NCBI GenBank assembly: GCA_038049695.1
Contig: CP142457.1
Coordinates: forward strand, 24,256,501 to 24,320,500
Reading direction: 5' to 3'
Length of the DNA stretch: 64,000 nt
Origin: Cinnamomum chago
Taxonomy: Eukaryota > Streptophyta > Magnoliopsida > Laurales > Lauraceae
Shown here in pieces: positions 1 through 64,000 of this stretch. Both the position numbers and the translations under genes were made by a program. A model generated the notes under the pieces. The model saw nothing but the letters and a program-made list of their open reading frames with translations. It had not been told where the DNA came from and made no database searches. How positions within the stretch are numbered: position 1 is the first letter of the stretch; the number at the start of each line of letters is the position of its first letter.

Positions 1-12
1 AATTCCTTGCCT

Positions 13-573
13 CTAGGGGCCCCCGTTGAGGCTTTCCAAGCCTGGAAGAGATCCTGAAGTGATTGGGGGAAAATCCCAGGAGCAATCGAACCACTCCACC
101 ACCGATCTCCATATAAACCGAGCTATGGAACAATTCAATAGAAGGTGGTCCATTGTTTCCTCGTCTCGTAAACACATAGGGCATCCATTGACCACCATCC
201 TCCCTCTCCTCTTCAGATTATCCATAGTGAGAATTCTTTTCCGAAAGGCCAACCACCCAAATATAATGACCTTGGGGGGAGCTTTAAACTTCCAAATACT
301 ACTCACTGCGCTTTTCTCCCTCCTAGAGTTAGACAAAGCCATAAAGAAAGAAGACACTGAGAATCGGCCGTCCTTAGAGGCCATCCACACCCTCTCATCC
401 TCTCCTCTTTCCATCACGGGATACCCCGTTAAGATGTCAAGGAGCAGTAGGAGTTGGGGCACCTTATGATCCTTTAAGTTCCTCCTTTTGATAGGGCACC
501 AAATCACCTGACCCCCGTTTGATGTCATATAGGCTTTAGCCGTAGCCTCCTTGTCCACTGCACAATTGAACAA
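13..573 (-). pseudogene. LINE ORF2 C-terminal zf-RVT domain
   Basis: Continuation of LINE ORF2 after the RT domain. The frame carries the typical zf-RVT block: a W-K-F-K-A-P-P-K start, a stretch ending I-L-T-M-D-N-L, then C-P-M-C, then the H-L-L-L-N-C and F-I-W elements. This putative zinc-binding domain is common at the end of plant LINE and RT-like proteins. It is in a different frame from the RT piece at 622-1485, so the ORF is broken by a frameshift or stop near 575-620. The left edge of the window cuts the element shortly after this domain. Confidence 0.85.
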
Positions 574-621
574 ATCTGGGAATTGAGTTGCTAATGGCTT
601 GTCTCCAACCCAACGATCTTT

Positions 622-1736
622 TCAAAAAAGAATCCTCTCGCCCGACCCGATTTGATACTTAATGTTGACCATATAGAGGTTTCTGACAGAGGTAATTCCT
701 TTCCAAACTGTTGACGAGCTTTTAGTGGCACCCTGAACATCCCATCCATTTCTGGACAACCCATATTTCATATCCAGCACCGTTCTCCAGAGGCCATCTG
801 AGTCTTCTCCTATTCTCCATAGCCACTTTCCCAAAAGGGCTTGATTCTGCTTGAGAGGTCTGATACCCAAACCCCCTTCTTCCTTTGGTTTGCAAATAGA
901 TTCCCAATCTATTAGGTGATACTTCCTTTGAGTGCTATTACCATACCATAAGAATTCTCTCTGCAGTCTCTCAATTCTCTTGATAACTGAGTCCGGACAC
1001 TTGAAGAGAGAGAAATAATAGACTGTAAGATTCGACAGAACAACCTTGATGAGAGTTACCCTTCCTCCCAAAGACAGGTAACTAGCCTTCCAAGCAGACA
1101 GTTTTCTTTCCACTCTTTCTACCACTGGGTTCCACTCTGATTTAGAATCCCGTCCCAAGCATAAAGGCAGCCCTAAATAAGAAGTAGGTAGCTCTCCCAC
1201 CTTGCATCCCAAAATCGCTGCATATTGAAGAAGCTTAGGCTTCTCTGTTCTTATCCCTATCAGCTCACTTTTGAAGAAGTTCACTTTAAGGCCCGAAACA
1301 ACTTCAAAACATAAGAGAGTGGCTTTAACATTTTTGATCTGATCTTCATTTTCTCCGCAAAAGATGAGAGTGTCATCAGCAAACTGAAGGTGACTAATTG
1401 CCTGTGAGTTTCTAGTCACTCTAAAACCTTCAAACAAACCTCCTCTCACGGCCCCTTTAATCATCCGACCTAGGGCCTCAGCCACCAGAAGAAAAAGAAA
1501 AGGGGATAGGGGTTCCCCTTGTCAAAGCCCCTTTTGAGCCTGAAAGAAGCCTTTTGGAGACCCATTTATCATGATAGAAATCCAGGCTGAAGAGACACTC
1601 TAGAACCCATTTTCTCCATTTTTCACCGAAGCCCATCCTGCCAAGCATGTACAAAAGGAACTTCCAATCCACCATATCATAAGCCTTCTCTAAATCCAGT
1701 TTGCAAATAAGACCTGGAATTCTTTCCTTGAACCTT
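622..1736 (-). pseudogene. LINE ORF2 reverse transcriptase, C-terminal half
   Basis: This half of the RT lies downstream of the Copia insertion. Just inside the junction the frame reads R-F-K-E-R-I-P-G-L and then the catalytic block L-D-L-E-K-A-Y-D-M-V-D-W (motif A aspartate). The second catalytic block is F-A-D-D-T-L-I-F (motif C, in the 622-1485 frame). The frame changes around 1478-1560, where a G-E-P-L-S-P-F-L-F-like motif B region spans two frames, and the palm/thumb continues to about 622. It joins the RT N-terminal half at 7416-8141, whose last LINE residues are V-A-N-E-C-V-H-S. Dead copy. Confidence 0.9.
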
Positions 1737-1741
1737 GAGTG
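1737..1741. repeat. Left target-site duplication of Copia-1 (GAGTG)
   Basis: GAGTG directly precedes the left LTR and is repeated exactly at 7411-7415 after the right LTR. Five bases is the normal Copia duplication length. Confidence 0.9.
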
Positions 1742-2035
1742 TGAATGAAATGAGAGAAGGAAGAAAGAGACGAGTTTGGAGAGAACTTGATGCCTCAATG
1801 TGAGGTTCGTTTGAATATTTATAATTACATTATCCCTTAATCAAGGGCCCTAAACATCCTAATTAGTACAATTAGAATAATGAATAATCAATCTCCTAAT
1901 CTATACAAGGAAGTAAATAAGAGACAAAATAGCAACATATCAAAAGATGATCCCACGCGTGGGATTTTATATACAGCTGTGTACAAGCCCTTGATGGGCT
2001 GGGCCTAGAGGACCTAAGCCACATTATCTTCTACA
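1742..2035 (-). repeat. Copia-1 3' LTR
   Basis: 294 bp. Read on the minus strand it starts TGTAGAAGATAAT and ends TTCACA. It is near-identical to 7095-7410 apart from small indels. A purine-rich tract (minus strand TTTGAGGGGGAG, 2036-2047) lies immediately upstream in the element's direction. Confidence 0.95.
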
Positions 2036-2047
2036 CTCCCCCTCAAA
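2036..2047 (-). promoter_or_regulatory. Copia-1 polypurine tract
   Basis: Minus-strand TTTGAGGGGGAG abuts the 3' LTR. It is where plus-strand DNA synthesis would be primed. Confidence 0.85.
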
Positions 2048-2059
2048 TTGATGTGGTAA

Positions 2060-2755
2060 TGTAGAAAACAACAATTTGCTAGTGAGAACATGATGGCGCG
2101 GTTTGGGAAGTGCTTTGGTGAATATATCGGCCAACTGGTCATGAGTAGAGACATGAAGCAAGGTTATCTTCTCAGTGACAACATGCTGACGGATGAAGTG
2201 ACAATCAATCTCAATGTGCTTCGTCCGTTCATGAAAGACTGGATTATTAGCAATTTTGGTAGCACTAGTGTTGTCCCTATGAAGAGGTGTAAAACTATCA
2301 ACAAGGACACCGAATTCACAGAGAAGACGGCGGAGTCAGATGATTTCAGCACTGGCGGACGACATTGCCCGATATTTGGCCTCAGCAGAAGATTTTGACA
2401 CGGCAGTTTGCTTCTTGCACTTCCACGAAATCAAAGAGCCACCGAGCAACATACACCAGCCAATGGTAGAGCGCCGAGAATCAGGGCAATCAGCCCAGGC
2501 GGCATCTGCATATGCTGATAATCGTAGAGAAGTATCCGAAGGGTAGAAGAGACCGTGAGTAAGAGTGCCTTTAACATAGCGGAGTATGCGCAAAGCAGCA
2601 ACAAGATGGGGTTTGTGAGGAGTAAGAGTGCCTTTAACATAGCGGAGTATGCGCAAAGCAGCAACAAGATGGGGTTTGTGAGGATTGCTCACAAATTGGC
2701 TAACCGTATGAACGGCATGAGAAATATCAGGTCGAGTCATAGTTAAGTAGAGCAA
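2060..2755 (-). pseudogene. Copia-1 RNase H region
   Basis: The frame at 2336-2755 begins L-Y-L-T-M-T-R-P-D-I-S-H-A-V and continues through A-Y-A-D-A-A-W-A-D-C to S-K-S-S-A-E-A-K-Y-R-A-M, the conserved copia RNase H signature. The last part, with a D-I-F-T-K-A-L-P-like end, continues in another frame to about 2060. A 63-bp tandem duplication (2558-2683) adds 21 residues without changing frame. Confidence 0.9.
2558..2683. repeat. 63-bp perfect tandem duplication in the RNase H region
   Basis: Two adjacent copies (2558-2620 and 2621-2683) of one 63-bp unit. The unit length is 21 codons, so the duplicated block around H-L-V-A-A-L-R-I-L-R-Y-V-K-G appears twice in frame. Confidence 0.95.
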
Positions 2756-2770
2756 ACTACCAACTATCCG

Positions 2771-3822
2771 CTAAAAAATAAAGGGATCATCCAAGGGAGG
2801 GCCATCCTCCGTACTGAGTTTGCTGTTTAATTCCATCGGCGTATCAAAGGTGTGAGCATCATCAAGTCTTGTTGAGATGATCAAATCAGCAGCATATTTA
2901 CGCTGATGGACTTGAATGCCTGATTTGGTATGCGAAAATTTAAGCCCTATAAAGTAGGTGAGAGGTCCAAGATCATTCATTCTGAAGTGGCGAGTGAGAT
3001 GGTGGTTGAGATCCGTAATGCCGGAAATATCATTGCCACTGATAATCATATCATCAACGTAGACTAAAAGGAATGTGTAACCCTTCGATGTCCATCTAAG
3101 AAATAGTGAACTGTCAAAATGATTGATGAAACCCAGCTTGAAGAATTGCTGCCCGGAATTTATCAAACAAAGCCCTGGGAGTCTGCTTAAGCTCATAAAG
3201 AGATTTTCGCAACTTGCAAACATGCTGAGAAGGACAAGCTTATCCTGGAAGTGGTTTTAAGTAGACAGTCTCTTTCAAATCGCCATGAAGAAAGGCATTT
3301 TTTACATCCATTTGCCATAGAGGCCAGTTGCGGGCTACAACGACACAAAGAAGAGTACGAACGGTGGTCATTTTAGCCACTGGTGCAAATGTCTCTTCAT
3401 TGTCAATGCCATACTCCTGCTTGTAACCTTGCGCAACCAATCTGGTTTTGTAGCGATTAAGACTCCCATCAGAGTTACCTTTGATAGAGTAGATCAACTT
3501 TGATAGAGTAGATCCATTTACTGCCAATCACAGAGGCTTGTTCAGGAGTCGGTACCAAGTCCCATGTGTTGTTTGCTTCAAGAGCAAGCAACTCCTCAGT
3601 CATAGCATCCTGCCAGTATGGAATCTTCGAAGCTCGTGAATAAGAGGTGGGTATAAGAGCACTATCGAAAGAAGTGAAAAGAGCAGGAAAGCCATATCTG
3701 CCAGGAGCAACAGAAGGACGACTAGAGCGTCGCAGGGGTTTGACAATATCAGTAGAGGAAGTATTAATACCTGAGGGTGCAGTAGGCAGCATTGGGATAG
3801 GATCAAGAGGAGGAGGCCCCAT
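2771..3822 (-). pseudogene. Copia-1 reverse transcriptase (RVT_2)
   Basis: Copia RT in three overlapping frames. 3475-3822 gives the pre-RT S-R-A-S-K-I-P-Y-W-Q-D-A-M block and W-D-L-V-P. 3240-3527 gives R-L-V-A-Q-G-Y-K-Q and Q-M-D-V-K-N-A-F-L-H-G-D-L (first catalytic aspartate). 2771-3223 gives L-V-Y-V-D-D-M-I-I-S-G-N-D (the YVDD motif) and the K-Y-A-A-D-L-I block. A 19-bp tandem duplication at 3479-3516 helps break the first junction. The enzyme would copy element RNA into DNA; this copy cannot be translated through. Confidence 0.93.
3479..3516. repeat. 19-bp tandem duplication in Copia-1 RT
   Basis: A 19-bp unit containing TTTGATAGAGTAGATC occurs twice head to tail. Nineteen is not a multiple of three, so it shifts the RT frame here. 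Confidence 0.85.
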
Positions 3823-3976
3823 AGGAGGAACCGTGTTACGCCGAACATAGACATTGGTTATAGGTGGTGGAGAAATAGTCGCAGGGAATTATGGCAGATA
3901 AGACAGCCACAGGATGAGTATCCAAATGTAAAGAAAAGAAAGGAATGTGTTCCAAGAAGATCACATTGCGAGATAT

Positions 3977-4792
3977 TCACATGCGTTTCTCGGATTGGTC
4001 ATAACATAGAAATCCCTTGTGTTCAGCACTGTAACCTAGGAAGATACATTTGTTAGCCTGTGGTGACAACTTAGTGCGCTCTGTAGGTGGAAGATGGACA
4101 AAGCACAAGCAACGAAAAACACGTAAGTGAGAATATGAAGGGGTATGACCAAAGAGAGCTTCATATGAAGTAGTCTTTCCTAGAACAGAGCTAGGATGAC
4201 AATTGAGAAGATACACAGCAGTCTGTGCAGCATCACACCAAAAAGTTGGAGGAACTAAGGATGCAAGTAGGAGAGTACGAACAATTTTAAGAATTTGCTT
4301 GTTCTTCCTCTCCGCAACACCATTTTGCTGTGGAGTATGTGGGCAGGATTTTTGGTGAAGAATTCCTTTGTCAGAAAGGAAGGCAGAAAAATCATGGGAC
4401 ATGTATTCTCCACCGGAGTCAGACTTACGAATTTTTATATCTGTCTTAAATTGTGTGTGAACCATATTGTAAAACTTTTGGAAAAGGGAAAATACTTCAG
4501 ATTTGAAGCGCATGAAATAAACCCAAGTGAATCGAGTATGATCATCAATAAAGGTCACATAATACTTAAACCCTGTCCTATTTAATGTGGGTGCAATTCC
4601 CCAAACATCAGTGTGAATGATATCGAAAGATGATAATGTACGAGAACGATGAATAGGAAATGGTAAAATATGACTCTTACTCAAACAACACGTTTCACAC
4701 TTTGAGTTAACTAAAGAGGACATCATTTTATTATCAATAGTGGGTTCTAAACAACCAATTTTAAACAAAGAAAGTAAAGAAGCATTGTTCAC
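3977..4792 (-). pseudogene. Copia-1 integrase
   Basis: The 271-residue frame holds the zinc-binding tail (C-E-T-C-C-L-S-K) and the catalytic core. The three acidic residues fall in H-T-D-V-W-G, S-D-S-G-G-E-Y and N-G-V-A-E-R-K-N, the D,D-35-E pattern. It runs on to the copia-type block F-L-G-Y-S-A-E-H-K-G-F. The core looks intact within this frame; breaks lie on either side. Confidence 0.93.
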
Positions 4793-4835
4793 ATGACCAA
4801 GACGACTATGCTACATAGTCCACATTTTATTGAAA

Positions 4836-5468
4836 TTAGGAGAAGAAGAAGAAACTTGGGAATGATGTCCGATGTCCAATGTCCAGCAGAAACAGTCGAC
4901 CATGTTTACTCCCCGTCGCGATCACCTTCCTAATTTGCCGCCCCTGTATGACACAACCAGTGGAAGAAAAGTTAATATGGTACCCATCATCAATAAGTTG
5001 CCCGACAGAAAGTAAATCGGCTGATAATTTGGGAACAAAGTAAACATTGGAAAGGTGGAGGGATTGGCCAGAGACACCAGATAAAGTAATGGAACCAATT
5101 CCAGAAATGATTATTTGGCCTCCATTAGCAGTGGTGATTTTGTCTTTGCCAAGGTAAGGGTGAGAGGCTGTAAAGCTACTTTCCACAGAGGTCATGTGGT
5201 TTGAAGCTCCTGAATCTAAAAACCAGGTAGATGGAGTGATGGAGGAAGATAGAGAGATTGAAGAATGAAAAGCAGGAAATGCTAGAGGAGAAGGAGTTTG
5301 ATACCGACCACCATTAAACCCCATAGATGCATAGGCGGAGGTCACCGTGTTTTGAATCAGTTCTTGAATCTGGGCTGGAGTCATGGATACAACCCCAGAA
5401 GAAGTGCTTTCCGTATCAGGGAGAGGTGCTTGAACTTGGAATGCAGTTGGAGCATTTTGTCTGGGCAC
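4836..5468 (-). pseudogene. Copia-1 protease region
   Basis: An aspartic protease of the retropepsin type, recognised from W-F-L-D-S-G-A-S-N-H-M-T about 80 residues into the frame; D-S-G is the active-site loop. It is followed by L-S-N-V-Y-F-V-P-K-L-S-A-D-L-L-S-V-G, typical of copia elements just before the GAG-pre-integrase region. A stop separates it from gag. Confidence 0.9.
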
Positions 5469-5489
5469 GGTGGAAGGATTCTGCTTCTG

Positions 5490-6320
5490 CTAGGGCCCAT
5501 TCTTTCGCTGCAAGTTACGACAGTCATCAATAAGATGACCAGAGCGTTTGCAATATCTGCAAACCAATTTCTTTCGACAGTTCTTGGCCATATGACCGAA
5601 GCCTTTGCACTCATAGCATTGAGTAGGCTTCTGATTGGGGGCTGCCAGGAGAGCATAATCAGCTGGGAGAGGAGCTAGGAAGGCCTTTGGTTCTTCAAGA
5701 ATGGCACGTTGAGAGCTGAGGCGAAGTTCTTCTCGAAGGACTTCTTGGAAGCATGTATCCAGGTTCGTAGAGACTTCTCTATTCATGAAAGCAGATTGAA
5801 CATATTCGAATTCAAGTCTGAGATTCATAATGAACTGGCTGATGTGGGTTTCCTCTTGTAATTTAAGAGCCTCAGACAGAAACCCAGCAGACACGGTCTG
5901 AATAATCATAGCATCCCTCTCAGTCCATAGGGTGAGAAATCCATTGAAGTATGCCTGCACAGATCTATTGCCTTGACTGAATTTTGCAATTTCACTGTCT
6001 AGTTGAAATTTGCGAGCTTTATTTATTTGATGATAAACATTCTTGAGATGACCCCACATATCATATGCGGTAGTATATGCTTGAAGAGCAATGGCAAGAG
6101 AAGGGTCAATGGAGTTAAGAATCCAAGTGATGACCTTAGCATTTTCTTTAGACCAGGTGGGTAATGCTTTTGTGTCAGTAGTATTTGTAGCAGGTTTAGT
6201 TATCGAGCCATCAAGGTAACCAAACTGTCCCTAGCCTTCTACAAAATTCTTCAGATGAAAAGACCAGGTCATATAATTATTCCCATTAAATTTAACAGGA
6301 ATAACATCATACTTGTCCAT
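5490..6320 (-). pseudogene. Copia-1 gag with two zinc knuckles
   Basis: Gag probably starts at the ATG on 6320-6318 (M-D-K-Y-D-V-I-P-V-K-F-N-G-N-N-Y), the usual copia start. One in-frame TAG falls near 6230. The main block at 5490-6059 contains the W-G-H-L-K-N-V-Y capsid-like region and ends with two CCHC knuckles, C-Y-E-C-K-G-F-G-H-M-A-K-N-C and C-R-Y-C-K-R-S-G-H-L-I-D-D-C. Two adjacent knuckles are a little unusual but known in this lineage. Confidence 0.9.
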
Positions 6321-7078
6321 AGTAGAAAATTAGCAACTAAGAGCAGCAACCAACAACAGTAACAAGCAAGTATGCAAAAAGTAGCAAAATAGGACTGACC
6401 AAAGTGCCAAAGAAAAAGTAGACAAACCACAATATGGCCTGATCTGCTAAAATACTGCAGTAATAATACCAACAGTGTACTAACAGTGAAGAAGTAGCAC
6501 TGATCAGTCATTAATCAGCCTGAATCCGTAACAAGTAGCTTCCACAACATACAATAGCAATCAATATTATCAAGAGAAGAAGAAAACAACACACTCAGTG
6601 CAATTTTTTTGTTAAACAGAGCCAGACGACCTTCAAAATGTGACTTGGATCTGTGCGTGGGCCCCACAAGGTGGTTTAATCACAGATCAGGTTTGATCTC
6701 CATAAAGTGGATCAAAAGTGCTTCCTTCAGTCCAAACCTAATGAGATTTGGAAAAAGATCCACAAATCTAGACGGTCCTGATGAAAACTATCTGACAGAA
6801 TTTTATTAAAACTGATAGATGAAGAAGTGGATGAAAACTACCTCAAATGTGATTGAAAAATTCCCAAAAAATCCTGAAAAAGATCCTCAAAGATGGTCGA
6901 TCACAACTGTGAAGGTCTCTTGGAGATCCGAAGATGATCCGTGGTGGGCCACTGTTGATCAGTGATACTAACAGAGAAGGTTTGCACGCCAGGAAGAAGA
7001 TCCACGCCAGGAATACTCAGTGGATAAATGAGAGAAGAAGATTGATCAATGATAGAAGATGATTGATCATAACCTAAT

Positions 7079-7090
7079 CTCTGATACCAT
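7079..7090 (-). promoter_or_regulatory. Copia-1 primer-binding site
   Basis: Minus-strand TGGTATCAGAG, complementary to the 3' end of initiator tRNA-Met, lies a few bases inside the 5' LTR. This sets the element's orientation. Confidence 0.9.
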
Positions 7091-7094
7091 GAAA

Positions 7095-7410
7095 TGATAT
7101 GAAATGAGAGAAGGAAGCAATAGACGAGTTTGGAGAGAACTTGATGCCTCAATGTGAGGTTTGTTTGAATATTTATAATTACATTATCCCTTAATCAAAG
7201 GCCCTAAACATCCTAATTAGTACAATCAGAATAATGAATAATCAATCTCCTAATCTATACAAGGAAGTAAATAAGAGACAAAATAGCAACATATCAAAAG
7301 ATGATCCCACACGTGGGATTTTATATACAGCTGTGTACAAGCCCTTGATGGGCTGGGCCTAGTGAAACTGTGCCTGGGCCTAGAGGGCCTAAACCATATT
7401 ATCTTCTACA
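7095..7410 (-). repeat. Copia-1 5' LTR
   Basis: 316 bp, near-identical to 1742-2035. It is longer because a 22-bp block around 'gtgcctgggcctag' is duplicated near 7362-7383. GAGTG follows at 7411-7415. Confidence 0.95.
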
Positions 7411-8174
7411 GAGTGCACACACTCGTTAGCCACAAGGATGCCTTTTAGAATCCGCCTACCCATCACAAAAGCTCCTTGCTCTCTAGAGATAATTTCCGGC
7501 AAGACATTCTTGATTCTCCCTGCTAGTACTTTGACCAAAATTTTGTAATTACTTCCAATGAGACTAATAGGCCTGTAATCCTTGATAGTGAGCTCCCCTG
7601 CCTTTTTCGGAATAAGCACTATGAAGGAAGCACCCATGCCTTTAGACAACTTGCCCCTCTGATGGAATTCGTCCATGATTGCAAGGATATCCTTTTTCAA
7701 CAACCCCCAGAAATGTTGAAAGAAGGCTATCGGGAAGCCATCAAGCCTCGGGGCCTTGTCTCCAGCGAGGTCGAAGACTGCTTGACGAACTTCTTCCTCT
7801 TCAAACTTCCTTTCGAGCCAGATGGCCAGATCCTCACCGATAACATCAAATTCCAAGTTGTCCAGAGTGGGTCTTTCCCATCCCTCGGTGGTATAAAGAG
7901 AGGCAAAGTAGTTTGTGATGTGCTGGATAATTTCCTCTTTATTCTCTAGTCTATTTTGCCCATCCATAATAGATGATATTCTGTTTGTCCTTCTCGAGGA
8001 TGCCAACCCGTGGAAAAATCTCGTGTTTTTATCTCCTTCCTTCAACCAGTTGCATCTAGCCCTTTGTCTCCATCTTATTACCTCCCTCAACTTTTTATGA
8101 AACTCTTCTATCAAACTTTGTCTTCTCTTCCCCTCTTCCACTGACAGCCTGGTACCCTCCTCCTTCCCATCTAG
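7411..8174 (-). pseudogene. LINE ORF2 reverse transcriptase, N-terminal half
   Basis: The frame at 7389-8141 (its last few codons belong to the Copia LTR) carries R-C-N-W-L-K-E-G-D-K-N-T-R-F-F-H, then S-F-I-V-L-I-P-K-K, D-Y-R-P-I-S-L-I-G-S and S-R-E-Q-G-A-F-V-M-G-R, the conserved start of plant LINE RT. It ends V-A-N-E-C-V-H-S at the Copia junction. A stop near 8175 separates it from the endonuclease frame. Confidence 0.92.
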
Positions 8175-9102
8175 CTACTGGATTTCTACTAAAATTTTTG
8201 ATTTTTGGCTTCTCAAATCCCCAAAGTTCACTTTAGCCCACTCCTTAATTTTCATTTTTAGCAGCTTCAGCTTAGTGGCCAGTCTGTGACCAGCCCATCC
8301 TTCCACCTTGATATCCTCCCACCACCCTTGGATCAATCTTGGAAACTGCTTTTCCCCTAGCCAAATTAATTCGAAGAGGAAAGGAGAAGGTCCCCAATTC
8401 TCACATTCAAAATCTATTAAAATAGGGCAGTGATCGGAGGTTGGCTTTGGCAGGGTTAGCTGGATGACATCTGAATAAACATCCAACCAATCAGTGGTGA
8501 CCAAAAATCGATCCAGCCTAGACATGACGCAGTTGCTTTGGTGGTTTGACCACGTAAAGGAAGCTCCTTTAAGCTGCAAATCCACCAAGGAATGTGAGTT
8601 GATCCAATCTGAGAACCGTCTCATGTCACTTGTAAATGTTGTTCCACCTATCTTCTCATTGGGGAACCTTATAACATTTCTCCGCCTATGCACCAAGCAC
8701 CATTCCACCTCCCCCTAATCATATCCAACTCTTTCCAAAACTCCTCTCTCCTCTTACTATTATTAGGTCCATAGACAGAGGTGAGGAGCCACTTAGAATT
8801 GTTCGTTTGATCCTCCACCAGAACTAAAAGAGAGTATGCTCCTTGCCAACTATTAAGCACCGTTACTACCCATGTGTCCCACATGAGTAGCAAACCCCCA
8901 ACAGCTCCTACCGCATCCACTTCTACCCACTTGACGTATCTCCGTCCCCAAATCTCTACCACTGTCCTATCCGAGACCCCATGAAGCTTTGATTCCTGCA
9001 GCATAGCAACTTGGACCTTTTTTCTCTCCTCAGCAGATCTTTCACCACTAGCCTCCGGGAGGCACCCCCCAATCCACGGACATTCCAAGAAAGGACCTTC
9101 AT
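8175..9102 (-). pseudogene. LINE ORF2 endonuclease
   Basis: ORF2 most likely starts at the ATG on 9102-9100, which reads M-K-V-L-S-W-N-V-R-G-L-G, the hallmark start of plant LINE endonucleases. A frameshift in an A-rich run near 9015-9025 moves the reading to a second frame with the catalytic block L-Q-E-S-K-L. A second frameshift near 8690 leads to 8175-8708, containing F-T-W-S-N and the catalytic T-S-D-H-C-P-I block. This domain would nick target DNA to prime reverse transcription. Confidence 0.9.
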
Positions 9103-9189
9103 TTATAACCTGAGGAGGCCCCCTGATTTTTCCTCCCACTCTTGTTGTAGGCATTAACCCCTGTTTCTTGGTCCTTAGCTTTGTCATAG

Positions 9190-11495
9190 TTGATTGAGCA
9201 ACTTAATCCGTTTAGCTCTCTCTCCCCTTCCCTTTGCCAATCCTATTGCTTGTCCTAGTCTGGTTTTATTTCCCCCTGCTCCGAGCAAAATCCATCAAGG
9301 CGGCCCATCCTCCCTTTGACTCCTCCATGGTCACACCTATCGCCTTTCCACACTGAACTACCCTTAATGGTAGCCACTGGTTGTCACCCTCCTCAGACTC
9401 AGAAAACCCAAAAAAATATTTACAAAGGGTCTCCTCCTCCCCCAAGCCCCTTTCTATTGGACGCCTATTCATGTCTTAATCGTCAGCCCATTTACTGACA
9501 GAAGCTCGCTCCTCCCTTCTGTCGTTGGTGCCCAGAAGCAAGCAACGATGACTACCCGAGGGTGGAGCAGACACTATGCCTTTCCTTTCATCTTGGACTT
9601 GTCTTCTGTTTCGCTTTTTCATTACCGAAACCCACCCCTGTGAGTCCCTTGGTGGAGATACTTCCATCCTGCTGCTATTGCCCTCTCTGTGCTCGTCTCC
9701 TGTGGTCTGTTTACTCTCCCCCTCTTTCTTCCTCCTCCTTCGCCGTTAATATGACCTCCCTGGCCTGATCCGAAGTCGCTTAAGTTGATCTGTTCCTTCT
9801 CCTTCTTGTTTGATCCTTCCCCTACCAACGACCACCTGTTCTGTCTCTTCTCCTTCTCGAATGAGTTGGACTTCTCTTTCTCCTTCTCGTACGAGCACCG
9901 GACTATCTCGTCCATGTCTAGCGAACTCCCGACGGGAGTTCTCCTATCTTCCTTTTCACTGTGGCTTCCTCTGCCGCTTCTCGAATCTTCCTCAGACTGA
10001 GACTCCATCACTGACGCCGAGCTGAATTGCCTCCTGATTGCTTGGATCCTCTCCCGTTTCGCCATCAGAGCTTTCCGCCTCCTTTCTCACTGTTGTGTCG
10101 TCAAGTCCCCCCTTTTCTGCCCTAGACGCATTTTATGAGCCTCTCTTGTTGGATCCTCCTGACCCGCCACGGTAAAAGTCCTCATGATTAGTTGGACCCA
10201 GTTCAATGGACTTATCTTTTGGGGTCTGGCTCTTCAGAGCATCTGGACCCATCTCGGCTTTATGCTCCATGGGCTTATCCACCTCTCTGGCCCATTCCCT
10301 AATTCCGTTCGAAACAGAGGCGGGCGATTTGAAATTTGAATGGGATTTACTGATGTCATCGTCTTCAACCTTCCTCTTGCGCCTACACCTCCTTCCCATC
10401 TGTTGCTTTCCTTTGTTTCCACAGTTTCTCTTCATGTCATCTTGTAAACTGTCGTCATCTTCTTCCATCTCCACCAGCACGTGGAACTGCAAATCCTCCA
10501 CCCAGATTGGGATTGAGATAGGCAGAGTTACTGACCTGTCTAGCAGTAGCCTAACCCTTCATTCCTTCAGATACTCCTTCTTAGTTCTTTCATCCACTTC
10601 CAATGTGCGCCCAATGCATTCCCCTATAAGCCTGAAGGTTTCCTCATGCCAGGCCTGGAGCGGTAAGCCTTTAACTTTAACCCAAAGAGGACGCAGAGGT
10701 GAGCCCAAGACCTCCATCCATCGCTCTAAAGCTGAGAAAGGGGCACTGTAATCTGTACCTGCCTCTGCCAACACTTCATTTGCTTCTTCCTGTGTGGAGA
10801 AATGCATCCAGACCATGTGATCTTCCAGCAGCTGCATACTTTTAGGCGTTTTCCCCTAGCACCTTACAAACCAGCTCTCTACCTGCTGGAGAGCTACGTT
10901 TGAATTCAAGAACCCCACTAGGCTACTGTACAGTAGCCTTTTCTGTTCTTTACACACCCAAGGTGCTACCCTAACACCTTTCCTTCATCCTTCTTCCACG
11001 ATCAACCCTCCCACTCTAGAACTCTGCCTTGATATATATCCTTCTGGACCTCTGCCTGTCCCCTGCACTGGCCTGCTTTCTGCTAGCAACATTGCTTCCT
11101 GATTTGTAAGCTGAGGATTATTTTGGTCTTTCCAAACCTTCACAGGTCTCTCTCGATCCCCTCTCCCTTCTGCTGGTTAGGAACTGGGCTAAGTTGGCTT
11201 GAACTTTCATCCCTCTCCACAATCTCCCTTCTGTCATTTCAACTGCCTTCTCAGCTTCTCTGAGGGTCGCAAATCTGACAAATGCGAAGCCTCTATTGCT
11301 TTGGCACCTCTGATCCAAAGGGATGAACACATTGATGATTCTCCCTTCTCTCCAAAACATTGCCTCAAGTTCAGTTTTTGAGATCTGTTGTGGGAGATTA
11401 GAGACGAAGACCGAGAAAGATTCATCCCTGATTCTACGAATCTGCATTGGAAGAGGCTGTCTATGGCTTCTCTTGTTACCTCTCTCCATTTCCAT
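9190..11495 (-). pseudogene. LINE ORF1 (RRM-containing RNA-binding protein)
   Basis: The first block, 11118-11495, encodes an RRM: S-F-S-V-F-V-S-N-L-P (RNP2) and R-G-F-A-F-V-R-F-A (RNP1), joined by a helix and the F-I-P-L-D strand. A second block, 10559-10837, holds W-V-K-V-K-G-L-P-L-Q-A-W, the DUF4283-like part found in plant LINE ORF1 proteins. A long acidic and serine-rich tail covers about 10500-9270 in changing frames. RRM-bearing ORF1 proteins bind element RNA. Several frameshifts and stops show decay. Confidence 0.8.
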
Positions 11496-11640
11496 ATACT
11501 CCCTTCATCTGAATGAAAGGGAGAAAAGATCAATAAAGCAAATGCTCCTGCATCACATTCTCCCAAACTTTATTGTCATTCTACATGTATCCACTGTTGA
11601 ATTGAATGTTGTCGTAAGTGTACACTATCATTGAACCTGG

Positions 11641-11808
11641 CGGGCTTAAAAACTATGGTTAGATTGATTTGATGGGGACCAAATTTGGTGTACCCCTAGT
11701 CCACCCTCATCCTTTCCTAATCCACATCAGGTGTAGTGAGTTGCATAGGTGCGCTGATTCTTGCACTTGATCTGGCACATAGCTGATATATATATATATA
11801 TATATATA
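11641..11808. other. Short interval 5' of the LINE with a TA microsatellite
   Basis: No coding signal. It ends in an (AT)n run at about 11786-11808 that abuts the MITE at 11809. Confidence 0.7.
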
Positions 11809-12012
11809 TGAGAAATTCTCAAAAACTCCCCTATCTAATAGCCAATGAATTGTTAGTATTTTAAGAGAATATAAAAAGATCCACCTTTGTAGGAGAATGT
11901 TTAGGAGAGAGAATGGATAAGTGTATCATTGATGACGCGTCACACTTTCATTGGCTAGAAGAGGGGCATCTTTTTTTTTTATGTGAAAAACGCCCGGGGA
12001 GTTTTGTAGCAT

Positions 12013-12020
<8 letters not shown>
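11809..12020. mobile_element. Small MITE with 22-bp imperfect terminal inverted repeats
   Basis: The left end GAGAAATTCTCAAAAACTCC and the inverted right end (ending ...GGGGAGTTTTGTAGCATTACTC) match at about 18 of 22 positions. The element is about 210 bp, lies between a (TA)n and a (CT)n run, and has no coding capacity. The target duplication cannot be read because both flanks are simple repeats. Confidence 0.55.
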
Positions 12021-12054
<34 letters not shown>

Positions 12055-12067
12055 TTGTGTGTGTGTG
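12014..12067. repeat. (CT)n followed by (GT)n microsatellite
   Basis: About 40 bp of CT repeats and then 13 bp of GT repeats, followed by a short CG/TG-rich stretch. Confidence 0.95.
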
Positions 12068-12590
12068 CGCACGCGTGTGCGTTTAAGATGATAAGGTCAT
12101 GAGATCATGTCCACCATGGACTATCCAGGATGAGGCCTTCAAAATTCAATGCACCGTCACCCACGACCCCACCCCACACCCACACTACACACACACACAG
12201 CCACCTACCCAGTGATTTCTACCATAGAATGTGTAGAACACGCCAATTTTTCCTCTTGCATGTACATCTGTTTCATTATGTGATTAATACCATCCACAGT
12301 TCATTTTGAAGACTAGAACATGGAAAGACTGATGTTAACTTGTCGAAAGAAATTGAAATCTGGCTGACTTCCTCTTTTCCTGGTTTCAGAGGCTATCTAA
12401 TAATTTAACGATTTCAGAATGCATTGAACATCTGAACCTACTCTGCTAGAAAGTTGATGTAATTTTAGGGTTGTCCAGATCTAAAGTAGCCTAGATTGGC
12501 TTGAGCCTGTTTCTTTACTAGAATTCCTGGCAGGAATTTGTCATGTTGGGGGTTTTTTAGATATGATGTGACACCTTGTCCCCTGGCATT
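12068..12590. other. Non-coding interval, CA-rich start
   Basis: It holds a short CA-rich stretch near 12173-12199. I see no gene, RNA or element boundary. Confidence 0.6.
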
Positions 12591-12595
12591 TGTAA

Positions 12596-12940
12596 ATGCC
12601 ATGTTCGTTCACAAGCATTTCAAAATTCCAGTCACCTGAAATGCTTATTTGGGCAAGCTTAAAAATATCCTTTTCTCCTTCTCTTGTTTCCAACTTATTA
12701 CGTAGGTCATCATATGCTTTGAACTTTGTGTCACTTACTACTTTCTCAATTTTTTTCTTTGCGTATGATACATTTCTTAATTTTTCATATTCCTAGTCCT
12801 TTGCCAAACTTTATAACGTCTTTTCTCTCGAATGACTTCCTGAACCTCTACACCTCACCACCCGTTTTTATATTTCTTTTGTCATAGTGTCTTTTCCCTT
12901 TCAACTCTCCAAGCACCTCTTTTACTACCGTCCCCATATA
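12596..12940 (-). pseudogene. Fragment of a second LINE pol (endonuclease-RT linker)
   Basis: Minus-strand frames give, in order, V-K-E-V-L-G-E, then E-V-Q-E-V-I-R-E-K-like text, then V-S-D-T-K-F-K-A-Y-D-D-L-R-N-K-L and R-E-G-E-K-D-I-F-K-L-A. This K-A-Y-D-x-L plus E-G-E-K-D-I-x-K-L-A linker is typical between endonuclease and RT in many plant LINE proteins. Stops and frameshifts are frequent. It is a different lineage from the LINE at 1-11640, whose linker sequence is different. Confidence 0.7.
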
Positions 12941-13146
12941 GTTAGCTAGCCATTTGATTCTACATCACCGTAGTCCCCCCACCCCCCCCCAAACCATCAC
13001 CAACACACCAAAATACGTCACCGATTCCATGGAGTTTGTGTCATGACCTAGAATCCCAAATTTTGCGTCTCAAACTTAAACCAGTGTGAGATAGGTCAAA
13101 TCATTGCAGTAGATAATGACAGAGGATTTCCACAGAGAGTTTCAGG

Positions 13147-14073
13147 TTTGGTAAACAGAGAGGATTCCTACCATTTATGGGATGCGTAATTCAATGGTTA
13201 TAGTTTTTTTTTTTACAATTTTCTCAAAATCCATGAAAAATCAAGGGCTGAGCTTTCACCCCATAGCCGTCTTTGGCTCTCTAGAGAATTTGAATGGTCC
13301 GGATCTTGCAAATGGGACAACGAAGAATAAAAAATTGATATCTTAGAATCTGGACTTAGTCTCAAATATCTCAAAATCCATGAGGGATCAACGGCTGAAA
13401 TTTGGTATAATATCTGTTTTGGACCTTATCGTGATTAACGGTTTCGACCTTGAGGTAGGCTTTCAAAGAAAACAAGGTTACCCTTGTGTTACCTGTTTTG
13501 AATTGTAGCAGCTCCTTCTTTGGTATTGATGACTTGAAAATACCTTGGCTGGTATGTTTTCTGTAATTTTCTCATGATCCATGATGAATCACGCTACGAA
13601 ATTTGACCCTATAGCCGTTTTATTAGTCCTTTTGAAGAGGCTGAATGGTTCTTATTTTTCAAACAGGGCCACAGAATTCCAGAAATTGTGATCCAATGTC
13701 TAGACTTTTTTTTTCCAAATATCTAAAAATATATGAGGAATCAACGGTTGATATTTGACCTCCTAGCCGTTATGAACATTTTAACATTATTAACCGTTCA
13801 AATCTTAATTAAGGTACCTAAAAACTGGGTTTCCAAAGAAAAAGCTGGTGCCCTATATGCTAGTGTCACGAGCACTGTCGCTCTGCCTTTCTTTGAGTGC
13901 ATGGATTTACAGAATCGGATGAGGGAGGGTCGAACCTTGCAAATATTCGGAAATGTGGAAGCGACAATTCCTTCCAACGATTTTTCATTGCAAATCAAAC
14001 ATTGATTTTCTGCACTAGTGAGGAAAAAGTGCGAGGATTCCTCTGTGAAGACATTTACGAAATGCGCCCTTAG
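13147..14073 (-). mobile_element. Non-autonomous TIR element, copy 1 (inverted relative to copy 2)
   Basis: It begins near GTTTGGTAAACAGAGAGGAT and ends ...CATTTACGAAATGCGCCCTT. Its interior holds about four diverged repeats of 160-190 bp built on 'atccatgaggaatcaacggttgatatttgaccc...agccgtt' (starting near 13210, 13370, 13565 and 13725). The reverse complement of 15351-16213 aligns to it along its length, including the terminal GTTTGGTAA block and the internal AATCGGATG box. No transposase is present. The target duplication is unclear. Confidence 0.6.
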
Positions 14074-14646
14074 GGTTATTCCGGTTGGCATCAAAGACAA
14101 TTAGGAATTACCTAAATTTCAGAGCTTATCCAGTTATCATAGAAATCTGCCGGTTGGGTCCTTTTTAACGTGCAAGTGGGACCAATGACTGAAATTTATT
14201 GCAGTTGGAAGATTTAACTTGTTACTTTGTGTGGTTGATAACTTCCTTGTCCGATGTTGGAATTAAGCAAACTCTATGTTGGTTTCGTACTACTTGAGGA
14301 GAGGAAACCAACGAACTAGAGAACTCTGAATTCTGGTATCATTTGACTCTAAAAAAAGTGGTCTAGAAGCTTGCAGCTCGTGTAGGAAATTCCAGATTTT
14401 GCCTGTTTAAGAACCCAAATTGTTCCAAAAAACCCACATGGAATCAATCTGAATCAGAAATTATGGTTTCTAGGATATATCTAGTTTTTTTAAATAAAAA
14501 AGAACTCAAAGAATCATATCACATACAAGAGTACGTCGCTAGAACTCAATTCTAAGATCATGACTTAGGGGTTTGCTAAGAATTTCACTATATGATTAAA
14601 CAAATTGAATCAAGTAGAATCAATCATGAATCATAAAAGGATAGTC
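14074..14646. other. Non-coding interval
   Basis: AT-rich sequence with no coding frame or repeat boundary that I can support. Confidence 0.5.
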
Positions 14647-14661
14647 AAATACACAATGATT

Positions 14662-14857
14662 TAACCCCGAGGGGTAGCTCAGTTGGCCTAGGACTACGGT
14701 TTGCACCCGGAGGTTGTGGGTTCGAAACTGCTCTACCACACTGGGGCCACAGGGGAATTTTACCCGGCTTTCTCTCCTGGGCCCGTAGGGATTATTCTGG
14801 CCCAAAGGGCTGAGAACCCTACGTTATAAAAAAAAATCAAAAAACAAAAATAAAATA
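14662..14857 (+). mobile_element. tRNA-derived SINE with 15-bp target duplications
   Basis: The 5' end is tRNA-like: an A box TAGCTCAGTTGG (14675-14686) and a B box GGGTTCGAAAC (14718-14728) at the normal tRNA spacing, giving an internal Pol III promoter. A tRNA-unrelated body containing TTTACCCGGCTTTCTCTCC and an A-rich tail follow. AAATACACAATGATT flanks it exactly on both sides (14647-14661 and 14858-14872). The intact promoter and perfect duplication make this the best preserved of the three related copies here. Confidence 0.9.
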
Positions 14858-14872
14858 AAATACACAATGATT

Positions 14873-15350
14873 CCAAAAACCCTAATTTCACCATGGATCC
14901 TTGAATCCATGGTGGATGACTAAGTCAGACCCCGTAATAGGTCACGATCAACCCATAAGCTCCTCTCTTATTCATATTTTATGAATTTAGGGCATGTTGA
15001 CATCATCCTGTTCAGTTTCGTGATATTTTACATATAATAAGAAATAAGATGATGAAACAAGAGGGAATCAAGGCCTTAGTCGATACCAATTGTTGGATTC
15101 AGATTTAAAACATAGTTAATAGGGCTTCAAATTCATCAGACATGATTGAAATCATCAAAATCTAGCAAACCCTAAAGAGACCACGTGTGACCCCAAAATG
15201 AGTAAACATAATCGATATGACTTCAAATGACGATAGGACGCTTGGTCTTATAATGGTCGACCAATGGAGAAAGCTCTATGGGACCCCATAGACAAGCCCT
15301 TGATTGCATATTTGGTGTCCTCCTTTGATTTGGTATGCATCTCCATCAGG
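14873..15350. other. Non-coding interval
   Basis: No coding frame, RNA gene or repeat boundary recognised. Confidence 0.5.
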
Positions 15351-16213
15351 GCATGTTTGGTAACCTTGCTTGCCACGGATTCCTTAGAATTTTCCTTGCT
15401 ACCAAGGAAAATCTACATTTGGCATACCGAAGAAAATCATAGAGAGGAAGTCTAGATTCCATGTTTCCAATTTTTTACTAATCTGGCCTCCCCACATCCG
15501 ATTTTGCAAGTCATCGCAATATAAGAAATCCGGAGCTACAAATCTCTGGGCGGTAGTATAGAGGTCAACGGTTTCTTTCATCGGTGTATATATATATATA
15601 TATATATTAAATTTGTTTGTCCCTTAATGAAGATCTAAACCGTTCATTGTGCTTAAAAGGTCCAAGATCACTAGGAGGTCAAATATAAACCATTGATATT
15701 TATGGACTTTTGTGGGATCCTTTTGCAAAAGTCCAACCGTTCATCCTCTTTAGAAGGCCAAAAAGCAGCTACAGGGTCAAACATGGATGCTTAATTCATC
15801 ATGGATCATGAGAAAATTGTGAAATTTGGACCGTTGATTTGCCTTGGTGCAAAAAAAGAGATTTTGTGGTATTATGTTTTTTTCAATTTTTTCTTTTATT
15901 CCTTTGGGCCTCAAAATCACGATCTGAATTGTTCATCATTTCTAGAAGGCCAAACACATCTAGGGGCTCAAATTTCAGGCGTAAATTCATCATGGATTTT
16001 GAGATATTTGTAAAAAATGGCTAGGGGGTGAAACTTAAGTCTTCATTCTCATGGATTATGAGTAATTTATGAAAAACGTAGAACCATTAGATTAGATGGT
16101 AGGATTCCATGGTGTTTGCTAAAACATGGAATGCCATAAATCCTCCCCTCAAGAATACTCATTGAGTACAGCCCGGTTCCACGGGAACAAAGGAATCCTC
16201 TTGTTATCAAACG
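15351..16213 (+). mobile_element. Non-autonomous TIR element, copy 2
   Basis: It starts GGGCATGTTTGGTAACCTTG and ends ...AACAAAGGAATCCTCTTGTTATCAAACGTTCC, which inverted gives a related GTTTGATAACAAGAGGATT end. Inside are three diverged copies of the 'catggatcatgagaaaattgtg...aaccgttcat' repeat and a (TA)n run at 15586-15608. It is the inverted relative of 13147-14073. Ends of the GGGC-TGTTTGG kind are usual in plant hAT-like MITEs, but I could not read a clean 8-bp duplication. Confidence 0.6.
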
Positions 16214-16274
16214 TTCCTTCAAATTTCTAGGGTTTCCAAGGTAATTCTCTTGTAGAAATTGCAAACCTTTTTCA

Positions 16275-16279
16275 AAACC
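16275..16279. repeat. Left target-site duplication AAACC
   Basis: AAACC precedes the LTR at 16280 and recurs at 20342-20346 directly after the second LTR. Confidence 0.85.
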
Positions 16280-16526
16280 TGATGTAGCGTAGACCTCATG
16301 GCCACATGTGTAGGGCCTACTTAGATTTAGGATATTTCATTAACTAATTATATGTCATTAGTTTCTGATTTTATTTAGATTTCCAATTTGTTTAGTTTCC
16401 AAGTTTAAGTAGGTTTCTTAGGGCTTTATTGGCTCTTTGGAGATTGATTGTCTTCAGACACGTGCTTCAGCACCCTCTGTGCTTTTAGCACTTCCCACGC
16501 TAGCCCTAACCCTAGGGCCTGCATCA
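16280..16526 (+). repeat. 5' LTR of the gag-only element
   Basis: 247 bp, TGATG...TGCATCA. It matches the 343-bp 3' LTR but lacks an internal block of about 100 bp, including the stretch with 'gacattatagtaaag', so it carries a deletion. The deletion may remove promoter sequence. Confidence 0.88.
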
Positions 16527-16527
16527 A

Positions 16528-16541
16528 TTGGTATCAGAGCC
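16528..16541 (+). promoter_or_regulatory. Primer-binding site (tRNA-Met type)
   Basis: TTGGTATCAGAGCC begins two bases after the LTR and is complementary to the 3' end of initiator tRNA-Met. Confidence 0.88.
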
Positions 16542-16629
16542 AAACGATCCCCGATTGTCGACGTGATTACACATATCCCTCCTTCCGTTCATCATCCCAT
16601 GACCACACCCGTTCATTGTCAATCCCTGC

Positions 16630-17008
16630 CATGGTTCAAAATAGCGACCGCTACGTAGCGTAGCGCTCGCATTATCGGCCGTAGCGATCGAGGCCGCCAC
16701 GCTATTTTGAAAATAGCGGCGCTACAGTCTAAAACCTAATAGAGGCAAGTAATTTTAGTTTTAAGCAATGTTTTTCCTAAATCTTCTCCTCAATAGTCTT
16801 TTCTAAAGTTATCTCTACACTTATATGGTTTCAAATCACTAAAGAAATACATTATTGTTTGCTATACAAGATTCAAAAAAAAATTGACCATTTAAAAAAT
16901 TCACACCGCTACACTGCGACGTATCACCGTAACCGCTATGTATCGCCCGCTACGTAGCGTTTTGGCCATTGACCGCTATGCCTGCTGCAACCGTTATTTT
17001 GATCCTTG
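16630..17008. mobile_element. hAT-like MITE, CATGGTTCAAAAT family, short member
   Basis: 379 bp. The left end is CATGGTTCAAAATAGCG; the right end, inverted, is CAAGGATCAAAATAACG. The flanks ATCCCTGC (16622-16629) and ATCCTTGC (17009-17016) form an 8-bp duplication with one mismatch, as in hAT elements. Both ends are full of short CGCTACGTAGCG-like inverted words, typical of subterminal transposase-binding motifs. There is no ORF. Confidence 0.85.
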
Positions 17009-17016
17009 ATCCTTGC

Positions 17017-18020
17017 CCATCGCCCCTTTTCACACTCGTAATCCCCCAAACCCTTGAAATCCACTGTCCATCCCACTGCCACGCCCAACCTTTGCAAAAC
17101 CCTTTCTAGCCTTCATCGGATCCCCTTCCGCCCTTCCCAGCCACACCCAATCTCCCTCTTTGTTCAAACCCAAAACCTTTCAGCATCCCACCCTAATCCC
17201 AGCCCAAACCTCTCCATTGCCCCATCAGCCAATTGAAAATCCATAGCAGATAGTGATTCAACCTCCCTGCTCTTTGTCAAATACCCTTCGACCCAAACCC
17301 AATCCATAATCCAAACTGAGGCCCCTGCGACCGACACACCATACCCAAACCCTAATCCAGTCTTTTCACCGAACTCCCCAAAGCCCCAAAACGAGAAAAA
17401 AAAATCCCTGCATGACCCCAATCGTCCCCATCCCATGCCCAGCAGAGAGAGAAGAGAAAGAAAAACAAAGAAGGAAGAATAAGAGAACAGACAAAAGAAA
17501 AAGAAAAAGGAGAAGCAGGACGAGAAAGTGTGTATCGTGCACCACAAGCGCCGCCTCCTGTTCTCTCCTCGTCGCTGCACCTCCTTGGCACCGTTGTCAC
17601 CGTACCTCTCCATTGCCAAAAAACTAGAGCCGCACCTCTCCATCGCCAAACTTATTGCCAGATTTGCAGCCATCACCATTGTCGTGCATCACCATCTTCC
17701 CTTTCATCGGAGCTCTCCTCCTGTTCTCTCTCTTTCGTTCTTTTCGTTGAGCCTCACCAATGAAAAGGGTTTTAGCCCTTTGTTTTTGCGCATAGAACAC
17801 GAAGAGCAACAAAGGGCCCTCAATTGGGCCTAGTCAGGTCTACATTTTGATGGATCCAAGCCTGTTTGAAGCCCTGTAAAGTGGTGTTGACATCATCTCT
17901 GCATCAGCACATCTGATCAACAATAGATTTGACCTGATCAACGGTTGAAATTTCTTTTTTACGATATCCAGCACATCCACCGTCAGATTTCGGATTCGTC
18001 TTCGCCTGCGTGCTCGTAAA
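17017..18020 (+). other. Leader of the gag-only LTR element
   Basis: C-rich 'cccaaaccc' sequence followed by a purine-rich stretch near 17440-17530. Open frames exist on both strands but none shows recognisable protein text. I read it as untranslated leader of the retroelement. Confidence 0.5.
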
Positions 18021-18660
18021 GAGCAGATCTACAGAGAAGGTCAGTCCATTCATACATCCAATATGAAATTCCATATCAGTAAGTTCTACAATGCACTTCA
18101 AGGAGTCAGATATGCGTGTCAATATGGATTATGGTGTGCTGTACATAAAAATTATTTCCAGCAATTTCTAGATTTGAAACAAGAAGAATTGTCCGTTCAT
18201 GAATATTCTGACCAATTTTCAAGGCTCTAAGATGCATGTGGAATGGAGGATGATGAAGAACATGATTTCATTAGTTTTATAAGAGGCTTGAGACCGGACA
18301 TAGTAGAGAGAATGTGTGACTGCAAGACCATCCATGAGGCATTTTGGGAAGCAACTCGTGTGGATCGGATGCTTAAACGGTCTAGTTTATTGGAAGTTAC
18401 ACCTTAAGACAAAAGGTCGCCACACATAACAGATTGTGTTGAGGAACTAGTGCCAGCGGATTTGTAGACCGATCAGTCAGAGTTAGACACAGACGATTCC
18501 ATATCTATAGTTGGCCTTGAAATTTCTTCTATGAGTACTAATAATCCTGACGAGCAAATACCAAGTGATGAAGAGCAAGTTATTGATATTCCCCACATTA
18601 ATTCTCCTATTGATTTTGTCTTTGGGGATCACCAATATCAACTGGGAGATGACTAGTGGA
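18021..18660 (+). pseudogene. Gypsy-type gag of the non-autonomous element
   Basis: Plus-strand translation gives a retrotransposon gag core: Q-Q-F-L-D-L-K-Q-E-E-L-S-V-H-E-Y, then a TAA stop, then D-E-E-H-D-F-I-S-F-I-R-G-L-R-P-D-I and E-A-F-W-E-A-T-R-V-D. The L-x-Q-x-x-x-S-V-x-E-Y and F-x-x-G-L-R-P motifs are typical of Ty3/gypsy gag. A serine- and acid-rich tail containing S-D-E-E-Q-V-I-D-I-P ends with a stop at about 18655. No zinc knuckle is seen. Any gag for mobilisation would have to come from another element. Confidence 0.8.
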
Positions 18661-18731
18661 TAGTCCGAGATTATGATTTGATAGTGTATGTTCTACAAGT
18701 AAGGCATCTAACGGTTCAATTGCGTATCCAC

Positions 18732-19840
18732 CATGGTTCAAAATCGCGGTTCGCGGTCATCGCGTTGTGGTTCGCGGTTGTCGCGGTCCATCGCTGAGCG
18801 AATTTTTATTTGACCCCAAAAAAATCAGAAAAAGTATCCAAAAAATTCAAAATATTATAAAATGATAGAAAACAATGTTTATTTTCATTAGTATACACTT
18901 TAAAGAAAAATAACGGTCCCCTCAAGTTATAACATCCTGTATCATGGCTGTATCGCTGTATATACTAAAATAAGCTGAAATGTCATAAATTTTACATAAT
19001 GCAACCATAATTTTGGACAAACTAATAATGTTAAACATTTAAAGTCTATAATCTAGCAATAATACTAATAGAGTTAGTGCATGTGCAGTACTCAACTCAA
19101 TAACTCAATCATCAAGGTGTATTCGCCTTCAAGTTTCAAGTTTAAAGTAACATTTACCACATCAAAATGAATTAACTTGCTACTAAACTAGTGGAGTTTG
19201 GACAATAGTAACTTACCTTGGCTTGATTTTTAGGATAATAAAAGTATTTAACTCAATAAAAGACTTAGATAGATGTATTTTATATTGACTTTCAAACAAA
19301 AAAAATTCGGATTTAAATAAATAAATTCAAAAAAAAAAAACCAAAAGTGCTAAAATCTACAATATTGTGCTCCAAAACTCTAAATCTAACAAGCCTCAAG
19401 CATTTCTAAGCTATTTTGAGGTCTAATCTTGAAAAAAACTTAAAAGTCACAAAAATCTTGCCAAATAATATCTCTTGACTTCCTTATTCTTTCCGGCAGA
19501 GAAATCCACCAAATTCTTGAAAAAGTCTTGAGTTTTGGAGCTCGGAGAGGTCACACACTGTGAGAGGAAGGCTTAGGCTCGGTTTGGAGAAAAAAGGAAT
19601 GAAAAAGGAGTGAAAACACAACTTAAAACAAAATAAAAATAAAAATAAAAAACTGTCGGCCAATATTATAACGGTAACGACCGATATTTTGAAAATAACG
19701 GCCATAACGGGCGTTATTTTGGCGATATTTTTCCCATAACGCTAACATTAGCGTTATGAGCAAAATATCGTCGTGGTTGCGGCCGTTACCATTACATAAC
19801 GGCCGTTATGTAACGGTAACGGCCGTTATTTTGAACCATG
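18732..19840. mobile_element. hAT-like element, CATGGTTCAAAAT family, long member
   Basis: 1109 bp. It begins CATGGTTCAAAATCGCGG and ends ...GCCGTTATTTTGAACCATG, giving 13-bp perfect terminal inverted repeats. The flanks GTATCCAC (18724-18731) and GTATCCAC (19841-19848) are a perfect 8-bp duplication. The left end is dense in CGCGGTTCGCGGT-type words and the right end in TAACGGCCGTTA-type words. It interrupts the retroelement after gag. No transposase frame is present. Confidence 0.92.
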
Positions 19841-19985
19841 GTATCCACACAAATTTCAACCATCAAAGGCAGTTATGCATGAAGCTGTATATGGATGTTG
19901 CAGATGGACCAACGAATCGAAAATTCATCATATTGATGTTTCATCCAGGTGGATATTTTCCGAACTCGAGGTCGAGTTCGTTTTC

Positions 19986-19998
19986 AAGTGGGGGAGAA
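19986..19998 (+). promoter_or_regulatory. Polypurine tract of the gag-only element
   Basis: AAGTGGGGGAGAA ends directly at the 3' LTR. Confidence 0.8.
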
Positions 19999-20341
19999 TG
20001 ATGAGCTAGACCTCATGGCCACATGTGTAGGGCCCACTTAGATTTAGGATATTTTATTAATTAATTATATGTCATTAGTTTCTGATTTTATTTAGATTTC
20101 CAATTTATTTAGTTTCCTAGTTTAAGTAGGTTTCTTAGGGCTTAAGTTATCTTTCTTATTTATATGACATTATAGTAAAGAATTATTCAGAGTTGTTGAT
20201 TAATGAAATTGGGTTTTCCCATTGAAATGCGTCCTTGTTTATTGTCTCTTCGGAGATTGATTGTGTCTTCGGCCACGTGCTTCGGCACCCATTGTGCTTT
20301 TAGCACTTCCCACGCTAGCCCTAACCCTAGGGCCTGCATCA
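19999..20341 (+). repeat. 3' LTR of the gag-only element
   Basis: 343 bp, TGATGAGCTAGACC...GGGCCTGCATCA. It contains the block missing from the 5' LTR. Confidence 0.9.
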
Positions 20342-20532
20342 AAACCCTAATATAATCTAACACCTAGCCGTAGGATGCGTTCAAACATAATTGTAGATGT
20401 TAAGGATCTTCATATTAGGTAAAAATCCTAAGAAGACCAAGTGTCAAAAACCACAAAATCACGATCCACATGATGAAGAGAGGTCCAAAGACCACGAAAC
20501 ATGGCCCTATGGAGTACGGCCATTGGGAAAAA

Positions 20533-20682
20533 CCGGAATTTGCACCCGGAGGTTGTGGGTTTGAAACTGCTCTACCACATTGGGGCACAGGGGAATTTTA
20601 CCCGGCTTTCTCTCCTGGGCTCGTAGGGATTATTCTGGTCCAAAGGGCTGGGAACCCTACGTAATCAAAAAAAAAAAAAAAG
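20533..20682 (+). mobile_element. 5'-truncated copy of the 14662 SINE family
   Basis: From TTTGCACCCGGAGG it follows the SINE at 14662-14857 closely through the B box (here GGGTTTGAAAC) and the TTTACCCGGCTTTCTCTCC body to an A-rich tail. The A box is missing, so it is truncated or recombined. Confidence 0.85.
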
Positions 20683-20689
20683 GGGAATC

Positions 20690-21580
20690 CCACAGCTAGG
20701 CTAATCCAGTTTTTTTTCCATAAATCATTTTTAGTGTTATTCTCCATCATATAGTTAGGGTTTTTAGATGATTTCTACATTGTCTTCACAAATATAACTA
20801 GATTAGGCTTTCTAGAATTCAAAAACAAGGAATCAACAAGAGTATTATGCATGATTGGTTATCCAGATTGTTTACTCTCCTTTTGTTCATTTTAAGATTG
20901 TTCTGCAAGTGTGCAAGAGCTTCGGATATAATCTCTAATGATGCCGTAGTCGATCATCTTTCTATTCTTTTTTTTCTTTTTTTTCTTTTTTTTTCTAGTT
21001 TGCCTTCAAATTGAATGAGATAGGGGTAGGGTTGGGGGTGTGTCACTTTCGGGTTTTGGTTGGCTTTATGTTGAATGGTAGTGTGGGAGAATAGGGTTGA
21101 ACGTGCAACTCTATTAATGGACGTGACTTGGGTTTCTGATTATAACTACAAGTTGCATTCTAGTGGTAGTCTCTTTATTTCCTTTCTTTTAATAGAACTC
21201 TTATTGGCCATTGCCTCTTTTAATTGCCTCTTTTAATTATATCGTGACTCTTCCTCCTATTGTGCGTCTGACTTGTCTTCAACCATTCCTAATTTGTGTG
21301 GAGTCCACTACCTCTACTCCTGCCTAACATCTCTCTATTTTCTGCCCGCTATCAACTACCTCTCCTAATATGATCCTAATTGTGTTTTACTGTAGTTCGA
21401 ATACCAGATAGGCTACCCCAAGCTTCGACATAGCCAATACCTTGCCGCACAACAGTAGTGGGTCCCAAATGGGGCCCACATTGTTTAAATAAAATTTTAA
21501 GCTAATTATACATACCCGCCCCCTGTCATTCATATACATTTTTTTATATTTATTAAATTACTTATTAATAATGAATGATT
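20690..21580. other. Non-coding interval, possibly intronic
   Basis: T-rich tracts and no coding frame. If the reductase exon at 23369 belongs to an active gene, this would be intron. Confidence 0.45.
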
Positions 21581-21583
21581 AAC

Positions 21584-21738
21584 TACGGTTTGCTCCCGGA
21601 GGTTGAGGGTTCAAAACTGCACTAACACACTAGGGCCACATGAGATTTACCTGGCTCTCCCTGCACCTATAGGGATTAGTCTGGCCCGAAGGGCCGGGAC
21701 ACTCTCCATTATAAAATAATAATAATAATAATAATAAT
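21584..21738 (+). mobile_element. Diverged copy of the 14662 SINE family
   Basis: It contains ACTACGGTTTGCTCCCGGAGG, a decayed B box GGGTTCAAAAC, a shortened body ending GGCCCGAAGGGCCGGGACA, and an (ATA/ATAAT)n tail. It is the most diverged of the three copies. Confidence 0.75.
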
Positions 21739-21739
21739 G

Positions 21740-23368
21740 AATGAATGATTAACCCTAATCATGTTGGCCAAACTCATATGTATATTTAATTGTTTATTAA
21801 ATTCAAATTTTCAGAATTTTTTTTTGCAATTTAAGCGTTAAAATAATAATTTTTTGTATTTTTTGGGGATTGGGCCCTTAAGTTTGCACAATCCGAATGG
21901 ACTGCACTGTCGGATCAAGTGTTTTTGTTTTTTTTTTTACTGGCCACAGTTGAGAGGTTAGGATCATTAGAATGATTTTGAAATTTCATGTGGGGTGGTC
22001 TCACTTGGATCATTCGATTCCCACCTCTCCCATGATCTGGGGGGAACCATAGGTGGGCCCCAACAGCTGTCCCACATGGGGTGTCTCCCACAGAAGCATT
22101 CCTGTATATACAATTTGTGTGTAGCCACACCAGTGGACAATGTAACAACACTCTTTAGGTATTTTTAGTTTTTGACCAAGTGCTGATATCTCATGAAAAA
22201 GATTCATAGATATAAGGGCATTATGGTTTCATATCACCAACCAACTCCCCTCTGTTTTAGACTTCATTAGAACCCTGTACTTTATTTTATAACCAATTAT
22301 AATGAAGAACCGTCCCATTAAACAACTTCTAAATGTCATACACAGATGAATACTCTTCCAAAAATCTGTAACATGCCTTCTAGGGTGTTTATTCAGACAC
22401 CCAACACTAAAAGAGGTGTCCTAGAATCTTGCTGTCACAAAATCTTCACATTGGAATGGTAACTTACCTGGATCACTCCAAAATTACTGCAGACTCGCTA
22501 CTGAAACACTCCAACCAGAGCCATCCTAGAAAAATCCATGCAGCTATGATACCTGGATACTTGTAGAAGCCCAATGTATCCGTATTGGACCAAAACGACA
22601 CTTGTATTGTTACCTGATTCTGCACCGATACTTCTAAGGAACAAGTTTAACATATCCTACTTATAAAGTCTTTTATTTTATGTAGTTCTTTGTTCTTTCA
22701 ATATTTTTAGTTCTCACCATAAAAAATGCTAGAAAGGGATGAAAACAATGATCATTTCGTTGATTCAAAAGTGATGTAAAGAAAAAATTATGATACTCGT
22801 ATCCGTATCCACATCCTAGATTTTCAAAAGTGAGGAGTTGTATCCCCGATCCTTGTATTTGTGTCTATATCCATATCCGTATCTGGGAAGCATAGCCACA
22901 CAACTGTATCCTAAGGTGCTGATGTCAGCATTAGGGCGCTGATATCCACCCCTTCCTAGAATGTGCTATGATACCAATTATTGTACTTGCCATGAGTTTG
23001 CGAGTGGGAAAGAATATTTTATGAACCTCTTTCTGTAAACTAGGACGTCAATGAAGATTGCAGGTTTGTCGTGTAAGTTGCTTCACATGATATGACATTG
23101 TATGTTGAAACCAGCCCATTTGATCAAAAAGAGCTGTGTGAGGGGAGGGGACTTGTTATATAGTTAGAGAAGTAGAGATGATAATCTGGATGTTCCCAGC
23201 TTCAAGTAAAGAAGATCACAGAAAGGATAGTCTGAGCATCCACCATTAGTGGGGGATGACCACCTCCATTTTTATTGAAACTTTGATGGCATCGGTGGAA
23301 ATGCATTCTGTTTTGTTGTGGTGATGTCTGTTTCATCTCGTTATAATTTATCTCTTTCTACATGGAAG
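21740..23368. other. Non-coding interval upstream of the reductase exon
   Basis: I searched it for the preceding reductase exons (the catalytic Y-x-x-x-K block and the D-I-A-M-A-A-L-Y-L block) and found none. The last bases, 'ttatctctttctacatggaag', serve as a plausible splice acceptor. Confidence 0.5.
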
Positions 23369-23511
23369 GTAAATACGTCAATGGAACAATACTCATTGTT
23401 GACGGAGGACTTTGGCTAAGCAAGCCTCGTTTTATTGCGAAAGACAATGTGAAGCAGCTCTCTCAGGTTGTTGAGAAAAGGTCCAGGACAGCGCCATCAA
23501 GCAAACTGTGA
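23369..23511 (+). CDS. Terminal exon, peroxisomal 2,4-dienoyl-CoA reductase-like SDR
   Basis: The only convincing host coding sequence. The acceptor AG at 23367-23368 leaves a phase-1 junction; the split glycine codon is followed by K-Y-V-N-G-T, then V-D-G-G-L-W-L-S-K-P-R and V-K-Q-L-S, ending R-T-A-P-S-S-K-L and TGA at 23509-23511. This matches the C-terminal end of plant peroxisomal short-chain dehydrogenases of the 2,4-dienoyl-CoA reductase type, which reduce dienoyl-CoA intermediates with NADPH during beta-oxidation of unsaturated fatty acids. SKL is a canonical PTS1 signal, so import into peroxisomes is expected. The family is about 300 residues; only the last ~47 are here. Rossmann fold and catalytic residues must lie in exons left of the window, or the piece is a fragment. 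Confidence 0.85.
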
Positions 23512-23936
23512 ATCATCACTACTGTGGCCATTTTATAGTATTATTATATTTAATGCTGGATCTCATATTCATCAGGGCAGCTTCAGTTTTGGTTCTGTAA
23601 TGGATTCTTATGTAATTGTTGGAAAGATGATCTGAGTATTGTCTGGACATGTTTTAGTACTTGCTGCAATGTACTTTTGATCAATATAACCCTTGAAAGG
23701 AACAAGGCGTGAATTAATGGTTATCTTTTACCCTTTAATTGTATTTTCATTCTAGTGTGGCTCAAAACCTGTTTTAACGGTCAGATGGCCACCATAATAA
23801 TAAAATTGCTTCTTTTCTCAAAAGCCCAAGTCTGCATTTGGCTATCAGTATTTTCGTGGAAATATGTTTTTTTTCTCAGAAAATACAAAGAATTATGGAT
23901 GGTTTTATTTCAATACCATAGCCCTTTGTCTCATTG
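23512..23936 (+). other. Probable 3' UTR and downstream flank of the reductase exon
   Basis: Non-coding T-rich sequence. It has no clear AATAAA; AT-rich near-signals occur around 23690 ('gatcaatataaccc'). The flank ends at the hAT-like element's target duplication. Confidence 0.5.
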
Positions 23937-25198
23937 TAGAGATGTCAAATGGGCCGGCAGCCCGCTAGTCAACGGGCCGTGGCCCGGCACGGCCCGCAAG
24001 GCCCGGCCCGTGACACGGGCTGTGCTGGGCTGAGGAGGCTCGGCCCGTTGGCCCGGGCCTGCCAGGCCGGCCTGGCACGTGGGCTACCCTCTGTGGCCTG
24101 CCTGGATGTGCCCGCCTGGCCCACCCAAAAGTGACTTTTTTTAAAAAAATTATCCATTTTATCCCCCCCAAACAGCCATAAAACGATCATATAAGGGGTA
24201 TTTTGTGTCCTTTTCAATTTTACAAGTCTATAATACTCTAACCCTCCTATTTTTTTTTCTAAATTTATTAGTGTTATTTATACTACTCAAAGTCTCTAAC
24301 CCTCGAATATTTATTAGTGTTATTAGTGTCACCGGCCCTGAATTAGAGTCCAGCATGTCCATCATGTTACTTGGAAAAGTAGTCAATAAAGGAAAATTGT
24401 GTCCTTGGGTCATGTCAAAGATTATAAATTATAATATGCTCCAGTTTTGAGAGTTCTTGTTGGGAGGTTAATGAATTTCTCAAAGAGTGGTTTTCACTTG
24501 GTTTCACATATGGTCAAATACAATATAACATTTTGAGAATTGAAATATGAAGAATTGTATAAGCTAAGCTAAAAGCAACATGTACATATGGCTGTTTTTA
24601 TGTGTTCTCACCATCCAAACAAAAAAAAACCCAAAATAACAAGGGACAAACATGCATCACTGTTGTTAGGAATTTTCAACAAACAAAAGAAAATTCTCAT
24701 TAGAAACTTCCCCAACAAATGGACCCTAAAGAATTATATATAGTTTAAAGATGATATAGGTTAGGATTGATGAGTGTGGGATGATTTTTCCTATGCTTCT
24801 GACTCAACAAGGGCTTGTACTTAAAATGTTACCCACACTTAAAATGTTCGTGTGGTTAGGAAGTCCAGTTTTAACCTAGAGGTCCTGCCTTCGAATCCTT
24901 AAGGCCTTACCCGATACATAGGGCTAGTGGGTGGTTCTATGTATCCATGGGTTTACCAATGATCCCCCAAAGGGGGGTCGGCGGGTTCCCATGTTATAAA
25001 ATAAAAATAAAAATAAGGACTTGTACTTTTCAAGTTCCCTCCCTCTCTCTCTCTCTTAGAGTCTAAAAATATGAAAAAAATAAAAGAAAAAAATAAAACA
25101 GGCCCGTTGGCCCGCTCCAGCCCGCCCCATGACGGGCCGTGCCGGCCACGGGTGGGCCGAGGCTGGAGCGGGCCGGGCCGGGCCATTTGACATCTCTA
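23937..25198. mobile_element. hAT-like element with GGCCCG-rich subterminal repeats
   Basis: 1262 bp. It starts TAGAGATGTCAAATGGGCCG and ends CGGGCCATTTGACATCTCTA, a near-perfect inverted repeat. TCTCATTG flanks it exactly (23929-23936 and 25199-25206), the 8-bp hAT duplication. Dense GGCCCG/CGGGCC words fill the first ~170 bp and last ~100 bp. The middle is AT-rich with no transposase, and a SINE sits inside at 24823-25016. Confidence 0.93.
24823..25016 (+). mobile_element. tRNA-derived SINE, second family
   Basis: 194 bp inside the hAT-like element. It has an A-box-like GTGGTTAGGAAG and a B-box-like CCTTCGAATCC at tRNA spacing, a body with CATGGGTTTACCAATGATCC, and an AAATAAAAATAAAAAT tail. 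GGCTTGTACTT (24812-24822) and GGACTTGTACTT (25017-25028) look like its target duplications. Its body is unlike the 14662 family. Confidence 0.75.
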
Positions 25199-25206
25199 TC
25201 TCATTG

Positions 25207-25568
25207 TCTTCTGGAGTATTTCCCTGTTTCTACTTTAATTCAAGGAGAGAGTGAATGTACTTCCATTTCCTGTATTGTAGGATGTCCATTTCCATGAGAG
25301 AATAGGTACCCATGCACTAAGAATGGAAACTTGGCAATTGAGTTAGCTAAAGTAACCATCCACAACTCCTGAGAGTTCAGAACCTGTGTTGGGCCTGGCC
25401 AACTTGGATGCATGCAATTCACTGGGATAGTTATGCAACGCCAATGGGCCAATTCAACTAGGTCTATGGCCCACATGTTGGACCTGAAGAGGTCTTGAAT
25501 TTTCATTTTTCATTTTTAACAGTGTTATTAGGGTTTTTTTATTTAGCTTCCTAGTTTCATTTAGAAGC
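25207..25568. other. Flank ending in a Copia-like LTR piece
   Basis: From about 25520 it reads 'tttagcttcctagtttcatttagaag', which recurs inverted near 32690-32715. The rest has no recognised content. Confidence 0.5.
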
Positions 25569-26649
25569 TGTTACACCCTAACCCAATTTAACCTTGTTTA
25601 GTGCTAATTAAGTGTGTTTTAGCTAAATTAATTATGCTTAGCTACTAATTATGGTAATTAGTGTTAATTAGTCCTTATGGGTCAAGTTAGTTGAGTCTTG
25701 AGCCTTAGATGAGTGAGTTGGAACCAAATTGACTAGATTGAGTAGACTCAAGGGCTTTTTCGTAATTATCGATTTTCTCATTTTGCATCATTTGTTCGTC
25801 ATCTTGGCGTCAACACGTGTATTTCGTCAAGCACGTCGAATTTCGTGTTGAACTTTGCTTCATTTGAGCTGCCATTAGATAAATGGACCGTCATTTGACT
25901 CAAAATGGAAATATACAACTTTAGTGGACTTTCTTGCAAAAAAGGGACATCTTTGTCTTTTAAGGGCAACTTTACCCAAGTTGCCTTTTTCATTTTCCTT
26001 TACTACCTTTCTCTCTAGCCTTCTTCTTTCTCTTCTTCATCAACCCATTGAGAGAGGTGGCTTGTGCATTTTAAGACAAGGAGTGGAAGTCTCCTCACCT
26101 TCTTCATCCTCTTCATCTTCACCATCTTCTTTTACTAGTTGTTGAGGAGAACCCATCTCCTTCATCCCCTACTTTTGTCAAATTCGGATTTCTTGATATA
26201 GGTAAGAGTAAAACCCATTTTGCTTGTGTTTTTGAGTTACATTAGAGTCAAGAGACTCATAGTTAACCATGCATGACCATTCATTGGCTCTTCTTCATGT
26301 GGGTTCATTGCTAGGGTTTGATAATTTGGGGGCTTTTGAGTTCTTTTGAGCCAAGTGGTGAAGAGAGGATTTGGAAAGCTTTAGTGAGGCAATTATAAGC
26401 TTAATTTGGATTTACATATTGTTTAAATACATTATGAGACTCTTTCTTAATGATTTTAATTTCTTATTGAATGAATGGATTGGAGTGTTTTATGGTTTTA
26501 ATTGATGAAATTGATTGGAGGGATTACATGTTGTAAATGGTAGTATGGAGGCTCCATTTCTTGTACAGGTTATGTGATGGAAGGGAGTTGAGAAGTGGAT
26601 GGGGGAAGAAACACATGAGGATTTCGAAAATAAGGAATTCTGGAGCATC

Positions 26650-26862
26650 CGCTAGAGCGAACAGGGGTCTGGAATACTCACTCGAGCGACCCAAAAGGAC
26701 CGCCCGAGAATTACCTCTCTGGATGGCATCTGATGGAGAGAACATGGGTCCGCTCGAGTGAACACCATTTTGAATCCATCGCTCAAGCGAACAATAAGGG
26801 TCGCCCGAGCGACCAACCCTCTGGATGGGGTTCGCTTGAGCGAACAAGGGTCTGATAGAGCG
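26650..26862. repeat. Palindrome cassette A (CTCGAG core)
   Basis: Eight degenerate GCTCGAGC-type palindromes with centres near 26654, 26683, 26705, 26755, 26784, 26806, 26837 and 26857. The first six form two units of exactly 101 bp with internal spacings of 29 and 22. The consensus is close to TTCGCTCGAGCGAAC. Single-base variants GCTCAAGC and GCTTGAGC occur. Confidence 0.85.
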
Positions 26863-29269
26863 AACCTGAAGTGAAGGCTGGGTCTCCTTTTGACCTAATT
26901 TTAAGGTAAATTTTCGCCCCTAATTCATAATAACCCGCCTTAATCATCTCTAATAGGTAATTACAGTGTGCACCCTTATTTCTATAGGAATCTAGGACCC
27001 ATAAGACCCTTATGACCATAGAATGGAACCGTTAACTTTGTTATTTGGTCCAATGAGCAATCATTAGTCTAGCACTATGCCATGAGGGTTGGTTTGGAAA
27101 TTCAACGCATTTCTCTTGATAAGTGACATCCAACAAGATAGTAGTATGTTCACTTTCCAAACCTACCTTGTATTGGACGGTGAGGGACTAAAAGTAATAG
27201 TCTAGTATTGGTTAGTAAAAATGTCTGCATCTCATATTGAAGTCAAATCTTCCTTATTGATATCAAATCCTTAGTAATTAATTAGTTGAATTATTAGTAT
27301 TAATTGTGGTCCGATTCTCTATTTCCAATTGGTGGCTTAATTATCTTACAACAGTTTCGGTATTTACTGAAATTGTGGATTGAGTAAGGATTCAACAGTA
27401 TGTGATTATTATTCGATTCGATTATGAACAAGTGAATGTAGACTTACTCAAATCCGGTTATTATTTGATTCGATTGAGTCGGCACTACTTATCTTCGACC
27501 TTGTGATACCCGACGGAGTTGAACTTGGTTTAGTTATTCGAGACTACTGCAGTAAGTCATTTGGAGCACCGGAACTCCAGACCTGGGTAGCCAGCTAGCC
27601 GTTGACTTGGCCGCTAGTGACATCCTAACTAAATTCGCTCTCTTTTAAGAGGATGACCTCAATGTAGTAGCTAATTAGTATGTCTTATTCCCTTTTTGAT
27701 TCACAAGCATAAATTATTTGATTTTCGCACAATTTGCCTAGTTATTACTTAATATTGACATCTGTTAATTTAATTGTCTTTTAATTCAATTTGAAATATT
27801 ATGTGTCGCGACCCCGGACCGGGAGACCCCAATCCGGGATCGGGACTAAGGATTGGTGTTATTAAGATGATTACCTACATCCTCAAAATAATCTTATTTA
27901 ATTTCCCACAGGTGTCCGCGGTGAGGATATCAAAACCTTGCATGGATATTTCTTTTTAATGCGGAAGCGTGTAGCAAATCAAATAGTTAGACTATCTCTA
28001 GTCATGCAAGCATTTACATCAATATCAAACTGTATCAGAAAGAGCAATGATATATAGCAATGTTTCCCAAAAGTTGTTAAAGTTAGACAAGTTATCATTT
28101 AGTTACAATCCCCAAAATTAGAGGCCAACAAAGGCCAATATTACAAAATAATAACCCAAAGAATAGTTAACAAGTCCTTCCCAAAATGTTACGCCTCTTG
28201 GCAACCCGATGTCTACATGACATCGTCAGCACGCCACTCAACTAGAGGCTGCAGCTCACCTACGGCCTCCTCCGGCTCCTCCTCAAGGAAACCGGCAACG
28301 GGACCTGAGTACCAAAGCAAAGGATCAGACACGACGGTCTGGCAAGAGAATGACAAGATACAACAACAATAATAGAGGAAATCTCTTGAAAAGCATATAA
28401 ATCTGTTTAAGCAAGAACTCTCATAAAGCAGGTAAATCATTTGCTATAAAACAAGTAAACAAGATAAAACATATGAGGTAACCAAGGAATCGGGAATAAC
28501 AAGGTGGCAATCACATAAAGCTAAGTCCTCTGTCACTAAAGTGACAACAGTATCACGGGACGTTGATCTCAGTCACACAAGGTGAGGAGAAACAACGTAT
28601 ACATATATACAATATAACTATACGGGAACGGGACCACGGTAGCGAACCGGGTATCGGGACGGGGCCACGGTGGTAAACCGGGCATCGGGATCCAAACTGC
28701 AGCTGGCGGGACGGGAGAGGGATTTCCAAGTCAGTGGATCAGACTGACAAGGTATCCAAGCTTAGTGATGCCGACTCATAGGTTAAAACCAATCGAGACA
28801 TATCAAGTATTCAAGTACAGTAAGTAAACGGGTAAAACGGGGGTGCTCAAGGGCACACTGTCTTTTCATGTCGGGCAACACATTTCGGGACAATTCACTG
28901 TCACTATTGTAGCTCCAAAGCTTTTGAGAAAACAAGTCACGCGGTGAAATTCCTGGGAATGAGGTGAAACAATGCACTATAATGAAATTCGGGCAAAATA
29001 TCAATTTAGAAATCCAACTAAGTGAATAGGGGTCCCATATGTCTACTATAGCCCTTACTTGGTACTCTTTGAGTTTTGAGACATTCCGGGCTCCTTATGC
29101 ACTTCTACGATTTTCCAAATTTCGAATGACATATTTGTGATATGGTTTCTTTCACGGAGGCCTTGTACAATGCCTCAAGGATCTCCTTCGACTGATAAAG
29201 CTCAGTGCTTGATCGAACCATAGAAACTGGCTCGAATGAGGAATTCTCTGAAACCTGGGGAATTTCGGT

Positions 29270-29705
29270 CACCTGGGGTCACCTGGCGGTTAGCCGCCGT
29301 TGGGGCATGCGGCTAGCCGCTGAGTGACCGCCCAGCTGACCGCCACTGTGCTGCAGGAGATACAGCTTACTGGAAGGCTGGCCGCCCAAAAGCGGTTACC
29401 TGGCGGTTAGCCGCTGATGCATTCGGCGGTTAGCCGCTGGGTAACCGTGGAGCTGACCGGATTTCAGGGGAGATTTCTGATGCTCTCTGGAAAGGTAACC
29501 GAGAGTGGGCGGTTGGCTAGCGGTTAGCCGCCGATGTGTTCAGCGGTTAGCCGCTGGCTAACCGTGAGGCTGACCATGTTTTAAGGGGGAAAACGATGCT
29601 CTCTGGAAAAGTCACCGCGGTGCGCGGTTAGATGGCGGTTAGCCGCCGATGGGTTCGGCGGTTAGCCGCTGGCTAACCGTGAGCTGACCGCTAGTTACGA
29701 AAATG
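29270..29705. repeat. Palindrome cassette B (GCGGTTAGCCGC)
   Basis: Four tandem units of 117, 117, 115 bp and a last unit. Each holds two 12-mers GCGGYTAGCCGC exactly 23 bp apart, starting at 29286/29309, 29403/29426, 29520/29543 and 29635/29658. The copy at 29309-29320 (GCGGCTAGCCGC) is a perfect palindrome; the others carry one C to T change in the centre. Further half-sites (GGTAACCG, GTGACCGC) fill the units. Confidence 0.95.
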
Positions 29706-30444
29706 CTCACTGTGCTCGGTTTTGAGTCATTTTCCTCCTCAAAACCATCTTCCTCACATCCACAAAGTCCTTACAATAATATTGAGCTAATAGCTCCTCC
29801 AATGCACCTCCTTACACTTCTCCAAATCCCCATTATGAATGCTCTCCATCACTTCTTCCATGTCAAGTCCAATGCAAAGAAAAAGGGAAGTAAACCATTT
29901 CACAAACATTCATCTAGGCTATCACAAGGACAATAAATGCTCTACTAACATGTTTATAAAACCTTGCATGAAACTATCAAAATACATCATGAGCATTTAT
30001 TTCAAACAAACCTCATTAATGAAAGTATGGAAAATCCATAAAGACTATACCAAATCATTTCAAAATTAAAACATCCAAACATTCACTTGCCTCTAATCCA
30101 AGCTAGCTGAAAACAAGTCTTTGATCACCTCTATTGCTCAAAGCCAAGCTACAATCAAAAATCCCCAAAACAACCCTAAAATGGGTTACACCAAGCTTGA
30201 AAATGAAAGAGCTTCCAATAATGCACATGTAGAATCTCAATGACTAGAGGAACACTAATCTAAGAGATGGAAATGATCACTTACTTGGATGACCTTCAAA
30301 TGAAGAGGACTAGTTCAAAGAAGATCTCAATGTTGATGAATCCCTCCACAAATAGTATCAATGGAAAGCTTGTGAGATGAGGGAGTGATTGGTGAGTTCC
30401 AATGCTTGATCTATGAACTATTGATATGGCTTGGAGATGAAGAA

Positions 30445-30475
30445 GCAAGAAGAAGAAGAAGAAGAAGAAGCAAGG
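30445..30475 (-). repeat. GAA/CTT trinucleotide run in LTR B
   Basis: About eight 'gaagaa' triplets, the leader-like CTT tract on the minus strand. LTR E has a shorter one near 56230. Confidence 0.85.
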
Positions 30476-32589
30476 GAAACCCTAGACTCAAATGTGTGCT
30501 GGAGCAAGGAAGAGTGAAATGAGAAATGGAGGGTTGGGTTCTCCTTTGTAAACAAATGAAGCTTGGGTCCCACAACTCAAGGTATTACATTAGCTGAAAT
30601 CATCTCTATCGGGGCTTCTAATGAATTCGACGAAGAAGAAATAAATGGTCGCCGAAATATCTAGTTCCCAAAAATTACATGTTTCACGGGTTTCGAGAAT
30701 ATCGAGTTTTGGGTACAGACTTGGTGTGCAAATGACTGTTTTGCCCTCTAGGCTATGAAATCGGTTTTCGGGGTCTCGAATGAATACGGGATCAACATGA
30801 AAGTTGTTGAGATCTACAAGATGCATGCAACGGGCCAAAAACACAATTCACAACAAATCGGGAAATTCCTCGAGAAAATACAAAGCCGAAAAGGGAACCC
30901 CCAAAGGGCCCCACAAGTTACCAAAGCAAATCAAGACGATCGAATCGGCCCAAAACCAAAATCAAGGCTAATCCAAACCCATCTTAACCAGGAATCACTA
31001 ATCAAGCTTAGCACTAACACGCAACTTAATTAGCACTAATCGGGATCACTCGGGTCGGGGTCTTACATTATGTATGTGTGGGATACTTTCTAGATATCGA
31101 GATTGTCTTAGTTTCGGTAAGAGTACCAGCTAGGCATGTCTTGGTCTCGGTTTTATCCATCTCAGCAATAGTGCCAGTGAGACATTTTCCTAATACTGAG
31201 ATTATCCTAGTTTCGATAAAAGTACCAGCTAGGCATATCTTGGTCTCTTGCATCTTGGTAATAGTGTCAGAATGCTTCCATACTAAGGTCACACTTGACT
31301 TCGGCTTCATCTTCAGTTCGGTTTGGTTAACCGAGACGGGCACTGACTCTTAGTCAATCGTAACTGTACTCCCATAGAGACTCAACCACGTTACAGAACG
31401 TGTTGAGTAATGATGACATGCATCGGATAGAGATAAAAAGTTATAATTATCCGGTGGCTACATCTACATCGAGGTAAGGCCCGATGGGACTCTACCTTTG
31501 ATGTCAACCAGGATAAGGTTCGATGGGACTCTACTCCCAAGACATCAGGGTAGTGTCCGATGAGACTCTACCTCCAAAAGTCAACTTTGGGCCTTTATAT
31601 ATACAAGGAGCAGATCCAGAAGAGGTACGCATACACATATACACACCCATATTCTAAGCTCTCCCTTCTTCTTCACTCACTCATCCTTTGTCTAGTTGTT
31701 GAACTAACTTAGGCATCAGAGTGCCTTTGGCTGACTGCAGCCAGGGTCTCTGACCTTTGTTTCTCCTTCCCTTTCAAGTCTTAGGCATTTGATCTTTCCT
31801 AAGAAGTTCTATATTCATATAAACAAGTCCGTAAATATTTAGGCACGTACAATATATTTCCTTATTAATGCCTATACTTGCTGAATCTTCGTATTTAGAT
31901 ACTACTCTTGGTGTCACAGTTGCAGGTGCAACTCCCGGCCTTGAAGAGGCCCAGGAGAGAGAGGAGGGTACCGAGGAGGTTCCTCCAGGACTATAGGAGT
32001 GGTTGGAGCAGGAGCCAATGTAGATGCTTCTTCCTCAGAGAGCGCTATGTATATTTTGGAGATGTTGCAGTTATTGTATGGCTAACCCCTTTTTGTGTGG
32101 GTCACACTTAGTTGTTAGACATACTTTTGATCATATTTTTGGTATTGTTGTATAGGGTTCTTTCACTACATCCTCTTTTGTAAAGCAATAAATATACTTG
32201 TGCAATTCTTTTATATTGAACTTGAATGTTTAACTGGACTGAATGAGAAATGATACCTTCATGTGTATGAATTACAGCTTTCGCTATAAATTAAATGTTA
32301 TTGACAAGTTTTAGTGAGCTCGACTCACGTGTGGAAAAAAGTTGTTTTTCTCCTTCGTGTGTTGTATTTGGCTCGAGACAGGTACAACATCACAGGAGTA
32401 CGTGTGTCTCACCTCGGGGATTACCCTAGGCCAGGGTGATTCGGGACCGGGATGTGACGAAAGCTTTGATTTTAGAAATTGCGTTCCTATATATGAGCAT
32501 TGTAGAATATTAGGATCAATTTTAGAGATTAATAATTTTTTCTTCATGAATCTTATTTGTGAGTCTTTTTGAAAACATCTTTTCCATGT

Positions 32590-32856
32590 GTCAGACATTT
32601 TGCAAAACTTGGATCTAAAACATTTTAGGGTTTTTGATTCTAATGTTCTACAATGCTCTTGTATATATATGAAAACAAACCTAAAATTAAAGACTTCTAA
32701 TGAAACTAGGAAACTAACGAAAGATTCCAATGGAATTGGGAAACTAATCCTAATAACAACTCATTAGGGAAATAAATAAAGAAACAAACATTGTAGACCT
32801 TTTTGGTTCCTACATGTGGGCTACAGTTGGCTAAATCATCCCCAATGGGCCTTACA
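32590..32856 (-). repeat. Copia-like LTR, minus strand
   Basis: On the minus strand it begins TGTAAGGCCCATTGGGG at 32856, preceded by a purine-rich AATCAAGGAGAATAA. It contains 'cctagtttcattagaagt' and a TATATAT-bearing stretch near 32660. The same words occur in the opposite orientation around 25530-25565 and 32465-32520, so two LTRs of one family face each other. The exact ends are uncertain. Confidence 0.5.
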
Positions 32857-32908
32857 TTATTCTCCTTGATTGCAAGAGAGTTCGAACTTGATCTCGAGAC
32901 GTACTTAC

Positions 32909-35129
32909 TGTAAGTCCATGGGGATCCGAACCCTAGAGGGGGGAGGGGGTGAATAGGGTGAGCTCCAATTATGACCAATTTTAACAAATTTAACTTCTTT
33001 AAAACAAACTAGTCACATGTGATGATTAATCATACAAGATGCGGAAGCTAACAAAAGAATCACCACAAAGCAATCACCATCACACAAGGATTTATAGTGG
33101 TTCGGCCTCAATGCCTACATCCACTACCGGCTTGTGATCCAACACCCCACCGGATTTCCACTATTTATGCTTTTCAATAGGCTAAGCAATAACCTTTACA
33201 ATATGCTTTCCAAGGCTAAGCAATAACCTTTACATTGATGTTTTTCAAGGCTTAACATCAACCTATACACTATACTTTTATAGGCTAAGCAATAACCTCT
33301 TCAACCACAAGGTTGGTTATCTCACTAAGATAGTGTCTATAAACACTTGATGGAGATTCAATTAAGCTCATTACAATGCCTCTTAAATAGGCGGATATGG
33401 AAGTGACAAAATAATACACACTCACACTATGAATGCAAAGATGAAAGTACATGAAGTGTGTGTGTGTGTGGTCCTCAATCATTTTGAAAATGAAAGCTCA
33501 TAAATGTAAGCCTAAGGCTTTTGAAAGTTTTAGCTCAAAAACATTTATGATTGATGATAGAATGCAATCACATGTTAAAAGTAACAACTTGTTAATGATA
33601 TCAAAGTTACACAAGTTATATGAAATTAATTAGCTCTAAACATGTGATGCATAGGGATGTCAATCAAATCAACAATGAAGCTCAAAACATAAAAATAGAT
33701 TTGATTGAAAATAGGGGACAAATCATATGTAATTATAAATACAACTTGAAAGAGATATACCTATCAAAGTAAGGCAAGTTGTGAAACTTTAAAACAATAA
33801 TACACATATGATTTGTAAAGATGTTGAATCCAAAACATAAGATACATTTGAAAGAGATTTACTTATGATGGAAAACAACAACCAAAGATTCAATCAAGTA
33901 TATGAATCATGTTACATCTAATTTCAAAGATGTTTCCATTAACATGATCTACTTAGATTTACCAAAGATTAAGTACTACTTGTATTGAATCAATGTTGAT
34001 GCATCCAAAACAATAGATCAATTCAAAATATAGAACATGCTAAGGATACAACACATCATAGTTTATCATGTTACTAAAGATTTACCTAAGATAAAACAAA
34101 ACATGAAAACATATGATTTGTAAAGAAGTTGAGTCCAAAACATAAGATAGTTTTGAAAGTGATTTTCTTATGATGGAAAACAACAACCAAAGATTCAACC
34201 AAGTATAGGAATCATGTTACATATAATTTCAAAGATTCTTTCATTAACATGATCTACTTAGATTTACCAAAGATTAAGTACTACTTGGATTGAATCATAT
34301 GGTGTTGTATCCAAAACAATAAATCAACTCAAAACATAAAACATGTTAAGGACACAACACAAACATAGTTTAACATGCTAGAAATGATTTACCAAAAATA
34401 AAACAAAGCATGAAAACATATGATTAAGGAAAGTAAAGCCTACTTGGTGATTTAACTTCATTAATCCAAGCTTTAGCTTTCCTAATGCTCCCCTTCATCC
34501 CTTAGTTCATTTCCCTTTTATTTGCCTCAAAACCCCTCAAGGAGGGCCTTAAAATTCCCAACTTTTGGCAAAGGAAAGAACTCATATTTATAGCAAAAAG
34601 TGCCCAACGGCTAGTCCTCGATCGACCTGCAAACAGATCTCGGTCGACCGGGAACACACAACGGTCAGAAAAATGACCGTTGGGGCGCCAGGGCAACTTT
34701 CTGCCTGCAGTGTTCCCGGTCGACCGGGACCTCTGCGCCGGTCGACCGGCGACACTGCCGGGGCCCCAAAAACCACTTTTGCAAGTTTCAAAGATTATTT
34801 CATGGTGGAACTTTGGGCCATTAAATCAAGCTTGAATACATGTTTTAAATCATTCTAAGGGGTTTAAAAACATGTAACAACACAAAGCCTAAAATGATTC
34901 AAAACTTTAAAAACAAAGGCTTGCTTGATTTCTAAAAACTTTTTCCAAAAACAAATGCATCCAAGATTGAAAACAAAACATGCATAAATCAATGCTTTTT
35001 CAAGTCTAAAAACCATGCTTGTATAAAACAAGATTTCAAGTTTATTTAAAACAATGCAAGTGTGTGTGAATCAAATGATGCTAGAATGATAATGCATCCA
35101 TCAAATTGCAATCTACAAAATTCCTAACA
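32909..35129 (-). mobile_element. Solo LTR C (2221 bp)
   Basis: On the plus strand TGTAAGTCCATGG...TTCCTAACA, with flanks CTTAC (32904-32908) and CATAC (35130-35134), one mismatch. It is homologous over its whole length to LTR D (47561-49920), with nearly the same blocks in order: 'tttatagtggttcggcctc', two to three ~305-bp tandem repeats (from about 33805, 34110 and 34413), the cassette, and the tail. A TATA box (minus strand GCTATAAATATGAG, about 34582-34595) follows the cassette, so transcription would run leftward. No internal domain is present. Confidence 0.82.
34618..34751. repeat. Palindrome cassette C (GTCGAC core)
   Basis: Palindromes TCGATCGA (34618-34625), CGGTCGACCG (34641-34650), TCCCGGTCGACCGGGA (34714-34729) and CGCCGGTCGACCGGCG (34736-34751). 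Centres pair at 24 and 22 bp, and the pairs repeat after about 100 bp. Between the pairs is a hairpin CAACGGTCA...TGACCGTTG (34660-34682). The cassette ends about 20 bp before the leftward TATA box. Confidence 0.93.
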
Positions 35130-35134
35130 CATAC

Positions 35135-35747
35135 AATGCCCTAGTAGACATGTCAATATGTCATACTAAAAGAGATTCTATCATAACTCCTCACATTGAT
35201 CCTTTCTTTGACTGTTCTAACTTCATTGGATATAGTGTGGAGATTCTTCCATGATGAATAAATGTGTATGTAGTGTCCTGCATCCCATGGTTCTATTCTT
35301 GTTAGTATCTCTAGTATCCATCGCACCACACTAGATCTTTATAGTTTACACTCACACCAAAGGTTGCAGGTTTCATTAACTCTGGAACAAAATAGAGTCG
35401 ATGTTGTTCATGCACCCTCAGCCTTATTTGATCCGTGGAAGTTTGTAATACAATGTTCTTTGAGTTTCCACCATCATTCATTATCAGACGATCCTCCCCC
35501 ATTTATTTGTCCTTTTGGATCGCATTTCTTGACTAGATTCTTATTTCTTAACTGGTTTTTGAACAGTTAGTATAAAGTTTTGTAGCACCATCCTTTGTTT
35601 CATCAGTTTTCGCCTTAGTCTCCATAGGCATCAACTTGCTCTATTGTTTCTTCTTCCGTTTCTATGGTACGAATTTCTATTTTTCCCCCATTAAATTGGT
35701 AGTCATTGAGTGAGAGCTCGAAGAAAGTTTTATTCTATTGCTTAATT
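35135..35747. other. Unassigned sequence between LTR C and the Harbinger piece
   Basis: No protein text recognised on either strand. It may include decayed intron or downstream exons of the Harbinger transposase, but no DDE motif is readable. Confidence 0.4.
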
Positions 35748-36158
35748 AAGGGTAAAATAATGGATTATTTGCAATCTCAGGTGGACACTCCCCTTCGGAT
35801 TGCTTCACATAATATGGAGTGAGTTTTATAATTGCATCTAATGTCTTGTTAAAGTATCGGCTGATATAGTCTCCCCTGAATTTTGAAACAAGTTCTGCAT
35901 GATTCGATTTCTCTGGCTGTGACCAACGGTGAATAAAAGTATTCCTAGTTGCTCTTCCACCACCACTATACGAGAGTCTCTTAAAAGGCCCTTATCTTTT
36001 AGCTCTTTGGCTAATAGTAGGAAACAACTACTGCTCATTTCAAATACATCAGGACATTTACAAGTGTGTTCAGTCAAAATCTCATTGAGATAAGTCTTTC
36101 CACTTTGTACAGCTTCATGAACTTGGTGAGATATTGGTAACGATACCATAATAGACAT
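35748..36158 (-). pseudogene. PIF/Harbinger transposase, N-terminal part
   Basis: The minus frame reads K-C-P-D-V-F-E-M-S-S, then L-K-D-K-G-L-L-R-D-S-R-I-V-V-V-E-E-Q-L, G-H-S-Q-R-N-R-I-M-Q and S-G-E-T-I-S, the N-terminal domain of plant HARBI1-like transposases. A small indel right after S-G-E-T-I-S shifts the frame; the shifted frame continues Y-F-N-K-T-L-D-A-I and P-P-E-I-A-N-N-P-L-F-Y-P. The catalytic DDE part, which should follow after an intron, is not found. Its partner ORF lies just upstream at 36633-37459. Confidence 0.85.
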
Positions 36159-36632
36159 ATTGATGTAACGACATTAGTTAACAGTAACACACGATCTTGT
36201 TTATCCATGCTGCGGTTGAAAATAAAAATACAACCAAATATAAGTTATGACATTCTAAAAAATATAGTAGCAATCATTTTCTTGTCCATTATATACTACA
36301 AATTAATAAAAGTGTTCATCATAATCCAACAAACTAAATAAAAGACATTCCTTGTCCAAACAGCCCATGTCTTAGTAAAAAATATACATGCAAAAAAAAA
36401 GAAAAAAAAAGAAAGCATAAATGAGTCACACCTCACAACCAAAACCACGAATTACAAGTCCAAGATAACAACCTAAAACATCAAACTAAACATTACATAG
36501 GAAGCTAAGTATAAATAGCTTGTAGTAATCATTATCCATGGCCAAAAATTGTGAGGCCATATCTTCATTCCCTAGTTGTCGAAATGCTCCTATCTTTATC
36601 ATTGGCTATAGATCAAGAGGTAGTAATGCTTC

Positions 36633-37459
36633 TCACACCGTTTTCATTCGTTCTGCTGATGTGTTCCTTGCCAATGTGTCTATCGCATCTACCATGCGCC
36701 CGACAACTGCCACCATTGCATCCCTCGTGCTCTGACGCTTTGTTGTTTGACGGGAGGATCTTTCGGAGGCAATGCTACGTCCCCTAGCTCTAGAGATGTG
36801 CTCATCTCCAGCCTCCTCATTATGGGTAACGACATCGTCATCCACATTCAAGTCATCGTCCAAGTCATCGTTATGTATGGATGGTGGTGATTGAGGAATG
36901 TCATTTGTAACCAATTCCTCTCGACAACCGGCAATTGAGTCGCCAAATAGTTTGCACATGATGTAGTAGTTAGGCATGCGCCTAGACCTATACATACTAG
37001 CTCCATCATGTGCCTGTATTCCATACATAATATATTACAATTCATACATGCATTTAAAAATAGAACCCATATAAATCGAACATGAATCTCACCTTAATGT
37101 AATCGTCCCACACCCCGTCTTCTGCATTGACCTTTTTCCTTCCTTCATTCCATCCAAATCCACTTAAATTTAGTATAGCCTTCGTTGCACTATACCATTT
37201 TTTTGAAGCTCTTCATCCCATTCTTCAACTTGTCTTTACTAAATTGGGGCCCGAGTTTTGTTTGCATTTCCCTTGTATTCAAACCCCATCCCTCTGAGGT
37301 ATACCCTTTGGGGATTACTTTTCCTTCTTTGCGCATCTCAAGCATGCTGCGGAGGAGCACATCATCATGTGCATCCGTCCACTTCACGTTTCTTATGTTA
37401 GCACCATTCACAACTTGTGGGCTCGTCGGTTCAGACATCCCATATTTTACAATGAGCAT
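36633..37459 (-). pseudogene. Myb/SANT-like protein of the PIF/Harbinger element
   Basis: A two-exon minus-strand gene. Exon 1 (37459-37093) reads V-K-W-T-D-A-H-D-D-V-L-L-R-S-M-L, then W-G-L-N-T-R-E-M-Q and K-L-K-N-G-M-K; a one-base shift in an A run near 37190 is needed to continue K-W-Y-S-A-T-K-A-I-L and W-D-D-Y-I-K. A 79-bp GT-AG intron (37092-37014) follows. Exon 2 starts A-H-D-G-A-S and contains P-N-Y-Y-I-M-C-K-L-F-G, then an acidic and basic tail, stopping at 36633-36635. Such Myb/SANT-like proteins help the Harbinger transposase bind DNA. Confidence 0.85.
37014..37092 (-). other. Intron of the Harbinger Myb/SANT gene
   Basis: Minus-strand AAG|GTGAG donor at 37092 and ATACAG|GC acceptor at 37014. 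Removing 79 bp joins W-D-D-Y-I-K to A-H-D-G-A-S as in related proteins. Confidence 0.8.
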
Positions 37460-38556
37460 TAAACCTTCAAGAAGTCATATAAAAGAGTACCAACCATCAA
37501 CAAACCTGATTCGAGGACACTCATTTCCACTACACCCATCTCCACTGACCCATTACATGTCATAGTAGCAGTTAAATACTTTAATCAAAGAATCACTTAA
37601 CATATCTAGGCTGTCAACATTAAGATTTCGACGAATCCAATAATTGGTTAGCCATCGTAGACTTAGTTACACTTAAACAAGATGGTGGTAAAAACAAAGT
37701 GATTCAAAATGAAAATTAGGAATTTAAAATAAATAGAACCTGGTATTAGAATATTTTTCAGCTTTCATGAGAGAGAGAGAGAGAGAGAGAGTTTCTTGTA
37801 TAGAAACTAGAGGTGGAGATATTACCATCCATTATGCTAGCCTATAGCATATAAAACTTTGAATTTTGGGCTACCAAAATGATTGTTATAAAATTCAAGA
37901 TTTTGTAGTTGATCATAGCTGTTACTTGCAAGTTATTTAAAAAAATCTAAAATCCGCGCATAAGGAATCAACCAATTCAATGCACGTGACTATGTAAATA
38001 AAGTAAAAGAAGTTGAAATGTTTTATGCAATGGCTGTTTTAAAAATATTTAAGACACCCAAGATTTTAACTATATATACAAGAACATCTTAAAATGAGCG
38101 GTTTTTCTTTATCATTTTGTTCTTTTTCAAAATTTGAACAAACGGTTCTTACGTTGTTATTCAAATTGTTGATGTGTTGGTTCGTAAAATGGGTAGCCTG
38201 CTAAATAAAATCTCCCATTTAGAGAAAACGCAAGTGGTTTGCCCTTGAGATTACCATCAAAACCGAAGGTTATGATTTGCAAGATAATCTCAGAGATCAA
38301 ATTAAACATGCTAACTATAGTTGTTGGCTGACTGTAATGCAGATGGAATGGAATGAATGATACACTATGACCAAAGCAACAAGGTTTGCCAATCTATAGT
38401 GCATGCTACTCCCTTTTTTGAATCTTTTTGCTTCATTCTTCCTTCAATTTGGATTTATGGCTTGAGATTTAGATTAAGATGCTCTAGTGAAGAGAATCAA
38501 GAAGCCTCTATCATCTATTAGTCTATTAGAATATGTTACTTGTTTTATAGCTTAGT
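37460..38556. other. AT-rich interval with a (GA)n run
   Basis: (GA)n at 37771-37791. The Harbinger terminal repeats are probably nearby but I could not identify them. Nothing coding. Confidence 0.5.
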
Positions 38557-39400
38557 GTAAGTGCAGAAAATATACTCACAAGGTTAGAGAGGTGCCTCAA
38601 GGGACTTATCCAAAAGACCAGGAGAAGAACTGTTTAACTTGGGAACCTGAAAGGGGAGAAAAAGGAGAAGGCGTCAAAGGACCCTGGCTGTGGGCAGCGC
38701 AGGGCTCTCCGATGCTTAACTTAGTGCAGGTAGCTAATCGAAGAAGAAAGAGCAGAGTATAGTTGCATGTATGAGAATATGCATACCTCTTTTTGGGTCA
38801 TAGGGCTCTTTATATGAGAGGCTGGTGGGACATCAGCTAATGGGCCTCTGACGTGACTGCTAGGGACCCACTAGCCCATAAAGCAATTGATGGGGGTCCG
38901 TCCTAGCCCATGCTTCATTAAATGCTGGTCCAATCAGCCCACATAACATTAAATGCTGGTCATGTTGGGCCTGACCTTGTCTTGTCTTATTGGCGGCTGG
39001 GGTCCCATCGGACCCTTCCTTGGGCCCTGCCCTGATACGGCCACAGCCATTGAACATGACTGTTAGAAGCGTGTTGAGAATAGACGGCCCGGATGTTGTC
39101 CGTCCCATCGCGGCGCCCTCATCTTTCCACGTGTCCGTATGCCGCCTGTGGTGAAACAGGCCCATTTCGGGCGACCGTTTCCACTTCGGCAGTAACAAAG
39201 GTGCCATCGAATTTGGCAGAAGTGGTGCCGGGAGAGCTGGTCTCGGCCAGCGTTCAAGGCTTGTGCTGAGGTGCATGCATCCGAAGTGAGTGCCTATATC
39301 GTCTAGGAATTGACCCACACAATAGGGGACTGGAAACCCAACCCCCCCACAGGGGATAGGCGGGGCCCAGGGCCCCGGGCCTATTGTATAGCTGGACATA
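38557..39400 (-). repeat. Possible gypsy-type LTR, minus strand
   Basis: It starts TGTAAGTGCAG on the plus strand and contains 'ctccgatgcttaacttag', common in plant gypsy LTRs. A minus-strand CATATAAAGAG TATA box lies near 38809-38819. The far end and target duplication are not found. The long minus-strand open frame here has no protein signature. Confidence 0.4.
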
Positions 39401-39699
39401 TATATATCATATGAAGTCAAAGTGTGTACACAAGGCAAGTCTATGCATGAGTAAGCATGAGACATACGAATCATAAATGACATATACGCATAAATAATAG
39501 AACTAGATGGCACATCCACATTAACTAGATTCTCCCAAGTTAATCTTGTAAACATGAATATAAAGTGAGAGTAGAATACAGAACAAAACAGAGTGGTGCC
39601 ATTACGAGACAGAGGGCCCAAAACTCTCCATCGTGGACCTAGGGTGCTGGTCAACCCTCATTACATAATCCCATCTGCAGAGGGCCAGAAATATCACTA

Positions 39700-41049
39700 A
39701 ACCTACACTAAGTCGGGTCCGACTTTGATATGGTTGAAGCCAAGTGGTGTCGACTCGTGGAATGAAGTGTATAAAATAACATAACATAGTACAAACCAGA
39801 TCATATCATGCGGTATATAATCAGAACTTATCATAAGTATAACTGAACAGAAACAGAAGTCGATATAAACATAAACAGGTGCATAAAAAGATATACATGA
39901 ACTAAACAGAAGTATGATCAACTCATACGAGAATACTGGAAACGGAATGTAAATGAATGCATATAGATCATATACGAAATCAAGATATGAATCAAGCCAA
40001 GCCTATGGTCTTAGGAATATTCGTGGTCTTCACCATCCAACTCGGTGTAGTACTAAGGATTCTAGTGTTTTTGGGCTACAAAGGAACCGTTGGCGTTACT
40101 TAATGTGGACGCCAAATCCCTTAATTATAACACATTTGGTTCGGATCCTAAATACGAAGAACACGAGACCCCTTATGGGTGCATGGTAGATCACACTGCA
40201 CCCACATGAATTACAAGTCCATTTGGCATGATTTAGGGTTCAAGTGATCCATCCTTAAGGTCCACCTAGTGGGCCAAAACCATCTAAACATCCTGATGTT
40301 CTTCCCTTGGCTCGCAGTACATTCCGGTTGACAAGATTTTAAATCCAAATAACCCCTTTCTCTCCCAACCTCTAATCAATAATGTGTATTGACGATTCAA
40401 TTATATGCTTGAAGAGCTTTCCAATGGTATGTAGACCTCCAAAATCGATTGTATGGATCAAAAGTTATGGCCGTTGAAAGTTTCTAGCAAGAAAAGGGGG
40501 CCAGTTGGAGGCTAGCTGCGAGGTGACCGCGAACAGACTGAAAAAAGTGTGCATTCAGTTTCTGTAACCGCGGATTTGGAGGTTAATCGTCTGCATGCGA
40601 ACTGAACCCGAAATGGCTCTGTTTAGGTGATTTTCAAGCTCCATTACACCCAAGCCTTCCATAAGAGATTTTCCTACACAAAATGAGCCTCCAATGCTAA
40701 CTCCAAACCACCATGCAACATCCCCAACCAAAAAAAAACCCAAAATTAACGTACTGCTAAACCCATTAACAAAAATAATAAACAAATCGGGAAAATTAAC
40801 AAGATGAGAAATAGTTTAACATATGAGATGGAATTGAGTTTCTAAAACACGAATCGTGTAAAGACTTATAGAAATGAAAGTGCATGTACAAAATATAAAT
40901 TGTTTTACTTGCCTTAAGGTGCTTGGAACCAAAATCAAGCTAAATGAAGCTCTATTGCCCAAACAAGCTCTCAAAACTAAAAACCCCCAAATGTAAAAGT
41001 CAAAAGAAGACCATACAATGGTGAAATATCTAGAAATGAAGGAGGAGAA
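39700..41049 (-). repeat. LTR F, left part (related to LTRs B and E)
   Basis: It carries the same order of weak landmarks as LTR B: a cassette-like stretch at 40505-40600, then 'gctcaaaactaaaaacccccaa' near 40970 resembling LTR B near 30135-30170. It is interrupted at 41050 by Copia-2 and continues at 45543, where a minus-strand splice-donor-like GGTAAGTA occurs near 45621. The outer ends are not resolved. Confidence 0.4.
41045..41049. repeat. Left target-site duplication of Copia-2 (GAGAA)
   Basis: GAGAA here is repeated at 45543-45547 after the right LTR. Confidence 0.8.
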
Positions 41050-41361
41050 TTTTGTGATCTAGGGCCTACAAGAAGAGATCAATCACACACACAAGTGAAC
41101 ACAGAAATTTACGTGGTTCGGCTTTTGGCCTATGCCCACGAGAAGACGGGAGAATTCACTATGCAATCAGAAGAGGTGTATATCATAGAGACTCTTAGCC
41201 TCTATTTATAATATCAGCCCCAAAACCTTGTTACACCCAAACACTACTCTTACTCACAATAGACCTATAATAGTCTACTTCTAATCACAGTACAAGTTGG
41301 GCAATCCAGGTGCCCGGTTAACCAAGATTAATTAACTTTTTTTGAGCCATACAAATTAACA
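41050..41361 (-). repeat. Copia-2 3' LTR
   Basis: 312 bp. Its plus-strand start TTTTGTGATCTAGGG corresponds to TGTTATGATCTAGGG in the other LTR, so the terminal CA (minus strand) has mutated. Confidence 0.85.
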
Positions 41362-41441
41362 AATCTCCACCTTGGCAAACATTGAAACTAATCCTCATAC
41401 ACAAAACACGTCTCACCATCTCCACTTGCCCCTTAAGGTAC

Positions 41442-42179
41442 TCAGGTACTGAGCACACCGATCAAGTCCAAGCAATGCTTGAACTTGAATTTAACACATT
41501 CCTTCATGAATGTACCAAATCGCTTGTACCATTGTCCAGAAGCTTGCTTTGACCCGTACAATGATTTCTTCAAACTGCAAACATGACCAAGAACCTTAGA
41601 CTGCACTCTGCCTGCACTGGAAGCTCCTTTGTCTTCCTCGTAGAACCGCTTGCATCCGATGGCTTGATTTTCCTCATCAAGAGACTCCATCTCTTCAGTC
41701 ATAGTTGTTTCCTGTCCGTACAATGATTTCTTCAAACTGCAAACATGACCAGGAACCTTAGACTGCACTCTACTTGCACTGGAAGCTCCTTCGTCTTCCT
41801 CGTAGAACCGCTTGCATCCGATGGCCTGATTTTCCTCATCAAGAGACTCCATCTCTTCAGTTATAGTTGCTGCCTGTTGACTACTTTCCAACCCTTCCAT
41901 TAATTTAAGAGACTCAATAGTGAATGCGTATGCAACCATATCATCACGGCCACTGTTTGATGTCGACGCGTACGTCGTCATATCCTCGAAACCATATCTA
42001 ATCGGTGGTTTCCTTTCTCTCTGCGGTCTACCCATCTGTGGCTCTGTCCGCTGCATCTGCTGCATATTTTGACTATCCCCTGTATCCTTGGATGAGCCGA
42101 ACGCACTCTCCTTCCTCACTAGGATGTCTGACTCCACCTGAACGATGCCACTACTGCTACTTACTTTTGTCTCCTCCAC
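41442..42179 (-). pseudogene. Copia-2 pre-RT and RT remnant with a 54-codon duplication
   Basis: The frame contains P-Q-R-E-R-K-P-P-I-R-Y-G-F, the linker before copia RT, and a short RT piece V-C-S-L-K-K-S-L-Y-G-x-K-Q-A-S-G-Q-W-Y-K-R-F. A 162-bp tandem duplication (41555-41878) repeats M-E-S-L-D-E-E-N-Q-A-I and V-C-S-L-K-K-S-L-Y-G. The catalytic RT core and RNase H are deleted, yet the frame stays open for 245 codons. Confidence 0.85.
41555..41878. repeat. 162-bp tandem duplication in Copia-2
   Basis: Copy 1 is 41555-41716 and copy 2 is 41717-41878, about 95% alike by eye. The period is 54 codons, in frame. Confidence 0.92.
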
Positions 42180-42627
42180 CTGCTTTCTCGCTTCGACTAA
42201 AGCATCTTCATGAAATGTAACATCCCTGCTGATGATAAATCTGGGTGAATCCTAATCGGTATACCACAACCTGTATCCTTTCACCCCAAAAGCATATCCC
42301 ACCAAGATGCATTTCACAGCCCTTGGTTCTAACTTATCGATTTTCACGCGAGCATAAGCCAGACAAACGAAGATCCTCAAATTAGAATAATCAGCTGGAT
42401 TACCTGACTAAATTTCTTCCAGTGTTTTGCAACCAATCTTTGTGTTTGGAGACCTATTTATCAAGTAGCCTTCTGCATTTACTGCCTCAATCCAAAAGTC
42501 CTTGGACAATCCTGCAGTAAAAAACATACAACAAGCTCTTTCCAAGATCATCCTGCTCTAGAGTTTCCATAGTGGTGTAATGCCGAACTATGCCATGATC
42601 CTGCAATAGTTCTCAAGCTCTGTCATT

Positions 42628-42954
42628 CTATACTCTTTGCCATTCATTACATGTCCTCAACTTCTTCACCTTCCCACCAGTCTGTTTCTCAACCGTTTCC
42701 TTCCATCGCTTGAATGTAACAAAGATCTGATCCTTCGTCTTCAGAGTATAAACCCAGACTTTCCTTGAATAATCATTAATAAAAGTCAGCATAAATCGGG
42801 ACCTGCCCTGGGAGTAAACCTTAGAAGGGCCGTATACATCTAAATGAACATAATCAAGGATACCTTTCGTGCGATGAATACCTGTCTTGAAACTGACCTT
42901 TCGATGCTTTCCGAAGATGCATCTCTCATAGAAATCCAACTTGCCTATCTTCAT
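42628..42954 (-). pseudogene. Copia-2 integrase fragment
   Basis: Y-E-R-C-I-F-G-K-H-R-K-V-S-F gives the second half of the zinc-binding motif, then D-Y-V-H-L-D-V-Y-G-P-S with the first catalytic aspartate and F-I-N-D-Y-S-R-K-V-W-V-Y. The second acidic residue and the glutamate are past the break. It overlaps the gag-protease frame by about 29 bp, indicating a frameshift. Confidence 0.88.
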
Positions 42955-44275
42955 GCCACAACAAATTTCGATTGCTCATTATTGTCAATCCCTTCTCACT
43001 CATGTGACCCAGGCGCAAGTGCCATAAGCGCATTGAGATAGATTCATGGTCATCTGAGGAAGACTCCGCAGCTCCATCTGTAACTGTATTTCCGGACAAA
43101 ACATACAAATTTCCAACTCTATTGCCTCTCACAAGAACCAGAGCACCCTTCACAACCTTCATAACTCCACCTTCAGCTGAGAACTTACAACCGTCGGAGT
43201 CCAAGGCACCAAGAGAAACAAGATTCTTTTTCAGATTAGGAACATGCCGAACCTCTGCCAATGTTCTAATGATTCCATCATGCATATTGATTTTCACTGT
43301 TCCAATTCCAACTATCTTACATGCAACATTATTGCCCAGCAAGACACTACCACCGTCGATTTCTCTATAAGTGGTAAACCAGTCCCTATTGAGACACATG
43401 TGGTAGGAAAAACCTGAATCAAGAATCCATTTATCCTGACTACGAATTCCATTTTCAATCATAGAAAGTGCATTGTTGGAAACATAATCTGATTTTCCAT
43501 TTGCAACATTGACCAAATCATCAGATGACGAATCTTCTATTATTTCTTTCAATTTCCTTTGTCTTTTGGGACAATTTTTTCTGATGTGCCCTTTCTTATG
43601 GCAATAATAACATTCAATGTTCTTCTTATTGAATCTATGTTTGCCCTTATTACTCGAGTCTTTTATTCTTCCTCGTACTACCAAACCCTTACCCGAACCA
43701 TTATTGTTAGCCACAACCTTTTTCTTCAACTCCTTGGAGGTTAAGGCTGCCTTTACATCCTCTTTGGACAGAGTATCTCTACCATACATCATGGTATCAA
43801 CAAAATGCTTATATGAGGGTGGTAACGAGCACAACAACATGATAGCTTCGTCCTCATCATCAATTTCAACATTGATATTTTCTAGATCCATGATAGCTTT
43901 TGTGAAAGAATCAAGGTGAGTTGAAACAGACGTACCTTCCTGCATTTGTAACGTGAACAACCGCTTCTTCAGATACAAGCGATTCATGACAGACTTCGTG
44001 ATGTACAAGTTCTCCAACTTCTGCCATATGCCAGCAGCAGTTTTCTCTTGAGCAACCTTTCGTAGTACACCATCGCTAAAAAACATTAGAATTTGACTGT
44101 ACGCCTTCTCCAGCAACTCATCCTTCTCATCATCAGATAGTTTGTCAGACAAAACATTATTTCCCTTCAAAGCTTTATGCAACCCATTTTGAACTAGTAA
44201 AACATGCATCTTCAAACGCCACAGACTGAAATCATTGTTTCCATTGAATTTCTCAATTTCAGACTTCGCAGCCAT
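42926..44275 (-). CDS. Copia-2 gag-protease, 449-codon open frame
   Basis: The longest open frame in the window. Order: M-A-A-K-S-E-I-E-K-F-N-G-N-N-D-F-S-L-W gag start; capsid-like region; zinc knuckle C-Y-Y-C-H-K-K-G-H-I-R-K-N-C (about residue 220); protease start W-I-L-D-S-G-F-S-Y-H-M-C (about residue 285), with the D-S-G loop intact although the usual cysteine after it is F; and the pre-integrase block L-W-H-L-R-L-G-H-M-S at the end. It could in principle still make gag. The ATG at 44275-44273 fits the conserved start. Confidence 0.9.
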   Translation of the reverse strand: MAAKSEIEKFNGNNDFSLWRLKMHVLLVQNGLHKALKGNNVLSDKLSDDEKDELLEKAYSQILMFFSDGVLRKVAQEKTAAGIWQKLENLYITKSVMNRLYLKKRLFTLQMQEGTSVSTHLDSFTKAIMDLENINVEIDDEDEAIMLLCSLPPSYKHFVDTMMYGRDTLSKEDVKAALTSKELKKKVVANNNGSGKGLVVRGRIKDSSNKGKHRFNKKNIECYYCHKKGHIRKNCPKRQRKLKEIIEDSSSDDLVNVANGKSDYVSNNALSMIENGIRSQDKWILDSGFSYHMCLNRDWFTTYREIDGGSVLLGNNVACKIVGIGTVKINMHDGIIRTLAEVRHVPNLKKNLVSLGALDSDGCKFSAEGGVMKVVKGALVLVRGNRVGNLYVLSGNTVTDGAAESSSDDHESISMRLWHLRLGHMSEKGLTIMSNRNLLWHEDRQVGFL

Positions 44276-45270
44276 TCCGCAAATCTTTCACAGTACCTGT
44301 GTAGATCTAGTCACCATGAGCATGTTAGAAGAAACGGATCTGAAATCCGACTCTAGATGGCTAAGATATCGTAGAAATAAGTTTCTGCGCTCCATCAGTC
44401 AATCTCCTTCATTGACCATTGAACAAGCAATCTTCTTCCACAACCGCGTAGATCTGCTCGCAACAAGTCCATAGGTTCTAGCGGATCTCCGATCAGACTC
44501 TGGATCGTCAAGATATTGTGAAAACAAACTTCAAGCGTCGATCGATCAAATCTACCTTTGACCGTACAAGTGCTGACGTGTCGCTGACGTCGGCGCCTTT
44601 CTCTGCGGGCTTTGCTACTAGGCTTTTGTTGCACGGGTCAGGTCAACCTGGACTGGACCCAACACGGATTGGCCTGGCTTATGGGCTTCTGAAACGGGTT
44701 AGGTTCTGGGATCAACCCGGAACTCCTGCAGAGCCCAGGCCCACCTTCTTCTTCTTCTCCATTCTGGAACTAGAACCAGAAACCTCTCCCGGTTTCTTTC
44801 TTCTTCCACGGTATCAACATAACTTCTTCTTCGGTTTTGGCGGTACAACAATAATCGGTGATGGCGGTTCCTCATGCGACGAGAACAGAAAAACTAGCGA
44901 CCAAATTTCTCTACAATCCTTGGTTCTCTGTGATGGCAAACCTCTGCAACAGGTCTTCTCTTGCTATTTTCTCCTTCTCCGGTCAAGGAACGATGGCAGA
45001 AGCGACGGCGACATGCAGCAGCAGCGATTCTCCTTCTCCTGTTCCGATCAAGAAACCCCGATCAGATTTGCTGCTGTAAATGGTTCCAGAACTAGGAACA
45101 ACCCCTTTCTCTTCTCTGCAACTTGTGTGGCCCACCGAGATCAAACGATCTCCCTCCGCACGATTCGGAAAACACTATCTCAATCCTGAGATGTAATCCA
45201 TCGATCATGCAGCCACAACTCCAGTCCTTTAAGATCCGATCCATCAAATCTCCTCCAATCACGTGCTACT
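44276..45270 (-). other. Copia-2 leader (about 1 kb)
   Basis: Untranslated leader between primer-binding site and gag. Near 44300-44520 it contains two diverged ~170-bp copies of a block with 'agatctagtcaccatgag' and 'ctagatggctaagatatcg'. Plus-strand frames here are antisense to the element and carry no protein signature. Confidence 0.6.
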
Positions 45271-45283
45271 CTCTGATACCGTT
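45271..45283 (-). promoter_or_regulatory. Copia-2 primer-binding site
   Basis: Plus-strand CTCTGATACCGTT; the minus strand reads GGTATCAGAG, complementary to initiator tRNA-Met. Confidence 0.85.
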
Positions 45284-45542
45284 TGTTATGATCTAGGGCT
45301 TACGAGAAGAGATCAATCACGCACAAGTGAACACAAAGATTTACGTGGTTCGACTTTTGGCCTACTTCCACGGGAAGATGGGAGAATTCACTATGCAATA
45401 AGAAGAGGTGTTACACCCAAACACTACTTTTTAATCACAGTAGACCTATAATAGGCCTACTTCTAATCAAAGTACAAGTTGGGCAATCCAGGGGCCGGTT
45501 AACCAAGATTGATTAACTTCTATTAAGCCATACAAATTAACA
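45284..45542 (-). repeat. Copia-2 5' LTR
   Basis: 259 bp, similar to 41050-41361 except for a deletion of the 'atatcatagagactcttagcc' region, which could include promoter sequence. Confidence 0.88.
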
Positions 45543-46150
45543 GAGAACATGCATTCATAAAAAAATAGACTTCCTACAACTGATAAGAAGTAAGAGAAAG
45601 GAAAAAGTGGAGAAATACTTACCAATGTAGAAGATAGGGAAGAGTTGGGGAAGGAGAAAACTTGGAGAAGATGAAGATGGAAGAGCTGTAGCTGAATCTC
45701 TCACATGCACTCTCTAAATTAGCATCGAGGGATTGAGAGGAAGAGATGAAGAAGGGGAAAATGGAAAGGGAGGGCTTCAGCTGGAAATAAGAAGAGAGAA
45801 AGTAATTGTTGGAAAGGGTTTGGTTCTTTTAAAAATGGAAATTTTCTACATGTTGCATGCAAGTCCAGGTTCAAGAGGTTAATATCAAACTGGGGCTTTT
45901 GGCTGGAAAAATGGGCCTGGACGGATCTAAATTGCTTGGGGTTAAAATATGAAAATCAAAGTCCATGATATGCACTATGCAATGCACCCAAAAATCACAA
46001 AAATCTAAAGACACATAAAATCCTAAAATGGGTCAACTCTTATTCTATTCTATAATACTAATTTCTTAACTACAAGCCTTGGATTTATTTTATGGTCCAC
46101 AAAATTCCCTCTCAAGAGAGTGGTGCACTTTGGACATCTAAAAGTGGGCA
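45543..46150 (-). repeat. LTR F, right part
   Basis: Continues the sequence interrupted at 41049. It has a minus-strand donor-like GGTAAGTA near 45621 and leader-like sequence. I could not find the right end. 46150-46770 contains nothing I recognise. Confidence 0.35.
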
Positions 46151-46771
46151 ACTCTTGAGGTTTCACTGATGTTGATGCTGGCCTTGATTAAGAGACCAGG
46201 TTTTCTTGCCACCCACCACCCACTATGGGCCTAATTATTTGCATTAAATTACAGACAAATCCAAAATCTATAAAATATTTTATTGCCATATTAGGATTAT
46301 TGTTTGCCCACTTGTGCACTTTCTACATACTCTGCACTTCCTGCCATCCAACAAAACTAGTCAAATTTTTACTTGCCATATTAGAATTATTGTTTGCGTA
46401 CTTCTACACTTTCCATCATCCTACAGAATCAATTGAAGATTTAGTTACCATATTATAATTTCTATTTGCATACTTTTGCATTTTCTATTTTGCAATTAGA
46501 TTACAATCTTCTATTTTTATTATTAGACAACTATAACCCAATACAAGGGGCATTAAGGTTAGTCCCTTAAAATCATAGCCACTCCCATCACTAGCCACAT
46601 ATCTCCCTGTATTCTTTGCAAGCACTTGAGCACTTGACATCTGAAGCCGCTTCCAAGAGCAGGCACATGTGTGTTTACTTCTACCCCATCAACTTAGTAG
46701 TGATTTTTGTAAACAACTGAAAACGAAATAAGAGCCATCTTTGTATTCTCACAAAAGTATAAATACTTAGG

Positions 46772-47560
46772 CTACTTGTCCTTTGAGATAAAAGCTATGA
46801 ACCCCTCAAGACCACTGTGTACTAGCCTCTCTGCCTTAAGAGTTGAAATCAACCGGGTATCTAACCTCTTCTTAGATCCTTCAAAGATAACTCTTGTACT
46901 AGATTCATCTCTCCTGAGGGTCACAGTCTTGTGGAAACAACCCATACATGCCCGATACTTCCCTAGCCAATCCATCCTTAAGATAACATCGAAGTCATGC
47001 ATTTCTAAGACTATCAAATCTACAGGCATCAACAACTCACCTATCTGCACCCTACACTCAGGTAAAACATCTTACATACTACTCTCCTGCCTACCAGGGT
47101 AACAATCGCAAGTACAACCCACAATTGCTCGGGCTACCTCTGATTGTCATGGCAAAGTGCAGGGCAATGAAAGAGTGTGTAGATCCATGATCAAACAAAA
47201 CTCTAGCGTCATTATCACAAACAAACAGCTTACCTTCCACTACTGTGTCTGCTGCTTTAGCTTCTTTGTTTGTCATGGCATACACACATCTCATTGCTTG
47301 TGGGCGCTGTTGTGGCTGTTGCCTTTGTTGTCCTTGCCTCTGTTGACCTTGCCCTTTTTGCCTTGGCCTTTGCTGGCCTTGCACTGGTCTCTGCTGCTGA
47401 TATTGAGGTGGCCTTTGAGCTACAGGTAAAGCCTGTCTGATGGGCTGAGCCTAAATGGGTGAAGGGGCATGTTGCTGCTGTTGTTGACCCCTAGCCACAT
47501 CACCCATATCACACGGACAGTCATTGACCGCATGATCCATAGAGCCACATTTGAAATAAG
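46772..47560 (-). pseudogene. Gypsy protease and second zinc knuckle
   Basis: Minus-strand Ty3/gypsy. The zinc knuckle reads Y-F-K-C-G-S-M-D-H-A-V-N-D-C, where the first cysteine has become tyrosine. A glutamine-rich linker follows, then a retropepsin with V-L-F-D-H-G-S-T-H-S-F-I (D-H-G in place of D-S-G) and I-L-R-M-D-W-L, then S-G-L-E-G-F-I-A. The sequence stops before RT. The solo LTR D sits exactly at the knuckle start; the gag part continues at 49921. The altered active-site loop suggests a dead protease. Confidence 0.85.
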
Positions 47561-49920
47561 TGTAAGTCCATGGGGATCCGAACCCTAGAGGGGGGGTGAA
47601 TAGGGTGAGCTTCAACTATGACCAATTTTAATCAATTTTAACTTCTTTAAAACAAACTAGTCACATGTGATGATTAAACATACAAGATGCGGAAGCTAAC
47701 AAAAGAATCACCACAAAGCAATCACCATTACACAAGTATTTATAGTGGTTCGGCCTCAATGCCTACATCCACTACCGGCTTGTGATCCAACACCCCACCG
47801 GATTTCCACTATTTATGCTTTTCAATAGGCTAAGCAATAACCTTTACAATGTGCTTTCCAAGGCTAAGCAATAACCTTACATTGATGTTTTTCAAGGCTT
47901 AACATCAACCTATTCACTATGCTTTTATAGGCTAAGCAATAACCTCTTCAACCACAAGGTTGGTTATCTCACTAAGATAGTGTCTAACATACACTTGATG
48001 GAGATTCTATTAAGCTCATTACAATGCCTCTTAATTAGGCGGATATGGAAGTGTAATTCTAATACACACTCACACTATGAATGCAAAGATGAAAACATAT
48101 GAAGTGTGTGTGTGTGGTCCTCAATCATTTTGAAAATGAAAGCTCATAAATGTATGCCTAAGGCTTTTGAAAATTTTAGCTCATAAAACATTTATGATTG
48201 AGGATGTAATGCAATCACATGTTAAAAGTAACAACTTGTTAATGATATCAAAGTTACACAAGTTGTATGAAATGGATTAGCTCTAAACATGTGATGCATA
48301 GGGATGTCAATCAAATCATCAATGTAGCTCATACAACATAAAAATAGATTTGATTGAAAAGAGGGGACAAATCATATGTAATTATAAATACAACTTGAAA
48401 ATGATATACCTATCAAAGTAAGTCAAGTTGTGAAACATTAAAACAATAATACACATATGATTTGTAATGATGTTGAATCCAAAACATAAGATACATTTGA
48501 AAGAGATTTTCTTATGATGGAAAACAACAACCAAAGATTCAACAAAGTATATGAATCATGTTACATATTTCATTAACATGATCTACTTAGATTTACCAAA
48601 GATAAAGTACTACTTTGATGAATCAATGGTGATGTATCCAAAACAATAGATCTATTCAAAATATAGAACATGCTAAGGATACAACAAATTATAGATTAAC
48701 ATGTTACAAAGATTTACCAATGATAAAACAAAACATGAAAACATATGATTTGTAAAGAAGTTGAATCCAAAACATAAGTTAGTTTTGAGAGAGATGTTCT
48801 TATGATGGAAAACAACAACCAAAGATTCAACCAAGTATATGGATCATGTTACATATAATTTCAAAGGTTCTTTCATTAACATGATCTACTTAGATTTACC
48901 AAAGTTAAGTACTACTTGGATTGAATCATATGGTGTTGTATCCAAAACAATAAATCAACTCAAAACAAAACACATGTTAAGGACACAACACAAACATAGT
49001 TTAACATGCTAGAAATGATTTACCAAAAATAAAACAAAAGCATGAAAACATATGATTAAGGAAGGAAGAGCCTACTTGGTGGTTTAACTTCATTAATCCA
49101 AGCTTTAGCTTTGCTAATCATCCCCTTCATCCCTTGGTTCTTTTCCCTTTTGATATGCCTCAAATCCTCTCAAGGAGGGGTTGAAAATTCCCAACTTTTG
49201 GAAAGGGAAAGAACTCATTTTTATAGCAAAAAGTGCCCAACGGCTAGTTTACCCGGTCAACCGGCCATAACAGGCAGGTTAACCGGCCAAGCACAACGGT
49301 CATAAAAAGAGCCGTTGTGTTTTGGGTCATCCTGCACTGTGGCCGGTTAACCGGGCTAACATGGCCGGTTAACCGGCTACACTGCGGGTTGACCACCCCG
49401 GTTAACCCCATGGTTAACCCCACAGCACCAAAATTCCCAAAAAATGCATTTTTCACAGTTTTGCTTGGGGGAACTTTTTGGCCACTAAATCAAGCTTGGA
49501 AAACATGTTTTAAAGATTCTAAAGGTTTTTAAAACATGACATAAAAAGCCTAAAAAGTTTCAAAACTTTTAAAACAAAGGCTTGCTTGATTTCTTGAAAA
49601 CTCTTTTCAAATGAAATTGCATACACAAATGATTCTTTTTGTGATGAATGTATGCAAAACTCAAACCTAAATTCACAAGATGATTTTCCAAATATAATGC
49701 ACAATGAATTAAGTTTTCAAAAGAGTTTTGGGTTCTAAAACCAATGCATCCAAGTTTAGAACCAAAACATGCATATAACACAAACTTTTCCAAATCTAAA
49801 AACCAATGCATGTATAAAACTAGATTTCAAGTTTATTTAAAAACCAATGCAAGTGTGTAAATCACATGATGTTAGAATGATAATGCATCCATCAAATTGC
49901 AATCTATAAAAACCCTAACA
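47561..49920 (-). mobile_element. Solo LTR D (2360 bp) with perfect ATAAG duplication
   Basis: TGTAAGTCCATGG...ACCCTAACA on the plus strand, flanked by ATAAG at 47556-47560 and 49921-49925. It is inserted within the gypsy gag zinc-knuckle region. It is homologous to LTR C along its length, with the same tandem repeats (from about 48455, 48742 and 49046), the same leftward TATA region ('ctcatttttatagcaaaaag', 49214-49233) and the same hairpin, but a different palindrome word. Confidence 0.95.
49252..49420. repeat. Palindrome cassette D (GTTAAC core)
   Basis: CCGGTCAACCGG (centre 49258), GGTTAACC (49280), CCGGTTAACCGG (49348), GCCGGTTAACCGGC (49370), GGTTGACC (49390), GGTTAACC (49403) and GGTTAACC (49415). 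The first two pairs are each 22 bp apart and repeat at exactly 90 bp. A hairpin CACAACGG...CCGTTGTG (49292-49319) sits between the pairs, as in cassette C. Confidence 0.95.
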
Positions 49921-50976
49921 ATAAGCACCAAGTATCCTCCTACACTGACTCGATTCGTGGCCTTTGCCATAATGAGTACAAAACACTGGCCTTGGTTGAG
50001 AACTACCCCCTTGCTTGAATTTCTTGCCTTGTGATTGTTATGGTGAGCTCTTGCCAGAGGGAGTGAAATTACGCTTCGGCTCATACGGAAGAATATTCTC
50101 TTGTTGCCGCTCTGCATAATATGCCTTGTCAACTGCATCATTAAGAGTAGTAGGCCTCTGACACATGGTAATATCCCGTTGAATGGAGGGCCTCAATCCC
50201 TCAATAAATAGTTCCACTTTCTTCTCTTCTGTATCAAATTACTCAGGGGCAAAGCGTGAGAGCCGGGTGAACTCATGAATGTTCTCTACCACGGTCATCA
50301 ACTCTTGCTTCAAACTTTGAAATTATGATTTCTTTTGTCGGGTGACATGGGCTGGATTAAATTTCTTCCTGAATTGCTTCTCAAATGTGGACCAAGCATC
50401 AACCTCTGTTATTATCCTGTAAGGCAGACGAACACTCTTCCACCAAGTGTCAGCGGCATCTATAAACATAGAATCTGCCAATGCCACTTTCTGCTTGCTT
50501 GTACGCTGCATAGTCTCAAATACGTTCTTAGTGTGCATTATCCATTCATCTGCAATCAAAGGATCTTCCAACCCAGTGAACTCAATTGCTCCCCGCTTTC
50601 TGAGCTTTCGTAAAGTGAATTAGGACCACTCTCCTTAGGCTGGACCTATCTCTCCATCAAGTTCATGATCTGCTCATTCTGTCTCACTAACTGTGTGGAC
50701 ATAGCCTACAAAATATCTCTCAACCCACCATCACAACCTAGTGAACTCAATTGCTCCCCGCTTTCTGAGCTTCTCGTAAAGTGAATTAGGATCACTCTCC
50801 CTAGGCTGGACCTATCTCTCCATCAAGTTCATGATCTGCTCGTTCTGTCTCGCTAACTGTATGGACATAGCCTGCAAAATATCTCTCAACCCTCCATCAC
50901 AACCTAGAGGCGGTGGAGGTGGGAGTGGCAAATCTTCCACCGGAATATCCTCATGCCCTTCACCATATAAAAACAT
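49921..50976 (-). pseudogene. Gypsy gag with a 55-codon duplication
   Basis: A likely start at the ATG on 50976-50974 reads M-F-L-Y-G-E-G-H-E-D, followed by a proline run and N-E-Q-I-M-N-L-M-E-R, which appears twice because of a tandem duplication. The capsid block at 50323-50571 reads A-D-E-W-I-M-H-T-K-N and A-A-D-T-W-W-K, then W-S-T-F-E-K-Q-F-R-K-K-F-N-P. Near 49960 lies C-T-H-Y-G-K-G-H-E-S-S-Q-C, the first knuckle. Stops after R-xx and frame changes show decay. Confidence 0.85.
50576..50906. repeat. 165-bp tandem duplication in gypsy gag
   Basis: Copies at 50576-50740 and 50741-50906. The unit is 165 bp (55 codons); one extra base in copy 2 near 50775 breaks the frame. Confidence 0.92.
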
Positions 50977-51599
50977 GTAGATCGAAAGGTCTTAAACGCG
51001 CACGTTTTCGAATAGTCAAAGTATTCAAAGTGCGTAACACATCACTAGCATACACAATGGAAAATCATGAGCATGCTAGGCGAATCATGGGCTTCGTACC
51101 AATGAAGGGCTACAAATTAAAGCAAGCCCAAATAAATTAGCTATTACTTAGGATTATGCAAAAAAAAAAACAATAAAATCATAAGACCCCAAAAAGCCCC
51201 AAAAACCAAAAAAAAAAAAAAAAGAAAGAAAGAAAAGAAAATCATAAACAAAAAATGTATAAACAATATAAAAACACAATTGTTTGATCATTATAAAAGG
51301 CATAGGCGAGCCAAAGCGGTGAAAAGTCCCTTTAGTAGAACAATCGCGACTAGAATAGGTCATGAGTCAGATTAATGAGATAGATTGTGAATCTTTTCCC
51401 ATTACTTCAAAACTAGGATTGCCCTAGGAACCACAATAATTAATGATGGATGGTGTCTTTAAATTAGTGGATACCAAAGAGGGTGACTTGGCATACCACA
51501 TTAGAGATTTAAGAACTGCTCGAGGCATTCATATTATTGACAACAACTAAGGCATATGTCAATATCAAAGCTAATACAGTAGTCAAATTCATTAAAAAC
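50977..51599. other. Unassigned interval with A-rich tract
   Basis: It contains poly(A)-rich stretches at 51159-51170 and 51211-51224. No coding signal recognised. Confidence 0.5.
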
Positions 51600-52235
51600 A
51601 ACATAATAACTTGACTTGGCTCTCCATGGTATTCATTACAGACAATGGTCCACAACTTATATCTCAGCAAATGAACGAGTTGTGCACAAAATACAACATA
51701 GAACCACATCATTCCCCATATTACCCCCAAAGGTAGTAACTAGCCAGACCATTTGGTCAAAAGCATTGTGGGTGTGCCAAACTTCCATAAAAAAACTCCT
51801 ACTGGTGAACCCCTTGTTCTTTGACCTACGGAATGGAAGTTGTCCTTCCCTCGAAGTCCTTCACCCGTCACTGCGCATCCAGCTAGATGAAGATATGAAA
51901 GAAGACCAAAGGAGACGATCATTGCTACTTCAGCTAGACCTACTTGACGAGAAAAGAATGAAAGCAGCAGAGCATGCACAAGTATATCGGAAGCGAATCG
52001 CCAAAGCTTACAACAAACATGTGAAAGAAAGAAAATTCAAAGTTGGCGACTTCATGCTGAAGCGCATCATTCCATCCCAGCTTCCGCATCCCAGAGGTAA
52101 GTTACGACTCAATTGGGACAACCCTTATTAATTAAAGAAGTATATTATGGAAATGCATATAGACTAGTAAATGCAGAAGGAGAAGAGCTCCTCGATCCAT
52201 GGAACGCTATCTACCTAAAAAGGCACAAAGTATGA
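51600..52235 (+). pseudogene. Gypsy integrase C-terminal fragment, plus strand
   Basis: It starts in the integrase core (I-T-D-N-G-P-Q, then N-E-L-C-T-K-Y-N-I-E-P-H-H-S-P-Y-Y-P-Q). A frame-shifted F-S-L-T-Y-G-M-E-V-V-L-P follows, then the long frame P-S-L-R-I-Q-L-D-E-D-M through A-K-A-Y-N-K-H-V and F-K-V-G-D-F-M-L-K-R. It ends D-P-W-N-A-I-Y-L-K-R-H-K and a TGA at 52233-52235. The second catalytic aspartate is visible; the glutamate region is scrambled. Opposite strand to the neighbouring gag, so a different element. Confidence 0.88.
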
Positions 52236-52527
52236 CCCTCCCCTACTTCTTGCTGAGTATGATCCTCCTTGCTCCTTGGCGTAGTTGTAGAAATCCTGTA
52301 GGAGGACTGAAGAGATGCACTTTGATCTAACCTGGAACTCAAACACACACCAATACTTAAAAATACACAAAATGGTGAGTCTGCCCCACACAATTTCCGC
52401 ATGGTTAAAGCCATCCAATGTGAAGGTTTGTAGGTAAGTTCGCCCATGTCATGAAAGCTTCTCGGCCGTTTGTTAAAAAAAAAAAGAAAAAAAAGAAAGA
52501 AAAAAGAAAAGGAGAAAAGAGACAAGA

Positions 52528-52722
52528 GAAGCCACGGTGGAGTTGCATGAGGTATGGGTATGCTCCCCATGGCTAATGCTTCAGAAGCCATTACCCTAGG
52601 ATACCCTTTAATTTATAAAAAGAAAGAGGCGAGAAATGAAGCCACGGTGGAGGCGAAGGAGGTATGGGTATGCTCCCCATGGCTAATGCTTCAGAAGCCA
52701 TTACCCTAGGATCCCCTTTCCT
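52528..52722. repeat. Two ~85-bp direct repeats downstream of the gypsy integrase
   Basis: 'gaagccacggtggag' through 'cagaagccattaccctagga' occurs at about 52528-52602 and 52637-52712, separated by A-rich sequence. They probably belong to the 3' untranslated part of the gypsy element. Confidence 0.8.
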
Positions 52723-53399
52723 TTCGACCCCTTTTACCCAAAAAAAAAAACTATTAGAATTAGTCTCGCTGGAATGACATGGATACTGTCACGCCCCCAA
52801 ACCGAAACCTCGGGGGCGCGAATGAGATTTAAGCATAAATGTATTTTACTTCTCCCAAGATCCGCGTGTGTGAAGACAACACATTCCAACACGTTCTGAA
52901 TATTTTTGCGGAAGCTTTTGTGGCGTTACGACCCGGAGTCCATGGCCATCGGATTCCGCATCGCACTCAACCATTAGCTTATAGCTATCATATCAAGAAT
53001 CATATCAGACTGGAGTAAACCATCACAATAAATTACAGAGCCGACAACAACAGGATATTACATTCCCAAATATGTTCAAGTTACAATTATCAACGTACAT
53101 CAATTAAGAATCCCAAGAAAAAGGCTAATAAAAGCCATACAACAATAAGCTATAATCACTACCCCAAATATGACGTAGCTCCGATGTCAAGCTCAATGTC
53201 TACATGACATAGGCGACAAACCAACCTGCAAGGCATGGCTCCACAGCCAATAAAACACTCAACTCGGGGCGAAGAAATCTGAACCTGAGTACCAAAAGTA
53301 GTGGGTCAGACACGACGGTCTGGCAGGTGGATGAAAAGATCACAAATATACTAAAGAATAAAACATATGATAAATCATGCTAATCGATCAAATGCTGCA

Positions 53400-54150
53400 T
53401 ATAATTAAACGGGTGCAAAATCATGGATCTCGGGCAAAACATGTATTCGTTTCAAGCATGGGTAAAACATGAATATCTAATAAAACATGTGTTCATTTAC
53501 ATCATCTATAAACATAGATATTTGACAATCGGGTGTTCGTCTAAAACATGTATAAATATAGTGGTTTGACAAAACAAACGTTCATTTGAGACTTAGGTAA
53601 AAACATAAGTATACGACAAACCAGGTATTCGTAGTAGTCTGGCAAAACCAATGTCCATTTGAAACATATGGGGAAATACGGATGTTTAACAAACCGGGTG
53701 TTCATTTAGAACCGGTGTAACCAAAGAAATCTGACAAAACTAGTGTTCATTTAAACATATTTCAACGCATGGATATTTAACAAACCGGGTATCGTTTAAA
53801 ACAGGTATAAACGTAGGGATCTGGCAAACAAGTGTCATTTGAATCATATTTCAAAGCATGGATATTTAACGAATCGGGTAATCATTGAAAACAGGTATAA
53901 ACATAGGAATCTAGCAAAACGCGTGTCGTTTAAAACATATTTCAAAGCATGGATACTTAACAAATCGGTATCATTTAAAAACAGGTATAAACATAGATAT
54001 CTGATAAACCAAATGTCCTTTAAAGCAAGCTCGGATATTTAACAATTCGGGTATTCCTTTAAAACATGTGTAATCATATAAATCTAGCAAAATCATTGAT
54101 CGTTTGAAACATATGTAAAAGCATGGGTATTCACCCAACCGGCATTCATT
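53400..54150. repeat. ~90-bp diverged tandem array within LTR E
   Basis: About eight units built on 'gcatggatatttaac', 'aaccgggtat', 'aaacaggtataaacatag' and 'atctggcaaaac'. Clear unit starts lie near 53759, 53849 and 53939. LTR B lacks this array. Confidence 0.85.
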
Positions 54151-55443
54151 TAAAACATGTGCGTGTACAAAGAACAGAACACAATATAATAATAACTGAA
54201 TTTACATTGGAGAATATGAACACTTGTTTAAATAACAACTTTCATAAAGGAGACGAATCATTTACCGGAAAACAAGTAAGCAATATAAAACGTGTCGGGT
54301 ATCCAAGGAATCGGGAACTGGCAAGATGGCAATCACAGGAAGCTAAGTCCTCTATCACCGAAGTGACAAGAGTATAACAAGACGTTGGTCTCAGTCACAC
54401 AAGGTGAGGAGACTCAACGTAAATCATATATACAATATAAATATACGGGAACGGGACCACGGTAGCGAACCGGGTATCGGGACGGGACCACGGCAATAAC
54501 CGGGTATCGGGATCCAAACTGCAGCTGGCGGGACGGGAGGGAATCTCCAAGTCAGTGGATCAGAATGACAAGGTTCCCAAGCTTAGTGATGTCGACTCAT
54601 AGGTCAAAACCAATCGAGACATATGCAAGTAAATCAAGTACAGTAATTAAACGGGTAAAACGGGGGTGCTCAAGGGCACACTGTCACTTCATATCGGGCA
54701 ATACATTTCGGGACAAATAACTGTTACTAGTGTAACTTCAATGTTTTCGGGAAAACAAGTCATGTGATGCAAATCTCGGGAAATGAGGTGAAACAATGAA
54801 CTATTACAATTTCGGGTAAAAGTATTAATTTCAAGATCTATTTAAGTGAATAGGGGTCCCGTATGTCGATTATAATAATTTACTTGGTACTCCTCGAGTT
54901 TGAAGACATTCCGGGCTCCTTATGCACTTTTACTATTTCCAAAACTTAAAATGAGCTTATGGGTAGTACTAGATGTTACAATAGCAAAAATCAAGATTAT
55001 AAACGGTCCATCCTAGGCATGACATTAATCCGGAAACATCGAGCAACCTATTCAGTCACCGAAAGGAATAGAATTCGCGATAACCAAGGGAAAGACTTGT
55101 GTTTAGATGTAAAGAAGATATCGCGTCGTTCCATCCCGTTCAAGATTGAAATGGATTGAACTTCGATGCCACCGAACCAACCGTGAGGCGTGTCGGCTCA
55201 AGACATTCTCACGCACGGTCCAAACAGTCCAAAAAGGGTAGCCAGGGTCCCACCTAAAACCAAGAATTAGTGTCTAAATCAACACCATTCTTTTCTTTTA
55301 GTTCCCTAGTCTTGAAGACCTTAGATTAGGGCATAATTGGTCTTAACACTAAGGTATATACCCCTAGGACTCATAGAAAGCCCAAAGGTTTCAAAAAAAA
55401 AACAATATCAAATTTCACCTGAAAAGCCTCCCAGTTAAAGACA

Positions 55444-55480
55444 GTCCGATCGATCGGACCTGGGCGTGCAGGTCCGGGAA
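55444..55480. repeat. Palindrome cassette E (GATCGATC core), reduced
   Basis: GTCCGATCGATCGGAC (55444-55459) is a perfect 16-bp palindrome. A half-site GGTCCGG follows about 23 bp later (55471-55477). The cassette occupies the same place relative to the LTR start as cassette B (about 1.38 kb in both), but only one full palindrome remains. Confidence 0.85.
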
Positions 55481-56839
55481 ACACTTGATTTTTCCTTCCT
55501 TTTTCCTTTCCCTTCCAACACTTAAACAATCACATAGAACTATAAACAAGAAGACTAAAATACATGTTTCCAAGACAATAATATGAGCTAAAGAGCTCCT
55601 CATTTCAAGTTCCTCCCTTTCCATTCTTTCCATTCACAACAAATCTCAAGGTGGAGAAAACACATTCATGTGAAACCATTTGAAACCTTGACAATATGAT
55701 GCATACATTTTCCAAGCATGAACAAGAGGGAAGTAAACTCATCAATAAGCACATTTCGAAATCAATATTAATCATAGTAAAGACAACTACTAAAATCACC
55801 AAAACCCTTAATGAAACAAGATTTTTCTCACAAAACATGTTAATAATCAAAACGATCCAATCATCCACTTGCCTTTGACTCTAATCAAGCAAATCAAGCT
55901 CCTAATCACCTCTTAAGCTCAAGATCCACAATCTCTACAAAAACCCCCAAAACAAACCCTAAAATGGGTTAAACAATGAAATGACAAGGAAACCTTTCAA
56001 TAATCAAGGTGGAGCTTCTCTAAGGCTAGAAGATTACAAATCTAGAAGATGAAGAAGAACACTTACTTGCAAGGTCCTCTAATGGACAAGGTAAGCTCAA
56101 AGGAAGTCTTGTGATGGAGGGTTCTTTTCACAAATGGTATCAATGGAAAGCTTGCAAGATGAGGAAGAGGTTGGTGATCTCCATTTCTTAATTGATGAAC
56201 TCTTGGTGTGGCTTGGAGATGGAGAAGCAAGAAGAAGAAGAGAAACACAAGAGAAACCCTAGGTTGCTGGTTTGTGCTGGAAAATGAAGAGTGAAATGAA
56301 AGGGAGATGGGTTCCTCTTATAAGCAAGTGAGGTTTGGGTCCCACAACTTAAGGGACTAGTTTGGCTGAAATCATCTAATTCGGGACCTCGGATGAATTC
56401 GACGAAGAAGGAAGAAATGATCGTCGAAATATCTAGTTTCCAAAAAGTATATGTTTCGTGGGTTTCGGGAATATCAAGTTTTGGGTACAGATTTGGTGTG
56501 CAATGACTGTTTTGCCCTCAAGGCCAAGAAATCGGGTTTCGGGTTCTCAAATGGATACGGGATCAACATGAAAGTTGTAGGATTCCTCAAGATGAATGCA
56601 ACGGGCCAAAAAAACAATACGAAACAAATCGGGAAAATCTCACAAGTAAATGCAAAGCCGAAAAGGGAACCCCCAAAGGGCCCCACAAGCTACCAAAGCA
56701 CTCAAAAGCCCAAAACTAGAAGAAAAACAATTCCAGCTTACAAACTCAACCCAACAAATACTAATCCCACTAAAAGAAACTGATCCACAAATAAAACAAC
56801 ACTAATCCAAGAGATTAGGGGTCGGGTTCTCACAGATAC

Positions 56840-58435
56840 TCATCAGGCGGCTAAGCAGAAAGTGGTCGAAAACCACAACACTAAGGAAGCATGGTTACTC
56901 ACCACCCTGCACACAAACACTACTCACGAATGAGCCCCGGAGGCTGTCAGGTACTTTCTAAAGTTCAGCCGAAAAGACTAAGTAGCTACAAAAGGGGGCC
57001 TATGAGGGCTCGACCTCCAAAGGATAGTTAAGGAAGATTATGTTACCACCAAGGTGACAATCATGGATCGAGAGGCTAATCCACTTTCACAATCTCACCC
57101 ACGGTCAGGATGAATACTAGTCTTATGCTGGGGCATTTTTATATATATATATATATATATATACGAATATATGTTTATCTCACACGGCTTCCCAATCTGG
57201 GTCCTCATCTCATACACGATTGCCACAAGCACTCACTAGCCTACACACACTCACCTTATGCATGTCTTTACTACTAATGACTTTTAGCTGGACATAGGAA
57301 AGACATAGTCCCTATGGTACGAATTTCATCTTGTTACTTTCTAAGCTTGAATGCCAAAACGCCCCCTTGACATTTTTACCAAGAAAGAAAAAATACTACC
57401 TTAGCTAGACTATGCAGGGGGCCTAAAAATATTAAACTAACAAGTTTGTTTTGAGACCTTGCAGGGAACCCAACCTTGATCACATTCAAGACATCCCACA
57501 AGCTGGGGCATTTTTCTTACGGGTATTGTTTTGTGCACAACTCCTTATGACTTGAAATAAGATAATGATTGATGGAAATTATGGATCATGTCTATTCGAT
57601 GTGTAGATTGAATTTGACTACTGTTATATACCATGGACGTTGTCTGCCATGGGACTTCATGATAAAATATGATAATCAATAGCATATGCCTTCATATCTA
57701 TCGATGATATTATGAATGCCTCAAAACATAGAATTATCTAGGTCACATGCTTTCACACACTCGAGCACTCCCTGTTGTTTGAGAACCCTAGTTCTATGTT
57801 GCTTATTATGTTTGAGATAATGTGAGAATGTGATTATTTGATCTCTATTATATAAAAACTCACTTTATTTATCGTGAACTACTAATGCTCCCTTTATGAG
57901 ACTCGCATACCTAGGGATGGATTTCGAGATTCTAAAAAAAATTTGGCAGATTCTCCCCTTATTTTTTTGGGCCCCTAAAAAACCATTGGGTACAAAACTT
58001 ATCACTTATAAGAAGTAAACATTCCATATATCCCTTGGTGTCGCTTAGAAACTTCATTTCATCATCATGCACAACCATAGCACTTCTAAGTCAACCAATA
58101 TCAAGCTGCAAAGCATGAACCCACATCGTAGATGCCACATACACCTATGCACATCATATACATCATAGTACATACATCAAAATGAAAGATGAGCCTAAAA
58201 ATAACATCTCTCCATCATATATATAACACCAATGATCAACAACTAATAATCAACGTTGATGGACAACAAACACCAATCATAACTACAACAATAACAATAA
58301 CAACGTAGGGCCTCGATCATCTCTACACAATTTCCAATAGAATAGGAGGCCTCGCAAGAGTATGACTCTGAGAGTATGTACTAGTATGGAAATTCCCACC
58401 AACATCTCACATAAATCCCCGATGCTTTGAATTCA
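56840..58435. other. Probable retroelement 3' flank and unassigned sequence
   Basis: It contains 'gctggggcattttt' twice (57127 and 57500), a polypurine-like phrase seen near gypsy 3' ends, and a (TA)n run at 57140-57163. No coding frame is recognised. Confidence 0.4.
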
Positions 58436-58439
58436 CGCT

Positions 58440-58667
58440 TAAATCTTTAAGGGATCCATCCCAGATATAAACGACTCATGATCGCCTCATCAAACGAAAT
58501 GACCTTATAATGCCCTAGTTGTCATGCTACCCTGTTAACGACATGCCTAATAGCAATCTGTGGTGCGTGGAGCCATATATCCATCTCAAATAAATCACAC
58601 CCCTCCAGCACCTCAATTAATTCATCACCCAAGCCACCTTGATAAGGACGCCAAGTGACCTGCCAAA
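58440..58667 (-). pseudogene. Possible plant-mobile-domain (MAIN/PMD-like) fragment
   Basis: After a good minus-strand acceptor (TTTGGCAG) the frame reads V-T-W-R-P-Y-Q, then L-E-G-C-D-L-F-E-M-D-I-W-L-H-A-P and I-A-I-R-H-V-V-N-R-V-A, a stop, and Q-L-G-H-Y-K-V-I. The spacing of W-x-P-Y, a D-I-W block and a V-x-x-Q-L/F-G block resembles the C-terminal end of the PMD family, often linked to transposons. Similarity is weak and the frame has a stop. It could also be an unrelated host exon. Confidence 0.4.
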
Positions 58668-59931
58668 TTAAATTCCATAAAAGAAATCAACTCACTAAAT
58701 GAAGAACTAAAACCAAACTCAAATTTAAAATTAAAACCAAACTTGAACTTAAAATAAAAGAATTAAAATTAAAATTAAACCTAAATTAAAGACTTAACCC
58801 AACAAAGCAGAGAAGGAGGATGCACACCTCGTGGTTCCCCAGCTCATTCATGATGAATTGGTGGCCCAACTGCACACCTCCTCACCCCTCCGTGCTGAGA
58901 CCAATTGGGGTTGTCGTAGGATGTCCTCCACTCTTCTTTTACATTGCACAAATAACATTTTAACAATCAATAAAATCCACCAACCAACCAACCAATAACA
59001 ACGAACTTAATTTACAAACAAATAGAAACAACAAAAAAAAAATACACTAAAAAAAACAACTCACCAGTGATAGACTAAAAACAAACCCGACTAAAAAAAA
59101 AAGAGCAATGAATAAACATACGGACAAACCAGCCAACTAAAGCCACATTAAATAAAGAAATTAACTCACAACCAACCCAAAAAAAAACAAAACAAACCAA
59201 CCAACAAAAGCAAATTAAAACTAAACAAAACCAATATTAAAACTCAATTAATCCACAACTAAACTAAAAGACAAAGTTAAAACACACCTCATAAACACAA
59301 TCAACAAGGAGATAATAATAAAACACACATATTTAATCGAACTCAACATAACCACACTTAAGTCCAATTTACAATGGTTTGCATGCACATATCATTCATA
59401 GGAAATAGAACTTTACCACTCCTCCATACATCACTTTATTCCATACTCCTTCACGTCTTTACCAACACTTCACCTCATTACACCATGACCACATCTATAA
59501 TACATCGCTCATCCAGCACCACACATCACATATAAACACAGAAAAAAAGACAAAAAGAAAAAAAAAAAGAACCTCATTCCACATCTTAGGACTTCATTTA
59601 AGAAAAAGTAGATGGGAAACTTGGAGGTCTATGCCATTGAATTTGATTATGCCTAATCCATGGCCCAATGCTAAATCTATCTTTAATGAATAACTACCCT
59701 CGTTGAAAAATTAGGACCATACCACTTGGGTTGAAAATTCTTGGGGAAAAATAATGAAAAGTGAAAGAAAGGAGACCATGTACAATTCAAGAACAAAAAC
59801 AAAAACAATCTAAAAATCACAAACCAATTCAAAATAACAACAGTAATAATAAAATTTTTTAAGGAACTTAAACCTGAACATAAATATGATAAAAGCCACC
59901 AACACACATACCAAAACAACTAATCTAGGTT
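58668..59931. other. A-rich non-coding interval
   Basis: Strings of 'aaccaaac/caaccaacc' and A-rich runs. No coding or element boundary identified. Confidence 0.5.
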
Positions 59932-60190
59932 CCCGCGGTGAGGATTCCCGAGACACGCGGAATCTGTCTCACATGATTAAGTTTGCGGAAGCGTGTAGCA
60001 ATTCACATCAAGATAAGCACTAATAAAATTTTAAGTGCTATGACAAATAATATCAAGACATAGTATCAAAAGAAAGGAGTTAACATGGCATTCCCATCAT
60101 AATTCAAGTTATGAGACTAACACAAAAGTAAGTTAACTTTAGTTACATCCCATAAGAGGCCAACAAAGGCCAATACAATTCTCCAAATAA
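59932..60190 (-). repeat. Fragment of an LTR B/E family member
   Basis: It matches LTR B from about 27910 to 28150: 'cgcggtgaggat', 'gcggaagcgtgtagca' and 'gaggccaacaaaggccaata'. The LTR terminus is missing on the left. On the right it is cut by the CACTA element at 60191 and may resume outside the window. Confidence 0.8.
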
Positions 60191-60661
60191 CACTACAAGA
60201 AAAAGGCCCAACAACGACCAAATGTTTCAGCGACCGCAATTTTCGGTAGCTATTGGGGGTAATAGCGACCGCTATTAGCAACCGAAAAAAAATCCCGTCG
60301 TAATTTGTTGTCAGCGGTCGCTGATCAGTCGCTGATTCACATTTCCCTCCATTAAAATTGGCGCAAGGGCATCAGCGACCGCATTCGGTCGCAAAAATCG
60401 GTCGCTGATCCCTTCTTTTTTTCCCCCGCCACCAGAATCCATTTTTCCCTTTGCCGCCACCAAAAACCCTCTTTCTCTCGCTCTCGGTCTCTCACACTCT
60501 CTCGGTGTCTCTCTGCTCTCCCGGTCTCTCTCAAGCTCTCTCGGTGCCTCTCTCTTCCATCCTCCATCTCTCATCTCTCCACCTTTACCTACCTCACACC
60601 CTGTTCCGTATTAATTGGTAGGCAATCATCATCCCCACTGCATATCACCATCACCATTCAC

Positions 60662-60715
60662 CAAACCCTGCCTTCCAGAACCCATTATCAAACCCTGCCT
60701 TCCAGAACCCATTAT
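60662..60715. repeat. 27-bp tandem duplication
   Basis: 'caaaccctgccttccagaac' through 'ccattat' occurs twice in tandem with a period of 27 bp. Confidence 0.9.
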
Positions 60716-61440
60716 CCTGCGAATCCCACTGTCTCAACCACACCTAACTCGATCGAGACCAGAAGAGAACAAAAGAAGAAGAAAAAGAGGAAAAAAAAAA
60801 ACCACCAGCCAAATCCACCGATTCCATTCTCAAACCCCTCAACCCTTCATCAATCGAACTCCTTGGAACCCCATCTCAACTAAACAGCAAGCCCCAACTG
60901 CACCTAAGTCTCTTCGCCAACATCCCGCCAACATCCCAAGCCCAGCCGAAAAAAAAGAGGAAGAGAACCAGAAATCCAATAGAGAAAAAAAAGGGAGATT
61001 GAGAGAGGAGTAACATCCAGTAGCAGTGAGAAAAAATGAAACAAGAAGAAGAAGAAGAAGTGACAGATCCAATAGCAAAAAAAAAAAAAAAAAAAAAACA
61101 GAGAGGAGAAACGGATAAGTGAAAGGAAAAAAAAGAAGAGAAAAAGAAAAGAGAAGAGGAGACTGAGAAAGGCGCGAACCTGGTTACTTTCGTCCGCACG
61201 ATCGCCAGCACAGCAACGGACCGCCATCACCACAGCTGCACCGCCATCGCCAGAACTGGCTGGCCCATCATCTTCTTGCTAGCAGTCAAGCACCATCACC
61301 ATCTATCTCTCTGTTCGGACGAAGCACCCAGCAGTAGCAATCAAACATATTCGCTCCACCCACCCACCCACCACATCTCTCTGTTCGGACGAAGCAGGAA
61401 CGAAAAGTGAAAAGGGCCTTCATACGGGAACGGATCCCCC

Positions 61441-61926
61441 TTCTGCTCTCTCTCTCTCTCTCTCGCTCTAGGTCTCTCTCTGCTCTCTTTCTCTCGCTCT
61501 CTAGGTCTCTCTCTGCTCTGTCTCTCGCTCTCTCAGTCTCTCTCTGCTCTCTCTCTCCCTCTCAGTCTCCCTCTGCGTCTCTCTGCTCTCTCTCTCTCTC
61601 TCGCTCTCTCGGTCTCTCTCTGCTCTCTCTCTCCCTCTCAGTCTCCCTCTGCTCTCTGTCTCTCGGTCTCTCTCCCTCTCAGTCTCCCTCTGCGTCTCTA
61701 TGCTCTCTCTCTCTGCTCTCTGTCTCTCGCTCTCTCTCTCCCTCTCAGTCTCCCTCTGCTCTCTGTCTCTCGGTCTCTCTCTCCCTCTCAGTCTCCCTCT
61801 GCTCTGTCTCTCGGTCTCTCTGTCCCTCTCAGTCTCCCTCTGCTCTGTCTCTCGGTCTCTCTCTCCCTCTCAGTCTCCCTCTGCTTTGTCTCTCGGTCTC
61901 TCCCTCCCTCTCAGTCTCCCTCTCAG
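61441..61926. repeat. CT-rich minisatellite
   Basis: About 485 bp of units such as CTCTGTCTCTCGGTCTCTCT and CCCTCTCAGTCTCCCTCTG, about 35-45 bp long and irregular. The open frames over it on the plus strand are leucine/serine repeats and not real genes. 'ctcaggtatgttg' at its end looks like a splice donor. Confidence 0.92.
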
Positions 61927-61929
61927 GTA

Positions 61930-64000
61930 TGTTGTTGTTGTTGTTTTTTTTTTTTTTAATTAAATCGTTCAAATGATATTCAGTGTTCATATACAGAGGA
62001 GAAGATGGTTTTTTTGTTCCCATCTTTTTTTGTTTTGGGTTTTGATTGCTGGTCTTTTGTTCCCATATACAGAGCGCAACATTGCTCGACCAAGACACAG
62101 TCTTCCATCACACATACATCCATTGCAACAATATTTCCAACATATTATCATGATTTCTATTTCCAATGGAAAGACTACTTGGGCACCTATTAGAAATTAT
62201 TACGTTGTTCATTACTTGGACCATGAGAGTCTGTACAGTGTAGCTTGCTTGGTTCTTGGTTGGTTCTTGGTATATGACAATGATTTGGAGATGTGTAGAC
62301 TGATAATACTGAAGATTTGCTTCTATTGCTCTGATTCTCAACTGGGTTTTTGTTTTAGATCTTTTTCTTGGATGAGTTGTTTATTGGGTTTCTGATTTTT
62401 TATTTTTTGTGGGTGTAAATGTAAAAGATGGAGATGAATTTTGACATCTTGGTGCAGTTTAGTGTTAGAGTAATTTTCATGAAAGGGCAATGTGGTAAAA
62501 TTGTACATTTTTTTTCATCTTTTATTTGGGGTTTGTAAATTTTCTTCAAGATGTACGTTTGTTTGTTATTTAAAGTTTGTTGGTGATCAAGATTGTTAAG
62601 TTTTTTAGGATAGGTGACAAGTTGATTTTCTTTTTTTCTTTTTTCTTTTTAATAATCTTCATAATGTTGCATAACAACTGTATGTTATGATGATGGTGCC
62701 AACTATGTTTGCCTTAAAAATATTGTTATAGTATTTTTATCATTTCAGTTCACACATCCACTTCGTAGTCAACCCAATTACGATATGCTTTATGACCACT
62801 TTGTTATTTATCTTTTATTTTTCTATATTCTGGATATGCTCTGAATATTTACTTTTGAGTGATATTGCACATCTTGACTAATTCCATCTGCATCTGACTA
62901 ATTCCAATAACAAACAGATGAAAATGAAGGAACTTGGGACTCATGCATACAACAGAATGATATGTTCTACTCCCGGCAACCGAATGAAACTAAAAAATTC
63001 CAATAAGATTAATAAATTATATGCACGGGTGCATTTTGCTTGTGTTATTGGCTGTCACCATAGGATTATTTCTCTAGATTGTCTGAATCTTGATATGGTG
63101 TTCTTTTTTATGTACTTCTTATCTTCTTTCAACGAATTTGTTCATGAATCTAGTGAGATGTACTTCACATCTGCTCTACATTTGATTTTTCTATTGAACA
63201 TAACCATTTGTTCATTCCTAATTCAGAAATATTAAAGAAGTATTTTATTTTAAAACAAGAAATTACAATGTTTTATATTTATTGTACTAATAAATCTCAT
63301 CCAATAAGTATCAGCTTAAAAACTACAACTTATCCTCAACAACAAATTCACAAACTCTATCATCCAATAAATATCATTAGATGCAGCCCTATAACTATGG
63401 CCATGAGTAAAATGCCTCAACTCTCATGTGGGTGATGCTTTTTGTAGCTAGGATATTTCCTTCATTTATCTGATTTTGCATGCCCCGAATGGATGAACTG
63501 AGTTTCTTTCCCTACCAGTAAATCTAATTAATCTGCAATTTTGTTTACCTGTAATTACTTAGTTATGGGAGCTTTTAGGAGATAACCATAAAGATCACAA
63601 TCAGGCTATTCTATCCTACCCATTTAACATGAATTTTGAAGTCTGTGAACATCTTAAATGCATTAGATTTATGGACAAGAGGAAACCACCAAGTGATTTC
63701 TACAATCTTGAGTAAGATATCAAAACGATAATTGTGATTAGACTAACTTGATGGTAGCAATTGGGGAATCTCCCTGATAAGCATGAGAATAGTTGGGAAT
63801 ACAAATTCAAATCATGAGAATTCGAAGAAGTTTGCATTTTATGAACTCGGGGAATTAATTTGTTCGAGATTGCCCGAGCTCAAACCGTTAGAATGAGGTC
63901 TCTGTCAATGATATAATTTAAAACAATAGGACATGTTCAGTTTAGAAACCCGTTCAAAATTCACTTATTAGGAGTGAATTTTGAATAGTCCCCAGTTTGG
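61930..64000. other. Unassigned right-hand end
   Basis: AT-rich sequence with introns-and-exons feel but no recognised protein. It may be interior of the CACTA element. No RNA gene, second terminus or known repeat seen. Confidence 0.4.

Follow-up and report, generated by a model that had tools for sequence, protein, structure and literature searches.

Paired palindromes with exchanged words in LTRs of Cinnamomum chago: putative docking sites for a dimeric DNA-binding protein

The window, a stretch of 64,000 nucleotides from Cinnamomum chago, contains LTRs of two families together with the palindromic stretches labelled A to F. The features are as follows.

26677-26843, unstranded: cassette A, four near-palindromes of TCGCTCGAGCGA
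27804-31067, unstranded: copy B, a family-1 solo LTR, TGTCGCGACC...GTCTTACA, with TTATG as target duplication
29285-29669, unstranded: cassette B, eight GCGGYTAGCCGC sites
32909-35129, minus strand: copy C, a family-2 LTR, flanked by CTTAC and CATAC (4 of 5 letters alike)
34585-34593, minus strand: TATA box of copy C, minus-strand CTATAAATA, directly adjoining the cassette
34603-34682, minus strand: three AACGG cores surrounding the first sites of C
34617-34751, minus strand: cassette C, GGTCGACC sites centred at 34623 (decayed), 34645, 34721 and 34743
40507-40589, unstranded: F, a decayed B-like stretch (GGAGGCTAGCTGC, GGAGGTTAATCG), the likeness judged by eye
47561-49920, minus strand: copy D, a family-2 LTR, with ATAAG as target duplication
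49218-49226, minus strand: TATA box of copy D, minus-strand CTATAAAAA
49252-49419, minus strand: cassette D, GGTCAACC followed by GGTTAACC
52787-56834, unstranded: copy E, a family-1 solo LTR, with GATAC as target duplication
53638-54157: 90-bp tandem array within the LTR of copy E
55444-55459, unstranded: cassette E, a single 16-bp palindrome, GTCCGATCGATCGGAC

TG..CA ends and exact 5-bp duplications are found in B, D and E, and C has one mismatch. Cassettes C and D occupy matching positions in two family-2 copies that are 92% identical over 1.8 kb, and B and E are housed in two solo LTRs of family 1. The cassettes had been assigned to several unrelated or diverged LTRs in a sequence-only reading; with C and D in one family and B and E in another, the view of them as five unrelated LTRs is rejected. 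The copy D LTR sits between gypsy-type protease and gag pieces, both on the minus strand. The minus strand of copy C was set by the PBS and PPT of fetched family-2 relatives. With the strand taken from these signals, the family-2 array is placed directly upstream of the TATA box, between it and the LTR start, which is U3. An enhancer-like position, upstream of TATA on the element strand, was established for family 2. In family 1, one strand of L047 shows a TATA-like site that was left out of account, as by eye it has no counterpart in B or in L049. The AACGG cores of copy C comprise CCCAACGGCTA (34603-34613) and an inverted repeat, CAACGGTCA-N6-TGACCGTTG (34659-34682). AACGG is given as the MSA core in excerpts of one paper (PMC8964727).

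Palindrome cassettes are present as B, C, D and the 16-bp palindrome of E. Cassette B has its eight word sites in four 23-bp pairs within a tandem unit of 115-117 bp, and seven of the eight are one pair short of a perfect palindrome (GCGGTTAGCCGC). In C, where decay has turned the first site into GATCGACC, spacing is 22-76-22. In D, which is mixed by virtue of its first site, the centres lie at 49258, 49280, 49348, 49370, 49403 and 49415, that is, 22-68-22 plus two further GGTTAACC sites. The four sites of A (centres 26683, 26784, 26806 and 26837; steps of 101, 22 and 31 bp) include no perfect palindrome of at least 8 bp, and three of them have central changes compatible with decay of CTCGAG. 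When A was compared as a possible distant family-1 LTR, its flanks aligned at z ~3, a value nearly matched by an unrelated control (2.9). Stretch F, proposed earlier as a possible cassette, likewise has no perfect palindrome of at least 8 bp; judged by eye, it looks like a B cassette after decay (GAGGCTAGCTGC). The palindromes of A and B are mostly imperfect, and E is a single palindrome in the window copy. Two other arrays were set aside. The stretch at 19710-19822 of the window (TAACGGCCGTTA) lies, by eye, within a foldback-like region. The CGCCATATGGCG array of locus L033 is probably part of a DNA transposon, and the palindrome array at L033:251-336 is presumably that of a CACTA-type element.

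A scan of the window and loci L031-L050 for arrays of at least three same-core palindromes gave 25, against none or one in each of 20 Markov-shuffled sets; the scan is not neutral, as L031-L050 were fetched around family-2 anchors. GTCGAC is carried by 23 of the 25 arrays, and the window alone accounts for two (C and D).

The spacing of neighbouring centres, first noted as commonly 20-24 bp, is 22-23 bp in B, C and D, and genome-wide it is more regular than chance would give. For six words, the genome has 40,879 places at which two sites of the same word stand 12-42 bp from each other. Reversed-letter controls gave no pairs for five of these; pairs of the sixth, CTATAG, are no commoner than its control (76 vs 124). 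For five words, 235 of 250 same-word distances among the matches listed lie in three bands, 19-23, 29-33 and 40-43 bp, which together take up 13 of 31 allowed values. The occurrence of steps near 31 and 41 bp in addition to 21 bp points to the DNA helix repeat. Pairs of the B word are at 22 bp (26) or 23 bp (74) in all 100 cases among the matches listed. For the D word, 8 of 50 distances among the matches listed are 14 bp, and its best period is 9-9.5 bp, not 10.5; distances for CTCGAG and GTCGAC are bunched too tightly to fix a period. Between pairs, distances (68-76 and 85-117 bp) are as a rule not helix multiples.

Words are exchanged on a shared scaffold in both families. The shared place in family 2 carries GGTCGACC in C and GGTTAACC in D, and two fetched family-1 relatives have CTCGAG at the place of the B/E cassette. 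A single fixed word per family is accordingly not what is seen in the copies compared (four in family 1). Family 2 is nevertheless dominated by one word: GGTCGACC is found at 2 to 4 sites in 24 of 24 cassettes of L031-L050, which were picked by exact flank match, and L001-L030 are biased to the C word, being the closest relatives of C. The exact-flank pattern with a first variable position other than C occurs at 508 places, several of which, among the matches listed, are still GGTCGACC. CTCGAG is found in cassette A as well as in both of these family-1 relatives; if A belongs to another element, a word may be shared between scaffolds.

Within a copy the words are alike. Mean word likeness is 10.54 of 12 within copies and 7.03 between them (37 sites in 10 cassettes chosen beforehand as arrays), a value reached by none of 5000 label shuffles. 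One word per element is supported to this extent, but D is mixed, and in one family-2 subfamily a single copy carries two versions of the centre, GGTTGACC with GGTAGACC or GGTTAACC. Words do differ between elements, but to call them different is an overstatement, as a half-site CGNTN is present in all six and variation is thus mainly at positions ±1 and ±3. With family-2 cassettes masked, 18 of the 20 CG-ended 10-bp palindromes that remain belong to the 16 CGNTN words and 2 to the other 48, counts in which copies are not independent.

These LTR arrays, mostly with one word per copy and with words that differ among related copies, look like fast-changing docking sites for a DNA-binding protein. 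On sequence grounds, there is about an even chance that the cassettes are promoter-proximal arrays of putative dimer-binding sites in LTR regulatory regions, read on one face of the DNA. Each palindrome would be a two-fold symmetric site, with CGNTN as half-site, for a dimeric protein. The two sites of a pair would be separated by about two turns of the helix, or more rarely by three or four, which would place two dimers on the same face and allow cooperative binding. Tandem duplication and conversion between units may spread one site version through a copy, and related LTRs would switch version at ±1 and ±3 from the centre. The factor might be of host origin and might activate transcription, and the change of words may be adaptive. 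It is not encoded by the four family-2 elements with both LTRs that were examined: they have no internal ORF above 103 aa, and their three internal ORFs of at least 90 aa have no Pfam match at E 0.1. This reading is favoured by the helical spacing, the place upstream of TATA in family 2, the better-kept cores and the common half-site; the 14-bp pairs and the period of the D word, the CTATAG control, the distances between pairs and the complementary outer arms of family 2 speak against it. A wider and more tentative proposal, possible but distinctly less probable, is a recognition code that a number of plant LTR families would have in common: dimeric proteins of a single class, with a fixed CGNT contact and changeable ones at ±1 and ±3, would read phased pairs, and LTR subfamilies would switch word on passing from one paralogous binder to the next. 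Were this so, further members would be predicted among the 16 possible CGNTN palindromes, tens of thousands of LTR sites in one plant genome would advertise the DNA-binding factor that drives them, its word would be readable from sequence alone, and the partition and change of host control among retrotransposon families would become directly testable.

An unlikely alternative is that the arrays serve element-specific anti-silencing or partner recognition in the manner of VANC, an autonomous relative's protein binding its own word. Such a protein would protect or activate only own-word copies, so that words change as families compete. One word per copy, co-evolving tandem units and word swaps match VANC motifs as described in parts of PMC5735166. 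A partner would also be needed, in that the four family-2 elements with both LTRs appear non-autonomous. Against this, the motifs in those parts of the paper are non-palindromic, in one orientation and in DNA transposons, no candidate protein was found among the 20 window ORFs of at least 90 aa searched or the three locus ORFs, and more than one scaffold (A and family 1) may use CTCGAG.

A rather improbable explanation is that the palindromes fold into hairpins, either as RNA or as single-stranded cDNA, or into cruciforms, for instance for RNA pairing or dimerisation. Uniform words would let any site pair with any other family copy, and outer arms in family 2 stay complementary despite changed letters. 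Among 91 distinct 18-mers, arms pair at ±7 in 66% (43% shuffled) and at ±8 in 52% (28%), with a weak rise at ±5 (64% vs 58%), but there is no excess at ±6 or ±9 and the shuffles ignore descent. The arms TGTCGG..CCGACA and AGTTCGG..CCGAACT both occur in one scaffold. As an observation in itself, complementarity with changed letters at ±7/±8 is not needed by a protein site. Hairpins, however, need no exact helical spacing, the family-2 array is upstream of TATA and so would not be expected in the transcript's 5′ leader, and the non-palindromic centres GGTTGACC and GGTAGACC recur in one subfamily.

Only a slim chance is left to a functionless by-product of tandem duplication and template-switch correction of imperfect palindromes. 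The arrays are tandem, site number varies between copies and palindromes reach beyond the core, as such a process would have it. Yet the spacing of ~21-22 bp recurs with many unlike spacers and in six words, the words share their half-site, and the core is better kept than the rest. In 55 C-type copies (D left out, L001 dropped as a duplicate of C), mean identity to the reference copy is 0.944 for core 8-mers and 0.780 for the rest of the cassette; as copies share descent, counts over copies are not of independent events. Very improbable is a role as CpG-dense marks that the DNA-methylation machinery would read by their fixed CpG spacing, in place of transcription-factor sites: all six inner 10-mers have CpG at both ends, three have a central one, and centre changes in A and D (CTCAAG, CTTGAG, GGTCAACC) fit CpG deamination, but over 55 copies conservation of the central CpG letters is 0.95-0.98 at two of the three sites measured and 0.87 at the third, and such a signal needs neither uniform words nor symmetric non-CpG letters.

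Arrays of putative dimer sites, the preferred reading, can be set beside known systems as far as excerpts of the papers cited go. Phased palindrome arrays in LTRs had no matching description in the literature searched (titles, starts of abstracts and parts of PMC6911290), and searches with the words themselves gave unrelated titles among the matches listed. Subterminal repeats of CACTA elements, bound by TNPA-like proteins, resemble the cassettes in their direct and inverted repeats and family-differing motif, and they form stem-loops (PMC2613891). They are, however, at DNA-transposon ends and serve transposition, whereas the present arrays are in LTRs with 5-bp duplications; CACTA ends with a 3-bp duplication are absent from B, C, D and E. 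VANC-binding motifs of VANDAL elements are likewise short and element-specific, with co-evolving tandem units and specificity shifts between families, but they are 8-9 bp long and bound by an element-encoded protein (PMC5735166), and the cassettes, in place of non-palindromic motifs in one orientation, consist of palindromes and near-palindromes. LTRs of ONSEN and other Brassicaceae COPIA elements also carry inverted-repeat sites (nTTCnnGAAn); ONSEN heat-responsive elements were gained by duplication, and the COPIA heat response arose more than once (PMC5059998). There, one site type is found in adjacent units (5 bp or less), as opposed to pairs ~21 bp apart, and cassettes A-E contain no TTCnnGAA or GAAnnTTC (TTCNNGAA, GAANNTTC). 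In the copia group of Tnt1, Tto1 and Retrolyc1, the term palindrome is absent from the main texts of PMC1838419 and PMC3316501, and the parts consulted describe no helical pairing or half-site common to unrelated families. As in the Cinnamomum LTRs, the hypervariable, modular U3 of this group has factor-binding boxes, among them BII boxes (PMC3316501), and conserved flanks enclose exchanged U3 regulatory sequence (PMC1838419).

The sequence-only reading had placed its palindrome arrays (cassettes A to F) in several unrelated or diverged LTRs. Self-comparison of the window, plant DNA rich in LTR elements, reduces the number of elements, as cassettes C and D belong to one LTR family (family 2) and B and E to another (family 1).

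LTRs that hold the cassettes
27804-31067, family-1 solo LTR, copy B; target duplication TTATG
32909-35129, minus strand, family-2 LTR, copy C; target duplication with four of five letters alike
47561-49920, minus strand, family-2 LTR, copy D; target duplication ATAAG
52787-56834, family-1 solo LTR, copy E; target duplication GATAC

Copies C and D show 92% identity across 1.8 kb, with cassettes at the same place in both. Copies B and E share 85% identity on one side of the cassettes and 79% on the other, and the middle aligns poorly. Copy E also carries 90-bp tandem units (5.8 copies, 53638-54157), none of which are listed in copy B, and a long CT-rich tandem array with periods of 41 and 107 bp is found at 61442-61923.

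Family-2 elements read on the minus strand, as shown by reverse-complement sites in fetched elements with two LTRs: a TGGTATCAGAG-type site adjoins one LTR (L037, L044, L050), and AAAGGGGGAGAT or a near match adjoins the other (L037, L045, L050). The TATA box is CTATAAATA in copy C and CTATAAAAA in copy D, and the family-2 cassette is situated between the LTR start and the TATA box, i.e., in U3. Helix-phased, two-fold symmetric sites beside TATA are the arrangement expected of a promoter-proximal array to which a dimeric protein would bind cooperatively.

Pairs of the same word with centres 12-42 bp apart are found across the 1.06-Gb genome (14 contigs) at 11,406 places for CGCTCGAGCG, 15,559 for CGGTCGACCG, 1633+1678 for GCGGTTAGCCGC, 9,407 for CGATCGATCG, 1,120 for CGGTTAACCG and 76 for CGCTATAGCG, several places being possible per LTR. 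The control, each word with its letters reversed, which is again a palindrome in five cases, found 0 places for the first five words and 124 for CGCTATAGCG, whose count is thus no evidence of enrichment. The control word paired at these 124 places, GCGATATCGC, may itself serve as an array word in a different type of repeat.

Distances between centres (bp:number) and matches in the bands 19-23, 29-33 and 40-43 bp, among the first 50 unique places listed per word, mostly on contig 1
CTCGAG: 19:4, 20:13, 21:12, 22:16, 31:4, 32:1; in bands 50/50
GTCGAC: 20:9, 21:2, 22:35, 23:3, 30:1; in bands 50/50
GATCGATC: 20:3, 21:18, 22:11, 37:1, 41:10, 42:7; in bands 49/50
GTTAAC: 14:8, 18:1, 20:5, 22:25, 25:1, 31:1, 32:9; in bands 40/50
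CTATAG: 21:21, 22:2, 30:2, 31:6, 32:7, 33:1, 34:1, 36:1, 38:2, 41:4, 42:3; in bands 46/50

Pooled over the words, the resultant of these listed distances is largest for periods between 10 and 10.5 bp. GATCGATC and CTATAG each have their own maximum in that range, and GTTAAC has its at 9 to 9.5 bp; CTCGAG and GTCGAC distances are bunched too tightly to fix a period. Pairs of the B word lie 22 bp apart in 26 and 23 bp apart in 74 of 100 matches listed. Among the listed CTCGAG pairs, many unlike spacers occur at equal distances, so the spacing is not merely that of one copied stretch, copies still being related.

The family-2 anchor TATAGCAAAAAGTGCCCAACGGCTAG, which adjoins the cassette, has 2902+3056 genomic matches at no more than three mismatches (control, 0). 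In 20 stretches of at most 9.9 kb around exact anchors, GGTCGACC is present at two to four sites in each of the 24 cassettes. The exact-flank family-2 pattern with a letter other than C at the first variable position is found at 249+259 places in the genome, and the 100 matches listed include GGTTGACC, GGTAGACC, GGTTAACC and GGTCAACC as well as GGTCGACC, with arms such as GGCCGG..CCGGCC and TGTCGG..CCGACA. In family 1 the word is GCGGYTAGCCGC in copy B and GATCGATC in copy E, and CTCGAG in relatives within loci L049 (83% to B) and L047 (75%). The same scaffold thus carries different words in both families, in family 1 on the strength of four copies. In L047 (about 3250-5480), a family-2 LTR is inserted within a CTCGAG palindrome of a family-1 LTR (target duplication GAGCG, by eye); one array-bearing LTR has thus landed in another's array.

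Uniformity of the word within an element holds statistically but not strictly. For 37 sites in 10 cassettes chosen beforehand, word likeness was 10.54/12 within copies vs 7.03 between them, a difference reached in none of 5000 shuffles; one recurring family-2 version among the listed non-C matches, however, has two sites with unlike centres in one copy. Arrays of at least three same-core palindromes number 25 in the window and loci L031-L050, picked around family-2 anchors, vs at most one in any of 20 shuffled sets; 23 are GTCGAC, and the remaining two are cassette D and, in L049, an array of CTCGAG. A broader scan gave additional arrays with other words. A further word is seen at L048:7724-7968, where TCGCTATAGCGA-type sites form an array at distances of 159, 65 and 20 bp. 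The TAACGGCCGTTA near-palindromes at 19710-19822 of the window, 92 and 20 bp apart, lie in what looks like a foldback and probably belong to a small inverted-repeat element.

When lined up by their centres, the inner 10-mers (CGGTCGACCG, CGCTCGAGCG, CGATCGATCG, CGGTTAACCG, CGCTATAGCG and CGGTTAGCCG) all contain the half-site CGNTN, five of six on both sides, a skeleton spotted after the words were known, some of which had come through a G+C filter. Outside masked family-2 cassettes, 357,049 bases hold 20 CG-ended 10-bp palindromes, the mask being imperfect, with some of five GTCGAC matches probably in cassettes like those of family 2 but with altered flanks, and the remaining matches being mostly sites of arrays already counted. 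Eighteen of the palindromes represent six of the 16 CGNTN words, and two come from the other 48, including CGGCTAGCCG of B. In 55 C-type copies, more than half of them closest relatives of C, the match to a reference copy with three of the four sites is 0.944 for core 8-mers, 0.961 for the AACGG inverted repeat and 0.780 for the rest of the cassette.

Two more features, the stronger conservation of the cores and the half-site in common, would also fit an array for a dimeric protein, with word differences at ±1 and ±3 from the centre as putative specificity contacts. The main point that a protein-site reading leaves unexplained is the complementary arms outside the core. Among 91 distinct family-2 18-mers, arm complementarity is 0.66 vs 0.43 shuffled at ±7 and 0.52 vs 0.28 at ±8, is weakly above shuffles at ±5 and shows no excess at ±6 and ±9; the shuffles ignore descent.

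Four family-2 elements having both LTRs contain no internal open reading frame longer than 103 amino acids, and their three of at least 90 amino acids have no Pfam match. For such copies, the putative binder would therefore be a host protein or come from an autonomous relative. Three AACGG cores adjoin the family-2 array. The window has three exact matches to the consensus YCYAACGGYYA, each of them in cassette C or D (34603-34682, 49236-49317), hinting at MYB3R/cell-cycle control. MYB3R factors bind the MSA element, whose core is AACGG, and the SCL28 promoter has four copies in both orientations (PMC8964727). Given this shared core, family-2 LTRs may be active in dividing cells.

Among the open-access papers listed, a set that lacks most subscription journals, no description was found of LTRs whose palindromes form helix-phased arrays with swapped words, and the word palindrome is absent from the main text of a 2024 study of binding sites in plant LTRs (PMC11656987). 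The Tnt1 group is already known for exchanging U3 on a conserved scaffold (PMC1838419), ONSEN for inverted-repeat sites in LTRs (PMC5059998), and VANDAL/VANC (PMC5735166) and CACTA ends (PMC2613891) for fast-changing, element-specific motif arrays.
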